From NCBI RefSeq assembly GCF_015533855.1, contig NZ_AP024154.1, positions 5,477,501-5,541,500 on the forward strand: a stretch of DNA of 64,000 nt. The letters run 5' to 3'. Below the pieces are notes generated by a model. The model made no database searches, was not told the DNA's origin, and was given only the letters and a program-made list of their open reading frames with translations. The DNA comes from Echinicola sp. 20G (GTDB lineage Bacteria > Bacteroidota > Bacteroidia > Cytophagales > Cyclobacteriaceae). Position numbers and translations under genes: made by a program. This document shows positions 1 through 64,000 of the stretch, piece by piece (within the stretch, counting starts at the first letter, position 1; each line of letters begins with the position of its first letter).

Positions 1-592
1 GAACATCAAACACCCCTTTGGCAGTTATATAAAGTCTCGCCCGAATAATATCAGTGGGCAGTTCAAAACTTTTTCGAAGATATTGTGGTCTATGAATAAT
101 ATTATCCTTCGTCCCCAATACCTTCTCTTCGGCTGTAGGAAGGCCAATCCATTCCCCCTTCCAATCGGAATTTTTCAATAAGCCCAATTCAAAAGTATTG
201 ATATCGCTCCATCCTGTTGGTGAATCATCCTGGTTCCAATTCATCACCTGCCAAAATACTTTTTGTCTTGAACCCAATGGCGCTCCAGCATAGTCTATCC
301 AAGCCGATTGTTCACTGGGAACTTTTTTGGAATCCCACAAATCTGCTTTATCCGGTAATAATTCTGGACTGCTGGCTACCAAAAGCCGGTAAGCACTCTG
401 ACTATTTATATCTTCAGCTACCGGAAGCTTCCAAGAAAAAGTAGGCTTGGGGTCATAAAAACCTAAAGGGTTAACAAAACCCTCCGAAACAGTCAAGCTA
501 CATGGTTCTGTCACCGATTCTTTTTTACAGGCAACAAAAACAGAGAGGATTAGCAACCCCCACAAAAAAATCTGTATATGCTTATTTACCAT
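1..592 (-). CDS. GH78 alpha-L-rhamnosidase lipoprotein, C-terminal part beyond the window
   Basis: The frame is open from an ATG at 592-590 to the window edge (197 codons), so only the N-terminal fifth or so of a normal GH78 enzyme is present. Residues 1-22 are a lipoprotein signal with a hydrophobic run ending in SVFVAC (Cys22 lipid anchor), which suggests surface or periplasmic attachment. Residues 30-50 have the 'NPLG...KPTFSWKLP' motif that opens the N-terminal fibronectin-like domain of GH78 enzymes. 'LWDS', 'VFWQVMNW' and 'DWKGEWIG' follow and lead into the galactose-binding-like domain. The catalytic barrel is outside the window. Family knowledge: GH78 inverts and releases terminal alpha-L-rhamnose. 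It has its own copy of the two-block upstream element. Confidence 0.85.
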   Translation of the reverse strand, partial: MVNKHIQIFLWGLLILSVFVACKKESVTEPCSLTVSEGFVNPLGFYDPKPTFSWKLPVAEDINSQSAYRLLVASSPELLPDKADLWDSKKVPSEQSAWIDYAGAPLGSRQKVFWQVMNWNQDDSPTGWSDINTFELGLLKNSDWKGEWIGLPTAEEKVLGTKDNIIHRPQYLRKSFELPTDIIRARLYITAKGVFDV

Positions 593-782
593 GGAAATGA
601 TCTTTATTCTTTTCAGACTTTATCTTATACCTATTGGCCTATCACCACTTCCCTCCACCTTGCTCCCTCCTAAGTTCCTTGGCCAAAATCACCTCAATTA
701 TTTAGATTCTCCTTTATTGATTAAATACACCATGACGGATATGAGGTTTAGAAATATGTAGGATACTGATTGACCCTAAATC

Positions 783-829
783 AAATATATATGGAATTCC
801 ACTTTTATGTATCCTGTATTGGTCTAGGT
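783..829 (-). promoter_or_regulatory. Two-block locus element, copy 1 (weak second block)
   Basis: On the + strand, 811-829 reads ATCCTGTATTGGTCTAGGT. It shares ATCCTG and CTAGGT with the other copies, at the same distance from each other. The second block, 18 bp away at 783-792, matches poorly (about 4 of 10). The element lies about 220 bp upstream of the GH78 start at 592. Confidence 0.5.
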
Positions 830-998
830 GAATTTTGAGTTTACTAAAGAATTCAATAATAAATTTCTTAATTGAAAACATAAAAATGATATCAACTCTC
901 TAAATCAATTTTTGCAAAACGTCGTGAATTCACTCCACCATTTTTTACAAGTAATTCATTCTATCCACGTGATTTTTAATAAAGTTTTATGGATAGTT

Positions 999-1029
999 GC
1001 TCCAACATCTTAAAAATGGATGTTGGAGC
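999..1029 (-). terminator. Perfect 11-bp stem hairpin after a GH78 gene
   Basis: GCTCCAACATC (999-1009) and its exact inverse complement (1019-1029) flank a 9-nt loop, 86 bp beyond the stop of the GH78 at 1115-3955. There is no U-run on either strand, so it may be a transcript-end or stability hairpin rather than a classical intrinsic terminator. Confidence 0.45.
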
Positions 1030-1114
1030 TAGGAGTGTTTAGCATACTTTTTCAAATTTCTGAAACATTAATTCAGGCATTCAACCAAGACTCAATAGAC
1101 CGAACTGGCACATC

Positions 1115-3955
1115 CTAATTAGCTTTGCAATAAGACAATTGATAAGATCCAGACCCTAGGACCAATTCACTATTACTCTTAACAGCACCTTTATGCCTGT
1201 TCAGAAAATCATCTCCCTTTTCTCCATTTACTGTTAGTGTGGAGAATTCCTCCTCTGAAAGGATCACTTTAGCTTTGGTATTGAAAGGAACAGTTAAACT
1301 CATGCTAAAATTAACTCCTTCTACCTTCCAATTATTTCGAATCTCACCATATCTTGTGGGTATGGACACTTTTGTAAAAGTGATTTCTTCAGGGAATACC
1401 GGCTCAACCACAAATTCCTTATATCCTACGGCCTTATAAGAAGATTTTATACCTCCTAAGGATTCAAAAAAGTAAGCGGCAAACCCACTATGCATGGGAT
1501 GGTTTAAGGAATTGGTCAAACCTGACATCTTATCCCATTCAAACTGCCGCTCTGGCCAGGTAGTGAAACCATAATTTAGAATATAGGCTTGACTTGGAAA
1601 AGTAGGCGTGGTCAGAATTTTATGGGCCAGATCTGCATGCCCATACCTACTCAACACAGTATAAATATACCTATTTCCATGTATTCCAGTGCTATGGTGT
1701 CCTCCTTTCCGGATCTCTATATCATAAACCAGCCCATTGACCACCAAAGCAATTTCTTTTTCTGGAACCATACCAAATTGCAGAGCCATGACCGTTGCGG
1801 TCTGGCTACCATACCATTTGTATTCCGTACCTGAAATACCCTCCAGAAACTGTGCATTAAATGCGTCTTTTAGTTCTTGTTGCTCATTAGCTAACTGTGC
1901 TTGGTAGACCATGTCCATATTTATCTTGGCAAACCTTTCCATAATCCCTAATACATCATAAAAATAAGCGTTTGCCGAAATCACCGGATGGCATTCCATG
2001 GCTCCGGGATTTAACCGTCTGTCCCAACGAGGAGGACACCAGTCCCCCATTCCGTTCTGTACCACCCCCTTGTCATCTTTGAAAGTCAGGTAATAATTGG
2101 TGAGTACTTTCATTTCTTCATAATATTCCCTGACCATCGCTGTATCTCCATAATAGACATAATTATACCATGGCAAATACATCGTGGCCACCCCCCAGTC
2201 CAACTTTGCAATGGAAGATGTCCTTTTTCCGGGTGCGATCATCGTTGGTACCTGAAAAGTTTTTTCTGGTTGGTTTTCACCTGGTACAGGACGCATTTGG
2301 GTTCTGATATCCTCCATGTACTTTTTGTAAAAGTTGTTCAGTTCATAATTGTACAATGCATATTCACAAAAGGCATGGGCATCCCCCAACCACCCACACT
2401 TTTCCCTGTGTGGACAATCTTCTGGGATACCATGGATATTGCCTTCAATTGTCCATTTACTTACTTCGTGCATTTTATTGAGCAATAAGTCAGAACTATT
2501 GAAATACCCTTTGTTTTCGATATCGGTGGCCACCATAACCCCTTGGATGGTCTCTGCATCTGGCTTACCCGAAAGTCCAGAAATTTGAACATACCGAAAG
2601 CCATGGTAGCTGAATTTAGGTTCCCAACTTTCCTTTCCCTCTCCCTTACAAATATATCTGTACAGCTGTTTCATACCATTTGCGCCACCTCCTGTAGAGC
2701 CCGGAAAAATCGCCGTACCATCTTGGGTCAATGACTCTGTAGCAATACTTTCGATAACGGTTCCCTCCTTTTCAGCAACTGAGAGCTTAATCCATCCGGC
2801 GATATTTTGACCGAAATCCACAATCCAGTCCCCTTTCTCTCCCTTAAAAATACGCTTGGGATCGAAGGTTCTCAGTTTTTTTATAGGGGGAATTTGTTGC
2901 GCACTAATGTTGGTCACTTTCGGGGATACTTCCTTAGCCTGAAGCCAAATGGAATCATCATACCCAACCTGAGACCAATCTCCTAGTTCATACCGGGCAT
3001 CATACGTATCTCCTCCATAGATATTATCAAAGACAATTGGCCCTGTTGATTCTTTCCAGCTTTGGTCACTGCTCACCGTAGCAATACTCCCATCTAAATA
3101 GGTTATCTCCATTAGTAGCCGTACCGTAGGAGTACCAAATGACAGATCCCTTTCCGACTCTGGATCATTCTTCCATGAAATGTTTTGTCCATAAAAACCA
3201 TTCCCCAATATGATCCCAACAGCATTATTGCCACGCCTCAACGCTTCGGTAATATCATAGGCCACATAATAAGCCTGCTTGTCGTAGTTGGAGGGGGCAG
3301 GATCCAGGACATGATCGCCCACTTTTTCCCCATTGATCAGTAATTCATAATATCCCAATCCACATATATAGGCGCGCGCTTCCTTAATGGCTTTTTTTGA
3401 TTGAAATTCCTTTCTGAAATATCCGGCCGCGTGGCTTGTCACCTTGACGGGATCTTTCATAGCTCCTGTTTTATAATCCCTGAACCGATGGGGCGATTCT
3501 CTGGTGTCCTTGCTTAAGCCAATCCACTTTGATGATCCCCAATTACTGGAATCCACTAGTCCCATTTGGAAGTACTGGGTTGGTGACCAGCCTGTCACCT
3601 CGCCATTTTCGTCCCAGATACGTACTTTCCAATAATATTTTTGTTTGGGCTCCAAATTCCCCCCATCATATGTTATTCCAACGGATTTATTGGATAATAT
3701 CTTGCCGGAACTCCAAAGGTCTCCATGATCATCGTTAAGTAATTCTTTATTTGAGGCCACAAGAATCTCGTATGCTGTCTGCTCCCTACCATAACCAGGA
3801 GCATTCATCACCCATGTGAAAGAAGGTGCTGTATCGATACAGATCGGATTGGTTTGGGAATTGCATGTAAGGTCCGAAAACTCCAATGTTTGTGCAGTAA
3901 GTAGCCAAGAAATACTGCAAAGAAAAAACAATATGAGCATTTTTATACTCTTCAT
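1115..3955 (-). CDS. GH78 alpha-L-rhamnosidase
   Basis: This is a 946-residue secreted GH78 enzyme of full family length. Residues 1-21 are a signal peptide ending TAQ, with no lipobox. The N-terminal fibronectin-like domain (about 25-130, 'APSFTWVM', 'YYWKVRIWD') is followed by the galactose-binding-like insert (about 140-340, 'ARAYICGLGYYELLINGEKVGD'). The (alpha/alpha)6 barrel carries D513-CPHR-E518...G-D525, the conserved acidic cluster of GH78. E802 in 'TTWPER' is the likely catalytic base position. The C-terminal beta domain ends at residue 946. Family role: exo-release of alpha-L-rhamnose. It is monocistronic by spacing (528 bp upstream, with its own copy of the two-block element). Confidence 0.93.
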   Translation of the reverse strand: MKSIKMLILFFLCSISWLLTAQTLEFSDLTCNSQTNPICIDTAPSFTWVMNAPGYGREQTAYEILVASNKELLNDDHGDLWSSGKILSNKSVGITYDGGNLEPKQKYYWKVRIWDENGEVTGWSPTQYFQMGLVDSSNWGSSKWIGLSKDTRESPHRFRDYKTGAMKDPVKVTSHAAGYFRKEFQSKKAIKEARAYICGLGYYELLINGEKVGDHVLDPAPSNYDKQAYYVAYDITEALRRGNNAVGIILGNGFYGQNISWKNDPESERDLSFGTPTVRLLMEITYLDGSIATVSSDQSWKESTGPIVFDNIYGGDTYDARYELGDWSQVGYDDSIWLQAKEVSPKVTNISAQQIPPIKKLRTFDPKRIFKGEKGDWIVDFGQNIAGWIKLSVAEKEGTVIESIATESLTQDGTAIFPGSTGGGANGMKQLYRYICKGEGKESWEPKFSYHGFRYVQISGLSGKPDAETIQGVMVATDIENKGYFNSSDLLLNKMHEVSKWTIEGNIHGIPEDCPHREKCGWLGDAHAFCEYALYNYELNNFYKKYMEDIRTQMRPVPGENQPEKTFQVPTMIAPGKRTSSIAKLDWGVATMYLPWYNYVYYGDTAMVREYYEEMKVLTNYYLTFKDDKGVVQNGMGDWCPPRWDRRLNPGAMECHPVISANAYFYDVLGIMERFAKINMDMVYQAQLANEQQELKDAFNAQFLEGISGTEYKWYGSQTATVMALQFGMVPEKEIALVVNGLVYDIEIRKGGHHSTGIHGNRYIYTVLSRYGHADLAHKILTTPTFPSQAYILNYGFTTWPERQFEWDKMSGLTNSLNHPMHSGFAAYFFESLGGIKSSYKAVGYKEFVVEPVFPEEITFTKVSIPTRYGEIRNNWKVEGVNFSMSLTVPFNTKAKVILSEEEFSTLTVNGEKGDDFLNRHKGAVKSNSELVLGSGSYQLSYCKAN

Positions 3956-4317
3956 AATTAAAGTCGTCTATTTAGGTTAATTGACTTAGGACAATTAATA
4001 AGGCCATTTACATTGAACGGTCCTGATTATTGGAGCATTTCCATAAAACCAGTAAGCCACGTTTCATACTACCGCAATTTTTTGAAGTGTAAAAAATGGC
4101 GTCCACCAATTACACTGGTAGACGCCCAAACCCAATTACCATCAATAATAAATGCAGAATTTTGACTTTGCAAAATAGCATTACCACTAATTAATAATTT
4201 GACCCTTAGAATACTCAGATCAATACGCACAGAAAGAAATCTTTAAAACCCTAAAAAAAGATTCCTTTACTTTGGTGTACTTATTTACCTTTCTTCCTTT
4301 GATTAAATTACTAAAAC

Positions 4318-4364
4318 AATATTAACCAATAGAACAGGTATTTCTATCCTGCTTCATACTAGGT
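4318..4364 (-). promoter_or_regulatory. Two-block locus element, copy 2 (best match)
   Basis: 4346-4364 reads ATCCTGCTTCATACTAGGT on the + strand. 4318-4327 reads AATATTAACC, separated by exactly 18 bp. The gene is read from the minus strand, so the coding-strand order is ACCTAGTATGA..CAGGAT, 18 bp, GGTTAATATT. It lies about 360-390 bp upstream of the GH78 start at 3955. Confidence 0.7.
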
Positions 4365-4413
4365 GTGCTCCTTACATACTGGTAGAATTCTAATAATAAA
4401 ACTAACAAAGCCC

Positions 4414-4452
4414 TAAAAAAATCAAAGGCCATCGTCCTAGCGACGATGGCCT
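4414..4452 (-). terminator. Intrinsic terminator of the lyase-like gene
   Basis: An 11-bp GC-rich stem (AGGCCATCGTC at 4426-4436 with its complement at 4442-4452) has a 5-nt loop. On the minus strand it is followed by a T-rich run (4415-4425). It starts 32 bp past the stop codon at 4484. Confidence 0.85.
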
Positions 4453-4483
4453 GTAATGCACAGATAGTGTTTGCTGATGACGG

Positions 4484-5443
4484 CTATTGATTAGTGAGTG
4501 TCACCCTCGCTCCACTAACATAAACTATTTCTGGATTGCTGACACTCCCGGGAAGGATACCATTGGCTCCTCCTTGAACATATGCACCCCAACGGCATAC
4601 AGACTTCAGGTTGGCGCGGTCCCAAGTCCCTGTGGCCTTCTGTACGTTATCAATATATACCCTGTAGGTAAATCCGTCATCCGTAACCCGCAAATTAAAA
4701 CTCTGCCCCACAGATTTTCCTGTAGATATCCTTTGGTTTTGCGCCCAGCTAACGCCTCTTTTTATAATATCAATGTCCCCAGAAGCTGTTACATGAAGGG
4801 CTACGCCCCAAGCAGGATCGAAACCGTTAGCTGCCGTAGCTTTTGATTGGAATATCTTAACATCTTTGGCTCCGTTATGGGCAGCGACATGATAACGTGC
4901 CGAAAAGGTCATCACCTTATTGTCATCTCGCCGAATGCCCAAATTGGGGGCATATGCCTCACTTCTGGCTGCTCCAACACGTGAACTTTGCCAATTCTCA
5001 TCACCGGGAATTACCCTGAACACTTGGGTATTACCATCCTTTTGGTACCAGCGAGTACTCTCATTGGGATCAGTAACCTGTGAATTCAATGGATTATGCC
5101 ACCTCATATCATTGTCCGACATTACCAAACGGGTTCCCGTACTGGTCGTTTCTATCGTGGAATTGGGAACATCTATGAAGGTCCCTCGGGTATCAATTGT
5201 GCCATTTGCTACCTTATTTCTAAGTGCTGTCTGTTCTGCAGAAGTAGTCGCCCTCGGCTCACTACCGATTAAATTGGTCCATGTAGGATTCCACCCCTTA
5301 TAGGATGCGGTGGTGGTCGTTAACGTTTTCACGGTGTCATTTTCCTCTGGCAGGGAAGTTTCCTCTCCCACACAAGAAGTAAACAAATAAATGGTCGTTA
5401 TGACAGCGACTCTACCTAGTAAATTACACGTCGTTTTTGTCAT
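4484..5443 (-). CDS. Jelly-roll polysaccharide lyase-like lipoprotein, probable PL28-type ulvan lyase
   Basis: This is a 319-residue lipoprotein (hydrophobic segment ending FTSC, Cys24). Residues 25-70 are a Thr-rich linker. Residues 75-319 form a beta-rich jelly-roll-like domain with 'FSARYHVAA', 'VKIFQSK' (Lys201), 'WGVALHVT', 'GQSFNLRVTDD' and the C-terminal 'RWGAYVQGG' (Tyr288), which recalls the 'YFKAGxYxQ' strand of PL7-like lyases. The length and fold fit the catalytic module of PL28 ulvan lyases. That assignment comes from recall of the family plus the rhamnosidase/sulfatase/GH105 context, and it is not proven. Lys201 and Tyr288 are only candidate catalytic residues. The alternative is another PL7-clan lyase or a glycan-binding lipoprotein. 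A broken paralogue lies at 31551-32493. A terminator follows and the two-block element precedes. Confidence 0.6.
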   Translation of the reverse strand: MTKTTCNLLGRVAVITTIYLFTSCVGEETSLPEENDTVKTLTTTTASYKGWNPTWTNLIGSEPRATTSAEQTALRNKVANGTIDTRGTFIDVPNSTIETTSTGTRLVMSDNDMRWHNPLNSQVTDPNESTRWYQKDGNTQVFRVIPGDENWQSSRVGAARSEAYAPNLGIRRDDNKVMTFSARYHVAAHNGAKDVKIFQSKATAANGFDPAWGVALHVTASGDIDIIKRGVSWAQNQRISTGKSVGQSFNLRVTDDGFTYRVYIDNVQKATGTWDRANLKSVCRWGAYVQGGANGILPGSVSNPEIVYVSGARVTLTNQ

Positions 5444-5979
5444 TTTTGGTTAGGTTATTTGGTTTATTTAAATTATAATTATTGGCTATAGTGTGTCCAG
5501 CAAACACTTCTAGTCATTATACATGGATAAAAAACACTTATGCTATTTATTTACCTAAAGAAATCTTCCTTTTGTATAATTTCCCCTAGAAAGTTTTAAG
5601 CACAGATATCCTAGTATATTTTTACGAGATTGGTTGGCGACTGTCCTTTATCACCCATCATCTCTCTCGTGGGCAATTGATGCCCATAACCTTCTGTGTA
5701 TCCATCAAAAATTCAATTCATCAATACTCACCTCGCGCCTCCTTTAAACCAATTTTAACCAACTTAAATCCAAAAATCATCCTGTATCATACTAGGTTTA
5801 ATTTTTCGTATATATATTTTCCTAATTAGATCATTTCCCAACTAAGTAGAAACCGAAAAATGCAAACCCAATCAGTATGCAGAGGATATAAGAAAAGGAA
5901 TGTAGGGTAAATAACAATACGTACGTGAGGTAGAAGCGTAGATTGACTATTTATCAAAGAGGGCACAAGCTAGCCACGT
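5444..5979. other. Intergenic spacer with regulatory element
   Basis: This 536-bp AT-rich spacer lies between the rhaT stop and the lyase-like gene start. It contains copy 3 of the two-block element (5751-5797). I see no gene or hairpin terminator in the rest. Confidence 0.65.
5751..5797 (-). promoter_or_regulatory. Two-block locus element, copy 3
   Basis: 5779-5797 reads ATCCTGTATCATACTAGGT and 5751-5760 reads AATTTTAACC on the + strand, with an 18-bp spacer. It is oriented towards the lyase-like gene that starts at 5443, about 310-335 bp downstream. Confidence 0.7.
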
Positions 5980-7034
5980 TTAAAAGTAATTTCCTATCCC
6001 CACTAAAAATACAGATAGAACAATCACCAAAACACCACTAATAATGGTCCACTTGGTACTTTGGGCAACGCCGGACCATTCCTTGCGGTATATTCCCCAT
6101 AAGTTTGCCGTAAGGATAATGGTGGACATATGAAGTATCCAAGAACTTGCTCCGTTGCCTAAGAGGCTCTCACCCATACCATATAAGAAGAACTGTAAAA
6201 ACCAAATTGTACCTGCACAAGAGGAAAAAAGAAAATTCATAAGTATGGGAGCTTCCTTGTCAAGGTAATTTTTATAGGATTGATTTTTCACACTTAAATA
6301 AGTGGTCCATATCAAATTGGACAATAAGCCCCCCAAAAGTATCACTACAAACGTTACGTTATTTTGGTATAATGAGTTATAGCCTGTCAATACTGCCCTG
6401 TCTGCCATGATTTTACCAGCTTCTATGCCATAATTAAAAAATGAACTTAACACACCGGAAAGGATCGCTACAACCAATCCCCTGACAAGGTCAAATTCCC
6501 GAACGCCCTGTTTTTTCTTCTTATTGGACAGGTCACTATCCTTCATCATACCGGCCTTACCACAAATTGCTATCCCCGCTAAGCACATCAGTATCCCCAA
6601 TAATATAAGTTGTCCTCCGGGATTAGCCATCATATCGGTAAACGAAACCTTACCTTCTGAAGGATAGACATTATAGTATAGAGAAGGAACAAGTGCCCCA
6701 AATGCTGCACTGAATCCCAAGACTACAGAATTCCCCAAAGACATTCCCAAATACCGTATTCCTAGACCATAGGACAATCCCCCAATTCCCCATAGAAACC
6801 CCATAATAAAGGTAAACCATAATACGTCAGGTGGGCTTTGCAGGATAATTTCAATGAAGCCAGGGACAGTCAACCAAGCAGCCATAGGTGGAAGAATAAG
6901 CCATGAGACCAATCCTCCTACCGTCCAATAGCTTTCCCAGGCCCACTTTTTCACTTTATTATAAGGCATGTAAAAACTCCCGGCAGCCACCCCCCCATTG
7001 TATGGAATAATACCCCTAAGATTCCCTGTAACAT
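5980..7034 (-). CDS. rhaT: RhaT-type L-rhamnose/H+ symporter with an apparent frameshift near the N terminus
   Basis: Ten-helix inner-membrane permease of the RhaT family. 'GSFYMPYNKVKKWAWESYWTVGGLVSW', 'GMSLGN', 'WFLQFFLYGMG' and 'SSWILHMS' align with E. coli RhaT along its whole length. The open frame begins only at a GTG at 6990. The missing first ~15 residues (MLQGILGVLFHTMGG, from an ATG at 7034-7032) are encoded in the neighbouring frame. The two frames join at a run of seven G on the coding strand (6990-6996), where eight G would restore a continuous reading frame. It could be a real frameshift, phase variation, or a sequencing error. Function: import of L-rhamnose released by the locus. 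It is co-directional with the isomerase gene, 61 bp away, so probably one operon. Confidence 0.9.
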
Positions 7035-7095
7035 GTTTGTTAATTAAATTATGAAAAAAATATCCCTTCCACCAATGTAACCCACTATTTAGAGG

Positions 7096-8508
7096 TCAAC
7101 AAACTTTCACCACTTCAAGGCCCAACAACCTCCCGAGTTTTTCGATTTTGTGAGCAATATGCCCTACCCCAATAGCACAATGGTGAGAGGGACCCTGTCT
7201 TGACCATTCATTCATAAATCCACGTGCTCCAATTGAAAAACGGTAGCGACTATTGGTATTTCCGATTTGCAGGACGGGACCTTTTACCGATTCTCCCTCA
7301 GCCACTAACAAAAAGACCTCCTCTTTTCCTTCCACCACTGATAATAAGGTCACCGGGCCATGTTGTACAGTCATCTGAATGGACAGGCCTTTTCCCGGCT
7401 TTCCATGATAAACGGGTAGTGGCACCAGTTGTACTTTTCCTTCTGCAATCGCAAAATGAGGAGGTCCATCATGACCAAGCATAACGATATCATCATTAAA
7501 ATCCATCGCATAAAATTCAGAAAAAGAGCCCCCAGCCCCAAAGGCATCCATAATCTTCATTGCCTGTGCATTCTTTATCTCATATTCACCTGCAACTGGC
7601 ACATTTTTACCTGTTAATAAGGTATTTCCGGGGATAACTGAGGTAACTATATTTTCATATTCATTACCTGATTTCCCCTCATAATAATAAGCTAAAGAGC
7701 CGAGTTTATGATTTTCCACAAGTTTATCAAGTGCGATTGAAGTTTTAGCAGCTCGAATTAATTCATTTCTTTCGCAAGCATCGACAACTTCAAAGGAGCT
7801 ATAGAATTCTTTTATCTTGTCCTCAACTTCTGCATCACTGGCCTTATCACGGTATTCCTTTACCTCACATATTTCTACCACTTCTATATGCGTCCCGAAT
7901 GCACTAGCCTGTTTAGTGAGGTCGGAATATACATCAAGCATACCACAGTAATAATGACCCAAAACGCCCAGGCGGTTATTGCGCATTACCGAAGCGACAT
8001 TGGCCGCCTCAATCCATGCCTGCATCTCGTCCCAAACGGCTTGTTCTCCTAAGTAACCGGTAATAAATTCGTACCCAATTCCTGTACGGTTAAAAACATT
8101 GGCAATTTCAGGTACCGAACAAGCCTGACAATGCGCCAACCACTCTCCGGTCATCAAGCCCCGATCTCCCAATCGATTAAAATTTTCGTAATCTATGGCC
8201 GCTACGGGCTGAATATTCAAAATGACAATCGGACATTTTAGTTTTTGCACTACGGGCAATACAGTAGAAGACAGTGCGTACGTGGATACATATAAAAATA
8301 ACATGTCCACATCTTTTTGCTTCAACAACCTCGCAGCTTTAGAAGCTTTCTCTGGACTGTCCACCAATCCCACATTGGCCACTTCTGCACCAAATTCTCC
8401 CATTTTATCTGCTATTTGTTTTTGGTAGCCCTCCAGCCTTTCCATCAATCCATCAAACTGATCCCAATAGGTATCCAAACCGATTCCAAATATTCCTACT
8501 TTTAGCAT
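7096..8508 (-). CDS. AraA-fold sugar isomerase (L-arabinose/L-fucose isomerase-like)
   Basis: This is a 470-residue cytosolic protein with no signal peptide. The stretch 'AGEYEIKNAQAMKIM...GGSFSEFYAMDFNDDIVMLGHDGP' aligns with E. coli AraA 'AGEGDWKTAALLRIM...GGTSFMEDYTYHF...LGSHM'. This places the Mn ligands at Glu308, Glu331, His346 and His442/443, spaced like AraA E306/E333/H350/H450. It is therefore probably an active ketol isomerase. It sits between a rhamnosidase and RhaT, so L-rhamnose, L-fucose or another 6-deoxy sugar is a plausible substrate (inference); the sequence alone does not decide. It is not related to classical RhaA. It lies 85 bp after the GH78 gene upstream and 61 bp before rhaT. 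Confidence 0.8.
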   Translation of the reverse strand: MLKVGIFGIGLDTYWDQFDGLMERLEGYQKQIADKMGEFGAEVANVGLVDSPEKASKAARLLKQKDVDMLFLYVSTYALSSTVLPVVQKLKCPIVILNIQPVAAIDYENFNRLGDRGLMTGEWLAHCQACSVPEIANVFNRTGIGYEFITGYLGEQAVWDEMQAWIEAANVASVMRNNRLGVLGHYYCGMLDVYSDLTKQASAFGTHIEVVEICEVKEYRDKASDAEVEDKIKEFYSSFEVVDACERNELIRAAKTSIALDKLVENHKLGSLAYYYEGKSGNEYENIVTSVIPGNTLLTGKNVPVAGEYEIKNAQAMKIMDAFGAGGSFSEFYAMDFNDDIVMLGHDGPPHFAIAEGKVQLVPLPVYHGKPGKGLSIQMTVQHGPVTLLSVVEGKEEVFLLVAEGESVKGPVLQIGNTNSRYRFSIGARGFMNEWSRQGPSHHCAIGVGHIAHKIEKLGRLLGLEVVKVC

Positions 8509-8593
8509 GTTTCTTTATTATTTTTAATTTGGCGTGTCTCTTAAGTTTTCTGTCAAAACCCAATGGTTCCGGTATTTTAAGGATTACCTAGAC

Positions 8594-11500
8594 TCATGGA
8601 AAAATTTTAAATTCTGCAATTAGGGGAGCCTCTTTAGCCTCTTGAATATAGACCCTACATTTGGTGGATGTAACAGAGGCAAAATTATGCTGTTTATGGC
8701 TACCACAAGTAGTGCCGCTTACAATTTCCTTCCAGGATCCTTCCTCCCAATATTGGATTTTATAATCAGTAATAATATTTCCCAACTCATTAACCGCTAC
8801 TTTGCTAAATGTTTGGGGCTTGATCCACGCGATTTCTAAATATTGATTACTTGGTTCCGCTGCCTGCCAGCTGGTTTCATCATTCTCATCATTAGCCTTA
8901 AAGGCCTCAAAGCCTGGAAGCTTTTCCGTTTCTATATACATGGAGGAAGCACTCATTCTTCCCAATAAAGAAAGGTTATCACTTTCGATGATCGGTTGAG
9001 GATAGGTAGTAGAGGGTAGCTCCTCCACAGTAAAGTCATATATTCCAGCTTCTACCTGGTAAACTAGATATTGACCAACAACATCATGTAATTCGGTACC
9101 TATAAAATGGATTCCTTCTGATTTTCCAGCCTGCACACCACTTTCTTTAACCTGATCTTTTTCCAGAGCAGGCAAGAAAACTTTTGCTGTGGTATTGACG
9201 GGGATCTCTATATGGAAATTAGCCTTTCCGTCTTGTTTGGACCAGTTAACCATTACCTTGCCATACAGTGATTTATACTCGGTATTGGCAAAGGTCAAAT
9301 CACCCACTAAGGCTGGTTTAATAAGCATACTTTTCATTCCGGGACGATCGGGGTCAGTCCTAATGCCCCCAAAACCCTTGATAAAATACCCACCTATTCC
9401 CGTATAGCAAGTGTGTATTTTACTTACCCCTACCGAGGACCATCGCTCAGGCCAAACCGTTTCCCCTTGTTCCAGAAAATAACCATAACTCGGATGATGT
9501 TTATCTTGAAGTAATTCGTAGATCAGGTCCATTCGTTCTCCGTACTCCGTAAAATACCGGGTATATAAAGCCTGTCCGGAACTTCCAGTATCATAATAGG
9601 GAAATTTATACAAGACATTATCAACCAGATTAGCATATACTTTTTTCTTTTCAGCATCGGGAGTGACTCCAGCCAATAAAGCAAATGCCTGATTGACTTG
9701 TTGGCCATTCCCATATTTTCCGGTCTCAGGGTTATAAGAGAGTTTATGCGTAGATTCCCGCTGAACTTTTAACCTATCGGTGTATAAGTTAACATCTTCA
9801 GTTTTCCCTAATGCCTCGGCAATTTTTATCGCATTATCCAACATAAAGGCATATACACAATTGTTGAAGTGAACAGCCTCAGGAGAATTACTGCTGGACC
9901 AAAAATTTCCCCGTGGCGTGCACCAATCCCCTAATCCAGGAAAAGCCCGTGCCCCCTGTTCCCCAACCTTAAGTGCTCCTCCGGTGGCATAATTGGAATG
10001 TTGAAACAACCATTCCATCCACCTTTGCATAGATTGATAGTTTTCCTCCAATACTTTTGAATCACCATACATTCGAAAAGTTTCCCAAACCGTAATAGGG
10101 TTGTTGGCTTTCCACATCAAGAAAGGCCTATCCTGCTCATTGATCACAGCACGTATTCCTCCATCTGGCAGCTGAGCATCCCTCATATACTGATTATACT
10201 GGTCCATATATGCGCCACTTTCAAAATTCGGCAGAGCATCACCATACATGGCTGCAACCGTTACCTCTCCCCAACCACGCCTTTCCCTGTGCGGGCAATC
10301 CATCAAAATACCATCCAGTGTATTAGCCAAATAGGTGTCCAAATTGACTTTATAAATTTGATTCAAAAGTTTACTGGATGATTCAAACTTACTTATCCGT
10401 TTGCGGTCATTGGTAATAACGTATCCTTTGATGTCGGAGAGCTCAGGTTTGTAGTCTAAACCGTAAACAGTTATCCAACGACCTCCGGCAACATTAAAGC
10501 GATTGGAAAAAGTCCCTTCACCGGTGGTGTTATAGATGTATTTGCTTTTCTGGTTCCAGTTCATGGTTTTACCAATCTGATCGCTGATTTCAAACAACAC
10601 GGAATCACCTTCCTTCCCACTATGTAAATCCATTTCAAAAAAACCAGTATAGTTTCTTCCCATGTCGATCCTATAGGTACTATCACTACTCTTGGTGACC
10701 GCAACAGGAACCACTTCTTCGTATTTCACCTGTGGTTCGACCATTTGAGCACTCAAAACGGCTGTAACCTTTCCGGTGGGTCGGACTTTTTGGGACAAAG
10801 GCACATCCTCAATAATGGTCAAGGACTTATCAGGTTCTTCTCCTTCCACATTATAGATACTTGCATTTTGCCAATCACTGTCATCATACCCTGCTGTATT
10901 CCAATTGGGTTCCTTTTTCCGATCATCTATTGTTTCACCTCCAAAATTCAAAATATCCCAATCACCATAATAACCGCTGTTACTTCTTTTACATTTCCAT
11001 GTTTCATCTGTAGCTAAAGAAACTTTCCCTTCTCTAGTCTGTATCTCTACCTGTGCTTTAAAAATAAACGGGGGATTTTTGTACTCTTTTATCCTTTGCC
11101 AACGAGCCCATCCGGCAGCGTGCCAAATGGCAATGACATTGTCACCCTCATGAAGTAATTCTGAAATATCGTAAGTGAGGTATGGAATCCGCTTCTTCAT
11201 ATAGGACAATACCGGATTCATCACTTGATCAGTTACTTTTTGACCATTAACATACAACTCGTGATATCCAAATGAACCCACAAATACATGGGCCGAGCCT
11301 ACCTCCTGTGAAAGCGTAAAGTTTTTTCTGTACCAATTGTGGTCTGTAGTATTTTGATCACTTTTGTATATCCAATCCCCTTTCCAATCTTCTGGATTTA
11401 AAAGCCCCATGGTAAAGGTCCCTGGATCACTCCAGTCTGTCGCTTCACCGTGCATATCCCAAATCTTCACCTTCCAATAATACTCCTTACCTGAACTCAG

Positions 11501-11812
11501 TTTTTTCCCTTGATAAGTCACATTAACGGATTGTGGCCCCTCCATTTTTCCGGAATCCCATAGATCTCCGTTATTATTGCTTAAATCTTCCAAACTACTT
11601 GAGACAAGCACCTGAAAGGCTGTTTGTTTTTGCCCTCTTGCCTTCTGCTGATCTAGCATTTTCCAGCTTTATCTTGGAGCAGTATTATCTATCCCCAAGG
11701 GATCAGTTCTATATTCACATCTTAAGTCTGAAAGCACAACGGTAGATTCCGCATAGCAGCTGGATATCACCAGCAGCATTAATACTGAAATCAATTGTAA
11801 TCTTTTTAACAT
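8594..11812 (-). pseudogene. GH78 alpha-L-rhamnosidase with C-terminal F5/8-type domain, interrupted by an in-frame TAA
   Basis: From an ATG at 11812 the frame encodes a signal peptide (LQLISVLMLLVISSCYA) and the GH78 opening 'RTDPLGIDNTAPR'. It then meets TAA at 11671-11669 (codon 48), exactly where relatives have a hydrophobic residue before 'SW' (cf. 'APxFSW'). The remaining 1021 codons stay open. They carry the fibronectin and galactose-binding-like domains, the barrel motif D505-CPHR-E510-RRGWGE, and a C-terminal discoidin/F5-8-C-like domain over the last ~125 residues. A restart at Met 11659 would give a protein with no signal, so secretion would be lost. Either it is a recent null allele or a base error. 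It is first in a probable operon with the isomerase and rhaT, and divergent from the AraC gene. Confidence 0.8.
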
Positions 11813-12001
11813 TTTGGGCTTCTTGTAATGATTTTCCATTTTCTAACAGTTTAGGAAAGCATTTTTTGATTTAAAATATCCACTATTCATAATTACTTAA
11901 TAAACAATAGTAGTAGAAAATAATAATTTACTTTCAATAATTTTTCATACTATTGAAGCATAAAATACTGTAATACTACAGTTATCTAATAACAAAAATC
12001 A

Positions 12002-12048
12002 ATATTTAACCTAACTGTCTCAATTGACAATCTGACTTTATAATTGCA
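12002..12048 (-). promoter_or_regulatory. Possible degenerate copy of the two-block element in the divergent promoter
   Basis: On the coding strand of the GH78 operon, GGTTAAATATT occurs just left of the AraC start. 18 bp further is a block matching the consensus at roughly half its positions. It is weak, but the spacing is the same as in the six better copies. Confidence 0.3.
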
Positions 12049-12057
12049 CAAATTGAT

Positions 12058-12948
12058 ATGAAAAGTAATCAGTATAGAAAATATTTGATGATTTTCGAGC
12101 AGGATAAACATTGGGGATTTTGGATAAATGACCTTGGTAGTACGAAAATCAAAAAAAACGAGGCATATCCCTCAAAAGGACATCCAGGAAGCTATATGTT
12201 TACCTGGCAAAACGGAAGGGTACTGAATGAATTTCACTTTGTGTTAATCACAGATGGGGAGGGGGTCTTTGAGAGTAAAGAAACCGGTAGAAAAAAAATC
12301 GTCAACGGAGATGGATTTTTATTGTTTCCGGGAGTTTGGCACAGATACATGCCCTTAAAAAAAACGGGATGGACAGAAAGATGGGTGGGATTCTCGGGCC
12401 CCATTGCAACGCAATTCATGTCAAATGGTTTCTTTGCCCCTAAAAATGCCATCATTCCCGGATGTGGCAGAGAAACCGTTCTCAATTATTTTGATTCTTT
12501 ATTTCATTTATTCAATAATGAACCATTTGGATTTCAAAGAATAGCTTCAGGACTCTGCATACAGCTTTTAGCAGAAATCAATAATATACAATTAAGCAGC
12601 AATCAGGACCACACTATCAATTCAATGGTTTCCCACACCAAATATTTAATGTATGAAAAAATCAACGAATCCATTGATCTGGAGAAAATCGCCTCAGGCT
12701 TAGGGGTCAGCTATTCAAAATTCAGGGTTGATTTCAAAACGCAAACCGGCACCTCTCCTTTACAGTACTATCTCCACTTAAAAATAGAAAAAGCAAAAGA
12801 AACCTTACTAAGAACAAAGATGAGCCAAAAGGAAATTGCTTACGCATTGGGTTTTGAATCTGATTATTACTTCAACCGCTTATTCAAACAAAAAACGGGT
12901 CTTTCCCCTGGTCAGTTTAGAAAAAAGTTTCTGCCCTCCTCCCCATAA
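12058..12948 (+). CDS. AraC-family transcriptional regulator
   Basis: This is a 296-residue regulator. The N-terminal ~170 residues form a cupin-like sensor domain ('FHFVLITDGEGVFESKETGRKKIVNGDGFLLFPGVWHRY'). Residues ~195-292 form the double helix-turn-helix, with 'DLEKIASGLGVSYSKFRVDFKTQTG' and 'SQKEIAYALGFESDYYFNRLFKQKTG' followed by 'SPGQFRKKF'. It is the only plus-strand gene in the first 54 kb and is divergent from the GH78/isomerase/rhaT operon, 245 bp away. This suggests that it senses a sugar, plausibly rhamnose, and controls that operon (inference from context). Confidence 0.93.
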   Translation: MKSNQYRKYLMIFEQDKHWGFWINDLGSTKIKKNEAYPSKGHPGSYMFTWQNGRVLNEFHFVLITDGEGVFESKETGRKKIVNGDGFLLFPGVWHRYMPLKKTGWTERWVGFSGPIATQFMSNGFFAPKNAIIPGCGRETVLNYFDSLFHLFNNEPFGFQRIASGLCIQLLAEINNIQLSSNQDHTINSMVSHTKYLMYEKINESIDLEKIASGLGVSYSKFRVDFKTQTGTSPLQYYLHLKIEKAKETLLRTKMSQKEIAYALGFESDYYFNRLFKQKTGLSPGQFRKKFLPSSP

Positions 12949-13563
12949 ACCCGAATTTTAAGACTTGTAAAAAAGTAAAGTAAAACAGCTAGCTTTTGAA
13001 CCCTAGTTTGATTTACAAGGCCTGAATTTGGGAGCTAAAACGTCATTGACAACGCAGTGAAGCCCCTCTCCCGGAGGGCAGACAATTTCCTTCCATGAAA
13101 ACTAGACTGCCGCGTCGTACCTCCTACCATTGACAGGGATTGCTTAATGTGTCAACCTGAGCCCTTCGACTTAGCTCAGGATAAATTTAAGTCGAAGCCC
13201 TAAGACAAACCCTTCGACTCTACCTTGTGGTTAAACAGGTCTGCTCAGGGTGACTCCGTATAAATATTGTCAACTGTCATTCAGCTCCCTTATATTTGAG
13301 AAAATTTTGACCTCTCGCAGTGACGCTTCCTTTCAATAGTAACCCTTTTGTGCTTGAGCAAGTGTGGGAGAAGGGTGCAGCCCGTCTCCCGACTGCCTTG
13401 ACGGTAGTCAGGGAGGGCAGGCAATCTCCCTATGATGAGATTCCGATCCGCCTAAGGGAGATCGGAATGACTTCTTTAAAACTTGAACTGAGATTATGAC
13501 ATAATTTAGATAGAAATATTCTTAAAGGTCTATTTTCACTTTTTTCCAAACCTTGGAATGTAG
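12949..13563. repeat. Intergenic repeat cluster of palindromic elements
   Basis: This non-coding stretch is made of short dispersed-repeat fragments. Around 13151-13255 there are several copies of CCCTTCGACT and GCTCAGG(GTGAC) in both orientations. Around 13365-13475 there is GACTGCC..GGTAGTC with GGGAGGGCAGGCAATCTCC. A related GGAGGGCAGACAATTTCC lies at about 13073. These are typical of Cytophagales/Flavobacteriia intergenic repeat families (recall). Their clustering beside a gene remnant marks a rearranged junction. Confidence 0.6.
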
Positions 13564-13719
13564 CTAAACTTCAATATTCATAGCTGCTACTCTTTTCAAA
13601 CGCTCTTCATTCAGTTTTAAACCAAAGCCTGGAGCAAGTTTTAAGCTATAATACCCATTGGTTTCTTTGGTAGTTGCTGCGCTAATAACGCAATCCAGAT
13701 AGTCATTTTTTTTTGCCAT
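13564..13719 (-). pseudogene. C-terminal remnant of an enolase-superfamily sugar-acid dehydratase
   Basis: A 51-codon open frame (ATG 13719, TAG 13564) ends 'NGYYSLKLAPGFGLKLNEERLKRVAAM'. It resembles the extreme C terminus of enolase-superfamily acid-sugar dehydratases ('...G.....PGLGVELNEE'), such as rhamnonate or galactonate dehydratases. There is no barrel or metal site, so it is a deletion remnant, not a gene. It may record loss of an oxidative rhamnose or uronate pathway gene. The family identification rests on a short stretch. Confidence 0.5.
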
Positions 13720-13769
13720 TGATCTATCCTTACTTTTTTTTAACTAAACATAGTTGATTGTTATCAAAA

Positions 13770-16700
13770 TCATTTCTTAGTAAGCTTTGTGGGCACTAAT
13801 ACCACAGGCCCTATCAGGCCAGCCGGAATAAGCTCATCCCCCTTCCTGTAAAAGTCAGTAATGGTAAATGTAGAGCGCTGCTTTAATGGTGCCGGTTCAT
13901 TATTTAAAAACCAACTAGGCATGGTCTCGGCTTGTCTATCAAATCCTGTTTCATTCGGGTAGTTTTCATCCCCGATCAGGCGGTTGGTCCACTGGTTGGT
14001 CACTTCGATCTGTATCTTGTTTTTACCTTTTCTCAGCACATTGGAAATATCCAAACGGTAAGGACTCATCCATAAAACACCCAGGTCCTGATCATTAATG
14101 ATGACCCGCACAGCCACATTTACCTCACCTAAGTCGAGAGTGATGCGATGATCCTCGTCGAGCATCTTTTTATCCACAAAAAACTCATTTTCATAAATAG
14201 CTGTACCCGAATAATATTTTACCTCCTCCGATTCGTGGCTTGTCCAATCTATCAGTTCTGAGAAATAATAGGTTTTTTGCCCTTTTTTGATTTCAGGAAA
14301 AGTAAGCCTCCAATCTCCGTTCACCCGAAGCGGCAAATACCCCATTTCTTTTTCTTGCTGGAGTTTGTTATCGTCGGTTACTATGTAGTTTCCGTTTTTC
14401 GATTCTTCTCCTGAAATCCTAGGCACACCATCTGATGAGGATCGAAAAACCACAAATACGGACTCTTCAGCTTCCAGGTCGATCCATACCTTAGTTAGAC
14501 CATTTGTATGGGCAAACTGTGCCGTTTTTATCAGCTCCCCGTTCATTGGTTTCCAAAGTTCTGGGAGCTTTCCATCTACCCTGAAATTGCATTCAAAGTG
14601 CTGGGGAACAGCATCGGGATTAAAGAAGAAATAGAGGTCCTGTTCCTCATTTATCTTGCGATGAATAAAAGAAATATCCTCCCTGCCTTCTACCTGAAAA
14701 TCTGCTTTTAACATTTCGGCCTGCATCATGGCCTTCCAGCTAAACCCTGCATAAACGTTTTTCTGTTTCAGCATGGCAGTTTTTAGCTGCTCAAAAGTGG
14801 CTAAATCAGTATCTGTGTTTAAATAGCCTGCTGGTTTTTCTGGCATTTCCCCAATAATTGGAATACCCGCCTGAGCTAATTCATTGAGTCGTTTGAGACT
14901 ATTTAAGGACAATTTTTGACAGTTTTTCATTACCAAGGCTTTGTATTGTGTACCTTCTGGCAGCACTAACTTTTTATCCGCAATTTCAATTCGGTTTAGC
15001 AACACATCGGCATTCACGCAATCGAAATTACTCCCTGCAGGTAAAGCTGGCTCAAAATCTTTGCGCAAATATACCGAGTTGGGTGAACCATCGCCAATAA
15101 ACACCAGGAAATCGGCCACCGGCACACCTTGGCGCAGCATATATTGTCCCCGCATGATGTATTTAAACCAAGCAGCCCCGGCATTATCCCACCAGGTTTG
15201 TACACGGTCAAAATTAAATCCCCAACGCCCCATGGTCATGCCGGGGGCCACATTAGGATTGGCCTGGTGGGCAAAGCGGTGAAACATAAATTCATTGATG
15301 CCACGCACCCAGGCCAGGTCTCCCGAGGTTTTGGCCATTCCGGGATGGCCCTTCCAGTTGATCTGGGGATTGGAGGTAAAGGATTCAGCAGAAGTAACGT
15401 TCTTACCATAGATGTGTGAAGCTGAAACAGCGGATTGGACCATGGTCATTTCACGATCCATCCAAAACTCGCCCATATTTATATCTGCCTTTCCGCCCAC
15501 ATCCAAATCGTTTACAGGACCAAAACCATAGGGTTCTATGTAGCTTTTAATCCCATCGGCAGTACACAATTCGGCAAAATACCCGAAGTAGTTTTCCGTC
15601 ATCAGGTCACAGTTCAACTGACGTACATCCCATAGCAATGCATCCGATGCTTCAGCACTTTTGACAAAACGTCCCGCATATAAGGGCAAAAAGTCAATAA
15701 TATCATAGCCATATTCTTCTTTAAAAAACTGGGCATAACCGTCTGTCCAGTTTTGCCCACCCATTTCGTAGCTATCAATTTCGATATATTGCATCGCATT
15801 AGGAGCTATATCTCGGGTGTTTTCAATCACTTTTTTGGAAAATGCATCGTAATGCGCTTTAAAAGCCTCCCGGTTAAATTTATCACACTCCAATCCACGA
15901 CCAGAATCGGTAGCAGGATTATTAAAGGCCCCCGTAGAGGTATAGCCAAATCGGAGTATGGTCCAATTGCCTTCGGGTAAAGATGCCTTCAAAGTACCAT
16001 CTTCCTGCAACTTATCACTGAGGTTAATAATTTGGTCTTTAGCAATAATCATATCAGCTGTTGGCTCTCCAATAGGCGTCATCGCATGATCCTCCGTACG
16101 TCCCATGCTGATGCACCCCATTACGTTATGTATCCACTGGGTAGAAAGTAGTTTGGCTTCATGAAATGACATGGTTTGGTCAAAAGTAATCCTAAAGTAC
16201 TTTGCACTTACCGGTTCAAAGCTATCATTAATTGTCCACTCTCGCTTTCCTGTTCGTACCGTATATAATTGACGCACATCGGTAAAATCAAGGCCGTTAT
16301 CAGAGACCTGCAGCGTTGCCACCGGATCGCGTTGGTTACAGACCATCAAGACTGAACGTATGGTCTTCTTCTCCGGGTAGGTATATTGAATCCAAGGCAA
16401 TGATTTTCCTTGCTTTTGGAGAACCGTACGATCATCTAAACGGTTATTCATTAAACCTGTAACCTCAAGGTTTGCATCGGAAGCGGTAATCTCGGGTTTG
16501 TTTTGAGCATCATCCATTTCTGAGGGTAAGGCGGGATAAGCTACTACAGCTACATCACGGTAATAATCTTCTCGCATAGTAGGTTGTGGTAGCTCAATGG
16601 AAATATCCCCACCTGTGGTTTGTAGCTCACTCCACGCTACCATTTTCATACTTTGCTCCGGTGTAATCCAAGGTCCACCGCTCGAGGACCATCCATCGCA

Positions 16701-17060
16701 GTTGTGCACCCCAAAGCTCAAACCCAAGCGCTCACATTCGGCTGCTGCATGTTTCAGCATATCGTGGTGCTCAGGTGAATTGTACTTGATAAGGCCATCG
16801 GGGATTTTTTGATCTATATTGAAGAGTAATATCCCACCTATACCTACACGTTCCATCGCTTCAAGGTCTTTGGTTAGTCCTGCTTTGCTCATATTACCAT
16901 CCATAGCATGCATCCATGTACGGGGCTTTACTGAAGCTGGCGGGTTTTTGAAGTTTTTTTCTAAATGATCTACCTCATTAAATTGGGCAAAAGAAGCCGA
17001 TAGGCTAAAAAACCAGACTACGATTAATACAATTGTTTTTTTCATATGTATTTTTTTCAA
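13770..17060 (-). CDS. GH106 alpha-L-rhamnosidase
   Basis: This is a 1096-residue secreted enzyme of full GH106 length. The signal peptide ends SASFAQ; the true start may be the second Met (MKKTIV, residue 6). The GH106 opening 'FKNPPASVKPRTWMHAMDGNMSKAGLTKDLEAM' is followed by 'GVHNCDGWSSSGGPWITPE', the barrel motif 'QYIEIDSYEMGGQNWTDGY' (about residues 420-440) and 'TSAESFTS'. The protein ends with a galactose-binding-like domain ('VRVIINDQDLGVLWMSPYRLDISNVL...WTNRLIGDENY') and the family tail 'AGLIGPVVLVP'. Family role: inverting hydrolysis of alpha-L-rhamnosides, sometimes with a preference for particular linkages. It lies 65 bp downstream of a GH78-like gene and is probably the last gene of the operon beginning at 26322. 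Confidence 0.93.
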   Translation of the reverse strand: MKKIHMKKTIVLIVVWFFSLSASFAQFNEVDHLEKNFKNPPASVKPRTWMHAMDGNMSKAGLTKDLEAMERVGIGGILLFNIDQKIPDGLIKYNSPEHHDMLKHAAAECERLGLSFGVHNCDGWSSSGGPWITPEQSMKMVAWSELQTTGGDISIELPQPTMREDYYRDVAVVAYPALPSEMDDAQNKPEITASDANLEVTGLMNNRLDDRTVLQKQGKSLPWIQYTYPEKKTIRSVLMVCNQRDPVATLQVSDNGLDFTDVRQLYTVRTGKREWTINDSFEPVSAKYFRITFDQTMSFHEAKLLSTQWIHNVMGCISMGRTEDHAMTPIGEPTADMIIAKDQIINLSDKLQEDGTLKASLPEGNWTILRFGYTSTGAFNNPATDSGRGLECDKFNREAFKAHYDAFSKKVIENTRDIAPNAMQYIEIDSYEMGGQNWTDGYAQFFKEEYGYDIIDFLPLYAGRFVKSAEASDALLWDVRQLNCDLMTENYFGYFAELCTADGIKSYIEPYGFGPVNDLDVGGKADINMGEFWMDREMTMVQSAVSASHIYGKNVTSAESFTSNPQINWKGHPGMAKTSGDLAWVRGINEFMFHRFAHQANPNVAPGMTMGRWGFNFDRVQTWWDNAGAAWFKYIMRGQYMLRQGVPVADFLVFIGDGSPNSVYLRKDFEPALPAGSNFDCVNADVLLNRIEIADKKLVLPEGTQYKALVMKNCQKLSLNSLKRLNELAQAGIPIIGEMPEKPAGYLNTDTDLATFEQLKTAMLKQKNVYAGFSWKAMMQAEMLKADFQVEGREDISFIHRKINEEQDLYFFFNPDAVPQHFECNFRVDGKLPELWKPMNGELIKTAQFAHTNGLTKVWIDLEAEESVFVVFRSSSDGVPRISGEESKNGNYIVTDDNKLQQEKEMGYLPLRVNGDWRLTFPEIKKGQKTYYFSELIDWTSHESEEVKYYSGTAIYENEFFVDKKMLDEDHRITLDLGEVNVAVRVIINDQDLGVLWMSPYRLDISNVLRKGKNKIQIEVTNQWTNRLIGDENYPNETGFDRQAETMPSWFLNNEPAPLKQRSTFTITDFYRKGDELIPAGLIGPVVLVPTKLTKK

Positions 17061-17125
17061 TGGCAGGAAAAAGCCTTGTTATCTCCTCTCCCTGGTACAA
17101 AAAACAATTCTTTATTATTAACTTA

Positions 17126-19510
17126 TTACTTATAAATGGCTGTCAGCTCCCATTGTCCTGCTCCTACCTTAAAATTGAGATGCGAAGCATTTTCATGATC
17201 AAATGACACACCTTTTAAAGCCTTAATAGTTTTTCCATTCTTCCACACCAACTTGGCATTCACTTTCACCATGAAAATTTCTTTTTCAGTCTTTGGAATA
17301 CCGACAATTGCAGTGGTTTCATCAGGAGAATTCAGTTGTAACTGATAGGTATTATTTCGCGACTCAATGCTTAGGGCAATATTTCCTTTTACGGTTGGAA
17401 TTGTTTTCTCCAAACTTGAAAAATGAAGTAATGTAGGCATAATCTTATATTCGCTCCAGGCTACTTTGGTAGGTTCCACCCCGGCGATATACTTGGACAA
17501 GATAGTATTGGGTGCATTCCAGGCATGATTGTAACTTCCGCCATTGGGAAACTTCTCGTACAACGTTGACATAGATGCATCATCCACCTGACTTTGATAC
17601 CGCTCCCTCATTCTTTCGAGTGACTCCTTATGTCTTCCGGCGATACACATGGCTTCTTCTACTATCCATTCGAAGTGCGGACTTGAAAAGTGGTTTTGAG
17701 TAAGCACATTCTTAACAATCTGATCATAAAACTCAGGATTTGCAATTCCTGAAACTATGGCGATGGCGTTGGCCCTGTCATCTTTAAATCTGCCCTCATT
17801 ACTACTATAATAACCATCCTTCCAAAAGGCTTTTTCATAAGCCGGTCTCATGGTAGCCATTCGTTTATTATACCAGTCTATGTGCTCTTCATTACCTAAA
17901 GCTTCAGCCATTTTCTTGGCTTCCTTCAAGGCCAGGTAGTAAAATGCCATCTGAATGGGAGCTTTATCGATGGTATTTTCAACACCCCAATCCAACCAGT
18001 CCCATGTATCTGGGCTTTTTCCTCTTCGATACTCCGGTAAGCCATTTTCCTGCATGGGGAATAAATCCAAATAGGCAAAAAGATAGGGATATGCAATTTT
18101 CAATGTTTCCTTGTCTCCGGTGTTCAAATAGTAAGGCCATACCACCTGGGCAATAAATTGTAAGCTTTGGGTCACCAATTCACGGACCCGTAATGGCCCC
18201 AAGGCTCCAATTACCCCGTCTTCGCTGAAATCAACCGTTTGTAATATGGCTTTTTTAAGCAATTTGCGCCCGGCCTCATCCATTGAGTAGAACAGGTACC
18301 CTGTTTGGTCGGCTACATCGCCTATCCACAGAGCCCTTTCCCTATCCGGACAATCCATAAAATTATCACGGGCACAAACAAAGAGGGTATTATTGCCCAT
18401 CCACCAGAGGCGTTGGTAAAAAGGATCGTCAATCTCAAATTTCCCGGCCATTTCACCTACACTCATCCATCGGTATTTTAAGGCCTTTACTTTTACTCCT
18501 TCCGGAATGGTATATATCACTTCGTGTCCGTTCATCCACGAAAAACTTTCAAATGCCTGTTCTCCCTCTTTGGTGATATATGTGGCGTTAATTTTATTTA
18601 ACCTATTATCGGTAGTAACAAAAATGGTATCTCCTGCATCAGCTTCAATTTCCAGGTACGGAGTAATCTGCTTGTTAAAAGGGAGTTGGCACTTTACCGT
18701 TTGCCCCTTGCTTACGAATGGCAGTTCGAGTTGAGCATGATTTTCATAATTCTTTAAACCATGGTTTACTAATAATGGTACAAAATTTTCCTCCGGCAAA
18801 TACCAGGGGGCATCCCCAGCACTGCCCTTTTCCACGGCCAAAGGCCAGTTGCTGTCGTTATACCCCTCGGTGTACCAGGCATCGTCCGACCAATCGTTCA
18901 ACGCTTTTTGCGCATCGTATTTGACACTATATTGAATTAAATTTTTGCTGGCGGGATCCATGTTATTATCGTATCCCGGATGCTGCATGGCTTTCCAGGA
19001 TGCATCTGATACTACCGTATGATCGCCCCACTCAGCGATAAAGAGCAAACCGCCTTTTTTACTGTCAATATGGGTTCCTTTATGGGTTTCTCTTCCCCAA
19101 TACCAAGCCAGCACAGCGATGGTATTTTCACCTTCTTGAAGGTAGGGTTGGATATCCACTGTTTGATACCAGGAGTTAGCTGGTGTGATGTTATTTTCCC
19201 TTTCCCAATCTCCGACAGGGCTGGGCCCTCGGGACAATCCTCCTTCAAAAAGTACCATTTCCCCATTTATCCACAACCAAAACTTACTGTCTACAGCAAT
19301 TCGCGCCTCAACTTTTTCTGGGACTTCATCCAAGGTAACAGTTTTTCTAAAAGCTATCCAAGTATTGGACGGCCCATCCTCCTTTTGCCATATCCATTGG
19401 GCATTGCCCCAACTTTTGGCATGGACATTTGAGAATAAAAACAATATTAAAAATGCAGCTAACAAGTGTTTTATCTTTCCAAATCTATTCATCATAACTT
19501 TTATTGTCAT
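17126..19510 (-). CDS. GH78-like alpha-L-rhamnosidase
   Basis: This is a 794-residue secreted protein. The signal runs to about residue 31 ('LILFLFSNVHA'), and the start may be the Met at residue 7. An N-terminal galactose-binding-like domain ('WIAFRKTVTL...AVDSKFWLWINGEMVLFEGGLSRGP') is followed by beta sandwiches and an (alpha/alpha)6 barrel with D386-CPDR-E391-RALWIGD, the GH78 acidic cluster. The C-terminal beta domain follows. It is a close paralogue of the protein at 23995-26322, sharing the same motifs along its length. It is 150-250 residues shorter than the other GH78 enzymes here because it lacks the 'PxFSW' fibronectin domain. Substrate detail cannot be read from sequence. Confidence 0.88.
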   Translation of the reverse strand: MTIKVMMNRFGKIKHLLAAFLILFLFSNVHAKSWGNAQWIWQKEDGPSNTWIAFRKTVTLDEVPEKVEARIAVDSKFWLWINGEMVLFEGGLSRGPSPVGDWERENNITPANSWYQTVDIQPYLQEGENTIAVLAWYWGRETHKGTHIDSKKGGLLFIAEWGDHTVVSDASWKAMQHPGYDNNMDPASKNLIQYSVKYDAQKALNDWSDDAWYTEGYNDSNWPLAVEKGSAGDAPWYLPEENFVPLLVNHGLKNYENHAQLELPFVSKGQTVKCQLPFNKQITPYLEIEADAGDTIFVTTDNRLNKINATYITKEGEQAFESFSWMNGHEVIYTIPEGVKVKALKYRWMSVGEMAGKFEIDDPFYQRLWWMGNNTLFVCARDNFMDCPDRERALWIGDVADQTGYLFYSMDEAGRKLLKKAILQTVDFSEDGVIGALGPLRVRELVTQSLQFIAQVVWPYYLNTGDKETLKIAYPYLFAYLDLFPMQENGLPEYRRGKSPDTWDWLDWGVENTIDKAPIQMAFYYLALKEAKKMAEALGNEEHIDWYNKRMATMRPAYEKAFWKDGYYSSNEGRFKDDRANAIAIVSGIANPEFYDQIVKNVLTQNHFSSPHFEWIVEEAMCIAGRHKESLERMRERYQSQVDDASMSTLYEKFPNGGSYNHAWNAPNTILSKYIAGVEPTKVAWSEYKIMPTLLHFSSLEKTIPTVKGNIALSIESRNNTYQLQLNSPDETTAIVGIPKTEKEIFMVKVNAKLVWKNGKTIKALKGVSFDHENASHLNFKVGAGQWELTAIYK

Positions 19511-19524
19511 TGATATTTATCCAG

Positions 19525-19974
19525 GCTCCTACGGTCGCCGATCATCTATTATTTTTTTTTACAGGTAACGCACATTATCCTTCCTCCTGCTTCCACAAGA
19601 AAAGGATAACCAAGGATAGAACCAGTTTTGGGCTTTCCAATTACTGTACTACCATCCAGTTCCATGAGGATGTTTCCCCCGCAACGGGAGATTCATCGGT
19701 AACATTCTCCTGAGCTTTTATTACCACTTCAATTTTATTCCTTTTTTGGGGAATGCATTGTCAGGCATCTCACTGACATCCCTGTAATACACAAAGGTCC
19801 AAATACCCTTGAACGAAGTCACATCGTCCGTGCTATCTTCATGAAAATAATGTAGCTGATAGTGGTTCTCTGTTGATTTGGGTGACAGCCTGATTTCCCA
19901 ATCGTTGGTATAGCCTTGGATTTTATCCCAAAAAACAGCTAAACTAAACCTATCAAAATACACTTTGAGTGATT
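19525..19974 (-). pseudogene. Decayed gene fragment of unknown family
   Basis: Protein-like sequence continues across frames. The frame from about 19974 to 19721 gives '...VYFDRFSLAVFWDKIQG...' and '...FKGIWTFVYYRDVSEMPDNAFPKKG'. A one-base shift continues it as 'NKIEVVIKAQENVTDESPVAGETSSWNW', and another shift gives 'ELDGSTVIGKPKTGSILGYPFLVEAGG' to about 19545. At least two frameshifts and no plausible start mark it as a remnant, between the sulfatase stop and the next gene. I do not recognise the family. It is too degraded for a function. Confidence 0.5.
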
Positions 19975-21378
19975 TTACTCTAAATATTCAGGGTTCAGTT
20001 TATTGGGTAGTGGAGCATTTGTATCCTTCCACCAATCCTTTAAATCCATTAAAAGTTCTTCTGCCTTTTTGGGGTTAGCTTTTGCTAGATTGTTGCGTTC
20101 CCCAATATCTTCAGACAAGTTGTATAATTCTATCCCATGATCCTCAAAATAATAATGCAGTTTCCAATTTCCTTTTCTAATTACAGAACCAGGTCTTGTT
20201 CGAAACAAAGGGTCTCTGTTTTCATTGTCAGATCTATTATAGGCTTCTAAATATATTGGGAAATGCCAAAATAAAGGGCGTTCTAATAATTCTGCTTTCC
20301 CTTCTAAAACTAACGATAAATTATCACCATCTAAAGACAAGTTAGAATTATTAATTCCGGCATATTCTAGAACTGTTGGAAAGATATCTAGGTTCGTTAT
20401 TGGCGCATCACTTTTAGTATTGGCTTTTATCTTATCCTTAAAAACAAAGAAAAATGGTCCCCTGATTCCTCCTTCATAATAACTTCCTTTTCCTGCCCGC
20501 AATGGTTTTTGTTTAGTTAGCCCGTACAAGCCCCCATTATCTGAAGTAAAAACAATCAAGGTATTATCAAAAATTTGTTTTTCTTTTAGTTTATCAATAA
20601 GCAGACCAATGTTTCTGTCCAAATTATCCACCATAGAGGCATATTCTGGATTTCCCTGACCATTCCATGGCGCCTTTTTTTCATATTTAGGTAAAAGACT
20701 ATTTACGGGCATTATGGGCACATGAACAGCATAAGGTGAGTAGTTTAGAAAAAATGGTTTTCTCACGGAATCAATAAACGATAATGTTTTTTCCATTATC
20801 AAATCAGTTAAATACGTATTATTCCCTTTTTCAATATTAACATTTTGATAAGGTGGCTCATAACTTTTTGGCATCCCATTGTGGCCACCTCCAATATTTA
20901 TATCAAAACCATACTCTAAAGGATTGTCACTCAAATGCCATTTACCTGCATGGCAATTAACATATCCATTATCATGCAGTACCTCAGGCAAAATAGTATG
21001 GTCATTTGAGAGTGTATGTGTGTTTTCTGTTGGAATTAATTTTCTGTTTTCTGATTTCCCACGTGTGGAAGGGCTAACGGTATAGATGCCATGACGCGGT
21101 GTCCATTGTCCAGTCATAAGGCAGGCTCTACTGGGGGCACAATTTGAGGCAGCAGCATATCCATTTGTAAATACCATACCTAAACCGGAAAGATAATCTA
21201 TGTTTGGAGTTTCATAGTATTCGCTTCCCATAAAACCTACATCTTTCCAGCCCAAATCGTCAACATTTATAATAATGATATTGGGAACGGTAAAATCTTG
21301 TTTTTTGTCACATGAGCCATATAACAGTAGCATAAAAACTACCGATATCATTCGTGCTATTTTGTAAAGGTTACTCAT
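19975..21378 (-). CDS. Family S1 sulfatase lipoprotein
   Basis: This is a 467-residue formylglycine-type sulfatase. The lipoprotein signal ends LYGSC (Cys23). The metal-binding 'NIIIINVDDLGWKDVGFMGSEYYETPNID' comes first, followed by the modification motif C80-A-P-S-R. 'AGKWHL', 'FTSDNGG' and 'LRAGKGSYYEGGIRGPF' complete the active site. The C-terminal subdomain carries 'GNWKLHYYFEDHGIELYNLSEDIGERNNLA'. Cys80 needs an anaerobic or FGE-type maturase, and none is visible in the window. It probably desulfates a sugar in the target polysaccharide; regiospecificity is unknown. It is probably co-transcribed with the flanking glycosidases. Confidence 0.95.
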   Translation of the reverse strand: MSNLYKIARMISVVFMLLLYGSCDKKQDFTVPNIIIINVDDLGWKDVGFMGSEYYETPNIDYLSGLGMVFTNGYAAASNCAPSRACLMTGQWTPRHGIYTVSPSTRGKSENRKLIPTENTHTLSNDHTILPEVLHDNGYVNCHAGKWHLSDNPLEYGFDINIGGGHNGMPKSYEPPYQNVNIEKGNNTYLTDLIMEKTLSFIDSVRKPFFLNYSPYAVHVPIMPVNSLLPKYEKKAPWNGQGNPEYASMVDNLDRNIGLLIDKLKEKQIFDNTLIVFTSDNGGLYGLTKQKPLRAGKGSYYEGGIRGPFFFVFKDKIKANTKSDAPITNLDIFPTVLEYAGINNSNLSLDGDNLSLVLEGKAELLERPLFWHFPIYLEAYNRSDNENRDPLFRTRPGSVIRKGNWKLHYYFEDHGIELYNLSEDIGERNNLAKANPKKAEELLMDLKDWWKDTNAPLPNKLNPEYLE

Positions 21379-21436
21379 AAATATTCCTTTTTTATTTATT
21401 CTATAGTATTCTCTATATTTTAATCACAGATTGTTA

Positions 21437-21676
21437 CTAATAATATGTTACTGCTTCTATATCCATCGGCCTTAATAACCCGGAAGATTGCAACGGACTT
21501 TCCGGTGTGATTTTATCTGTAACTATCCAGGTATATTTTTCATCTTTTACCCGTGATTTATCCCCTATTAAATGGTTTCTCCAAAGGTTGACCACTTCAA
21601 TTCCAGCTTATTTTCTCCAGCTTTTATGGCTTCGGTAATCTTTAGGCGGTAAGGCGCCATCCAAATACCTCCCTCG
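21437..21676 (-). pseudogene. Detached C-terminal galactose-binding domain of GH106
   Basis: Immediately after the upstream stop codon, another frame reads 'INNEGGIWMAPYRLKITEAIKAGENKLE'. A one-base deletion then shifts to 'IEVVNLWRNHLIGDKSR...VTDKITPESPLQSSGLLRP', stopping at TAG 21437. This matches the C-terminal domain of the intact GH106 at 13770-17060 ('LGVLWMSPYRLDISNVL...WTNRLIGDEN...AGLIGP'). It is the severed tail of the gene next door. Confidence 0.7.
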
Positions 21677-23944
21677 TTATTGATTAGCAATAACAAACAA
21701 CGATTTCACAGCTTCTAACTGAAGTGGAATGCGGGTATAAGTCTCTCCATTTCTTTTTTCAAATGAAGATGTCAAGTTTCTATTGATTGAACCCGTATGT
21801 GGATTCCATATTTCAGGTGCTAGCTCACCACGAAGTAATACATCAGTTGTAATGGTTTCGTTACTGGAATTGGTAAAAAAGTAAATATGTCGACCACCAT
21901 TAACCTTATGGACATAATTAAATTTACCCATATCGGTTTTTAAAACCGGATTTTCCTCAAAAGTCACATCCGCTGCATCACTGTGTTTGTCCAAGATTAC
22001 CTCCAGCTTAGATGCATCGGGATTTGGAATAAATAGCGCCTTGCCTCCTGTTGCATTTTGGGATTTTATTGTTTCACTCAACTCACCTTGCCGGGTCGGA
22101 TCCAAACCAAAAATCTCCTTGACCAGTGATATCACCTGGTCATCATTTCCAATAGTGGCCGACTTAAACGGCAACATGGTAGTAGCGATAAGTGTCCCGC
22201 CATTATCATAAAATTGCTTCACTTTTTTAAGCGTAGCATATGTAATCACTTTGCTTCCGGTAAGAATAAGCGTATGGTATGCTTGGTGGTTTTCGTCGTT
22301 GTTCAATTTTATTTTACCCTCCTCAATCGTGTACTTTTCATCAAGGAGCAGTTCTGGATGGACAAAGGTAAAATCACGACGGATATCATTGGTCAGCCAT
22401 CCACTGACGGTTTGGTAATCGGTTTCAGGAGCTACGTAAAACCCTTGGCGTATACTGTCAGGATTATCAAAACGGAACCATCCTGCCAAGCCCTCAAATG
22501 GATAAAGTACGGCAATCTCGCTAACCCGTCTTCCGCCTCTAAGTAACATACTGGCACGCCCTACAAAATTGGAGTAAGCAGGAAGTGCAGGAGCCAATTT
22601 CTCACTATATGGCGAAACCAATGGTGGTATGTAAACTTTCTCAGGATTATACCACATGCCGTGAGGAATGACCATATTGACACCTCGTGCAAATAAATCC
22701 ATCATGGCTCTATACAGCATCAATGAGTCAAATGAGTTCTCTTTGTAAGCTCCATAAATTTCTGTGGCCACTAATGGACGGTCATAATAATCGGCTGCAG
22801 AGCTAATAAGCTTATGTCCGTTTTGACCAAACTGATAACCAATAATAGCATCGGTTAAAGGTATTTGGGTATACCGATAAAATTTAAAAATGTCGGCATT
22901 CATATCTATGGGTGTGGGATCGTAATTTCCCGGTGGATGGCCGGTACTATTAAGGCCATTGGCTTCATTCCATTGCCCTACCAGTTTGGGGAACCCTTCA
23001 GCCAATAATTCGGCGCGTGTTCTGAAAAAAGCGTTTCTTACAGCCTCGGTTTCCGGCCCAATATCCTCCCATAATGCGGGGTAATAGGGACGCGGGTCAA
23101 AACCATTCAGCTCTTCAAACTTTTGATTAAAAGAAGTCGTCCAGTTACGGGGATGACGCCAAAAACCCACATCGTCGAAAAAGGTGGTTTTAATGGTGTT
23201 GCCAAAATACTGACCAAAACGCGCTTTGTACTTTTCATAAGTCTCATTAATCATATGGCGCACTGCAACAGTGTCCATAAAATCCATGCACAGGTACTTC
23301 TTGTGAAAACTGTCCTTCATTAAAGGAAAGAACATTATTTTCCAATTACCTTCTGGAACCTTCCACTGTAGCACCCCATCCTTTGCAAAAGGACTTATTT
23401 CAATGCGTTCATTAGTTCGTTCATTGGTAGCCACTGCGGCCATTAATTGGATACCAGGAATACTATCACTAAAAAGTACAGGGCCTTTCACCTTATATTC
23501 GATTTTATCCAACCTTTTCATGGTGTGGTTTGGATACTTTTCTTCCATTTTTCCCCCGGCCATACCACTCGGAAAATCATTATCGTCGTACAATACGATT
23601 TCCATATCCAATTCCTCTGCAATTTTGATCATATCCTGGTAACGCTCAAAATATTCCTCCGAAAGGAAATTAGGCGAAGTCCCTGGCTTGCTCGGACTTT
23701 TTTCGGCCAAGGGCAATAAACTCACTCCTGAAAAACCGGCCTCTTTCGCATCTATCATTTGCTGTCGGATCCCTTGGGTAGTAAGCTCCCCGTTAATATG
23801 CCAGAAAGGCATGGGCCTGTAACGGCCAGGAGGATTTGCAAAATCCTGTTCTATTTTGTTTTGACAGGAGAACATCGCCATCAAAACAAAGCTCGCTAAA
23901 ATTGCATTTAATAATCTGCCTTTTTTCTCTTCCATTGGTATCAA
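21677..23944 (-). CDS. GH106-like glycoside hydrolase lipoprotein, C-terminally truncated
   Basis: This is a 755-residue lipoprotein (signal ending MAMFSC, Cys27; the start could be the Met at residue 4). It has the GH106-type opening 'FANPPGRYRPMPFWHINGELTTQGIRQQMIDAKEAGFSG', then 'TTFFDDVGFWRHPRNWTTSF' (a DS/DDxG-type catalytic region), 'VATEIYGAY' and a class I amidotransferase-like domain ('ILTGSKVITYATLKKVKQFYDNGG'). It ends '...LEAVKSLFVIANQ', where intact GH106 proteins continue into a galactose-binding domain. That domain survives only as an out-of-frame remnant (21437-21676). The catalytic part is complete, so activity is possible but uncertain. It lies 50 bp downstream of a GH78-like gene. 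Confidence 0.82.
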   Translation of the reverse strand: MIPMEEKKGRLLNAILASFVLMAMFSCQNKIEQDFANPPGRYRPMPFWHINGELTTQGIRQQMIDAKEAGFSGVSLLPLAEKSPSKPGTSPNFLSEEYFERYQDMIKIAEELDMEIVLYDDNDFPSGMAGGKMEEKYPNHTMKRLDKIEYKVKGPVLFSDSIPGIQLMAAVATNERTNERIEISPFAKDGVLQWKVPEGNWKIMFFPLMKDSFHKKYLCMDFMDTVAVRHMINETYEKYKARFGQYFGNTIKTTFFDDVGFWRHPRNWTTSFNQKFEELNGFDPRPYYPALWEDIGPETEAVRNAFFRTRAELLAEGFPKLVGQWNEANGLNSTGHPPGNYDPTPIDMNADIFKFYRYTQIPLTDAIIGYQFGQNGHKLISSAADYYDRPLVATEIYGAYKENSFDSLMLYRAMMDLFARGVNMVIPHGMWYNPEKVYIPPLVSPYSEKLAPALPAYSNFVGRASMLLRGGRRVSEIAVLYPFEGLAGWFRFDNPDSIRQGFYVAPETDYQTVSGWLTNDIRRDFTFVHPELLLDEKYTIEEGKIKLNNDENHQAYHTLILTGSKVITYATLKKVKQFYDNGGTLIATTMLPFKSATIGNDDQVISLVKEIFGLDPTRQGELSETIKSQNATGGKALFIPNPDASKLEVILDKHSDAADVTFEENPVLKTDMGKFNYVHKVNGGRHIYFFTNSSNETITTDVLLRGELAPEIWNPHTGSINRNLTSSFEKRNGETYTRIPLQLEAVKSLFVIANQ

Positions 23945-23994
23945 ATGGTTTTACCCTCTTCCTATTTTTACATTTATCGAGGAAGAAGGTTGGA

Positions 23995-26322
23995 TCAATC
24001 CATTGCCTTAATTTTCCATACACCAGGTTTTACTTCAAGACTTATAAACTCATCATCTGCCTGGATAAAATTCACCTGAGGAACCTTGTTCTTGAATTGT
24101 CCTTCCTTCCAGACTACTTTTCCATTCACACTTATCCGCCCTTTTGCCGGGATGAAAATAGTAGCTGTTGTTTGAGCTGGTGAGGTAAGGTCTAGGATAT
24201 AATTACCATCATTTTTATCAACTTCAAGCATGATATCCCCCTTCACACTGGGCACTATTTGCTTTACATGAGTGAGATGGGCCATATTAGGCTTAACTTC
24301 GTATTTGCTCCAAGCTACGTCAGTTGCCTTAATACCGGCAATATATCTTGACAGCACATAATTGGGAGCGTTCCACGCATGGTTATAGGTACCCCGCAAT
24401 TGAGGATGGTACTTTTCGTACAAGGTCGTCAGCCAATCCATCTTCACTTGGCTTTCGTAGCGTTGGCGCATACGCGACAAACCTTTATCGTATTGTCCAG
24501 TGAGCATGATGGCCTCTTCGGCCATCCACTCCATATGCGGACTGGCTTTTTGGACCGGGATCAACACACTATCCACCAAGGTGTCAAAATGCTTTTCGTT
24601 AGCCAGACCGCTAATGATGGCCAATGCACTGGTCCGTTCCTCGATGGGCATATTCGCTCTCCCATAATAAGTCCCCTGCCAATATTCACCTTCGAAGGTC
24701 TCTTTGATACTGAGGATGCGTTTGGTATACCATGCTATATCCTCGTTTTTGTTTAAAGTTACCGCCATCTTTTTAGCAGCCTTTAAAGCCATATAGTACA
24801 AGATCACATTTACAGGGACTGGATCAGGATCTACACCCCAATCAACCCAATTGGCATAGCCCTGACGATGTTCCGGCAGACCATTGGGCTTCATTTCCCA
24901 GAGTTTCAAATAGCTCAATACAGCAGGGTAGGCAGTTTCTAGCGTGGATTGGTCTCCTGTATTGTAATAATAACTCCATATGCCCTGATCGATATATTGG
25001 AGGCTTTGACCTGTCAGTTCACTACTTGCCCCGCGATATGCACCAAATCCCGGTGCCAAACCTTGAATGGTATCACCAGCACTATAGGCAATGGTATTAT
25101 CAATGGCTTTTTTAAGTAATAAGCGACCGGGTTTATCCAAGGTATAAAACACAGCCCCAGTTTGATCGGCCACATCACCTATCCATAGACCACGTTCCCT
25201 ATCGGGACAATCCATATAATTATCACGGGCGCACACATAAAGCGTATTTCTGGCCATCCACCAAAGCCGGGTATAGAAATCGTCATTACATTGGAATACA
25301 CCTGTCATTTCACCCACTCCTGTCCAACGATATTTCAACTCCAGTACTTCCACTCCTATTGGAATAGTGTACTCTACCGAATGGCCATTGAACCAAGTAA
25401 ATCCCTCAAATTCCTGCTCTCCTTCTCTCGTGATGTATTTTGATTGTAAAAGATTAAAGTCATTATCTGTATCGATAACAATAGTATCCCCTGCTATACT
25501 TTTTACTTTCAGATAGGGGGTAATTTGCTGGTTAAAGGGGAGTTTTGCACTCAGTACCACAGCACTGTCCGTTGTGTTCTTGTAAGGAAGGCTGAGCTTC
25601 CATTCACCTTGTTCTATATGGATAGATGTATAGTCGGATAGACCGCGATCGTTCCACTGAGGAATGGCCCGTTTCACCATATCTCCCCATGGTTTGGTAT
25701 TGGCCTTTCCTTTTTCGATTGGTGTTGGCCAGTTGCTGTCGTCAAAAGCGGGGGTGTACCAAGCTTGGTCCGTCCAGTCGGCCATTGCTTTTCTGGCATC
25801 AAATCTTACATTATAAGCATTCACCCGATTGGCAGAACCACCACCTCCCCCGCTATTGGGATCATAGGCCGGGTGAATGTTCATTTTCCAAGATGTATTC
25901 GTATTCAGATCTTCTTCCCACTCGGCTGCTACATAGAGGCCTCCACAGCCACTATCTTCATGGGTCTTTCGGGTACGTCCCCAGTACCAAACCAAAATAG
26001 CAATTGTATTTTGTCCTTTTTTTAGATATGGAGCCAAATCAATTGGGTCATAATAAATGGTATTTGGGGCTGCTCCGCGGGCCAATCCGCCTTCGAACAA
26101 CACCATCTCTCCATTTATCCATAGCCAATATTTCGTATCCGCCGCTATTTTTGTCAGGGCCTTATTGGGAACTTTTTCAAGATCGATTGTTTTTCTGAAT
26201 GCCATCCATGAATTGGCAGGACCTTCTTCCTCTTGCCATATCCATTTGGGATCACCCGAATTCTGCGAAAATGCAAGGGATAAATTAATGAACAGTACTA
26301 GAAATAAAATTGCTTTTTTCAC
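23995..26322 (-). CDS. GH78-like alpha-L-rhamnosidase
   Basis: This is a 775-residue secreted protein (signal ending SLAFSQ, residue 19). The layout is the same as the paralogue at 17126-19510: 'WMAFRKTIDLE...AADTKYWLWINGEMVLFEGGLARGA', a beta region, an (alpha/alpha)6 barrel with D371-CPDR-E376-RGLWIGD, then 'NHAWNAPNYVLSRYIAGI' and a C-terminal beta domain. It is first in a probable operon with the GH106-like, sulfatase, second GH78-like and GH106 genes. A strong copy of the two-block element lies about 120-150 bp upstream of its start. Confidence 0.9.
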   Translation of the reverse strand: MKKAILFLVLFINLSLAFSQNSGDPKWIWQEEEGPANSWMAFRKTIDLEKVPNKALTKIAADTKYWLWINGEMVLFEGGLARGAAPNTIYYDPIDLAPYLKKGQNTIAILVWYWGRTRKTHEDSGCGGLYVAAEWEEDLNTNTSWKMNIHPAYDPNSGGGGGSANRVNAYNVRFDARKAMADWTDQAWYTPAFDDSNWPTPIEKGKANTKPWGDMVKRAIPQWNDRGLSDYTSIHIEQGEWKLSLPYKNTTDSAVVLSAKLPFNQQITPYLKVKSIAGDTIVIDTDNDFNLLQSKYITREGEQEFEGFTWFNGHSVEYTIPIGVEVLELKYRWTGVGEMTGVFQCNDDFYTRLWWMARNTLYVCARDNYMDCPDRERGLWIGDVADQTGAVFYTLDKPGRLLLKKAIDNTIAYSAGDTIQGLAPGFGAYRGASSELTGQSLQYIDQGIWSYYYNTGDQSTLETAYPAVLSYLKLWEMKPNGLPEHRQGYANWVDWGVDPDPVPVNVILYYMALKAAKKMAVTLNKNEDIAWYTKRILSIKETFEGEYWQGTYYGRANMPIEERTSALAIISGLANEKHFDTLVDSVLIPVQKASPHMEWMAEEAIMLTGQYDKGLSRMRQRYESQVKMDWLTTLYEKYHPQLRGTYNHAWNAPNYVLSRYIAGIKATDVAWSKYEVKPNMAHLTHVKQIVPSVKGDIMLEVDKNDGNYILDLTSPAQTTATIFIPAKGRISVNGKVVWKEGQFKNKVPQVNFIQADDEFISLEVKPGVWKIKAMD

Positions 26323-26443
26323 TTTTTATGAATTTTATTAATTGGCTCATTGAAAATATTACAGTTAACTTTTCCTTTTGCCGTTATGATTTGACAGAAA
26401 TCGGCCAAATTGGGAACTATATGAACCCAAGTATCTTGAACTT

Positions 26444-26490
26444 AATGTTAATCAATATTATGAAGTTGATTATCCTGCTTCATACTAGGT
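26444..26490 (-). promoter_or_regulatory. Two-block locus element, copy 4
   Basis: 26472-26490 reads ATCCTGCTTCATACTAGGT, identical to copy 2. 26444-26453 reads AATGTTAATC, with an 18-bp spacer. It is oriented towards the gene that starts at 26322. Confidence 0.7.
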
Positions 26491-26520
26491 CTATTTGAAA
26501 TGAGCCAAGCTCGATTCATA

Positions 26521-26567
26521 AAAAATAAAAAGGTAAAAGGACCTCCTTACTTAAACAGGAGGCCCTT
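26521..26567 (-). terminator. Intrinsic terminator of the T9SS multi-CBM gene
   Basis: AAGGACCTCCT (26537-26547) pairs with AGGAGGCCCTT (26557-26567), with one mismatch. On the minus strand the stem is followed by a T-rich stretch (26521-26536). It starts 61 bp past the stop codon at 26628. Confidence 0.75.
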
Positions 26568-26627
26568 CTGGATTCAAACCTTACCAATCTCCAAAATAAG
26601 AGTCTAAAAAGTATATCATAGGTTTAT

Positions 26628-29600
26628 TTATTTTATAATTAGCTTTTGATAATATTTTTCCCCGGATTGATCAATCGCCGTAATGACGTATACACCACTT
26701 CTGAAGACATCTCCTTTGGATAAATGAAGCATTTGCTCAGATACTGCTCTGTTATAAACCAATCCCCCCACTCTATTATGGATGAATACTTGGACTGTCC
26801 CCATTTCACCAAAATCAATAGTAAAATCCTTAATGGTGGGATTAGGATATACTACCAATTCGTGTTGACCACCAGAGGAAGTTGCACTATCCTCATTGAC
26901 AAATAAAGTCCTCTCTTCTGAACGGGAAGTGCAGTTGCCATTTACAGAATACACTACTTCATTATCGATTACGGGTATAGCTTCATCAACCGGAACAGTA
27001 ACAGTTACCTGCTCAAGGACCTTATTCTGATAATTGTCCTCCAAGGCAAGTACAATGGTGTATACCCTGCCATCTCCTGTACCGGATCTTTCCTGCATTA
27101 AGTCCACAGTGCTGCAATTTGGACCGATAACAATATCATTTAAAGTGTTCCCGTCTTCATCAGCATTTTCTGCTTCATCAGAACTTACCGACAAAATAAC
27201 TACATCATCAATATTTAAATCTGCACAATTATCTGAAACCGAACCAACAAAATCAGCAACATTAAACGTTCGATATTTGTGGTTAGGAGGCCATATGGCA
27301 ATGCTCTCTGTTGCAAGGTTGATCACGGGTGCGATGGTATCAAGAACTGTCACAATAGCCCTACAAGAGGCTGAATTATTATAGGGATCGGTAACCGTTA
27401 AAACAACGTCATTGGCACCAATATTTCCACATGTAAAGTTGGTCTGCGATGCTGAAAAAGAGACGACACCGCTCAAATCGGTACTACCACCATCCAGCTC
27501 CTCAGCCGAAATAAGGGCATTCCCCTCTTCGTCCAAATACACTGTGATGTTATTACAAACAACACTTGGAGCTGTCCGATCTACCACCTCAACAGCAACC
27601 CCCTCAGAAACGGAGCTGATACGCTGATCATCATATGCGACAGCATCTATGACAAAACTTCCTACTTCTGAAGCCGTCCAGGTTACATCAAATGGAGCTG
27701 ATTTGGTTTGAGCATAAAGTTTCTTATCCAACCTATAGTCAATCTGGGTTATGGAACCGTCATCTATTGCATTGGCTTCTAATACTGTACTTTCTCCCAA
27801 TTCTATGGTACTATTATTAAGCGGATTTCCCATAACAACTGTAGGAGCTTGATTTACCACTCCCCACACCTCCAGCTCAGTCACCGAATTCCAAGAACTT
27901 GCAGAGTTTCCGTGACCAACATAACGAACATACCTGGCATCCACCGGGTTGGAGAGGGCAAAATCCTCTAAACCGGTCGTCGATCCACTTGACGCTACAT
28001 TCGTCAAAACATCTGTCCAACTAATTCCATCAGTAGATACCTGAATATCAAAGTAAGATTTTCGACGATCTCCACTAAGGAAGGCAGCCCTGATGCTACC
28101 TATATGAAAGGTTTCGCATAAATCCATGGTCAGGGTCTCCCCATCCCCACTCGATGACCATCGTGTCCCCAATTTACCATCGGCAACATTGCCCGGGACG
28201 TTTGGAGCCTGGGAGGAGCTAGCTGTAATATTACATGCATCGAGTTTTTCTTCCGCGACATCACAGCCAGTGCTTGAAAACAATACCGTTTTCTCCCCAG
28301 TATTGCTCTCATCATCAGTAGCAATAGCGGTAAGTTCATAGCTCCCCCCTTCTGGTAAGGAAAAGGTAAACTCATAGGGCATTTCATCAGCCCTTCCCAA
28401 TGATATGCCATCAAGCAACAGCTCTACATTAGCGATATTCCCATTAATATCTACTGCATCTACCTTAACGGTTATGGACTGATTTTCACATAGTTGTTCC
28501 GGTAAGTTGATTTCATTTACGATAGGACTGCTGGCAGGGCCTGTCTTTGTAAACTTGAACTCCTTAAAGAAAAACAACCAGCTGGTAGTACCATCACGTG
28601 GAGTAAATATCATTTGAAGACTGGCATTGCTCATGTTTTCAGGGATGATAATTCCCGAGGCTGTATACCATTCATAATCGCTAAAATTGGCTCCAGTTCC
28701 AGTGATCACCACATCACCAAGGTCCTTACCGTCCAAGAGCAACTTAATATTGGCGCTTTTCCCAATTCGTGAGGCGGCTAAAAATGACACTTCATATTGC
28801 CCCGAATCAACGGATTCAAAGGTATAGGAAAGCCATTCTCCATCCCGGATACCACTCACTGCAAAATCTCCCTGAACAGCATCAATTTCCACGTCTTCCT
28901 TTCCGGCTATAGCCCGCCGGGGATTTCGTTCCTCTGGAAGACCTCGCTCGTATCCCACGTTAAAGTCATGATAAGCGGCTCCTTCGCCTCCAATATCAAA
29001 ATGCCATGCTTGAGTTGTTCCTGGAATAGTCAAATTGGTGTAGGGCATACGGTTCACCACCTTTAATTCAAACCTTTTATAGGCCTTGTTATTTTGATCA
29101 TCCTCAGTCACAATTTCCATGGAGTACACGCCCTCCGGCAAATTACTTAATTGGGCTGCGTCCTGGTCCTCATCATTCCAGGAGTAGGGAGCACTGGAAT
29201 CTCGCCTGACAAAATTGCCATTGATATATAAATCAGCATATTCTATGTTTTCTCCGTTTACAGGAGTAATATTGGATACTACTACGATTTTGCCGGGAGC
29301 AGTGATTATATCGTACTCCCCATTACTATTGAGCGAGGGGGTATTGATCTCAATGGTTGGAGCTCCCTGCAATTTAAAGTCATAAGTGAACAAGTAGAAC
29401 TGAGGCCTAGTAATCCCCGAGGGATGATCAAAAGTAAAGGTTATCTCTTGCAAACCTTCATCAAACCAAATGCTATCCATATTTACCTTAGGATTTTCCG
29501 TAAAGTCGGGCAAGGCTGGTTGGTCCGGGTCATTGGTAATGGTGGTAAACCGACCTACTTCGGTCAGGGCACCAAATGTTCCTTTGTTTAGAATTATAGT

Positions 29601-30890
29601 ACCGCCATATTGTTTGGAACGCTGAACTTTCAAATCTACTCCAACGTCATAGTAACCAGCTTTCTTCACATCAATTTTATAGGTAACCCATTCATCCTTG
29701 TATACATGCCTGATAAGTCCTTCCTCAATGATGGGCTCATTCCTAAGTTTATAGTCATGAGCATCGGATGCCTTAAAGCGGTCAGGAACAGAAATCGGAT
29801 CTTTCATTATTCTGATTTGAATGATCCTATCACTGGTATTGCCATTGATATCGGTGGCCACCGCCTTCAGCTGATGAATACCTGTAGTCAAGTCATCAAG
29901 CAGTCCCCCGCTCCACTCATAGGGTGCCGCATAATCAATCCCAATGAGTTCATTATTCGCATTGTATAATTTTATATTTGCTATAGGATCTTGAGTGTAA
30001 TCAACTGCGACGTTTACTGTAATATTGGCATGGTTCTGAAAATAATCATCATTTTGAGGTGCTGTAAAAGACAAATGAGGTTGAATCCAGTCATCAGCTG
30101 TTTTTTGCTTGATAAGCCAACGAGCCACCCCAAACGTCCCTCCGGCATCATCAGCATCCGGAAATACTTCATCATTATTGTAACAGTTCACATTAAAAAT
30201 CACCAAATCTGACTTTAAGAAATGAGGCTTATTTTTCTCCTTAAAATATCTTTTTAAATAATAGTAAAATGCTTTGTAGGCACTAAGGTTGTACTCGTGA
30301 TTGCGTTGGTAAGTGGTCAGGAAGGAACATATTTTATTATTGCTTACACAGAATTCCAGCAAATCCGCGGCTTGTTGGTACTTAGCAGGGTCGTCCATCT
30401 GAAATTCAAATTCCGCACCATCGGCAACCAATATTTGGGCACGAAAATCATCACTCCTGCTATCTGTATGAAATTTACGGGTATGGGCCAACATTGGAAA
30501 AGGTGGATTTTGAGCCATAATAGTGTTCCAATCGTTGACATTCATGCCGTCCCCTTCCTGATAGAGCATAAAAGCCAAGACATTTGACCCTTCAGGCATT
30601 TTGGTAACTACAGTAGAATTGGCCACATCCTGATTGTGCCACACTGCATGGTGCAGGGCATTTTTATGGGTAAGATTGTTAAAAATGGTGGCTATTTGTG
30701 CATCCGAATAACCTGCCCAATCCTTGTAGGTTAATCGAATACCATCTGCATTTTCTGCAATAAATGGATAGTTGGATTTATCCAATATCCGTGCATCCCC
30801 ATCCCTGGTGATGGTTGGGACCACTTTTTGGGCAAATAGGGAATTACATAGTGCGAAGCAGAAGGTTATAATGGGTATAATCTTTTTCAT
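26628..30890 (-). CDS. Large T9SS-exported multi-CBM protein with an unrecognised N-terminal domain
   Basis: The start at ATG 30890 gives a clean signal peptide (IIPIITFCFALCNSLFAQ) and 1420 residues. The frame extends 49 codons further upstream but that part looks like leader. Approximate domains: 20-275 unrecognised, possibly catalytic; 278-360 Ig-like; 367-510 CBM6-like ('IIEEGLIRHVYKDEWVTYKIDVKKAGYYDVGVDL'); 520-613 Ig-like; 617-777 second CBM6-like ('GEWLSYTFESVDSGQYEVSFLAASR'); 790-877 Ig-like; 880-1007 F5/8-type C ('NVADGKLGTRWSS'); 1013-1310 Ig/HYR-like; 1343-1420 Por secretion sorting domain ('VVYPNPTIKDFTIDF'). It is probably a cell-surface or released glycan-binding enzyme or adhesin. 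Copy 5 of the two-block element lies ~370 bp upstream. Confidence 0.85.
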   Translation of the reverse strand: MKKIIPIITFCFALCNSLFAQKVVPTITRDGDARILDKSNYPFIAENADGIRLTYKDWAGYSDAQIATIFNNLTHKNALHHAVWHNQDVANSTVVTKMPEGSNVLAFMLYQEGDGMNVNDWNTIMAQNPPFPMLAHTRKFHTDSRSDDFRAQILVADGAEFEFQMDDPAKYQQAADLLEFCVSNNKICSFLTTYQRNHEYNLSAYKAFYYYLKRYFKEKNKPHFLKSDLVIFNVNCYNNDEVFPDADDAGGTFGVARWLIKQKTADDWIQPHLSFTAPQNDDYFQNHANITVNVAVDYTQDPIANIKLYNANNELIGIDYAAPYEWSGGLLDDLTTGIHQLKAVATDINGNTSDRIIQIRIMKDPISVPDRFKASDAHDYKLRNEPIIEEGLIRHVYKDEWVTYKIDVKKAGYYDVGVDLKVQRSKQYGGTIILNKGTFGALTEVGRFTTITNDPDQPALPDFTENPKVNMDSIWFDEGLQEITFTFDHPSGITRPQFYLFTYDFKLQGAPTIEINTPSLNSNGEYDIITAPGKIVVVSNITPVNGENIEYADLYINGNFVRRDSSAPYSWNDEDQDAAQLSNLPEGVYSMEIVTEDDQNNKAYKRFELKVVNRMPYTNLTIPGTTQAWHFDIGGEGAAYHDFNVGYERGLPEERNPRRAIAGKEDVEIDAVQGDFAVSGIRDGEWLSYTFESVDSGQYEVSFLAASRIGKSANIKLLLDGKDLGDVVITGTGANFSDYEWYTASGIIIPENMSNASLQMIFTPRDGTTSWLFFFKEFKFTKTGPASSPIVNEINLPEQLCENQSITVKVDAVDINGNIANVELLLDGISLGRADEMPYEFTFSLPEGGSYELTAIATDDESNTGEKTVLFSSTGCDVAEEKLDACNITASSSQAPNVPGNVADGKLGTRWSSSGDGETLTMDLCETFHIGSIRAAFLSGDRRKSYFDIQVSTDGISWTDVLTNVASSGSTTGLEDFALSNPVDARYVRYVGHGNSASSWNSVTELEVWGVVNQAPTVVMGNPLNNSTIELGESTVLEANAIDDGSITQIDYRLDKKLYAQTKSAPFDVTWTASEVGSFVIDAVAYDDQRISSVSEGVAVEVVDRTAPSVVCNNITVYLDEEGNALISAEELDGGSTDLSGVVSFSASQTNFTCGNIGANDVVLTVTDPYNNSASCRAIVTVLDTIAPVINLATESIAIWPPNHKYRTFNVADFVGSVSDNCADLNIDDVVILSVSSDEAENADEDGNTLNDIVIGPNCSTVDLMQERSGTGDGRVYTIVLALEDNYQNKVLEQVTVTVPVDEAIPVIDNEVVYSVNGNCTSRSEERTLFVNEDSATSSGGQHELVVYPNPTIKDFTIDFGEMGTVQVFIHNRVGGLVYNRAVSEQMLHLSKGDVFRSGVYVITAIDQSGEKYYQKLIIK

Positions 30891-31550
30891 ATTGAATAGT
30901 TTAGGTTTTAATTTATTATTAAGGTTATCTTGATTTTTTTTAGTTAGGGATGGATATTGATAGCCGTCCATTACGTCTGAAATGCTTATTTCTGCCCCAC
31001 AACGCTTAGCCTTGTTGAGTATTCTATGATAGGGCACTAGAAATTGAGGTTATCTGTTCTTATCCTAAAATTTAAATTAATTGATCCTCTTCTAAATAAA
31101 TTCGAACGTCTAAATAGGAATACTAGCCTATGAAAATGTCTACAAAGGGGGATAGATGTAAATAAACTTTAAAAGCAATCCAACCGTTTTCAGACCTCCA
31201 ACAGTTAGTAATTCAAAGATTAACAGTAATATTAACCACTTTAAAAACATAGGTTATCCTGCCTCGTATTGGCACATAGATTGGCAAATCATGAGAAATA
31301 CAAAATAAAACCACCACAATCAAGTTTTCTATAAAAATCAGGGACTCATTCAAATAAAAAATCTATATGTCCATACTACCTCGTAAAAGCACAACAGCTT
31401 CTAACATGCCAAGATCGTCAAAGGAAAATTTCTCAGGGTTATTTTAGAAAATCAGCCCGATAACCTTTAAACTTTCATTATCTTTTATGTGGCACTGGCA
31501 CTCATCTAAATCAATCCAGAGGAATTTAATCTCCATTTTCCCTTCTTACC
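30891..31550. other. Intergenic spacer with regulatory element
   Basis: The 660-bp spacer holds copy 5 of the two-block element (31228-31274). 30891-31037 is open in the frame of the downstream gene, but it lacks a signal peptide and reads like leader. I see nothing else. Confidence 0.6.
31228..31274 (-). promoter_or_regulatory. Two-block locus element, copy 5
   Basis: 31256-31274 reads ATCCTGCCTCGTATTGGCA and 31228-31237 reads AATATTAACC, identical to the second block of copy 2. The spacer is 18 bp. The first block diverges at its outer end. Confidence 0.6.
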
Positions 31551-32493
31551 TTAGTTTTTTATAACCATTACTCCACATATAAATATCACTTGGGGATAAT
31601 TGACATTTCCGGTAAGTACACCGTCACTACTTCCTTGAACATAGCCCCCCAGCGGCAAACAGACTTTAAGTCCCCTCTATCCCAACTGCCTGCTGCCATT
31701 TCAACGTCATTAATAAATACCTTGTAATTATAACTATCATCGGTCACTCGTAGGTTGAAGCTCTCTCCCACTGATTTACCCGTTGATATACTTTCATTCT
31801 ACCACCAAGTAATTTCCCTTTTTATGATATCAATATCTCCAGCAACTGTCACATGCAGCCCCACAACCCAAGCAGGATTAATTTCTCCTTCTGCAGTAGC
31901 TTTAGATTGGAATATTTTGAGGTCTTTGGTAACATTGAGTCCTTCTACATGGTAAAGTGCAGAGAAGGTCATGACCCTATTTTCATCCCTTCTAATACCT
32001 AAATTAGGGGCATAGGCTTCACTTCAGCCTGCCCCCACACGGGTGCTTTGACAATTTTGGTCTCCGGGAAAGACCCTAAAAACCTGTGTGTTTCCATCTT
32101 TTTGGTACCATCGGATACTTTCATTAGGATCAATGGCCTGGGAATTAAGGGGGGGGGGTACCATCTCATTTGACTGTCTGACATCACCCGGCGGGACCCG
32201 GTGCTGGTTGTCTCTATACTGCCATTCGGCACATCCACAAAGGTCCCTCTGGTATCTATGGGGCCATTGGCCACCTTCTCCCTCAAAACTGTCGTTTCTT
32301 GGTCAGTGGCTGCACTCGATTCATCACCTATTAGATTATTCCAAGTAGGGTTCCAATTGGAGTAGGAATGTAAGCCAGATGGAAGCACCTTCTGATCTTT
32401 TTTATTTCATCTTGTACTTTCCTCTTGCACGCATGCGTAAAAGAGGCCTGTCAATAAAGTGCTTAGCACAAAAATATTAATGGTTAATTTCAT
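31551..32493 (-). pseudogene. Broken paralogue of the PL28-like jelly-roll lyase lipoprotein
   Basis: The region is alignable along its whole length with the intact gene at 4484-5443: lipoprotein signal (ending LFYAC), 'NWNPTWNNLIGDESSA', 'VANGPIDTRGTFVDVPN', 'VMTFSALYHVE', 'LKIFQSKATAE', 'GESFNLRVTDD' and 'DRGDLKSVCRWGA'. At least five lesions are visible. TGA at 32409-32407 follows the signal. A frameshift occurs at a run of ten C on the coding strand (32149-32158). TGA is at 32026-32024 and TAG at 31801-31799. A one-base deletion near 31643 falls inside the 'RWGAYVQG' strand. The original stop is TAA 31553-31551. The gene is dead unless recoded, which is not credible with five lesions. Confidence 0.9.
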
Positions 32494-32566
32494 GCCTATT
32501 TTTTGGTTAGAATGGTTTTAGAGTTTGATTGACTTTATTCGTATTTTTTCCAGATAATCCTCTTAA

Positions 32567-33991
32567 TTAATAGGTCGTCTTGACAAGGAAATCCTTTCCC
32601 CATTTATTCCGTAACTCTATTGCCAGACTGTCAACAAGGTTTTCGTATTCCTTCTTTTCGGCGAGATTATCCAGTTCTAAAGGATCATTGCTATGATCAA
32701 ACAACATTCTTTCATAGCCTAAACCATTATCATCAGTCCACTCAGTATAAAAAAGGTCGCCTTTAATGATTGTTACAGCATCTTTAAACTTAGCAATGCC
32801 CCAATTCTTTTCAGGAGGATTTCCTTCCAAGATTACAGCCATACTGATGCCTTCAACTGTTTCAGGTACATCTATCCCTATTAGCTCACACAAGGTCGGA
32901 TAGACATCGATATACTCCGTGATTACCTCCGTTTTTTCACCTTTAGTCTTGCCCGGCACTTTAAGTACAAGAGGTGTCCTAAGTGCTGATTCAAAAGTAG
33001 AGTGCTTCGCCCAAAGTTTGTGGTCTCCTAAGTTCCATCCGTGATCTCCCCATAATACAACTATCGTATTTTCATCCAAATTCAATTTTTTCAATTCATC
33101 GAGGACTCTTCCAATCTGGGCATCCACATAACTCACTGAAGCATAATATCCATGAATGAGTTCTTTTGCTAAATCATCAGCCAATAGCCCCTTTTTAGGA
33201 ACTTGACTATATTTCCGTAATTCTCCGAAATTATGAAACGCTAAACTCGGGGTTGAGGCAGGCTGATGGTAATTTTTTGGGAGTTTAATTTCCTTGGGAT
33301 CATAAAGATCCCAATATTTTTTTGGTGCATTAAATGGTAAGTGAGGTTTCATAAAGCCTAATGCTAGGAAAAAAGGGTTCTTACTCCCCTTTAGCTTTCG
33401 AAGGTTTTCAATTCCTTTGTTGGCTATTTTTCCATCAAAATAAACATCATCTGATACGTCTGCCGATTCCGTTGGGTGTCCATAGCCAGTTTCTTCGGTA
33501 AGAGCTATATTTTTTTGCAATTGATAATCACGAATATTCCCCTTTGGAAACCAAATCTGATCCCAGGCTTGCTCGTCGTCATTATTATGATGGTAGATTT
33601 TACCATTTGAGATAGTCCGATAGCCATTCTTTTTCAAGAGCGCTGGCAAGGATATCGCTCCAGGATAATCTACGTCTTTTCTTGTTCTCGCATCTATAAA
33701 TCGATAACGGGTGGGGCGAGTTCCTGTAAGTAGACTGGCCCTAGAGGCACCACAGACAGGTATATTGCAATAGGCCCTATTAAATACCAAACTTTCACTG
33801 GCAAACTTATCCAGATTAGGAGACGAAATGTTCTGAGATCCATAAAAATTCAGTTCTGGCCGCAAATCATCTACCGCAATAAACAGGATATTTGGCTTTT
33901 TTGTCGTATTGGTTGACTTTGCGTTTTTTTTTGTACAATTGACAAATAACAGCGCTACAAAAAAGGCGAGTATAAGGCTTTTTAATTTCAT
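32567..33991 (-). CDS. Family S1 sulfatase lipoprotein, iduronate-2-sulfatase-like
   Basis: This is a 474-residue sulfatase. The lipoprotein signal ends LFVNC (Cys19). '[28 protein letters not shown]' is the metal site of the iduronate-2-sulfatase-like subgroup. The modification site is C80-G-A-S-R (C-x-A-S-R rather than C-x-P-S-R). '[17 protein letters not shown]' and '[23 protein letters not shown]' follow, as in the S1_7-type group (recall). It could act on sulfated iduronate or rhamnose; this is not decidable from sequence. It lies 44 bp downstream of another sulfatase gene and 73 bp upstream of the lyase pseudogene, so these formed one operon. Confidence 0.94.
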
Positions 33992-34035
33992 GTTTTTTAA
34001 ATTTCATATATTTGATTGACACGAAAGGCAGCTAA

Positions 34036-35559
34036 TTACCAATGCTTAATGATCAAATAATCCTCCTCATTGAGCGTATTCTTCATAGAATCAGGAATAG
34101 TCCTTAACCTGGTATTTTGATCTAGTTTAAATCCCTTATTCCCTTCCCCAGTGATTAAAGGCATATTCCCTATTTCCTCATTCAGAAAATCGCCTTGCAA
34201 TTCCATCCATTTAAACAATTCATCACATAACCTATTTTTAATACCCTGATAGTCGACATCTTCAATTAGATTGTTTTGCTCAAAGGGGTCACTTTGAAGA
34301 TCATATAGCACCTCAAAAGGCTCCTCCTTAAAAGCCATCGCTCCTCTACGAATAAAGAAATTAACATTGGGGTTGTCCCCTAGGTTTTGCTCCACCACAT
34401 CAATGGAGTTGAAATTCCTGATATATTTATATCGCTTATCTCGGATCATCCTTGCGGGAAATACTTCTGATACTAAGATATTTTGATTGGTTCTGACCCC
34501 ATATACATATTGGTGAATTTCCTGATCCCTCCCCTGTAGCAAGGGCAAAATACTTTTACCATCCAAATCCCCCACTGACTCGCCCCCAGCGATTTCTAGA
34601 AAAGTGGGCAACATATCAACATAGTGAACCAATTGCCCAGAGGCGGTTCCCGCCTCGATGACGTCTGGCCATCGGGCCACAAGAGGTACACGAAGCCCGA
34701 TATCCTTTACTGTAAACTTTCCGGAAACTCCATGATCAGCACTGTACATAAACAGGGTATTTTTATCTAAATGCTTATCTACCAATTGTAATACTTTTTC
34801 CAGTTGTGTATTGTCTTCCTGAATACTTCGATAATAGCCTGCCTTTTTATTGACAAATGATTTGTCTGATTTTTTATGCTCATTGAAAGGATAAAATTGA
34901 ATATCTTCCGCCTGAGCATTTTCTACTTTAAAATATTCTGCATGGGGATAGTAAGAAGCGATAAGTAAGAAAAAGGGCTTCTGCCTCTTCTTCTTGAAAA
35001 AGTTTTCGATGCTATCCAAAGGAATATATTCTCTCGGGACTCCTTCCTTATATACCCCTTTCCATTCTATGTCCCAGTCAAAAACCTGATCTGGCTTGAT
35101 ATGGCTTTTTCCTGCCAGCACAACCTCATAACCTAGCGCCTGCATTCGTTGGGTGATACTTTCAATATCAGGCTTTACCGGAGTATGGTTTGCAAAACAA
35201 CCATTTTTGAGGGGGTATTTTCCCGTAAGCAATTGGGAGCGACTTGGCGCGCAAATAGCTTGACCAGTAAAGGCATTTTCAAACAATAGCCCCTCTCTTG
35301 CAAGCTGGTCTACCGCAGGTGTATGGACTTTTTCATTCCCATAGCACCCATAATCATAAATATCCTGATCATCAGCAACATAGAAAATGATATTAGGTTG
35401 TTGATAAACTTTCGTTGGACTACTCCCATGTGATACCTTAATAGTAGTATCAGCGGTGCTTGATCGTTGACAGCTTGTATTTACAAACGCAAATAGGGCT
35501 AACCATCCCAATAGCACCTTATATATACCATTTGCATACCTAAACTGATAATTCTTCAT
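34036..35559 (-). CDS. Family S1 sulfatase lipoprotein
   Basis: This is a 507-residue sulfatase. The lipoprotein signal ends NTSC (Cys30). It has the metal site 'NIIFYVADDQDIYDYGCYGNEKVHTPAVDQLA', the formylglycine site C103-A-P-S-R, 'VVLAGKSHIKPDQ', 'LIASYYPHAEY', and 'MYSADHGVSGKFTVKDIGLRVPLVARWP'. The C-terminal subdomain has 'LYDLQSDPFEQNNL'. It belongs to a different subgroup from the neighbour at 32567. It is probably a periplasmic or surface exo-sulfatase for the locus substrate. The 181-bp upstream gap lacks a clear copy of the two-block element. Confidence 0.94.
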   Translation of the reverse strand: MKNYQFRYANGIYKVLLGWLALFAFVNTSCQRSSTADTTIKVSHGSSPTKVYQQPNIIFYVADDQDIYDYGCYGNEKVHTPAVDQLAREGLLFENAFTGQAICAPSRSQLLTGKYPLKNGCFANHTPVKPDIESITQRMQALGYEVVLAGKSHIKPDQVFDWDIEWKGVYKEGVPREYIPLDSIENFFKKKRQKPFFLLIASYYPHAEYFKVENAQAEDIQFYPFNEHKKSDKSFVNKKAGYYRSIQEDNTQLEKVLQLVDKHLDKNTLFMYSADHGVSGKFTVKDIGLRVPLVARWPDVIEAGTASGQLVHYVDMLPTFLEIAGGESVGDLDGKSILPLLQGRDQEIHQYVYGVRTNQNILVSEVFPARMIRDKRYKYIRNFNSIDVVEQNLGDNPNVNFFIRRGAMAFKEEPFEVLYDLQSDPFEQNNLIEDVDYQGIKNRLCDELFKWMELQGDFLNEEIGNMPLITGEGNKGFKLDQNTRLRTIPDSMKNTLNEEDYLIIKHW

Positions 35560-35740
35560 TTAATATGGATTGAACGATTAAATCATATTTCTTTGTTTTT
35601 AATACCTTAGGTCCCCCTTATATTGACCAATATTTGATCTGTGCTGATAATTTAAATCCTTTGATCTCCTGATTTGTCAATTACTAATACATAACCCCTT
35701 TAAGTTATTTCTACCACTCAACTCGTCTTTGTTTTACAAA

Positions 35741-37558
35741 TCATTTGTACAAATACAATAAGGCATCTTTATCAAAGGGGGTTTCCAAATTCACTGCCTC
35801 TGTGGTGGTCTCTCCATCAACTTCAACCTGCTCACCATTTTTAGGGTTTAGCCAAATGGCCTTATATCCTACATCCGGAAGTTCTAATTGAACAGCGCCT
35901 TTTTCTTTCAAATAAACCAGGTAGACCTCTCCCCTTTTGGCCAAAACATAATCCTCCGGATTCGAAGTCAATTCATTTATATTCATCATTTGACTGAGAG
36001 GAAGATCATGATCAGTAAAGAAACTATGGGCCACATGGCATTGGTCCCAGAAAAGATCCCGGCTTCTCCAGGATTCGCAGGTCAAATCGGAATGTGCATG
36101 TTTATAACCAAAATACCATTCCACACCGCTACCTCCAGCCATTAAGGTTCCCCACAGCGCATTTATCCTAGCGGTATCATGGTCGGGATCCTCGTTATCC
36201 GGAAGCAATGAGTGTCCTGCATCCCCAGGTTCATCCACAGCTACTACCAGCTTTCGTCCTGAGACAGCTGAAGCTTTTACCCACTTGTTGGTAACGCGAT
36301 GTACTCGACTAAAATCAGGTTTATTAGTTTGCACCGAAAATCCCTTGACAGCTGTCATGCTATCTACAAGTGGTTGATAATATTTCTCGTGCTCATTGGG
36401 AAAAGTATGTACTACTGAGATATTTTTGTAGGGATCTTTTTCGGCAAAATACCTTGCAAAATCATTGAGCTGTTGTAGTGTATTGGTATTTTCTTCCCCC
36501 AAATTCCAGTTTAGTGCCAAATGGTGTGAATATCTGGCTATCAGTTCACGGTAATAAAGTTTTCGTTCACGGCCCAAATCACCACCATCCATCTTTTGAT
36601 CATTTTCATTCTCCTGGGTCTTGAAATGTAAATACATCCCCTTCATTTCTCCATAAGAAAAGAGTTGTTCCCATTGATCCATTTTGGATACATCAAAGCG
36701 GTCATGAATGATATGATTTTCCCATTCGCTTGGCTTTTTTCTTTCACCCGCGGATTTTTCATATTCCTCCAGGCTCACGTTAAGTAAATGAGGAAAAACG
36801 TTGCGGTCATCACCATCAACATTAAAGGTTAAAAATGAAAAAGCATTCAATCCCTTCTGGTACAAATAGTTGATTGCACCCATAATATTTTTACCTTTTT
36901 GCCTGTCTGCCCCCCATAAATAAGGACTTGCATCTTCATTATAATCCTGGTCATGGTCTTCCCATTTTTTAAGCCGATTTCCTACATTGGGAGTGTCATC
37001 AAACTCAAAATAGGCCAGCAGGTTTTCAGGAGCATCTACCCCATTTTTCACAAAATATTTTCCCGACTGGCTAAATTGAAGGTAATGTTCTCCCACATAC
37101 CTCAGCCGACCCTGTGCACGAAGATCTCTCCCGGTCTTATCCGATTCGACTACCTCAAAAGACCCGGTTTGACCATCCATATATCCAGCACTTTCTCCTT
37201 CTTCCCCACCTACAGCGACGTCATTTCCTTCCTTAAAGGATACTTTATAATCCCATTGCCCAGGGGCATCTGGCGAAAAGTGGACCCTCCACCTGTTACC
37301 TTCTGTAGCAGAGGTAAAGGCAGCATTTCCATCGGCGGCGAAATACCCTGGTACAACAAATGATTTTTCGCCTTGTGAAAAGTTCACCTCTAATCGATAA
37401 TCGGTAAATGGATTGGGAGAGGCCGTTTCGCTGCTCTCTGGCCCTTCAAAAGTCAGCGTTACCTTATGCCAAACTTTTAATTCCCCACTTATCTGAGGAA
37501 CTTTGGTGCAAGACATAAAAACCGCCGTTACTATTAATAGAAATAAATCAGGCTTCAT
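35741..37558 (-). CDS. DUF5060 glycosidase-like lipoprotein
   Basis: This is a 605-residue lipoprotein (signal ending VFMSC, Cys17). The N-terminal beta-sandwich (about 25-115: 'VWHKVTLTFEGP', 'VPGYFAADGNA', 'WRVHFSPDAPGQWDYKVSF') is DUF5060. It is followed by a probable TIM-barrel ('YFVKNGVDAPENLLAYFEFD', 'WNLGEENTN' with candidate acid Glu, 'VAVDEPGDAGHSL') and a C-terminal collagen-binding-like beta domain ('VYLVYLKEKGAVQLELPDVGYKAIWLNPKNGE'). Family members are putative glycoside hydrolases of largely unassigned activity and are common in algal-polysaccharide loci. It lies 32 bp downstream of the beta-propeller lyase candidate, in the same operon. Confidence 0.85.
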   Translation of the reverse strand: MKPDLFLLIVTAVFMSCTKVPQISGELKVWHKVTLTFEGPESSETASPNPFTDYRLEVNFSQGEKSFVVPGYFAADGNAAFTSATEGNRWRVHFSPDAPGQWDYKVSFKEGNDVAVGGEEGESAGYMDGQTGSFEVVESDKTGRDLRAQGRLRYVGEHYLQFSQSGKYFVKNGVDAPENLLAYFEFDDTPNVGNRLKKWEDHDQDYNEDASPYLWGADRQKGKNIMGAINYLYQKGLNAFSFLTFNVDGDDRNVFPHLLNVSLEEYEKSAGERKKPSEWENHIIHDRFDVSKMDQWEQLFSYGEMKGMYLHFKTQENENDQKMDGGDLGRERKLYYRELIARYSHHLALNWNLGEENTNTLQQLNDFARYFAEKDPYKNISVVHTFPNEHEKYYQPLVDSMTAVKGFSVQTNKPDFSRVHRVTNKWVKASAVSGRKLVVAVDEPGDAGHSLLPDNEDPDHDTARINALWGTLMAGGSGVEWYFGYKHAHSDLTCESWRSRDLFWDQCHVAHSFFTDHDLPLSQMMNINELTSNPEDYVLAKRGEVYLVYLKEKGAVQLELPDVGYKAIWLNPKNGEQVEVDGETTTEAVNLETPFDKDALLYLYK

Positions 37559-37590
37559 AGTGGGTATATTTGTTAATGTTCATTTGTATC

Positions 37591-38871
37591 CTAATCTAGG
37601 GGCCACATGATTATTTCAAGAAGATTATTTTTGGAAACAACCATAGTCATAAGTTCTTTTCTTCTAGGGCACATGATACTATTGCCCGAGGTAATAAAAT
37701 TGCCTTGAATGCTTGCACGTTCTTTCCAATCCTTCCACTTATGACCCTCTGAGGCCGTAAACATCCGAAGATGGGTAGGCGTGTTGACCATAAAATACAA
37801 TGTGTTGGTAGTTATATCACAATAAAGCTTGGGACGGTCGCCTCTAAAAGTTCCAATGGTATTGCTGGACCATGTATATTTCCCCGTCTCATGGATACCC
37901 GTATAATGCACATAGTTGTCTCCGCTCCGCACTACAACATGTACATTTCCCTGGCCATCCACAGCGCATCCATTGTGATTGGAAAGCCCAGACTCCATAG
38001 GGATATCGGCCACTTTGACACCCTCACTTTCTAGGTTTATAGGAAGGGGGACTGATTGTCCATTGCTGTTCATCCAGCTTTGCCCATTATCCATGGAGTA
38101 GGCAAACATTAAGTCGTGATTTGAATAGGCATTGGGTGATTCCCGCCATACCCAAGTTAGGAACAAGGTACTCTTTTGATATTGAACATCATTAAAATAA
38201 GCACAGCGATTTTCATCGCCCATATATGATCCTTTCGCTCCATCAATAATAATAGAACCCTTGGGCCAAAATCCATCATCATTGTACCTGGCAAACCAGG
38301 TATCACCATTTCCACTGCCCCTTTCCCGGTACATAAAAAACAATTCGCCATTGTCTCCATTCACAAACCTCGGATAAGTCACCTTATGGATTGCTGCCCG
38401 ATTGGACTGAAGGTAATTTCGGACTTCATTAAAGCCACCTGCTGTAAATTTTTCATCGCTGACAGTGGCCATATTTTCATCAGAAATCATATACCTCAGG
38501 TCCCGAGCATGCATATCAAAGGCCAGGTGAATTCTATTATCCTTAGGGGAAATGGCTATATTGGGCGTATTGTGATTATCAAAAACGCCATTTCGCTTTT
38601 CATAAGAATGTGCCAATTCTATCGTTACCCACTGATCTCCTTTGCCATAATTGCTATTTCTTGATACACATAATTTTCTGTCTGCATTGTAAAAAACCAC
38701 ATAGACAAAGTTTTCATAGGCAGCAAGGGCATTTTGCTGCGTGGATGTGGCTATCACCGGATTGACAGACCAACACTTCGAGGAAATGGTGGATCTTGTG
38801 TACCCTTCATTTTGGGAAAAGGCAAACACAGGTACCGCAAGAAATAAGTAAATAGCTAGTAATCTTTTCAT
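37591..38871 (-). CDS. BNR_4 beta-propeller protein, probable PL24/PL25-type ulvan lyase
   Basis: This is a 426-residue secreted protein (signal ending FAFSQ, residue 20) with repeated 'NRIHLAFD', 'STLFLTWVWRE' and 'GNVHVVVRSGD' blades of a seven-bladed propeller. Four polar positions stand out: His100 (DNHNTPN), His121 (FDMHARDLRY), Tyr166 (TYPRF) and Arg182 (MYRERG). From recall, ulvan lyases PL24 (His146, His167, Tyr243, Arg259) and PL25 (His123, His143, Tyr188, Arg204) have the same order. The H-H (~21) and Y-R (16) spacings agree, and the H-to-Y distance fits PL25 best. Proposed role: cleavage between sulfated rhamnose and uronic acid. It is co-transcribed with the DUF5060 gene. Confidence 0.75.
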   Translation of the reverse strand: MKRLLAIYLFLAVPVFAFSQNEGYTRSTISSKCWSVNPVIATSTQQNALAAYENFVYVVFYNADRKLCVSRNSNYGKGDQWVTIELAHSYEKRNGVFDNHNTPNIAISPKDNRIHLAFDMHARDLRYMISDENMATVSDEKFTAGGFNEVRNYLQSNRAAIHKVTYPRFVNGDNGELFFMYRERGSGNGDTWFARYNDDGFWPKGSIIIDGAKGSYMGDENRCAYFNDVQYQKSTLFLTWVWRESPNAYSNHDLMFAYSMDNGQSWMNSNGQSVPLPINLESEGVKVADIPMESGLSNHNGCAVDGQGNVHVVVRSGDNYVHYTGIHETGKYTWSSNTIGTFRGDRPKLYCDITTNTLYFMVNTPTHLRMFTASEGHKWKDWKERASIQGNFITSGNSIMCPRRKELMTMVVSKNNLLEIIMWPLD

Positions 38872-39102
38872 TTATAGACTTACAGATTGAGCTTATAACT
38901 GATTTTTAACGGGTATTTCCAAATTGGTTACCGTAAACAAGGAAATCATTCTTTGTCAAACACTTCAGGAAAATTGGTAACATTTCCCTCTAAAATTAGA
39001 TTGAATGTAAGGGCTTAAGCTTTAACAATATTCCATAAAAAAGGTCATATCGTACATTTAAAGGGGAGACTGATAAAATAATGGCTGTCAATTGCTAACA
39101 AA

Positions 39103-42100
39103 TCAATTGGACAAGTCCAAAACCTTTACCTGTTGGTAACACCTAATGACGACGGGGCCTAATAAGCCGGAAGTTTTCAGTATAGAATCTTTATTCCAAT
39201 GTTTATAAGAAGAAAAGGTTGTACGCTTTGAGGGACGTTCAGATTTAGACACCAGCCACTGGGGCAAAGATTTAATTTGATTGCCCTCTCGTTCATAATC
39301 CAATGGCAAGTGCTCATCTCCAATTAACCGGTTCGGCCATAGATTGGTAATTCGTACTTCAAGGATATTTTCTCCTTCCTTAACAAAGTCCTCAATATTG
39401 ACCCTAAAGGGAGCTTTCCATAAAATCCCCACATTTTCCCCATTGACGATTACTTCGGCTATAACCCCAACACTTCCCAGATCCAATTCTAAGGTATGGC
39501 CTTCCATTAAATAGCTATCCAACAAGTCAAATTCCTTACTATAGGTGGCCGTACCAGAAAAATAACGAATCGTTTCTTCCGGAAAATCAGCCCAAGAAGA
39601 AAGAGCATTTACTTCGACCATTTCTGAAACATCTTGCTTGATAGGAAAACTCACTTTCCAATTACCTGCCAATTCAATCGGCGCTGGTAAAGACTTCACC
39701 TGGACGTTCTGGATTTTTCCTTTTGAAGTGGCGTAGGTCATTGTACCTGGATAAGGGCTTATCCAATTTACTGCATCATCTTGTATTATTACCCTAGGTT
39801 CAGGACTCTCTTTTGAAAGATGAAGTATTTCTCCTTCCGGTATGGTGATTGAGTACGTTTCACCACTTGTAGAGTAAGAAATCTTCAACATCTTATTTCT
39901 GCCTTCCCTACCTACACTATCTATCAATTCATCGTTTACAGGTATTTCCAAGACTCCCGAGGACAATATATTTTTTATCTTTTGGGTCACATCATGGGTT
40001 TGAAAATGCTCAGGTACACCTATGGTCTCTTGTTTGAATTTTCCGAACAGTGCCCGAATGATTTTTAAATCGCCCTTTGCTCCTGCATCAATTTTTACTT
40101 CTTCCCTTTCCATGGATTTGGTAATCCCAATGGAATCACGTATAGAATACTTCACCCGCAATTCTTTAGTATATCCCATTGCAGGATCACAATCACACAA
40201 CTGCCTGTTGGCGGTGATTTCAAGCCGGTTATTCTTAATTTCATCAGAAACCAAACCGGTAATATCAACTAATCCTTCCTGCAAAAATGTACCATATTCA
40301 GCTTTGAGTATTTCCAAATTCAACAAAGGCTGAGGCTTGGCTCGAATTAGGTTAGTTTCTGTTTTTATAAGGTGCTCAATCAATTGGTTAGGTTCCTCAA
40401 ACACCACAAAAACCGCTTCTTCTTGTTTTAAAAGTAGCGGTACACTGGTTGTTCCATCTGGATTTTCCCGCCACTCTGCCAACGCTATCATTTCTCCGGT
40501 TTCAGCATTCCAAATTTCGGGCTTTTTCCCTGAGACCCGGAAACGAAATACCATATCCCTACTTTGGTTTTGGGCATTGGCAATAAAGTAGATATCCGCT
40601 TCCTTTGCTTTCCGATGGATAAAGCTAATACCTAACGGGTTTCCCTGATCCACCGTAAAGTCTGGTGGCAAAGAAGTATTTTTAAGATATTCCTCGATGG
40701 TTATGTCTTTTATAAGTCCCTTATCCCATAATTCCTCAGCTATTTGAGCCACTATGTCATCACATTCAGGATATCCACTCAAGCTGGGGGATTTTTTAGT
40801 TTTTGTTCCTATTACCATGGCCCCTGCTTTTACCAACTTTTCTATCTTTTTCAAAGTTTCAGGTCTTATCCATTCCATATCCGGCAAAACCAATACCCGG
40901 TAATTTCCTCCAACAGAAGTATGGATTTGCCCATTTTCAACTTTCAGCGATCCTAGTTTGTTGGCTCCTATCAAATCATAATCATAGCCCAGGGATTGGA
41001 TTTCCGGCAAAAGAAAAGCTGTATTCGGTGACGAATCTCCTGTAAATACCAATACATCAGCAACATTTTTTCCTTGCTGTAATAAAAACTGGGACCTCGC
41101 TATATAATCCATAAACGCCTTTCCCTGGCTCCACCAAGTATTCAATCGATTAAAATCAGTTCCAAAATAACTAAGGGCTATACCCGGACCAATATCCCAA
41201 GGTTGATGAACATAGGTATGGAAAATAAACCGATTGATGCCTTGAGCCCAAGCTTGATCCCCAATGGCCTTTAATTTGGCAGGATGTTCATCCCAGCCTC
41301 CGATCCCGGTAAAGGATTCTGCACCTACAATAACACTACCATTCAAATGTGCTATGGAGGATACAAACTTTGGAGAATCGAAAAAAGGGTATCCACCACT
41401 CCAAAACTCACACATGACGATATCACCTGTTGCTCCTACCTGCATATTATCAAATGGTCCCCAATAGGGCTCTACGGAGAACTTCATCCCGGCCTGATGG
41501 CACAATTGACCAAAATAGCCGTAATAATTCTCCGCTATCAAATCCCCTATCGTACGGCGGAAATCCCATAGGAAACGCTCTGTTTCTTCTCCACTCTCTA
41601 TATAATACCCGGCCAATGTTGGTAAATACATAAGACCATTATACCCTCTTAACCTCTCGAACTCCCTATCGAATCCGGCAGTCCAGTTGGCGGTTCCCAC
41701 CTCATAACTATCGATTAGACAATTTTTGACCACAGTACCGATAAGATCCCCAAGTTTATTGACTACGGGCTGAACTCCTCCCTTCCAATGCTCCTCTACT
41801 GCCTTCTTGCTCATCTTATCGCATTCCAAACCAATGCCGCCGGCTATAGCAGGACGGTTCTTTTTCCCCGTAGGTGTATGGCCAAGCCTTAGAATTACCC
41901 ATTCTCCTTTTGGAACTTCCCACTCCAATTTGCCTTCCTTTGAAATTTTGGATGTAAGGTCAATAACCTCCTCTTTATCGACCATAGCGGTACTAGGGAT
42001 TTCTTTGGTATCAGGGGTCAAGTGGTTCCTTATCCGCCCTGATAAAGTCTTAAAGTCCAAGCCGTCGATCTTAATGTCCTTTTCCGGTTTTGGGAAAGCC

Positions 42101-42630
42101 AATATGGCGATGTCCTGATAATAATTTAGTCTAGTTTCTGGCTGGGGCAAAAGTTCGCTATAAGTATCCCCTCCCTCAATATGCACTTCGCTGTAAACCA
42201 CCGTTTGCATGGCATTTTCCGGAGTGATCCAAGGCCCTCCACTGGAAGACCAGCCTGAACTATTATGAAATGAAAGCTCTAAATTCAGTCGCCTTGCTTC
42301 TTTGGCAGCAAAGTGAAAATAATCCAACCATTCCTCACCTAGGTATTCCACTGGTCCATGTGGAAAGTCCAAATGAACATTGAAAAGTTGTGCCTCCTGA
42401 ATACCCACTTCTTTCATGGCTTCAAGATCGGCTGTGATTCCTTTTTTCGACACATTCCCACTGATCCAATGCCACCAAGTTCGGGCTTTGGCTTCAGCTG
42501 TGGGGTTTTCAAACCCCTCTTGAAGCCAAAGCCCCATGCCAGAAGCATAATTTTGTCCACTTACCATGAAGGGACTGCTCAGGAGAAAGAAACAACACGT
42601 AATAAGAAAAAGCTTAGCAATTATGTTCAT
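39103..42630 (-). CDS. GH106 alpha-L-rhamnosidase, long form
   Basis: This is a 1175-residue secreted protein. The signal ends PFMVSGQ, near residue 26. GH106 motifs are 'FENPTAEAKARTWWHWISGNVSKKGITADLEAM', 'SFHNSSGWSSSGGPWITPENAM', 'CLIDSYEVGTANWTAGFDREF' (catalytic region, about 310-330), 'VGAESFTG', and a type-1 amidotransferase-like segment. It carries an insertion of ~170 residues (about 780-950) before the terminal galactose-binding domain ('VIVNGENVGILWKAPFRVNIEDFV...WPNRLIGDEHL') and the tail 'SGLLGPVVIR'. It starts 3 bp after the GH2 stop, so translation is probably coupled. Confidence 0.92.
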   Translation of the reverse strand: MNIIAKLFLITCCFFLLSSPFMVSGQNYASGMGLWLQEGFENPTAEAKARTWWHWISGNVSKKGITADLEAMKEVGIQEAQLFNVHLDFPHGPVEYLGEEWLDYFHFAAKEARRLNLELSFHNSSGWSSSGGPWITPENAMQTVVYSEVHIEGGDTYSELLPQPETRLNYYQDIAILAFPKPEKDIKIDGLDFKTLSGRIRNHLTPDTKEIPSTAMVDKEEVIDLTSKISKEGKLEWEVPKGEWVILRLGHTPTGKKNRPAIAGGIGLECDKMSKKAVEEHWKGGVQPVVNKLGDLIGTVVKNCLIDSYEVGTANWTAGFDREFERLRGYNGLMYLPTLAGYYIESGEETERFLWDFRRTIGDLIAENYYGYFGQLCHQAGMKFSVEPYWGPFDNMQVGATGDIVMCEFWSGGYPFFDSPKFVSSIAHLNGSVIVGAESFTGIGGWDEHPAKLKAIGDQAWAQGINRFIFHTYVHQPWDIGPGIALSYFGTDFNRLNTWWSQGKAFMDYIARSQFLLQQGKNVADVLVFTGDSSPNTAFLLPEIQSLGYDYDLIGANKLGSLKVENGQIHTSVGGNYRVLVLPDMEWIRPETLKKIEKLVKAGAMVIGTKTKKSPSLSGYPECDDIVAQIAEELWDKGLIKDITIEEYLKNTSLPPDFTVDQGNPLGISFIHRKAKEADIYFIANAQNQSRDMVFRFRVSGKKPEIWNAETGEMIALAEWRENPDGTTSVPLLLKQEEAVFVVFEEPNQLIEHLIKTETNLIRAKPQPLLNLEILKAEYGTFLQEGLVDITGLVSDEIKNNRLEITANRQLCDCDPAMGYTKELRVKYSIRDSIGITKSMEREEVKIDAGAKGDLKIIRALFGKFKQETIGVPEHFQTHDVTQKIKNILSSGVLEIPVNDELIDSVGREGRNKMLKISYSTSGETYSITIPEGEILHLSKESPEPRVIIQDDAVNWISPYPGTMTYATSKGKIQNVQVKSLPAPIELAGNWKVSFPIKQDVSEMVEVNALSSWADFPEETIRYFSGTATYSKEFDLLDSYLMEGHTLELDLGSVGVIAEVIVNGENVGILWKAPFRVNIEDFVKEGENILEVRITNLWPNRLIGDEHLPLDYEREGNQIKSLPQWLVSKSERPSKRTTFSSYKHWNKDSILKTSGLLGPVVIRCYQQVKVLDLSN

Positions 42631-42633
42631 GGA

Positions 42634-45600
42634 TCAATCAATAAACATTTCATCTATATATGGTCCACTTTCACCGATAGTTTTTAATTGAATGCTATTT
42701 GCCCCAGACTTGAAGTTAACAATCGTATTGACGAATCCCCATTCCTTTTCCCAGCCTCCGGTAGCTTTAAATTCGAAGGTTTTTATATACTCATCATTAA
42801 CATACAACTCCATTGGATACATTTTTTCCGCATCGTTGTGCATGTACCGGAACCGTATACTATAATCCCCTGCTTCCCCATCATTTTCTTGGTACCAGGT
42901 AATGCTGCCTTCTCCGTCTTCGAACACCACAAAACCGTTGCCTTTAAATCTGTGGGCCTGATCGCTTGTCTTTGCTTTCCCTTCCAAAACGGCATCCTCT
43001 GCTCCCAAATTGACTCCCCTGCCAATCCACATATCTGCAGAATGTTCATGCCCCCAAAATAGTCCCTCACTTTCTCCAAATACTTCCTCCATCTTAAGAA
43101 TAACCTTTCCATCTTTTAAAACTACCGCTCTAACCGTGGTATCAGTATCAATTTTAAAAGGGCCAGTATAAACCAAGTCACTTTTTTCCGGATCAGAACC
43201 ATCAAGGCTATATTTTATCACTAAAGGAGAAAAATGTTTCTTACCGTTAATCAATACTTCCTTTGCATCAATGGTGATTTCGTTCGATACAAAAAGAGCT
43301 TTGTCTCCGAGAATGGCAGCTGTAATTACGGAGGCATCTTGACCATTTCCTTTTGCTTCTAAAAACAATCTGACCTTCCCAAAAAACATACTTCTAAAAT
43401 CGGCCTTAGTACGACTGATAGGGTCTATGGGGTTACCATTTTCGATGGATACTTTTCGAATATCCCCCACCAATTTGTAGTAAACTTTGTTTTCAGCATA
43501 TGGGAACAGATTACCGCCCTTATCCATCCCCTTTGATGTCAAAATGAAACTTGCAGGATAGCCATCTTCAGCGGGTAACTTCGTCAATGTGTTTTCCAAC
43601 TTACTAGGCTGTTTGCTGGTGTTAAATACGGTTCGTTTTACCTCCTTGCCATCCTTATAGGCGACTGCTTCAATTTTTCCTTCTTCATAGGGCACCATCC
43701 ACTCGCACTGCATTTCATTCCAGACTTTTCCCGGGCTATCCTTGCCCAACGACTTGCCGTTGAGAAACAACTCTACCTCCTCTGCATTGGAATAAACCCA
43801 AACGGGAATTACCGTCCCCCTCTCCATTCTGGGATGGGTCCAGCTTGGCAGCATGTGGAGCATAGTTTCTTTGGTCCATTGACTTTGATAGAAGTAATAC
43901 AGATCTTTTTTTAAACCGGCCACATCCACTACTCCGCCCATAAATAGATTGAAAGGAAGCCCTCCATGAACCAAACCTGCCTCTCCGTAATAATCAAAAC
44001 CAGTCCAACGAAAATGTCCGCTGTGCCAAGGATTGTCCCGCATCACTTCCCAATTTTTCCTGGCAGAGATCCTCACCGTTGCATTGTCATAGGAAGAGTT
44101 AAATCGCTGTTTCCTGTTATTCCAGATTTTAGGATCGGCCCATTCATAAAAGAAGATCTCCTTTTTCGTCAAGTTGGGCAAAGGATACGTATTGGGCAAT
44201 TCATTGTCCCGCCACCATGTTTGTGTTCTGTAATAGCCACGCGTTTGCCAGGTATGTGGAGCTTCTGTCGAGATGAAAGGTTTATCAAAGCGATTTCCTT
44301 CGATAAAAGACCTGTTCTCGGAACCGCCATTGATACCTGCCACTTCCATGTCTTCAGTATTTCCTGAACCCGATGTAAACAACCGGGTGTTGTCTAAACT
44401 TTTGCCAAATTTGACCAATTCGGGTGCGATATCACTGTGGGTTTCATTTCCCAAACTGTACACAAAAACACTTGGATGGTTACGGTCCCGGGTGATCCAC
44501 TCGGTCATATCCCTCTTCCACCATTTGTCGAAGGCCTGCTTACCATAGTCCTCAGGAGCCTTCTTATGCCATCCATCGAAGATCTCATCCATCACCAATA
44601 GGCCAATTTCATCACACAGGTCATAAAACATAGGAGGGTATGGGTTATGGGCCGGACGGATAGCATTGACTCCCATATCCTTTAATAACTCTAGCTTCCA
44701 ACGTAACATGGGTTTTGTCCAGGCTCCCCCTACAGGCCCACCTTCCCAATGTTCACATACCCCTTTTAACTTTATGTTCTCACCATTAAGCCAAAAACCT
44801 GTCTCGCTTTCCCAACCGACCGTCCTGAATCCAAAATTAGTTTGAACTTCATCGATCGGGGTTGTTCCTTCAAAAACCCGAGAAACCATCGTGTATAAAA
44901 TGGGGGTTTCAGGACTCCATAATTTGGGATTTTCTACCTCCAAATCTACGTTTATACTGTCCCTAGGCTCCAATTTCCGGCTGGTGGTGTTTAATACTTT
45001 TCCCTCAGGAGAGAGAAGCCTTATTTCCAATGATTTATTTTCAAGACTCCCTGCAATTTCGATTTTGGTGTTTACCCTTGCAAGCTTGCTATCAATGAGT
45101 GGCGTCGTAATAAAAATACCATTTGGTAAAATATGTGTAGGGTTTACCTCTATCAAATTAACCGCTGCATAAATCCCACAGGGGTGATACCAACGGGCAG
45201 AAGGCTCCAGACTATTATCTACCCTCACTGCAATGGTGTTGGATCCTTCCTTTAAGAATTTGGAAATATTGTAACGAAAACTGATATAGCCATAGGGCCT
45301 TTTCCCCAAGTAATTTCCATTTACCCATACTTCACTGTTCATATAAACGCCATCAAAGTTGATATAGGAGACGTTGAATAAACTGCTGGCATTGATGTGA
45401 AAAGACTTCCGGTACCAACCAACCCCTCCATCGTGGTATCCGCCCCCTTGACCTTGATCACCTCCTTTTCTCACCCCTTTTTCAAAAGCCCAATCGTGTG
45501 GCACATCAAGCACCTCCCAGTGCGCATCATCATAATCAGTATTGGAAAATGCAGCGCTATCTGCCAGAATAAAATGCCAGTCATTATTAAAATTGGAGAT

Positions 45601-45675
45601 TATTCTTTGAGAAAAAACTGGGGCAGTTAAAAAGATTATAAGAAGGGTAAGAAAGGTTGATTTAATAGAAATCAT
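42634..45675 (-). CDS. GH2 beta-glycosidase with C-terminal CBM
   Basis: This is a 1013-residue secreted GH2 enzyme (signal ending PVFSQ, residue 23). A sugar-binding jelly roll ('WYRKSFHIN...VWVNGNYLGKRPYGYISFRYNI') and Ig-like domain are followed by the barrel with 'NAIRPAHNPYPPMFYDLCDEIGLLVMDE'. Acid/base Glu411 lies in 'SLGNETHSD' and nucleophile Glu471 in 'FISTEAPHTW'. The C-terminal ~150 residues form a CBM35/CBM6-like domain ('AHRFKGNGFVVFEDGEGSITWYQENDGEAGDYSIRFRY') preceded by an FN3/CHB_HEX_C-like linker ('VIKYSLDGSDPEKSDLVYTGPF'). Possible activities are beta-galactosidase, beta-glucuronidase or beta-xylosidase-like; these are not separable here. The next gene begins 3 bp downstream. 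Confidence 0.93.
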   Translation of the reverse strand: MISIKSTFLTLLIIFLTAPVFSQRIISNFNNDWHFILADSAAFSNTDYDDAHWEVLDVPHDWAFEKGVRKGGDQGQGGGYHDGGVGWYRKSFHINASSLFNVSYINFDGVYMNSEVWVNGNYLGKRPYGYISFRYNISKFLKEGSNTIAVRVDNSLEPSARWYHPCGIYAAVNLIEVNPTHILPNGIFITTPLIDSKLARVNTKIEIAGSLENKSLEIRLLSPEGKVLNTTSRKLEPRDSINVDLEVENPKLWSPETPILYTMVSRVFEGTTPIDEVQTNFGFRTVGWESETGFWLNGENIKLKGVCEHWEGGPVGGAWTKPMLRWKLELLKDMGVNAIRPAHNPYPPMFYDLCDEIGLLVMDEIFDGWHKKAPEDYGKQAFDKWWKRDMTEWITRDRNHPSVFVYSLGNETHSDIAPELVKFGKSLDNTRLFTSGSGNTEDMEVAGINGGSENRSFIEGNRFDKPFISTEAPHTWQTRGYYRTQTWWRDNELPNTYPLPNLTKKEIFFYEWADPKIWNNRKQRFNSSYDNATVRISARKNWEVMRDNPWHSGHFRWTGFDYYGEAGLVHGGLPFNLFMGGVVDVAGLKKDLYYFYQSQWTKETMLHMLPSWTHPRMERGTVIPVWVYSNAEEVELFLNGKSLGKDSPGKVWNEMQCEWMVPYEEGKIEAVAYKDGKEVKRTVFNTSKQPSKLENTLTKLPAEDGYPASFILTSKGMDKGGNLFPYAENKVYYKLVGDIRKVSIENGNPIDPISRTKADFRSMFFGKVRLFLEAKGNGQDASVITAAILGDKALFVSNEITIDAKEVLINGKKHFSPLVIKYSLDGSDPEKSDLVYTGPFKIDTDTTVRAVVLKDGKVILKMEEVFGESEGLFWGHEHSADMWIGRGVNLGAEDAVLEGKAKTSDQAHRFKGNGFVVFEDGEGSITWYQENDGEAGDYSIRFRYMHNDAEKMYPMELYVNDEYIKTFEFKATGGWEKEWGFVNTIVNFKSGANSIQLKTIGESGPYIDEMFID

Positions 45676-45977
45676 AAATTAGAGATATTTTAGGGGTATA
45701 AATCATATATTTGGGAATGCCTAAATCTGCTTAATTTTCAGTTTCAATAGTCATTCATTTTTGTATATAGACAGAATAATAGCTTCTTGAACAGCTTATG
45801 CCATCATATTGATGCCCAGCTTAACATTGTAAATTAATTGGTATTTAGGAAACCAATTGTAAACAGTAGTATGTTATTCTGCCGAAAGGCATTTCCTGCC
45901 ATATTTGAAACCGTAAGAGGACTTATATCTCCTATATCATGAGCTCCTTCCAGTAGAGTAAATATTTGATCACCTCA
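45676..45977. other. Intergenic spacer
   Basis: This 302-bp AT-rich gap lies between the DUF1080 and GH2 genes. It has no clear hairpin terminator and no convincing copy of the two-block element. Confidence 0.5.
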
Positions 45978-46694
45978 TCAGAGCTTTTTAACTTTTAGAT
46001 TTCTCCAATGGATAATCCCTTTTTTTCCTCCATGAACTTGTAACCCAATAAATCCTTTAGGATAATCATTTTTTTCATCGATCCAGTGTGCCGCAGGGAT
46101 TCCATTAATCCAGGTTTTAAACACATTCCCTTTGACCTTTACTGTAAGCCGATTCCAAGTATTTCTATCCACTGCCGTTTTGAGAGGTGCATGTTCGGGG
46201 GCTTTCAAGGGATAAAACCAGCCGCCACAATTTTGTCCATAAATCCCTCCTGACCAACCGCGACCATTTTTGGCCAGATCTTCCATTTCCACTTGGGGAC
46301 CGATTACGGTGTTTCTACCGGAATCCTTCAGAATGCGGGACCGTACCTGGACACCGGTGTTTCCATCCACTTCCCATTTGGTCTCACAGGTAAAAATAAA
46401 ATCAACATATTCCTCTTCGGTACACAAAAAGGTGCTAGGCCCCTCACCACAAGTTCCAACTATCTCACCATCCTTCACTGCAAATTCCATAGTCCCTTGA
46501 AGAGGTGTCCATCCTTCTAAATCCTCACCATTAAATAGATGCACAAAATTATCTGAGTATAAATCAGGCTCCGTTTCCTTGTTAAGCAACTGAGATGACG
46601 AAACATTCTCTTTTTGAAGGATTGATGGCTTATTTTGTCCCTTCACCTGGTAAGTGATTGCCAATATAAAAGCAAGAATTAAGATCCGTTTCAA
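45978..46694 (-). CDS. DUF1080 (3-keto-disaccharide hydrolase domain) secreted protein
   Basis: This is a 238-residue protein with a signal peptide (IILAFILAITYQVKGQ-like, residues 1-20). A concanavalin-like DUF1080 domain occupies about 47-236: 'FVHLFNGEDLEGWTPLQGTMEFAVKDGEIVGT', 'DFIFTCETKWEVDGNTGVQVRS', 'VKGNVFKTWINGIPAAHWIDE' and 'GFIGLQVHGGKKGIIHWRNLKVKKL'. Family members are implicated in hydrolysis of 3-keto-glycosides or glycan binding. The role in this locus is unknown. It lies 129 bp downstream of the GH105 gene in the same direction. Confidence 0.88.
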   Translation of the reverse strand: MKRILILAFILAITYQVKGQNKPSILQKENVSSSQLLNKETEPDLYSDNFVHLFNGEDLEGWTPLQGTMEFAVKDGEIVGTCGEGPSTFLCTEEEYVDFIFTCETKWEVDGNTGVQVRSRILKDSGRNTVIGPQVEMEDLAKNGRGWSGGIYGQNCGGWFYPLKAPEHAPLKTAVDRNTWNRLTVKVKGNVFKTWINGIPAAHWIDEKNDYPKGFIGLQVHGGKKGIIHWRNLKVKKL

Positions 46695-46823
46695 TTTATT
46701 GATCAGTTAATTAAGTTGATTATAAGCTCCCGAATTGGAAAAAGTATCCATTCATTGATATCATTTCCTCAAGAAAATATTCTCTAGGGCACTATCCATT
46801 AACCGGCTCTTAAAAGCAAGAAC

Positions 46824-47957
46824 TTATTTCTGCAGTTTTAATACCTCACTGCCCGCCAAAAGAAAAGCACCAGTCCCAAAGTTTTGCCAACTATCCACAC
46901 TAGCCGGTTCTGGTGATGCCCCAATATTTTGAACCCAACCTACCATCCCATCTTTATGCTGGCACTTTACCAAAGCCTTCCAGGCTTTTTTAACCACAGG
47001 TAGATAGTCCTCTTTATTTAAATACCCATTATTTATTCCCCAAGCAAGGGCATAGGTAAAAAAGCCACTCCCACTTACTTCACCATGGTCAAAGGATTCA
47101 GGACTCAACAAACTGGTTCTCCATAGCCCATCCTTCTGCTGTAGAGCATTAATCCGCTTAGCCATTTGAACAAATAACTCTTCATAAAATTCTCTGTGTT
47201 CATAGTCCTTGGGCATATCTTCCAGGATCAAAGCCAAGCCTCCTATGACCCAGCCATTACCTCGTGACCAAAACACCTTTTTACCATTTTTCTCTTTAAT
47301 ATCTTTGTCCGAACCTTCCCATATAAACCTAGCATCTCTGGCAAAAAGATGTTCTTCCTGATCATACAGTTTATCGTAGGTTTCCTTGTAATATTTATGC
47401 ATTGCATCCAGATATTGCTGGTTCCCAGTATGTTTAGCATAGAGATTAATAACAGGAGGAGCCATAAAAAGGGCGTCACACCACCACCATAATATATTCT
47501 GGACTTTTTCTCCATTTTTAGGATTTTTCCATTTATTCTCCTCAAACAAATGCTCATCCAAAAAAGCTTTAGTAGGCGCTAAGTCTACCAAGCCCTTTCT
47601 TCCCTCTGTCATATCTACATAAAGATATCCGTATGAAATGGCTATATCATCGGCATGTTCTCTCCTAATAAAGGTTTCCCAGCCATTTTGGTGTCCCATG
47701 TTTTTAAGGGCTGCCATAAACAACTGGTCTCCTGTCGCTGCATGTGCTCTAGCTACCCCGGTATAATAGGCACCATTGGTCCAGTCAGTAGGGTCTACAG
47801 CATAAATAGGATGGGCTTCCTGCCATTCCATGGCGGCTATCATATCCTCTTTGATCCTATCCTCATCGAAAACACTTTGGGCGCCAACTGGTCCAAGAGT
47901 AGCTATGACTATTATAATATTGATTACTATTAACCGAGACAACAGTTTATCCATCAT
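46824..47957 (-). CDS. GH105 unsaturated uronyl hydrolase
   Basis: From the ATG at 47957 this gives 377 residues with a signal peptide (residues 1-25, ending GPVGAQ). Further upstream in-frame Met codons (to 48011) would only lengthen the signal. The (alpha/alpha)6-barrel motifs '[19 protein letters not shown]', '[14 protein letters not shown]' (Asp161, matching the catalytic Asp of YteR-type GH105), '[17 protein letters not shown]' and 'DGLWRTSLL' are all present. The reaction is hydration-driven removal of delta-4,5-unsaturated uronic acid from oligosaccharides made by polysaccharide lyases. This independently argues that the locus uses lyases. It lies 107 bp downstream of the sulfatase-GH78 fusion. 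Confidence 0.92.
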
Positions 47958-48064
47958 TTTAAGTATCATTAAGTAGTTTATTGAACAGTTTGATAAGCTC
48001 GTCAAACCCAAACCTTAAAAAGCTTGATTGATTAACAAAATTATGAGTGGCTAAGAGAGCTTAC

Positions 48065-51000
48065 CTAAAAGGAATTTATTTTGAGTTGAATAGTATGCTT
48101 ACCGGGCCCAAGCCTAACACCTTCAAAAGCGGAAGGTACTTTTTCCCCATTATGGATAAAATCCTTACCGTTTACATCTTTCAGCGAAAATTCAGCTACC
48201 ATATTTGCAGGTATTTCAATTTCATAAGTTTGTAACCTAGGGTTATTGTAGGTATAGCTTGCCTTAATGGGACCTTTGATGGTTGGTACTTGAATTGAAC
48301 TGGATTTTAAATCGGCGAGTTGAGGTTGGATCGTAGTAATCCCAAATCCAGGGGTTTTTGGTTTAATTCCCCACAAACCCCTAGGAATAATATTAGCAGG
48401 AACTGCTCCCCAAGCGTGATTCCAGTCAAGATTAAATTTGTACTTGTTATCCCAAGCCTCTAAAGTAATCGTAGAACCTATCCGAATCATATTGTACCAA
48501 CTTCTATCACTGGTATCGGTTAACAGTTCTAGGGCATAATCATCTTCCCCTGCATTATAAAGTCCATCCATCAAATACTGGGAACCGTAAACACTGCAGG
48601 CCATGCGTCTGGATTTCACAAATTCCACCACTGAAGCTTTATATTCATCGGGGACCAATCCAAAAGCAAGAGGCATCATATTAGCGTGTAAAGAAGCATG
48701 ATCCGTTCCAAGTCCATCTACATAAACTCCTCTTTCTTTATCAAACATTTGGTCGTTAAGGGCTTTTTTTACTTTGGCAGCCCTAACATCAAAATCCAAG
48801 TATTCTTGAGTTTTGCCCAGTATCTTGGCAAACTCAGCCATAATCTTCATGTTCTCAAAATAGAATGCATTGATAACCGTATTGTAGGGCATAAACACAA
48901 AGCCGTCTTGCTCACCAACAAATGTACTATCCCCACCAAACCTTGCTGGTGGCCAATCCACAATATCGGTCAGCTTTTTATGGTAACCCTCTTCAAAACC
49001 CAACTTAAGCATGTAATCATGGTCCACACTGTCCGAAGTGATCAATCCATCTTCATTGGCCAATTCATAAAGGGTTTTATATTTTAAAGGCTCATAATAC
49101 CGCTCTATTAGTTCAGTGTTTCCAGTATACATATAATCAGCATATAACATCAATGCCACGTGTTGTTGCCATTCCGTTGGCCAGGTAGGGTGTTCCATAA
49201 AATATTCAATGGTTCTTCGGGCCATCGAATACTCCTGATCTGTGGTATAGTGGCTTAACTGGTTCAGGTAGGCATCCGCTTCATAAGGGATACGTTCACG
49301 GTCCCCATCCACATAAAGTCCATTGAATGTGGTTGCCTTAATGGAATACTTGCACAAATCCCAAATTTGATTTAAAATGTCATCTGAACTTTGGAAAGAA
49401 CTGGCCTTGTCGTCAAAATAAGTATGGTACGCTAACTGTGTAAAATTATCAGCACTCACTTCTCCTTTAATACCTTCGACTTCGGCGTAGCGATAAGGAA
49501 CCAATATTGGTGTACCCTCCGGTAAGGGAAGTGCTTTGTTTGGCAAAGTATTTTTAACGTTTACAAGAACAGGTAATTGATAATTTGTTTTACCGGGTTC
49601 TACCCCAACCTTTATTTCCTGAAAACGGATATTGCTTTTTTCGGGCGGGGTACGGTTGATGTATTGTCCATCCAACATTTCTCCCACTCTAAATACCAGA
49701 GTATCCGGCTCTTGTGTTTTATAGTTAAACTCCATCGTGGCAAAAGCCGCTTTGCCGAAATCCATAAAATAAACGTCCTCTCTTTTTTCAAATACCTGAG
49801 GATGGACTTTACTTACTTCTTGGGTATTGGCAGTTGAGATCATACCATTATCACTGCTACCTATCGTAAATTTTTGAGGCGCAGAATAATCTACTAATCT
49901 ATTTTCTTCATCCCAAATTCTTACTTTCCAATAATATTCCTTCCCTGGTTTCAAAGGGGCCCCCAGATATTCCACATTATTTGAGGTAGAAGAACGCACT
50001 TGACCACTGTCCCAAAGATCACCATTATTGGAATCAATTAACTTTCTGTCAGAAGCGACTAATATTTGGTAGGCGGATTGAAACTTTAACAGACTTGCTA
50101 TTCTCCACCCAAACTCAGGTTTAGCATCCAGCACCTTAACACCGTTTTCAGGTTCCCGAATAAGCTCTACTGTCAAACCGGTGGGCGCAGCCCTATAAGC
50201 ATCACCAAATTTTTCAATGAGTTCATCACATTTTGATCGTAGTTTCTCTGCTACCTCTTTATATTTTGGGTCATTGATTAGGTTGTTAATTTCCAATGGA
50301 TCCTTTTTAAGGTGGTAGAGTTCCTCAATGGTCTTATCATTCACATATCGGAAATATTTCCATTCTTCTGTACGAACCCCCTCACTTGGAGGAATCTCCT
50401 CAAATTCCCAAATGTGTTCAATTAACACCGTATCCCTTTGTAAATGTCTATTTTCTTTATTCACAAGAGGCATCAAACTCTTTCCCTGCCAGCTGCTGGG
50501 AGCTTCAACACCCGCTATATCTGCAATCGTGGAGGTTACATCGATATTTAGGACCATGTCTTTTATATCACGCTGCCTTTTAACTCTTGGATCATAAATG
50601 ATCAGAGGAACGCGAATTGAATTATCATACATGAGCCATTTTCCTGCAAGTTGCCGTTCTCCCAAAAAATAACCGTTATCTCCCATAACGATAATCACGG
50701 TATTTTCATCCAAGCCCCTTTCTTTCAGTTTACTACGAATCTTGGTTATTTCTTGATCAATCCCGGATATCATCCTGTAATAGCCTTTCAAACTATGTTG
50801 GTATTTCTCTGGGGTATCATATCTCCAAGTCCAACGGAGCCTATTAAACCCATCTCTAACAAACTGTGGTTGGGACTGAAAATATTTGTCATCCCCTAAA
50901 ACCGGTCCCGGAATGGTAGTGTCTTCAAGGAGGTTTGCAGTGGTATTCTGCCAAAAATACTGTTCAGGGGCACCATCATGGGCATGAGGAGCGCTAAAGC

Positions 51001-51592
51001 TAAGGGACAGACAAAAAGGTTGATCTTGTGGCGCCTTGTCTATAAAATCCAATGCTTGTTGACCAGTGTATCTAGTTAAATGTACCGTATCACCATCCAA
51101 AGTTTTGTAGTAATATCCCCTGCGGTCTTTGTATTGATTGTTTCGGTCATAAGATTCGTATTCGTCAAATTGCTTGTCCAAAGCATCGTATCTGACACCA
51201 TATTTACCATAAAACGCCGTATAATACCCGCCGTTTTTTAGTACCGTTGGATAAGAGTTTCCCATATACTCTTCCCTAATATTCCCCGTCTGAAAATTAA
51301 AATTATGGGATCTTTCATGTAATCCGGTAAAAATACTTGCCCTACTGGCAGCGCAAATGGGAGTAGTAACTATAGCCGTTTCAAAATAGGTTCCTGACTT
51401 GGCCAGATTATCCATTTCAGGAGTTTGGACATATTTATTCCCCGCATATCCCAAGGCATCAAAGCGTTGGTCATCTGTCAAAATAAAAATAATATTTGGT
51501 TTATTGAGGATTTTAGCTTTTTCTTGAGAAAAGGTTAAATTTAATCCAAACACGAAATATATAAAACTAAACAGTAAGTTAAATTTTTGCAT
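48065..51592 (-). CDS. Bifunctional sulfatase-GH78 alpha-L-rhamnosidase fusion
   Basis: This 1175-residue secreted protein (signal ending NLTFSQ, residue 23) is a two-enzyme fusion. Residues ~30-480 form a complete S1 sulfatase: '[20 protein letters not shown]', formylglycine site C80-A-A-S-R, 'FYGKYG', '[11 protein letters not shown]', and '[30 protein letters not shown]'. Residues ~485-1175 form a GH78: '[27 protein letters not shown]', '[11 protein letters not shown]', and the barrel cluster VD762-GD764-RE766-RIPYEAD773 in place of the usual DCPHRE. This GH78 part lacks the usual galactose-binding insert. Comparable S1_25-GH78 fusions are known from ulvan loci (recall, e.g. Formosa agariphila). 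It would desulfate then release rhamnose. It heads the operon running to GH105/DUF1080. Confidence 0.93.
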
Positions 51593-51667
51593 CTAATTTG
51601 GTTATTTTGTTTGGCTCCAATATTAAATATCAACCGAGCTAAATTATTAATAAATGGTCTCAACTTC

Positions 51668-51714
51668 TAAACTACGCTGTTTAGAAATTTTGACTATCCT
51701 GTATCCTTATGGGG
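51668..51714 (-). promoter_or_regulatory. Two-block locus element, copy 6 (degenerate)
   Basis: 51696-51714 reads ATCCTGTATCCTTATGGGG, and the second block at 51668-51677 matches about half of its positions at the 18-bp spacing. It lies about 80-105 bp upstream of the fusion gene start at 51592. Confidence 0.5.
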
Positions 51715-51820
51715 CCTATAAAGCAATAGAAAAATTTGAGAGCCTCAAAAGCAATCCTAAGAATGAATATAATTTAATAGGGTAATACAGTGACGATGCT
51801 AAAAAATAGGCTATATTGAA

Positions 51821-52864
51821 TTAGGCTGATCCCCTATTAATAAATTTAAAATTATTTTTAATGGCCCCCTTCAGTTCTCCCTTTACTATCGCAGCTCCCA
51901 GGACGCCCATGGCCTCAAAGTCTGTTGTTACTACAGATATTCCAAGTAACTTTTTAAGTGGAGTGTCATTATATGAAATAATTCCTATTTCTTTTCCTAA
52001 AGTCATAGATCCATCTTTGATTTGACTAATGATGCCAACCAGATGATTTTCTTGGACAGCAATAAAACAATCTCCAGACATTAAATCTATCTCTTCATCT
52101 ATTGAATCAATTATTTCATAATTATAACTGAATTCAATACAAAATTTTTTAAACCCTATTTTTATTTCCTGTGGATGTGGGTATAAATTATTGGAAGGAA
52201 AGACTAAAATGATCTTTTTATATTTTTCAAGATATTCCCTGCCTTCACATAATGAATAATATATATCCATCATAAAGTCCTGATAAACCACACTGTTCTC
52301 ATCATGTTTTTCTATTTTGTTATCCATAAATATCAATTTATTGGATGGTATTTTATTTAAACATGTTTGGACTTCATCACATGAATTTATATGAATATTC
52401 CTGCTGTCTTTAAAATGCGGCATGACAATAAATTTATCGTATAACTCTAAAGACTCATTTACTTTATTGACAAATAGATGCTGATCGCAATGATAAACGT
52501 AAAATTCTACATTCACATCAGGGCCTAATTCTGATATAAATGATTTGTACACTTTCAATTTGTAGTCACTAAACTTATTTAACAAGAATAATATCTTCTT
52601 AGCTGATTTCTTTTTTACATTTGATATGTAATATCCTTTACTCCTCTGAGATTCAATTATCCCCTCATTTTTAAGATATTTGTAGGCTTTTTCAACAGTA
52701 TCTCTAGAAATATAATACTGTTCACTTAATTCATTTATAGAGGGTATCCTTCTCCCTTTTTCCAATTTTCCGGTGCTCACATCCTCTGTAATTGAATTTA
52801 TGATTTGTCGATATTTAGGGACTCTTGATTCCGATGAAATTCTAATAAAATTATGAGGGCTCAT
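51821..52864 (-). CDS. GntR-family regulator with a periplasmic-binding-protein-like sensor domain
   Basis: This is a 347-residue regulator. Residues ~10-80 are a GntR winged helix ('PKYRQIINSITEDVSTGKLEKGRRIPSINELSEQYYISRDTVEKAYKYLKNEGIIES'). Residues ~90-345 resemble a LacI/PBP-like effector domain ('KILFLLNKFSDYKLKVYKSFISEL', 'IGIISYNDTPLKKLLGISVVTTDFEAMG'). Bacteroidota use this architecture for rhamnose, fucose and other sugar catabolic operons (family knowledge). It is transcribed towards the fusion operon from the end of the locus and is a candidate binder of the two-block element (inference). Confidence 0.9.
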   Translation of the reverse strand: MSPHNFIRISSESRVPKYRQIINSITEDVSTGKLEKGRRIPSINELSEQYYISRDTVEKAYKYLKNEGIIESQRSKGYYISNVKKKSAKKILFLLNKFSDYKLKVYKSFISELGPDVNVEFYVYHCDQHLFVNKVNESLELYDKFIVMPHFKDSRNIHINSCDEVQTCLNKIPSNKLIFMDNKIEKHDENSVVYQDFMMDIYYSLCEGREYLEKYKKIILVFPSNNLYPHPQEIKIGFKKFCIEFSYNYEIIDSIDEEIDLMSGDCFIAVQENHLVGIISQIKDGSMTLGKEIGIISYNDTPLKKLLGISVVTTDFEAMGVLGAAIVKGELKGAIKNNFKFINRGSA

Positions 52865-52956
52865 TTATTCTTTTATAATCAGACAATTTTTTAAATTAAT
52901 TGTAACATCAAACTAACCTTTCCTGAAAAAAATTTGATAAACTATGTTTTTTAATA

Positions 52957-53432
52957 TCATTCTAATATAGGTACGTTTTTATTACTGCCGAAATTTTTTT
53001 TATCAATAAAACCTCTCAAGGCATAATTGCTCAAAGAATATGTATTATAATAATTGGCTTTAATTACAACGGCCATTACCTGCACATCATCAGCTAGACC
53101 ACCATCTCTGTTTTCTCCCTCACCGGTTCCATGTGCTTCCAAACAGAACCGCTGTTCATACCCGCCCACCATCATGCCTGTACTATATTGCAAATACTTT
53201 AGCACTTACATGGGCGTAGCCCATTCCCCAAAAACTACTCCATGAGAGGATTCTTTAAATCCTCTCTACCCATAATACAAAAGTCAATATAACCAGCATC
53301 ATAGGCTATAATTACAATGACATTTGACTTAATGGTACCTTCAGAAATTATTGAATCGAAAGTTTTTTCTTTTCCAGTTTCACATTGTCAGAATGCCAAT
53401 AAAATTGAAGTAAGGATGTAAAAATGTTTCAT
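52957..53432 (-). pseudogene. N-terminal remnant of a family S1 sulfatase
   Basis: From ATG 53432 the sequence reads a lipoprotein-like signal with an internal TGA (53390-53388). It continues 'IKSNVIVIIAYDAGYIDFCIMGREDLKNPLME', the sulfatase metal-site strand (cf. 'NVVVIIADDxGYxDFGxMGSEDLxTPxMD'), and meets TAG. A neighbouring frame continues 'NGYAHVSAKV', and another 'MMVGGYEQRF.LEAHGTGEG...NRDGGLADDVQVMAVVIKANYYNTY'. Where C-x-P-S-R should stand (about 53170-53190) there are stops and no Cys. Only the first ~150 residues of a sulfatase are left. Confidence 0.75.
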
Positions 53433-53657
53433 ATACTTTGAATTTCTACTTGATTTAACAAGTAATTTTATATAAACACTTAAAACTTACCAATATTTTG
53501 ATTGTCACAAATTTTATGTTTTCAAAGTGATTATCCTAAAATCCCTAGTTTAAGGAATGAACTCTAGAACGCCTCTCTATTTAAAGATCAATCTCATTAT
53601 TCCCTTTGGGTGTACAGAAAAAAACAATCTTTAATCACTTTCAATAGGAGTCAAATT

Positions 53658-53985
53658 TTAATTAACCTTCCCATTTTCAATAAATTCACAAATCAGTTTA
53701 GCGATCAACTCATGCCCTTTCTGATAGATATGGTTGTTTTGTGCCATGTACAACTTTAAGTCCTCTTTTCCTGCCAACTCTTTAAAACTTATAGCAATCG
53801 GCCAAGCCAAAATGATATTTTCTGGCCAAATCCCTAATCTGTTCACTTTGCTTAGCTAGTTCCGATTCATCTGAAAGTGTATCCTCCCTTAGGTCATGGG
53901 TAGGGGTCAATAACACCACCTTGGTACCAAAATCAAGTCCAGACTTTATAATTTTCTCCCAAGCCACCTTAGCTCTCTATAAGCC
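53658..53985 (-). pseudogene. C-terminal remnant of an SGNH-type esterase
   Basis: Two overlapping frames form one broken protein. The upstream frame (to about 53790) gives 'AWEKIIKSGLDFGTKVVLLTPTHDLREDTLSDESELAKQSEQIRDLARKYHFGLADCYKF'. The downstream frame continues 'SFKELAGKEDLKLYMAQNNHIYQKGHELIAKLICEFI' and stops at 53658. The order 'VVLLTPT...LADCYKxF...NHIYQKGHELIAKLI' is that of SGNH/GDSL esterases, with the Asn/Asp-x-x-His catalytic tail as 'NNHIYQKGH'. The N-terminal GDS nucleophile block is missing, so it is non-functional. Such esterases often remove acetyl groups from polysaccharides. Confidence 0.65.
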
Positions 53986-54098
53986 TATACTCCTATCTTT
54001 TTAAGTCTTTAACAGATCTCCTTTAGATCTCATATGCTCGCCAAAAGCTTTAAATCCTCCCCTATGTGGTTCGAATTTGCTCTTATCAGCTCCACACC

Positions 54099-54136
54099 AA
54101 AAGAGTAAGACGAAAAGATCGCCTTACTCTTTTTTT
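54099..54136. terminator. Hairpin terminator
   Basis: AAGAGTAAG (54101-54109) pairs with CTTACTCTT (54123-54131), followed by a run of T on the + strand. It lies upstream of the small membrane protein gene and after the esterase remnant region. Confidence 0.65.
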
Positions 54137-54230
54137 CACTCCCTTTCTCTCCTAACTAGTACAGTACCATACAGACATTTTGCACTTTTTATGTAAGTTT
54201 TCAACTTTTATAACCTTAACCACTAAAACT

Positions 54231-54428
54231 ATGGTAACTCAATTTTCCATTCTTTTACAATCATCATTTTCTGGTTCTTTAGGTGCTGCATTGGTTTTGG
54301 CTATTCTCATTATTGCCGTTATTGTTTTGAGATTAATTGGTGCATGGATGTTACGAATTAATGAGGTCATCGATCGTCAGGACCAAATCATACACGAACT
54401 TAGAAAGATAAATAATAGGTATGAGTGA
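54231..54428 (+). CDS. Small single-pass membrane protein of unknown function
   Basis: This is a 65-residue protein from an ATG at 54231. The N-terminal ~15 residues are polar. Residues ~17-38 form one strongly hydrophobic helix ('ALVLAILIIAVIVLRLIGAW'). The tail is charged and coiled-coil-prone ('INEVIDRQDQIIHELRKINNRYE'). It has no recognised domain. It is one of few plus-strand genes and lies between two hairpin terminators, so it is probably a single transcript unrelated to the polysaccharide locus. Confidence 0.65.
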   Translation: MVTQFSILLQSSFSGSLGAALVLAILIIAVIVLRLIGAWMLRINEVIDRQDQIIHELRKINNRYE

Positions 54429-54670
54429 TATATACTGAGGCTAATACCATTCGTGAACGATTACGAACGATTAGAGAAAGAAAAACAAACCATCCTTTCA
54501 TACTTACTTTAAAAAGGAAAAATCTTATCAAAAAATAGGGCAAAGGGAGAGCCACTTACTTACAAGCTATAGTGACTCCTCTCCCAACTTTTCCCAAATC
54601 ATCAGCTTCTCTAACATTCCCATTTCTTCCAAAAAAGAGTTCGATCCACGTACCGCCAGCTCCACAACCA

Positions 54671-54705
54671 AAAAAAGAGGTGAAAATTCACCTCTTTTTT
54701 TTTTA
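54671..54705. terminator. Bidirectional hairpin terminator
   Basis: AAAGAGGTGAA (54674-54684) and TTCACCTCTTT (54687-54697) form a near-perfect stem, flanked by A-run and T-run. It can end transcription of both the small membrane protein gene (+) and the GH78 gene that stops at 54720 (-). Confidence 0.85.
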
Positions 54706-54719
54706 ATGAGTATCATCAC

Positions 54720-57536
54720 TTAAAAGACCAACTCAAAATTATACCTTCCCGAGAAGATCTCAATCACCAAATCATCTCCTTCTTGGTGGACATTCCGGAT
54801 TCCTTGGACTCCATCTATAAATTTTCCATCTTTCCAAATCACTGACTTCCCCTCCAGGAGATTTTGGTCATTTGTACTGGTCAGGGGGATGGACACTGTC
54901 CCTCTTGTATTTGCAGGGATTTCCACCAAATATTTAAACGATTGATCTGTTTTTACCCAATGAGAGACTATTCTTCCTGAAACGGTTTTCAAGGATGCAT
55001 TTACAAAACTCAATCCATCAGGAACGGATGGGGCAAGATACATTTCCCGGTATCCTTTTGTAGTCCTGCCTTCCAATGGAGATTTGATCCCTGCCAAATA
55101 TTTATAGAAGTACTCTACTATAGAACCAAACATTTGATGATTGTGGGAATGGCTACCATCAAACTTTTCCAATAAAGTGGTAGAGTAATTATCCAACCAA
55201 TACCCAAAACTCGGATAGGTCCTCTGCTTGGCTACTTCATATGCCAGGTTGGATTTGTTTCCCTCTTCTAAAATGGGCCATAAGTACTTTGTTCCAATTA
55301 TGCCTGTATTCAAATGTTTGTTTCTCATGTTTAGGTCATCAACAATTGTCTTGAACACCCCTTCCCTGTTTGCTTCTGGCACTAAATCTCCCACTAAAGC
55401 CAAAAGCTGATAAGTTTGGTAAGTAGAATCCGTACCGTACAGATAGCTGTCAGGATTGAAAAACTTTTGGTTGAATGCCTTTTTTATTGAATCGCTTAGT
55501 GCCTCAAAATACAAGGCATCATTCTCTTCGCCTAACTCTCTGGCTATGGATGACATCAGCCTGGCATTATAGAAAAAGTAAAAAGTATTGACTACGGAAT
55601 GGTTCGGACCATCCTTCATCCCCGGAGAACACCATTCCCCCAAAGCGTACCAATAACTCATAAAATCATTGATAATGTACTCTTCTTCTGGAACCTTATC
55701 TGTCTTCGCTAAATTCTCCAAATATTGCATATATCGCTTCATGGATGGATAGTGCTTTTCCAACACCCGGACATCACCATAATAGTGATTCATCCAATAA
55801 GGTATCAGGATATAGGCGCTTCCCCAAGCAACCCCTCCTCCCATACCTCCAATGAGGGTCGGAGAAGTATTGGGAATCCTCCCATTTTCCTCCTGCGCAT
55901 CGCGCATATCATCTAACCACTTATAATAAAATGGAGCCATGTTAAAATCATGCATAGAGGTCTCTGCAATCACCTGCCCATCTCCATTATAAGCTCCCTT
56001 TTCTCGATGGGGACAGTCTGTAGGGTAGCCTACCGTATTTCCCTTTTGCGACCATATACCTGCTTGATAGATTTTATTCAAAAGTGTATCTGAGCAAACA
56101 AAATTACCGCTTCGCTCCAGAGCAGACCTTACCACCCTTCCCTGAATGGCTATCTTCTTAAGATCAAGGCTATCGTCAGTGGCCACCTCTATGTACCTAA
56201 AACCTGAATAGAAAAAACGGGGTTCGTATTCTTCTTCCTCATCCCCTTTCATGGTATAATCCGTCCAGGTCTTGGCATGATAGGCAAACTTTTCACTCAT
56301 ATAATCTCCATTTTCCAGATCTTTAGGGAATAAGTCATCATTCAACGTCTCCGAGCCCCTCACCCGGATAGTTTGTCCAGCATGCCCTTTCATGGTAATC
56401 CTCCACCAGCCAGCTATATTTTGCCCAAGATCAAACAAATAAACTCCCTCCTTAGGATGCGTTTTTTTGATCGGCTGAAGCGTTTCGGTAACTTTTATTG
56501 GGGGAAAGGCCAAAGCAACCAACTTTCCTCCAGGCCCCGATGATTCCTTGGCCTTTAGCCAATCAACTTCTTTCGAGTCATTAGATGACCATCCTGACAA
56601 CTCTCTGCGTGCATCATAATCTTCACCTCCATAAATATTATTGAAAGTTATTGGCCCTCGGGCAACGTGCCAGGATTCATCTGAAACTATGGTCTGTTCA
56701 CTGCCATCCTCATATTCCAAATGTAATTGCATGATAAAAATTGGATTGCCCATGGTCTCTCCTCCACTTCCCCAACTGTAACGATCTAGGGTCTTGCGCA
56801 TATTGTAGGCGCCATTTCCAATCATCACCCCAAGTACATTCTCTCCCTTTTCCAAGTCATGGCTTACGTCAAAAGCTGAATAAATTACCCTTTTCCTGTA
56901 GTCTGTAACCGCAGGATCCAACACTTGATCACCAACCTTAGCCCCATTGATATAAAATTCATAAAAACCGCAAGCAGTAATATAAAGATAGGCTTGCTTG
57001 ATCTTTTTGTCCAGGTTAATGGACTTTCGAAAAATAGGACTGCCATCTTCTATAATTTCCGGGCTGGTAATCCATTTTGCCTTCCAATCCTCCTCATTTA
57101 AAAGCGCGGTATGAAAGTAAGTGGATTCACTCCAGTATTCTTCACCTTGATCGGTCTTTATTCCCACTCTCCAATAGTAAGAAGTGTTACTTTCAAATGT
57201 TTTTCCTTTGTAATCAATATGATTACTTCTATCTGAAACAACCCAGCCAGAATCCCATTGCTCACCTTTTTCCTTCTTAACATTGTCTGGTAACTCATCC
57301 ACAACTATTCGATAGGACTTCTGGTATATTCCCCTTTTGTCTGAAATCAAACTCCACGAAAAAGTAGGCTTTTGATGTCCCACTGAATTGGGATTTTCAA
57401 GATAATCACATTTTAGTTCAGCAACATTCACTTGCCTTGCCTCTACAGTTTTGTGTAAAAGAAACAAACACCCAAATAGAATGACCAAATGCTTAAGATA
57501 AGCGTATTTAAAAGTCCCCAATACCTGTCCTATCAT
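54720..57536 (-). CDS. GH78 alpha-L-rhamnosidase
   Basis: This is a 938-residue secreted GH78 of full length. The signal ends near residue 34 ('LVILFGCLFLLHKTVEA'). The fibronectin-like opening is 'LENPNSVGHQKPTFSWSLIS', then 'YYWRVGIKTDQGEEYWSESTYF'. The galactose-binding-like insert has 'AYLYITACGFYEFYINGAKVGDQVLDPAVTDYRKR'. The barrel cluster is 'YPTDCPHREKGAYNGDGQ', with the acidic residues D, E and D in their conserved places. A C-terminal beta domain follows. It is monocistronic by spacing, ends in a strong terminator, and has no obvious copy of the two-block element upstream. Confidence 0.93.
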   Translation of the reverse strand: MIGQVLGTFKYAYLKHLVILFGCLFLLHKTVEARQVNVAELKCDYLENPNSVGHQKPTFSWSLISDKRGIYQKSYRIVVDELPDNVKKEKGEQWDSGWVVSDRSNHIDYKGKTFESNTSYYWRVGIKTDQGEEYWSESTYFHTALLNEEDWKAKWITSPEIIEDGSPIFRKSINLDKKIKQAYLYITACGFYEFYINGAKVGDQVLDPAVTDYRKRVIYSAFDVSHDLEKGENVLGVMIGNGAYNMRKTLDRYSWGSGGETMGNPIFIMQLHLEYEDGSEQTIVSDESWHVARGPITFNNIYGGEDYDARRELSGWSSNDSKEVDWLKAKESSGPGGKLVALAFPPIKVTETLQPIKKTHPKEGVYLFDLGQNIAGWWRITMKGHAGQTIRVRGSETLNDDLFPKDLENGDYMSEKFAYHAKTWTDYTMKGDEEEEYEPRFFYSGFRYIEVATDDSLDLKKIAIQGRVVRSALERSGNFVCSDTLLNKIYQAGIWSQKGNTVGYPTDCPHREKGAYNGDGQVIAETSMHDFNMAPFYYKWLDDMRDAQEENGRIPNTSPTLIGGMGGGVAWGSAYILIPYWMNHYYGDVRVLEKHYPSMKRYMQYLENLAKTDKVPEEEYIINDFMSYWYALGEWCSPGMKDGPNHSVVNTFYFFYNARLMSSIARELGEENDALYFEALSDSIKKAFNQKFFNPDSYLYGTDSTYQTYQLLALVGDLVPEANREGVFKTIVDDLNMRNKHLNTGIIGTKYLWPILEEGNKSNLAYEVAKQRTYPSFGYWLDNYSTTLLEKFDGSHSHNHQMFGSIVEYFYKYLAGIKSPLEGRTTKGYREMYLAPSVPDGLSFVNASLKTVSGRIVSHWVKTDQSFKYLVEIPANTRGTVSIPLTSTNDQNLLEGKSVIWKDGKFIDGVQGIRNVHQEGDDLVIEIFSGRYNFELVF

Positions 57537-57683
57537 TGATTTATAAAATTTATTGTTCTTAATTTAACCATAAATCTGATGTGAAGGACAGCGCATCAAC
57601 AAAGTGTTTAGGGAGATCACACGTTACTAAACAAAATAGCTTAGCATATTGGATAGATAATAACGAAAAGGTAGCCCCAACCA

Positions 57684-57716
57684 CCAAAAAAATAGGCCAG
57701 TAGATACTGACCTATT
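57684..57716 (-). terminator. Intrinsic terminator
   Basis: On the minus strand AATAGGTCAGTA pairs with the 'CTGGCCTATT' arm (57691-57716), followed directly by a run of seven T (57684-57690). It overlaps the stop region of the small gene at 57719. Confidence 0.8.
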
Positions 57717-57718
57717 AC

Positions 57719-57958
57719 TTATATTGCCTCTTTACGTTTTGAAGGTTTTAGAGAAACACCATCGTGTTGCCTTTTGGCTTGGCCGGTCATTAACCGGTCG
57801 GTTCGAAAAAACTTATTATTGGCCCACTGTTTTAACAGAAAGGCCTCCTCTTTGTTCAAATTGGATAAGGCCTTATGGTATTCCTTTTCCCAAATAGAGG
57901 AATCAAAACTCACCTTATCCAAAATCAATTTGTAATACTCCAAATAAGATGTTTTCAT
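57719..57958 (-). CDS. Small conserved hypothetical protein
   Basis: This is a 79-residue soluble, charged protein with no signal or membrane segment and no recognised domain. The body ('SYLEYYKLILDKVSFDSSIWEKEYHKALSNLNKEEAFLLKQW') is predicted helical, and the C terminus is basic. I recall similar short 'YLEYYKxILxKVSFD' proteins in Cytophagales, of unknown role. It has a terminator immediately downstream and is therefore probably a single-gene transcript. It is divergent from the TonB receptor gene. Confidence 0.7.
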   Translation of the reverse strand: MKTSYLEYYKLILDKVSFDSSIWEKEYHKALSNLNKEEAFLLKQWANNKFFRTDRLMTGQAKRQHDGVSLKPSKRKEAI

Positions 57959-58479
57959 AACTTTAAAAGTTAAGGTTCTTTAATCTTTTATCAACCCTAA
58001 TTTAAAAAAAATGAGACTTTCAGTCAACTGTATTTTCCCTTAAGGTTTATTAATTTAAATGGCAAATTTTTCAATAATTGTAAAACAGATGGAAGCAAGC
58101 TTTTTAAGTAGGATAAAACATTGCAACTCCTGTGGGAATTATTGCTGGAATGAAACACCTAGTCACAAAACTGGAAAATGAGGCAAAGCGTGGGGAATTT
58201 GGCTCAAACAGATTAAAAATACAAAAGGCTTGATTAAATTCGCGGAGTAAAATTTAACTAAATCCTGCCGGATGATAAGTTAGTTTTTAACATATTCAAT
58301 AATGACGAGTAAATTTTCAGGGCTTAACCTCAAAGGGGCACTCATTAAACGGGTTAATGATTATTTGAAAATTTGAATGATTGTGACCTAATACTATTAA
58401 GCCATTTTGCTCGGCATATCTCCCAAAATAATTTGATAAAACAGTTAGGACAAAACCACCAGCTTACGGAAGTAATCAA
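57959..58479. other. Divergent intergenic region
   Basis: The 521-bp spacer contains the promoters of the small protein (minus) and the TonB receptor (plus). I see no recognisable riboswitch, operator or gene. One ATCCTG at 58263 lacks the rest of the locus element. Confidence 0.5.
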
Positions 58480-60699
58480 ATGAGACCATTTTTATTAACC
58501 TTTCTTTTTCTATTGCTGAATTACTCAGTGTTTGCCCAATCCCTCAAAGGAAAGGTAGTTGATGAATCCCAACAAGCCATACCCGAAGTTTACATTTTAA
58601 ATAAGAACACTGGCCATCATACCCATTCTAACGAAACAGGTGGTTTCTCTATGGAAAGAATTTCGTTGGGAGACACTTTACAGTTTTCCTGTATTGGCTA
58701 TCAAAACCGTCAAATAGTACTGGACAACTTAAAAGCCCTTCTAACTGTTCAACTACATTCCAAGCCCATCAGCTTGGAGGAAGTGGTGATCCGGCCCCAG
58801 GTGGATGCACTCCATGTCATAACAGACATTGATGTTCAGACAAATCCAGTAAATTCTTCGCAGGATATTCTACGTAAGGTACCTGGTCTGTTCATCGGTC
58901 AACATGCAGGCGGTGGCAAAGCAGAACAAATTTTCCTCAGAGGCTTTGATATTGACCATGGAACTGATATTAACATTACCGTGGACGGGATGCCTGTTAA
59001 TATGGTATCACATGCACATGGACAAGGCTATTCTGATTTGCACTTTATAATCCCTGAGACCCTTGATAAAATAGATTTTGGAAAAGGCCCCTATTATCAG
59101 AGCAAAGGCAACTTCACAACTGCCGGCTATGTGGATTTTATGACCAAGAAGAAATTGGAATATAGTTCCATTAAACTGGAAGCTGGCCAATTTGACACCT
59201 ATCGCTTATTAGGCATGTTCAATTTGGTGGAAAGCAACGAACACAACGCTTACGTGGCCACCGAATATTTGGCTACAGATGGCCCATTTGAAAGTCCCCA
59301 AAATTTCAACAGAATAAACTTTTTTGGGAAATACACGGGTATGCTCTCCAATACTGATAAACTAGGGGTTACCGCTTCCTACTTTGACAGTAAATGGGAT
59401 GCATCAGGACAAATTCCTCAACGTGCTGTTGATAGTGGCATGATTTCACGATTTGGTGCGATAGATGACACTGAGGGAGGCAATACCGCTAGAAGTAACT
59501 TATTGATCAACCATGAGAAAATTATTGATGAAAATTCATCTCTGAAAAGCAATATTTACCTCAGTCAATATGATTTTGAGCTCTATTCAAATTTTACGTT
59601 TTTTCTGGAGGATCCCATCAATGGTGATCAAATCAAACAAAAAGAAAACCGCACCATCTATGGTTTCAACAGCGAATACAATACCTCATTTACAACCAAT
59701 ACATTAAATGGTACTTGGCAGGCAGGCTTCAGCCTTCGCAATGACCAAAGCAATTCAAATGAACTTTCCCATACCCTAAACAGAAGAGAAACATTGGGGC
59801 AAATTAAGCTTGGAAACATCAATGAAACCAACTTGGGTGCTTACTTGGGAACTACTTTAAACCTAAACCGATGGACATTCAACCCATCTGTACGAGTAGA
59901 TTATTTCGACTTTCAATATAATGATGCCTTACTCACTAACTATAGTACACAAGAAGAAACCAAGGCCATTATCAGTCCCAAATTCAATGTTCTTTACAAT
60001 CAAACTGAGCAACTCCAGCTATATATCAAAACGGGAAAAGGCTTCCATTCCAATGATACCCGTGTGGTAGTGGCCGAAGAAGGCAATCACATACTTCCTG
60101 CCGCCTATGGATTTGATGGAGGTTTTATTTGGAAACCTACACCTAAGATGCTCTTAAACCTTGCCTATTGGTATTTATATTTAGAACAGGAGTTGGTATA
60201 TATAGGCGATGCGGGAATTGTAGAGCCTAGTGGAAAAACCAAACGGAAAGGCGTAGACTTAAGTTACCGTTACCAACCATTACCTTGGTTGTTTTGGAAT
60301 TTAGATGCCAATTACACCCATGCCCGCGCTATTGAAGAATCAAAAGCAGAAGATTTCATTCCCTTAGCACCTGACTTTACATTGGTAAGTGGCATTAACA
60401 TTATACATCAAACCGGGTTTTATGGAAGCATCAATGTCCGTCATATAAATAGTCGTCCAGCGAATGAGGATAATTCAATAGTGGCTAAGGGCTATACCGT
60501 TACGGACTTAAATGCTGGGTACAAGAAAAAAAAATATAACATTGGGATTCAGGTCCAAAACCTTTTTGACACTGAATGGAATGAAACCCAGTTCGCTACC
60601 GAGTCAAAATTACAATTTGAAACTGAACCTGTTGAGGAAATCCATTTTACACCTGGAACACCATTATTACTTAAAGTCATGATCCAGTACAACTTCTGA
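58480..60699 (+). CDS. TonB-dependent outer-membrane receptor, non-SusC type
   Basis: This is a 739-residue protein with a signal (residues 1-19, ending SVFAQ). The carboxypeptidase-regulatory-like domain occupies ~20-95 ('LKGKVVDESQQAIPEVYILNKNTG'). The plug domain at ~110-230 has 'ILRKVPGLFIGQHAGGGKAEQIFLRGFDIDHGTDINITVDGMPVNMVSHAHGQGYSDLHFIIPE'. A 22-strand barrel follows, with a C-terminal aromatic (YNF). It is about 250-300 residues shorter than SusC proteins and has no SusD partner, so it more likely imports a metal complex, cofactor or small molecule than long glycans. The His-rich plug ('MVSHAHGQGYSDLHF') fits a metal-type ligand, but this is speculative. Confidence 0.9.
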   Translation: MRPFLLTFLFLLLNYSVFAQSLKGKVVDESQQAIPEVYILNKNTGHHTHSNETGGFSMERISLGDTLQFSCIGYQNRQIVLDNLKALLTVQLHSKPISLEEVVIRPQVDALHVITDIDVQTNPVNSSQDILRKVPGLFIGQHAGGGKAEQIFLRGFDIDHGTDINITVDGMPVNMVSHAHGQGYSDLHFIIPETLDKIDFGKGPYYQSKGNFTTAGYVDFMTKKKLEYSSIKLEAGQFDTYRLLGMFNLVESNEHNAYVATEYLATDGPFESPQNFNRINFFGKYTGMLSNTDKLGVTASYFDSKWDASGQIPQRAVDSGMISRFGAIDDTEGGNTARSNLLINHEKIIDENSSLKSNIYLSQYDFELYSNFTFFLEDPINGDQIKQKENRTIYGFNSEYNTSFTTNTLNGTWQAGFSLRNDQSNSNELSHTLNRRETLGQIKLGNINETNLGAYLGTTLNLNRWTFNPSVRVDYFDFQYNDALLTNYSTQEETKAIISPKFNVLYNQTEQLQLYIKTGKGFHSNDTRVVVAEEGNHILPAAYGFDGGFIWKPTPKMLLNLAYWYLYLEQELVYIGDAGIVEPSGKTKRKGVDLSYRYQPLPWLFWNLDANYTHARAIEESKAEDFIPLAPDFTLVSGINIIHQTGFYGSINVRHINSRPANEDNSIVAKGYTVTDLNAGYKKKKYNIGIQVQNLFDTEWNETQFATESKLQFETEPVEEIHFTPGTPLLLKVMIQYNF

Positions 60700-60867
60700 T
60701 AGATGTCCAGATGGTAAGGTATAAATACTATAGAAAAAATCTCACCTCCCTATTTGCAAGGCACTACATCAAATCCAACTAGGAATCAAAGATTGGGTTA
60801 CCAAAAACTTAAAAGCACCAAAGCCCTTCTGCGTACTTCAAACTTTCCACTTCGGACATCAAAAACC

Positions 60868-62523
60868 CTATTTCTCCAAATACAATACCACCTCCTTTTC
60901 GACAAGTATCTTGCTCAAGGTATCATAATCGACCTCTTGAACAGGAATACCTGAATCGATGGCCAATACCGCTGTGACAGCTGCTGACTGACCCAAGATC
61001 ATAAATACTGGCTCCATCCGCACAGACCCAAAAGCTGAGTGGCTAGCAGAAACACATACTGGCACCAGTAGATTCTCACATTCTTTTTTCTTAGGTAAGA
61101 TCGCCCCGAAAGAAATGGAATAAGGATCATGGGGATGTACTCCAATATCTCCCTCATTTTGCACATAGCCCTCCTCTGTCACATAACGCTGTACATTATG
61201 GGAGTCGATACTGTAGGAGCCCATTCCTATGGAATTATGTACGGGTTTCTCTCCCATAACCTCCAACTCGGTCATTACCTCTTCCCCTATCATCCTTCTG
61301 GCTTCACGGATGTATAATTGATGAGGCCAGTTACCATTATCGGTAAACTCATCTTTGGCCAAGCCCCAACTTTGCATCTTTTCTCGAACTTCCAAGGGCA
61401 CTTGGGGATCATGGCTAACATAATATAGTAGACCTTGTTGATACTGCTTGTGCACTTCTATGATTTGGTTCCGCTCTTCATAAGAAGCCTCTGGATAGGT
61501 GTAGTTTCCTCCAATAAAATCACTACTAAAGGGACCATGATTATTGGTGTCAGTTTTCCGGTTGGGAATAACATCAAATTTATCAAACCACTCATCCCAA
61601 CCTGTTTCAAACACCCTGACCAATAAGACATAATCTGTGGGATCATAATTTTTCGGTTTTGGGAATGGTACCCGATTGTCAGGATGATTGCTCATACATA
61701 GCCGAAAGCAATAAGCTTGGATTTTATGATCCCCGTTCCCATTTTCTCCAGGATACCCTTTTTGAATATACGGTAGCAAACCGCTGTTGGCATCACCTTT
61801 TATCAAATAAGGATCCACTGGGGATTTAAAATAGTGTCCATGGTGATGGGCATCTTTTTGTACGCCATTCCAGGTTTCTCCATAAGTATCATTGGATTCC
61901 CTTCCCACGTGATAGGAAACACCAGCCAAGGCCATCAAATCACCTTCATAAGTGGCATCAATAAAAACTTCCGCCTCAAAAACCTTCCCGGAAAGCATGG
62001 TGATACTTTTTATTACACCCTTTTTAAGTTTTACTCCTTTCTCTCTATCCAGCCATTCATCTCTGAATACTTGAATATTATTTTCTTTTATCAAATCCTC
62101 AAAAACTTCCTCGGCCACATGAGGCTCAAAAATCCACATGGTTCTGTTTTCTCCATCAATGGCCGGAGTACCTTGACCCTTATTGCCATATTCACTCCTT
62201 TCCTGCCATGGCCAAGCCTCAGCCGTCTGATAATGTTGATAGACACGGTGGTAAAAATCTCTGGCTAAACCACCTATGGTTTTCTTATTTCCTGTATCGG
62301 TAAAACCCAAACCTCCTGAGGACAAACCTCCCAAATGCTGGTCAGGAGAAACCATCAATACGGATTTACCAGATTGGCTCACTTCTACCGCAGCAATCAC
62401 TGCAGCCGAGGTTCCTCCATAAATAACTACATCTGCTTGATGCACTTCCTTCTCAGGAGAAATCGCATAAGTAGCTATTACTGCCCCTACACTTAGGATC
62501 AAAGTAAAAATAGTTCTTTTCAT
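60868..62523 (-). CDS. FAD-dependent oxidoreductase, secreted
   Basis: This is a 551-residue protein with a signal peptide (residues 1-20, ending TYAIS). The dinucleotide-binding motif is 'ADVVIYGGTSAAVIAAVEVSQSGKSVLMVSPDQHLGGLSSGG', then 'FIDATYEGDLMALAGVSYHVGRES'. A C-terminal 'SHSAFGSVRMEPVFMILGQSAAVTAVLAID' completes the PF12831 (FAD_oxidored) fold. Members with this 'GGLSSGGLGFTDTGN' signature are common near polysaccharide loci of Bacteroidota and planctomycetes; the substrate is unknown. It is convergent with the TonB receptor, with 168 bp between stops. Confidence 0.88.
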   Translation of the reverse strand: MKRTIFTLILSVGAVIATYAISPEKEVHQADVVIYGGTSAAVIAAVEVSQSGKSVLMVSPDQHLGGLSSGGLGFTDTGNKKTIGGLARDFYHRVYQHYQTAEAWPWQERSEYGNKGQGTPAIDGENRTMWIFEPHVAEEVFEDLIKENNIQVFRDEWLDREKGVKLKKGVIKSITMLSGKVFEAEVFIDATYEGDLMALAGVSYHVGRESNDTYGETWNGVQKDAHHHGHYFKSPVDPYLIKGDANSGLLPYIQKGYPGENGNGDHKIQAYCFRLCMSNHPDNRVPFPKPKNYDPTDYVLLVRVFETGWDEWFDKFDVIPNRKTDTNNHGPFSSDFIGGNYTYPEASYEERNQIIEVHKQYQQGLLYYVSHDPQVPLEVREKMQSWGLAKDEFTDNGNWPHQLYIREARRMIGEEVMTELEVMGEKPVHNSIGMGSYSIDSHNVQRYVTEEGYVQNEGDIGVHPHDPYSISFGAILPKKKECENLLVPVCVSASHSAFGSVRMEPVFMILGQSAAVTAVLAIDSGIPVQEVDYDTLSKILVEKEVVLYLEK

Positions 62524-62641
62524 ATTGGTTCATTTTTGGGTTTTGATCAACAGGTTTTCTCTTTCGAATTGCTTCCAATTTGGCAATGACCAACCAATAA
62601 ATGATGCTATCGATTAATCTATTAGAGGAGCTTTCCAAACA

Positions 62642-64000
62642 CTAAAAAAACAAATCTACCTCAATGGATTTACTAATCGGTGTATTGCTTTTGTCGGCAT
62701 ATTGATCATTAGGAATAAGCACATTGGTTTCTGGGAAATAGGCCGCCAAGTTCCCTCTTGGGATGTTATAAGGTACAATCAGGAAATTTCTCGCCTTTCT
62801 TTCTTGTCCATTATACCCGCTGACCAGGTCCACCTGATCTGATTTTTTTAGACCTAGCTCTTCGGCATCCTTGGGATTGATCAATACCACCCTCCTTTCA
62901 TTATAAATTCCCCGGTACCTGTCATTCAAGCCATAGATAGTGGTATTGAACTGATCATGGGAGCGGATGGTCATCAGTAAGAATTTTGCCCCTGTCAATT
63001 GATGATCTGGCAAGCTGCAAGTACTGAAACGGGCCTTTCCTCCAGGCATGGAAGAAAAATCTCCATGTCGGGCATGATTCGGCAGATCAAAACCTCCTCC
63101 TTTAGAGCGCTCACTGTACTGCTCAAAGCCTTCAAATACGGCTGATATTTTTTCGCGAATCAAATCATAATCTTCGCCCAAGCCTTTCCAGTCTATTGTG
63201 GAGCTGGATGTAAAATAGGCTTGTGCCATTTGGGATACAATCTCTGGCTCACTCATCAGATGGTCCGATGCAGGTTGGAGTCTTCCATGTGACTGATGCA
63301 CCCTGCCCATGCTATTTTCAACAGTCACTACTCTTTCTCTTCCTGAATGGGTATCCATTTCGGTCCTGCCCAAGGTAGGTAAGATTAAAGACGTCCTTCC
63401 TGGAACCAAATGTGTCCGGTTCAACTTGGTACTGATGGAAACAGTCAAGTCACAATTTTGCAATGCCTCCCCTGTATAGAGGGTATCTGAAGCCGCAGAA
63501 AGAAAATTACCTCCCAAAGCCACAAATACCTTTGCTTTCCCCTCATGCATGGCTTTGATACAGTTCACCACATCCAAACCTTGCTTTTCAGGAGGATCAA
63601 AACCAAAAACCTTTTTGAAGGAAGCATTAAGTTTTGGGGAAACATGGTGGGTGATCCCAACAGTCCTATCTCCCTGTACATTGCTGTGTCCTCTCACTGG
63701 ACAAGTCCCAGCTCCCTTTTTACCAATGCTTCCCTTCAGCAGCAATAAGTTCACACATGCCTTGATATTATCTACCCCATTTTTATGTTGGGTAAGCCCC
63801 ATTGCCCAACAAATAATAATTCTCTGCTTTTTGGCCAATAAGCCCACTACAGTATCCACTTTCTTCTCATCTAGGCCGGTCAAATTCAAAAGTTCTTGCT
63901 CATCATATTTTTCTAAATCCTCCATCATCTCCGCATAACCTTCTGTGTACTTATGGATAAAATCATGATCAAATACATCCCCCGAAACAGCGTCCAACTT
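62642..64000 (-). CDS. FdhF/YdeP-family molybdopterin oxidoreductase, N-terminal part beyond the window
   Basis: 453 codons are visible and the frame is open at the right edge, so the start lies outside. The molybdopterin-binding middle has 'IICWAMGLTQHKNGVDNIKACVNLLLLKGSIGKKGAGTCPVRGHSNVQGDRTVGI', 'KVFVALGGNFLSAASDT' and 'GRTEMDTHSGRERVVTVENSMGRVHQS'. The C-terminal dinucleotide-binding domain has 'LLMTIRSHDQFNTTIYGLNDRYRGIYNERRVVLINPKDAEELGLKKSDQVDL'. This is the YdeP/FdhF-like 'oxidoreductase alpha subunit' group. The catalytic Cys/Sec region and any FeS cluster ligands are outside the window. It is not obviously part of the polysaccharide locus. It precedes the FAD oxidoreductase gene by 118 bp in the same direction. 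Confidence 0.9.
   Translation of the reverse strand, partial: KLDAVSGDVFDHDFIHKYTEGYAEMMEDLEKYDEQELLNLTGLDEKKVDTVVGLLAKKQRIIICWAMGLTQHKNGVDNIKACVNLLLLKGSIGKKGAGTCPVRGHSNVQGDRTVGITHHVSPKLNASFKKVFGFDPPEKQGLDVVNCIKAMHEGKAKVFVALGGNFLSAASDTLYTGEALQNCDLTVSISTKLNRTHLVPGRTSLILPTLGRTEMDTHSGRERVVTVENSMGRVHQSHGRLQPASDHLMSEPEIVSQMAQAYFTSSSTIDWKGLGEDYDLIREKISAVFEGFEQYSERSKGGGFDLPNHARHGDFSSMPGGKARFSTCSLPDHQLTGAKFLLMTIRSHDQFNTTIYGLNDRYRGIYNERRVVLINPKDAEELGLKKSDQVDLVSGYNGQERKARNFLIVPYNIPRGNLAAYFPETNVLIPNDQYADKSNTPISKSIEVDLFF

Follow-up and report, generated by a model that had tools for sequence, protein, structure and literature searches.

A putative composite promoter motif shared by six gene groups of an Echinicola polysaccharide locus and by related loci in two bacterial orders

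Six copies of one element in the locus

The window analysed here, a stretch of 64,000 nucleotides of the Echinicola sp. 20G genome, holds six copies of a two-block element before genes of a polysaccharide locus, together with genes for an AraC-type and a GntR-family protein (Table 1). All six copies lie outside open reading frames (ORFs) of at least 150 amino acids, and each is directed towards the next ORF of its own strand. The GH78 gene ending at 592 extends leftward beyond the window and was typed via its 70% identical relative in the sister genome G234. The 319-aa protein has no Pfam, NCBIfam or PDB sequence match, and a relative of the CBM6/F5_F8 gene was absent from the regions examined in G234 and in a second sister genome, G169. 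There is no tRNA gene in the window, and no copy matches an Rfam family at the gathering threshold.

Table 1. Putative composite promoters and regulator genes in the window, with matches of profile R1 (trained on sister genomes) and orthologous sites
Feature	Position	Strand	R1 E	Details	Orthologous sites
Putative composite promoter 1	4316–4364	−	1.4e-5	putative 17-bp operator 4345–4361, −7 box TAATATTG 4317–4324; before GH78 gene 1115–3955	G234 (5947960) and G169 (806850), before 77% and 68% identical GH78 genes
Putative composite promoter 2	5749–5797	−	2.0e-7	before gene for 319-aa protein 4484–5443	G234 (5946259) and G169 (765026)
Putative composite promoter 3	26442–26490	−	2.0e-4	before GH78-like gene 23995–26322	G234 (348759), before 82% identical gene
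Putative composite promoter 4	31226–31274	−	0.0031	before CBM6/F5_F8 multidomain gene 26628–31037	
Putative composite promoter 5	781–829	−	0.0026	exact TATATTTG −7 box; before GH78 gene w-2170 to 592	G234 (5951311), before 70% identical gene; G169 (819842), before a gene pair, 58% and 67% relatives
Putative composite promoter 6	51666–51714	−	0.0080	before sulfatase–GH78 fusion gene 48065–51592	before the fusion gene in G169, G234, G338 and G324
AraC_binding + HTH_18 protein	12058–12948	+		Pfam	
GntR-family regulator	51821–52864	−		Pfam; core paralogs are GntR + Peripla_BP_3	

A sequence-only reading of the window had described four strong copies, with both blocks and an exact 18-bp spacing, and this is borne out: the copies at 4318–4364, 5751–5797, 26444–26490 and 31228–31274 agree with its pattern at 27, 26, 25 and 22 of 27 specified bases. 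When up to 3 mismatches are allowed, there are 3 matches in the window versus 0 in 100 shuffles. The two weaker forms that it had named, at 783 and 51668, match 17 of 27 bases each and are background by simple matching, the next best match in the window being 18; they are nevertheless real sites, because orthologous promoters carry them. Its possible copy at 12002–12048 (− strand) is no site (best nearby matrix score −7.6 on the − strand and −14.3 on the + strand). In a 34-site comparative matrix (M34), the six copies rank first to sixth in the window (43.5 to 30.6; 39.9 for the copy at 4318–4364), followed by a place scoring 9.4. This matrix includes the six copies themselves, so the independent test is the out-of-sample profile search described below. 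The proposal of a single regulatory element with fixed geometry and shared orientation, conserved at orthologous promoters of the locus, holds.

A putative operator at a fixed distance from a −7 box

Block 1, a putative 17-bp operator, consists of two CAGGATA-like boxes with a 10-bp offset and lies 20 bp before the −7 box. In Echinicola it reads CAGTA at positions 4–8 and CAGGATA at positions 14–20, an asymmetric arrangement with the boxes one helical turn apart; C14, A15, G16, G17 and T19 are invariant in 34 of 34 sites. For this set, identical sites of G338 and G324 were entered once, and a site with a poor −7 box (G169:784348) was kept among the 35 sites counted below. The corresponding boxes in a 41-site set from fusion loci are CAGGAYA and CAGGATA. 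Column counts reveal no dyad symmetry at the locus sites, whose core is the asymmetric 10-bp direct repeat, and upstream of the core no column exceeds 0.35 bits. A tandem second half-site 21–22 bp away was considered and rejected (in the core autocorrelation, offset 22 gave a z of 3.05 but a mean core score of −14.9, with 1 of 34 sites above 0). Class II half-sites of the AraC family (AraC I2, RhaS) are asymmetric sites of 17 bp whose two boxes are separated by one turn and which overlap the −35 region. The 17-bp two-box site described here resembles them, although a second, upstream half-site is not conserved.

The sequence-only reading had taken block 2 for a second operator contact and had recognized no known Bacteroidota promoter in the element. 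Neither view holds: block 2 is the −7 box TAnnTTTG, which in Bacteroidota promoters spans −12 to −5 according to the portions available of two reports (PMC9723704; PMC7366714), and a −7-like box recurs at a fixed offset from block 1. The block pair is therefore an operator plus a promoter box. We picked cores on block 1 alone (positions 1–21) and then sought a −7-like box at position 41. It was present in 31 of 38 intergenic Echinicola cores versus 1 of 39 coding cores (background frequency, 0.0075 per position) and, among Flavobacteriaceae, in 101 of 120 intergenic cores, with matrices that contain sites first found using the box. Held-out cores gave the same picture, with 15 of 21 intergenic versus 1 of 25 coding cores in Echinicola (core matrix from G169 and G234 sites, applied to G000, the genome that contains the window, and to G169 contig C13) and 61 of 80 versus 2 of 24 in Flavobacteriaceae, where the next offset had 7. 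The box was missing at offset 41 from 6 of the 21 and 19 of the 80 held-out intergenic cores. Among the 38 intergenic cores, seven lack it there, two of which show a one-base shift; these two are orthologous to each other by gene order.

The resemblance to the sigma-A promoter of Bacteroidota (PMC7366714 and PMC9723704, in the parts available) lies in the −7 box, and the difference in the −33 TTTG, which is replaced here by CAGGATA. In the available text of PMC7366714, a −33 motif was not identified in F. johnsoniae. We propose that each copy would act as a composite, activator-dependent promoter. The operator would sit at the position of the −33 element (roughly −49 to −33, taking −5 as the final base of the −7 box), and the sigma-A −7 box would follow 20 bp after it. 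A sugar-responsive activator bound to the operator would recruit RNA polymerase and would serve many units of the ulvan loci as well as the rhamnose catabolic operon. We infer two properties of the bound protein: an AraC-type domain and an activating role, the latter suggested by the fixed spacing to the promoter box. Sequence comparison shows the composite structure, fixed spacing, orientation, common use by one gene set and conservation in two orders, and the copies very probably are composite promoters of one regulon, with a presumed promoter role in vivo.

Distribution in Cyclobacteriaceae

Profile R1, trained solely on two sister Echinicola genomes and applied to the 5.79-Mb genome G000, recovers all six window copies. 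Among the 150 of 4923 first-look candidates that were scored, ten matches have E < 0.05, all of them inside C1:5394754–5529213, 135 kb of linked polysaccharide loci. A shortened pattern with up to 3 mismatches has 5 matches genome-wide, 4 in the window and 1 lying 54 kb to its left. This last match precedes a SusC-like gene (SusC by similarity).

In the regions scanned, places scoring above 20 are intergenic in 28 of 28 cases. The 35 sites in five Cyclobacteriaceae genomes are all on the strand of the first downstream ORF, 13–533 bp away, and their targets include SusC-like, GntR and RhaEW genes. Many lie far from the gene of the hybrid two-component regulator (HTCS) discussed below, as on G169 contig C13 and at G234 C1:348759–357859. 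One more match lies outside the loci in G169 (C1:636961, E 0.0048). The profile search gives weak E values (1.6 and 2.6) to the Algoriphagus sites before the fusion gene, which were counted only because they are at the orthologous place.

The eight Echinicola genomes without the ulvan HTCS are no clean control, as they yielded three profile matches with E < 0.05, two in G146 and one in G255. Of these we examined one in each genome, and neither is among relatives of the ulvan locus enzymes, except that the G255 match has a GH88-like gene (33% identity) nearby and is 7 kb from another HTCS. Related sites occur at core loci of Echinicola genomes without the ulvan HTCS, beside GntR/permease-like genes and beside another HTCS.

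Conservation at fusion loci of a second order

Of 47 public loci with the sulfatase–GH78 fusion gene, 44 have a site before it; outside training the count is 41 of 44, and the loci belong to two orders. When the 500-bp fusion promoters are read on the reverse strand, 2 of 47 (L163 and L161) score above 10. Across 44 loci there are 104 sites scoring above 15, 40 of them training sites, versus 1 in shuffles. The motif is not a general feature of Flavobacteriaceae DNA, as 160 kb of other contigs contain no site above 15. Block 1 also occurs before rhaEW and before a PL28 ulvan lyase gene, and one Algibacter marinivivus locus with a PL28 ulvan lyase has 14 sites. Uronate and xylose catabolism are probably part of the unit in Algibacter.

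Candidate regulators

The HTCS gene lies 18–22 kb left of the window (G000 C1:5455279–5459523) and encodes a 1414-aa hybrid two-component regulator with Reg_prop, Y_Y_Y, HisKA, HATPase_c, Response_reg and HTH_18 domains. We regard it as the most likely site-binding protein in Echinicola, an assignment that we consider about evenly balanced. Of 11 Echinicola genomes, the 3 with the strong motif, and no others, have relatives of at least 60% identity; two Algoriphagus genomes in which the fusion site is kept have relatives of 61%. The gene is co-localized with susC/susD-like genes and with sites in G000, G234 and G169, a co-occurrence in Echinicola that is confounded because both belong to the same locus. 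Within 10 kb of the fusion gene, HTCS genes occur in 9 of 47 loci, among the 40 largest clusters listed, and are the most frequent regulator there (recognized by eye and by tblastn).

In parts of a survey of Bacteroides regulons (Ravcheev et al. 2013, PMC3878776), HTCS motifs are described as direct repeats with a distance of about 21 bp. The present sites share with those operators, as far as they are described there, the polysaccharide locus, the linked HTCS, the SusC/SusD-like genes and the AraC-type domain. They differ in geometry, each being a single 17-bp site that contains a 10-bp repeat and stands a fixed 20 bp from the −7 box, rather than two sites about 21 bp apart, and in occurring in Cytophagales and Flavobacteriales. 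The co-localization of HTCS and sites seen in Echinicola is absent from the 103 kb of the Algibacter marinivivus locus, which has no tblastn match (1e-5) to HTCS, GntR or AraC.

The linked HTCS and GntR proteins might instead be bystanders of a regulator that is encoded elsewhere and conserved across Bacteroidota (a stand-alone AraC, a DeoR-type or another protein), an account that is possible, if rather doubtful. Among 42 genomes reached via fusion loci, presence of the site is independent of an HTCS of this type (full length, 38–41% identical; 14 first-look candidates scored per genome): the fusion site is present in 25 of 26 that have one versus 14 of 16 that do not. The latter count includes a marginal E. 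shivajiensis site (score 9.8). Flavobacteriaceae without close HTCS relatives keep the site, so the HTCS is only a candidate regulator. G225 has a 57% identical HTCS, yet no site above 10 in its region, and 30 loci around the best HTCS matches contain 5 sites in 212 kb, one of which is the ulvan fusion site itself. A tblastn search of the 47 fusion loci with HTCS, GntR and AraC found a match to any of them in 11 loci. Among the ORFs scanned in the Algibacter marinivivus locus, an FCD-type GntR is the sole regulator recognized. Block 1 also has the direct repeat of 10–11-bp period that the available part of PMC3870299 describes for DeoR-family rhamnose regulators, which likewise target rhamnose genes. 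The fixed spacing to the promoter suggests activation here, and no DeoR gene was found among the proteins scanned with Pfam (a subset of ORFs). Against a regulator encoded elsewhere stand the lack of a candidate protein among those scanned and the frequency of HTCS genes near the fusion gene.

We tentatively suggest that one conserved trans-acting activator, or interchangeable regulators sharing one DNA code, may control these loci. An ulvan/rhamnose/uronate code, CAGGAYA-N3-CAGGATA-N20-TAnnTTTG, would then be kept from Cytophagales to Flavobacteriales while the linked regulator changes or is missing, and the control would extend even to loci with HTCS, GntR or no recognized regulator. A conserved activator is possibly encoded outside the loci.

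The sequence-only reading had judged the sites to be probably the operator of a regulator of the locus, naming the AraC or GntR protein or an unseen one. An unseen regulator is the likeliest of these. The AraC protein is discounted as the common regulator, as its best matches in the site-rich sister genomes G169 and G234 reach only E 2.3e-14 and 4.9e-14 and are no orthologs. The GntR protein is the weaker rival: that a GntR with a sugar-binding domain binds as a repressor, the site being an operator that overlaps the promoter, is unlikely. All three motif-rich Echinicola genomes have GntR genes of this kind with their loci (61–63% identity in the sister genomes), four sites precede GntR genes, and in each of 8 genomes examined, 5 of them without the ulvan HTCS, a related site separates the core GntR gene from a permease-like gene. 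Some of these core sites carry an inverted repeat, TACAGGATA..TATCCTGTA, but the dyad is confined to some of these promoters, whereas the locus sites are an asymmetric 10-bp direct repeat with no palindrome. A fixed distance to the −7 box would be unneeded for repression. Two Algoriphagus genomes keep the fusion site with a single GntR match (E ≤ 1e-30) of 43–44% identity on another contig, and of 47 fusion loci only 3 have relatives of this GntR within 10 kb, with an identity of at least 43% in 2.

It is highly improbable that the two blocks are contact points within a single operator, on one face of the DNA, and that the element is no promoter. In the four strong copies block 2 is conserved beyond TAnnTTTG (GGTTAATATT), and GGATA and GGTTA lie 22 bp apart, resembling a tandem AraC-type repeat. 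At the weaker Echinicola sites, however, as in the set of 41 sites dominated by Flavobacteriaceae, the second block shrinks to TAnnTTT(G/A) at the same place, and GG and AATATT are not conserved. That the copies are unselected remnants of one duplicated segment (a repeat or mobile element) has a negligible probability and is refuted by the pattern of conservation: three copies share 17 specified bases of block 1, but spacers and flanks vary, conservation is confined to operator and box, and orthologous promoters in two orders keep both. As a whole, composite activator-dependent promoters with the HTCS as their likeliest reader in Echinicola are the best explanation, and one that we consider fairly probable.

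Meaning for the locus

The target of the six gene groups is probably a green-seaweed polysaccharide. They carry the same switch, also present at matching genes of other marine bacteria, and are therefore probably switched on together. A literature search that included parts of PMC12858550, PMC12125979 and PMC3870299 found no operator described for ulvan loci. With its defined promoter geometry, the motif makes the ulvan regulon predictable from sequence in Echinicola and in many marine Flavobacteriaceae, and joins sulfatases, rhamnosidases, lyases and rhamnose catabolism into one unit. It raises the question of why the operator is conserved although the linked regulator varies, and it gives a direct route to identifying the regulator that senses the inducer.

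The site in the window and the genome

We propose that each copy of the site is a composite promoter that would be bound by an activator, probably through an AraC-type domain, with a hybrid two-component regulator (HTCS) of Echinicola as first candidate for that reader, at a probability we judge close to even. The four strong copies described by a sequence-only reading are exactly as claimed, with zero matches in shuffled sequence. Its weak copies at 783 and 51668 do not stand out by plain matching (17/27, against up to 18 elsewhere, which is background) and were retrieved through matrices from relatives. A first matrix was built from nine strong sites of three Echinicola genomes and then used to retrieve weaker ones; the iterated matrix yielded 28 sites across five genomes, among them 781-829, 51666-51714 and the counterparts of both.

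An independent test used model R1, from an ungapped alignment (A1) of 16 sites taken only from E. pacifica DSM 19836 (G169) and a second sister Echinicola (G234). In the source genome (G000, 5.79 Mb), R1 gave ten matches with E<0.05, all six window sites among them, and the next had E 0.26 (150 of 4923 first-look candidates scored). The matches before GntR, SusC-like and DUF5722 genes belong to a second linked locus, whose E. pacifica counterpart, on a separate contig (C13), carries sites at matching places by gene order.

The reversed partial core beside promoter 5 is possibly a second weak site. The hairpin in the leader of promoter 1 has a 50-nt fold of -21.9 kcal/mol; its G234 counterpart, with an altered stem, has -22.7, and none was recognised at the E. 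pacifica counterpart. This leader is a possible short RNA or attenuator.

Extent across two orders

The sites of Cyclobacteriaceae are all (35/35) oriented toward the first downstream ORF, and their targets include GH78, GH106, sulfatase fusion, SusC-like, GntR and RhaEW (TIGR02632) genes. Upstream of relatives of the sulfatase-GH78 fusion, a site scoring >9 was found at 44/47 public loci (41/44 without the three training loci); L135 (9.8) and L146 (9.3) are marginal, and L144, L162 and L174 do not exceed 9. The opposite strand of the same 500-bp stretches scored >10 in 2/47 (L163, L161). A matrix from 41 fusion sites (L135-L178; one Echinicola, the rest genera taken as Flavobacteriaceae, Algibacter being confirmed) marked 104 places >15 in 44 loci (12 to 25 kb each); 100 of these places lie on the fusion gene's strand and 40 are training sites; the shuffled control gave 1, and 160 kb of other contigs from two of these genomes gave 0.

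Algibacter marinivivus (L209-L212 with L175) has 14 sites in 92 kb, preceding a uronate-type operon with KduI and TRAP-like genes, a xylose-type operon (named mostly from N-termini), and SusC-like, PL28, GH78 and fusion units. Ulvan sugars fit both operon types. Among the ORFs scanned in these loci, the sole regulator recognised was a 207-aa GntR of the FCD type.

Related sites lie at core loci of Echinicola. The CATAACAGTACAGGATAG-type locus also occurs in G234, G245, G220, G190, G146, G169 and G255, with an inverted repeat, TACAGGATA..TATCCTGTA, at the site in some genomes. Behind the CAGAACAATACAGGATTG-type site of G000 lie GH28 and then GH88.

Coordinates of sites and neighbouring features
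Feature	Location	Strand	Description
R1 match	G000 5473204		before rhaEW; E<0.05
R1 match	G000 5431224		before GntR gene; E<0.05
R1 match	G000 5423292		before SusC-like gene; E<0.05
R1 match	G000 5394754		before DUF5722 gene; E<0.05
Partial core	window 746-794	+	reversed (TGTAGGATAC), directly downstream of promoter 5; score 9.4
Leader hairpin	window 4085-4130	-	terminator-like GGCGTCTACCA..TGGTGGACGCC then T-run, ending the leader between promoter 1 and GH78 start
319-aa protein	window 4484-5443		behind promoter 2
Resembles broken secreted-protein gene	window 31280-32500	-	upstream of promoter 4; early stop and long single-base run (by eye)
HTCS	C1:5455279-5459523		standard HTCS domains
CATAACAGTACAGGATAG-type site	L118 about 1811164		before permease-like gene adjoining GntR gene
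CAGAACAATACAGGATTG-type site	L126 about 1874459		before gene adjoining another HTCS, a core one (about 1241 aa)
CAGAACAATACAGGATTG-type site	L124 118785		as L126
CAGAACAATACAGGATTG-type site	L125 300127		as L126
CAGAACAATACAGGATTG-type site	L123 1799284		as L126

A predicted operator and promoter box

Block 1 spans 17 bp. Its Echinicola form has CAGTA (positions 4-8) and CAGGATA (14-20); its form in the 41 non-training fusion sites is a clean 10-bp direct repeat, CAGGA(C/T)A plus CAGGATA. The sequence-only reading took block 2 for a second operator contact. Columns 41-48 instead read TAnnTTTG, which PMC7366714 and PMC9723704 give as the -7 box for the primary sigma factor of Bacteroidota; 34 distinct sites conserve T41 (34), A42 (32), T46 (33), T47 (26) and G48 (21), and the strong copies carry the version GGTTAATATT.

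Since earlier matrices contained the box, selection was repeated on positions 1-21 alone. A box-like octamer then started at position 41 in 31/38 intergenic Echinicola cores versus 1/39 coding cores (background 0.0075), and in 101/120 intergenic Flavobacteriaceae cores. Most Echinicola cores and 40/120 Flavobacteriaceae cores had originally been found using the box, so that held-out counts weigh more. With a core matrix from G169 and G234 sites, tested on G000 and G169 C13, the box stood at 41 in 15/21 intergenic versus 1/25 coding cores; in Flavobacteriaceae, training sites excluded, it accompanied 61/80 versus 2/24, the next offset counting 7. The fixed offset under block-1-only selection and these held-out counts argue that the two blocks are a predicted operator and a predicted promoter box, whose constant spacing would be the distance from bound protein to polymerase.

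From the end of block 1 to the -7 box there are 20 bp, so that block 1 covers the -33 position, a geometry like the one that AraC-type half-sites have in class II promoters. Upstream of block 1, the 34-site set has no conserved column and no second copy 21-22 bp away, unlike the Bacteroides HTCS operators of PMC3878776, which are a 21-bp-spaced pair.

Candidate readers

The Echinicola HTCS is the leading candidate, at roughly even probability. Relatives with at least 60% identity occur in exactly 3/11 Echinicola genomes, those with the strong motif, and in two Algoriphagus genomes where the fusion site is retained; their DNA-binding domains are 74-85% identical to that of the Echinicola HTCS. 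Such co-occurrence is, however, confounded by the shared locus. Across the 42 genomes searched, 25/26 with this HTCS type (38-41% identity over full length, about 47-58% in the DNA-binding domain) have the fusion site, but so do 14/16 without it, and related sites stand at core loci of Echinicola genomes that lack it. The HTCS would have to act in trans, because its gene lies far from sites in G234 and on a different contig from sites in G169.

Of the local regulators earlier put forward, GntR remains, as a less likely reader than the HTCS, because the sites are non-palindromic, their spacing to the promoter box is fixed and its distribution fits worse. The local AraC protein is an unlikely reader.

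Locus, substrate and significance

The window (C1:5477501-5541500; Echinicola is placed in Cyclobacteriaceae, Cytophagales) encodes, among others, GH78, GH106, sulfatases, GH88, BNR_4 and one sulfatase-GH78 fusion, of a type also known from the Formosa agariphila ulvan locus. PMC12858550 assigns the ulvan genes of that species to PUL H. Ulvan is the likely substrate, because the strains with public fusion relatives include Nonlabens ulvanivorans and Hyunsoonleella ulvae and because a PL28 ulvan lyase lies in the A. marinivivus locus bearing the same fusion. The 319-aa protein, 72-81% identical in two sister genomes and with no sequence match in Pfam, NCBIfam or PDB, is a candidate new ulvan enzyme.

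A literature search, largely confined to papers outside subscription, found no description of this site. Operators of polysaccharide loci are known as a kind; what is new here is the different geometry and the wide taxonomic range.
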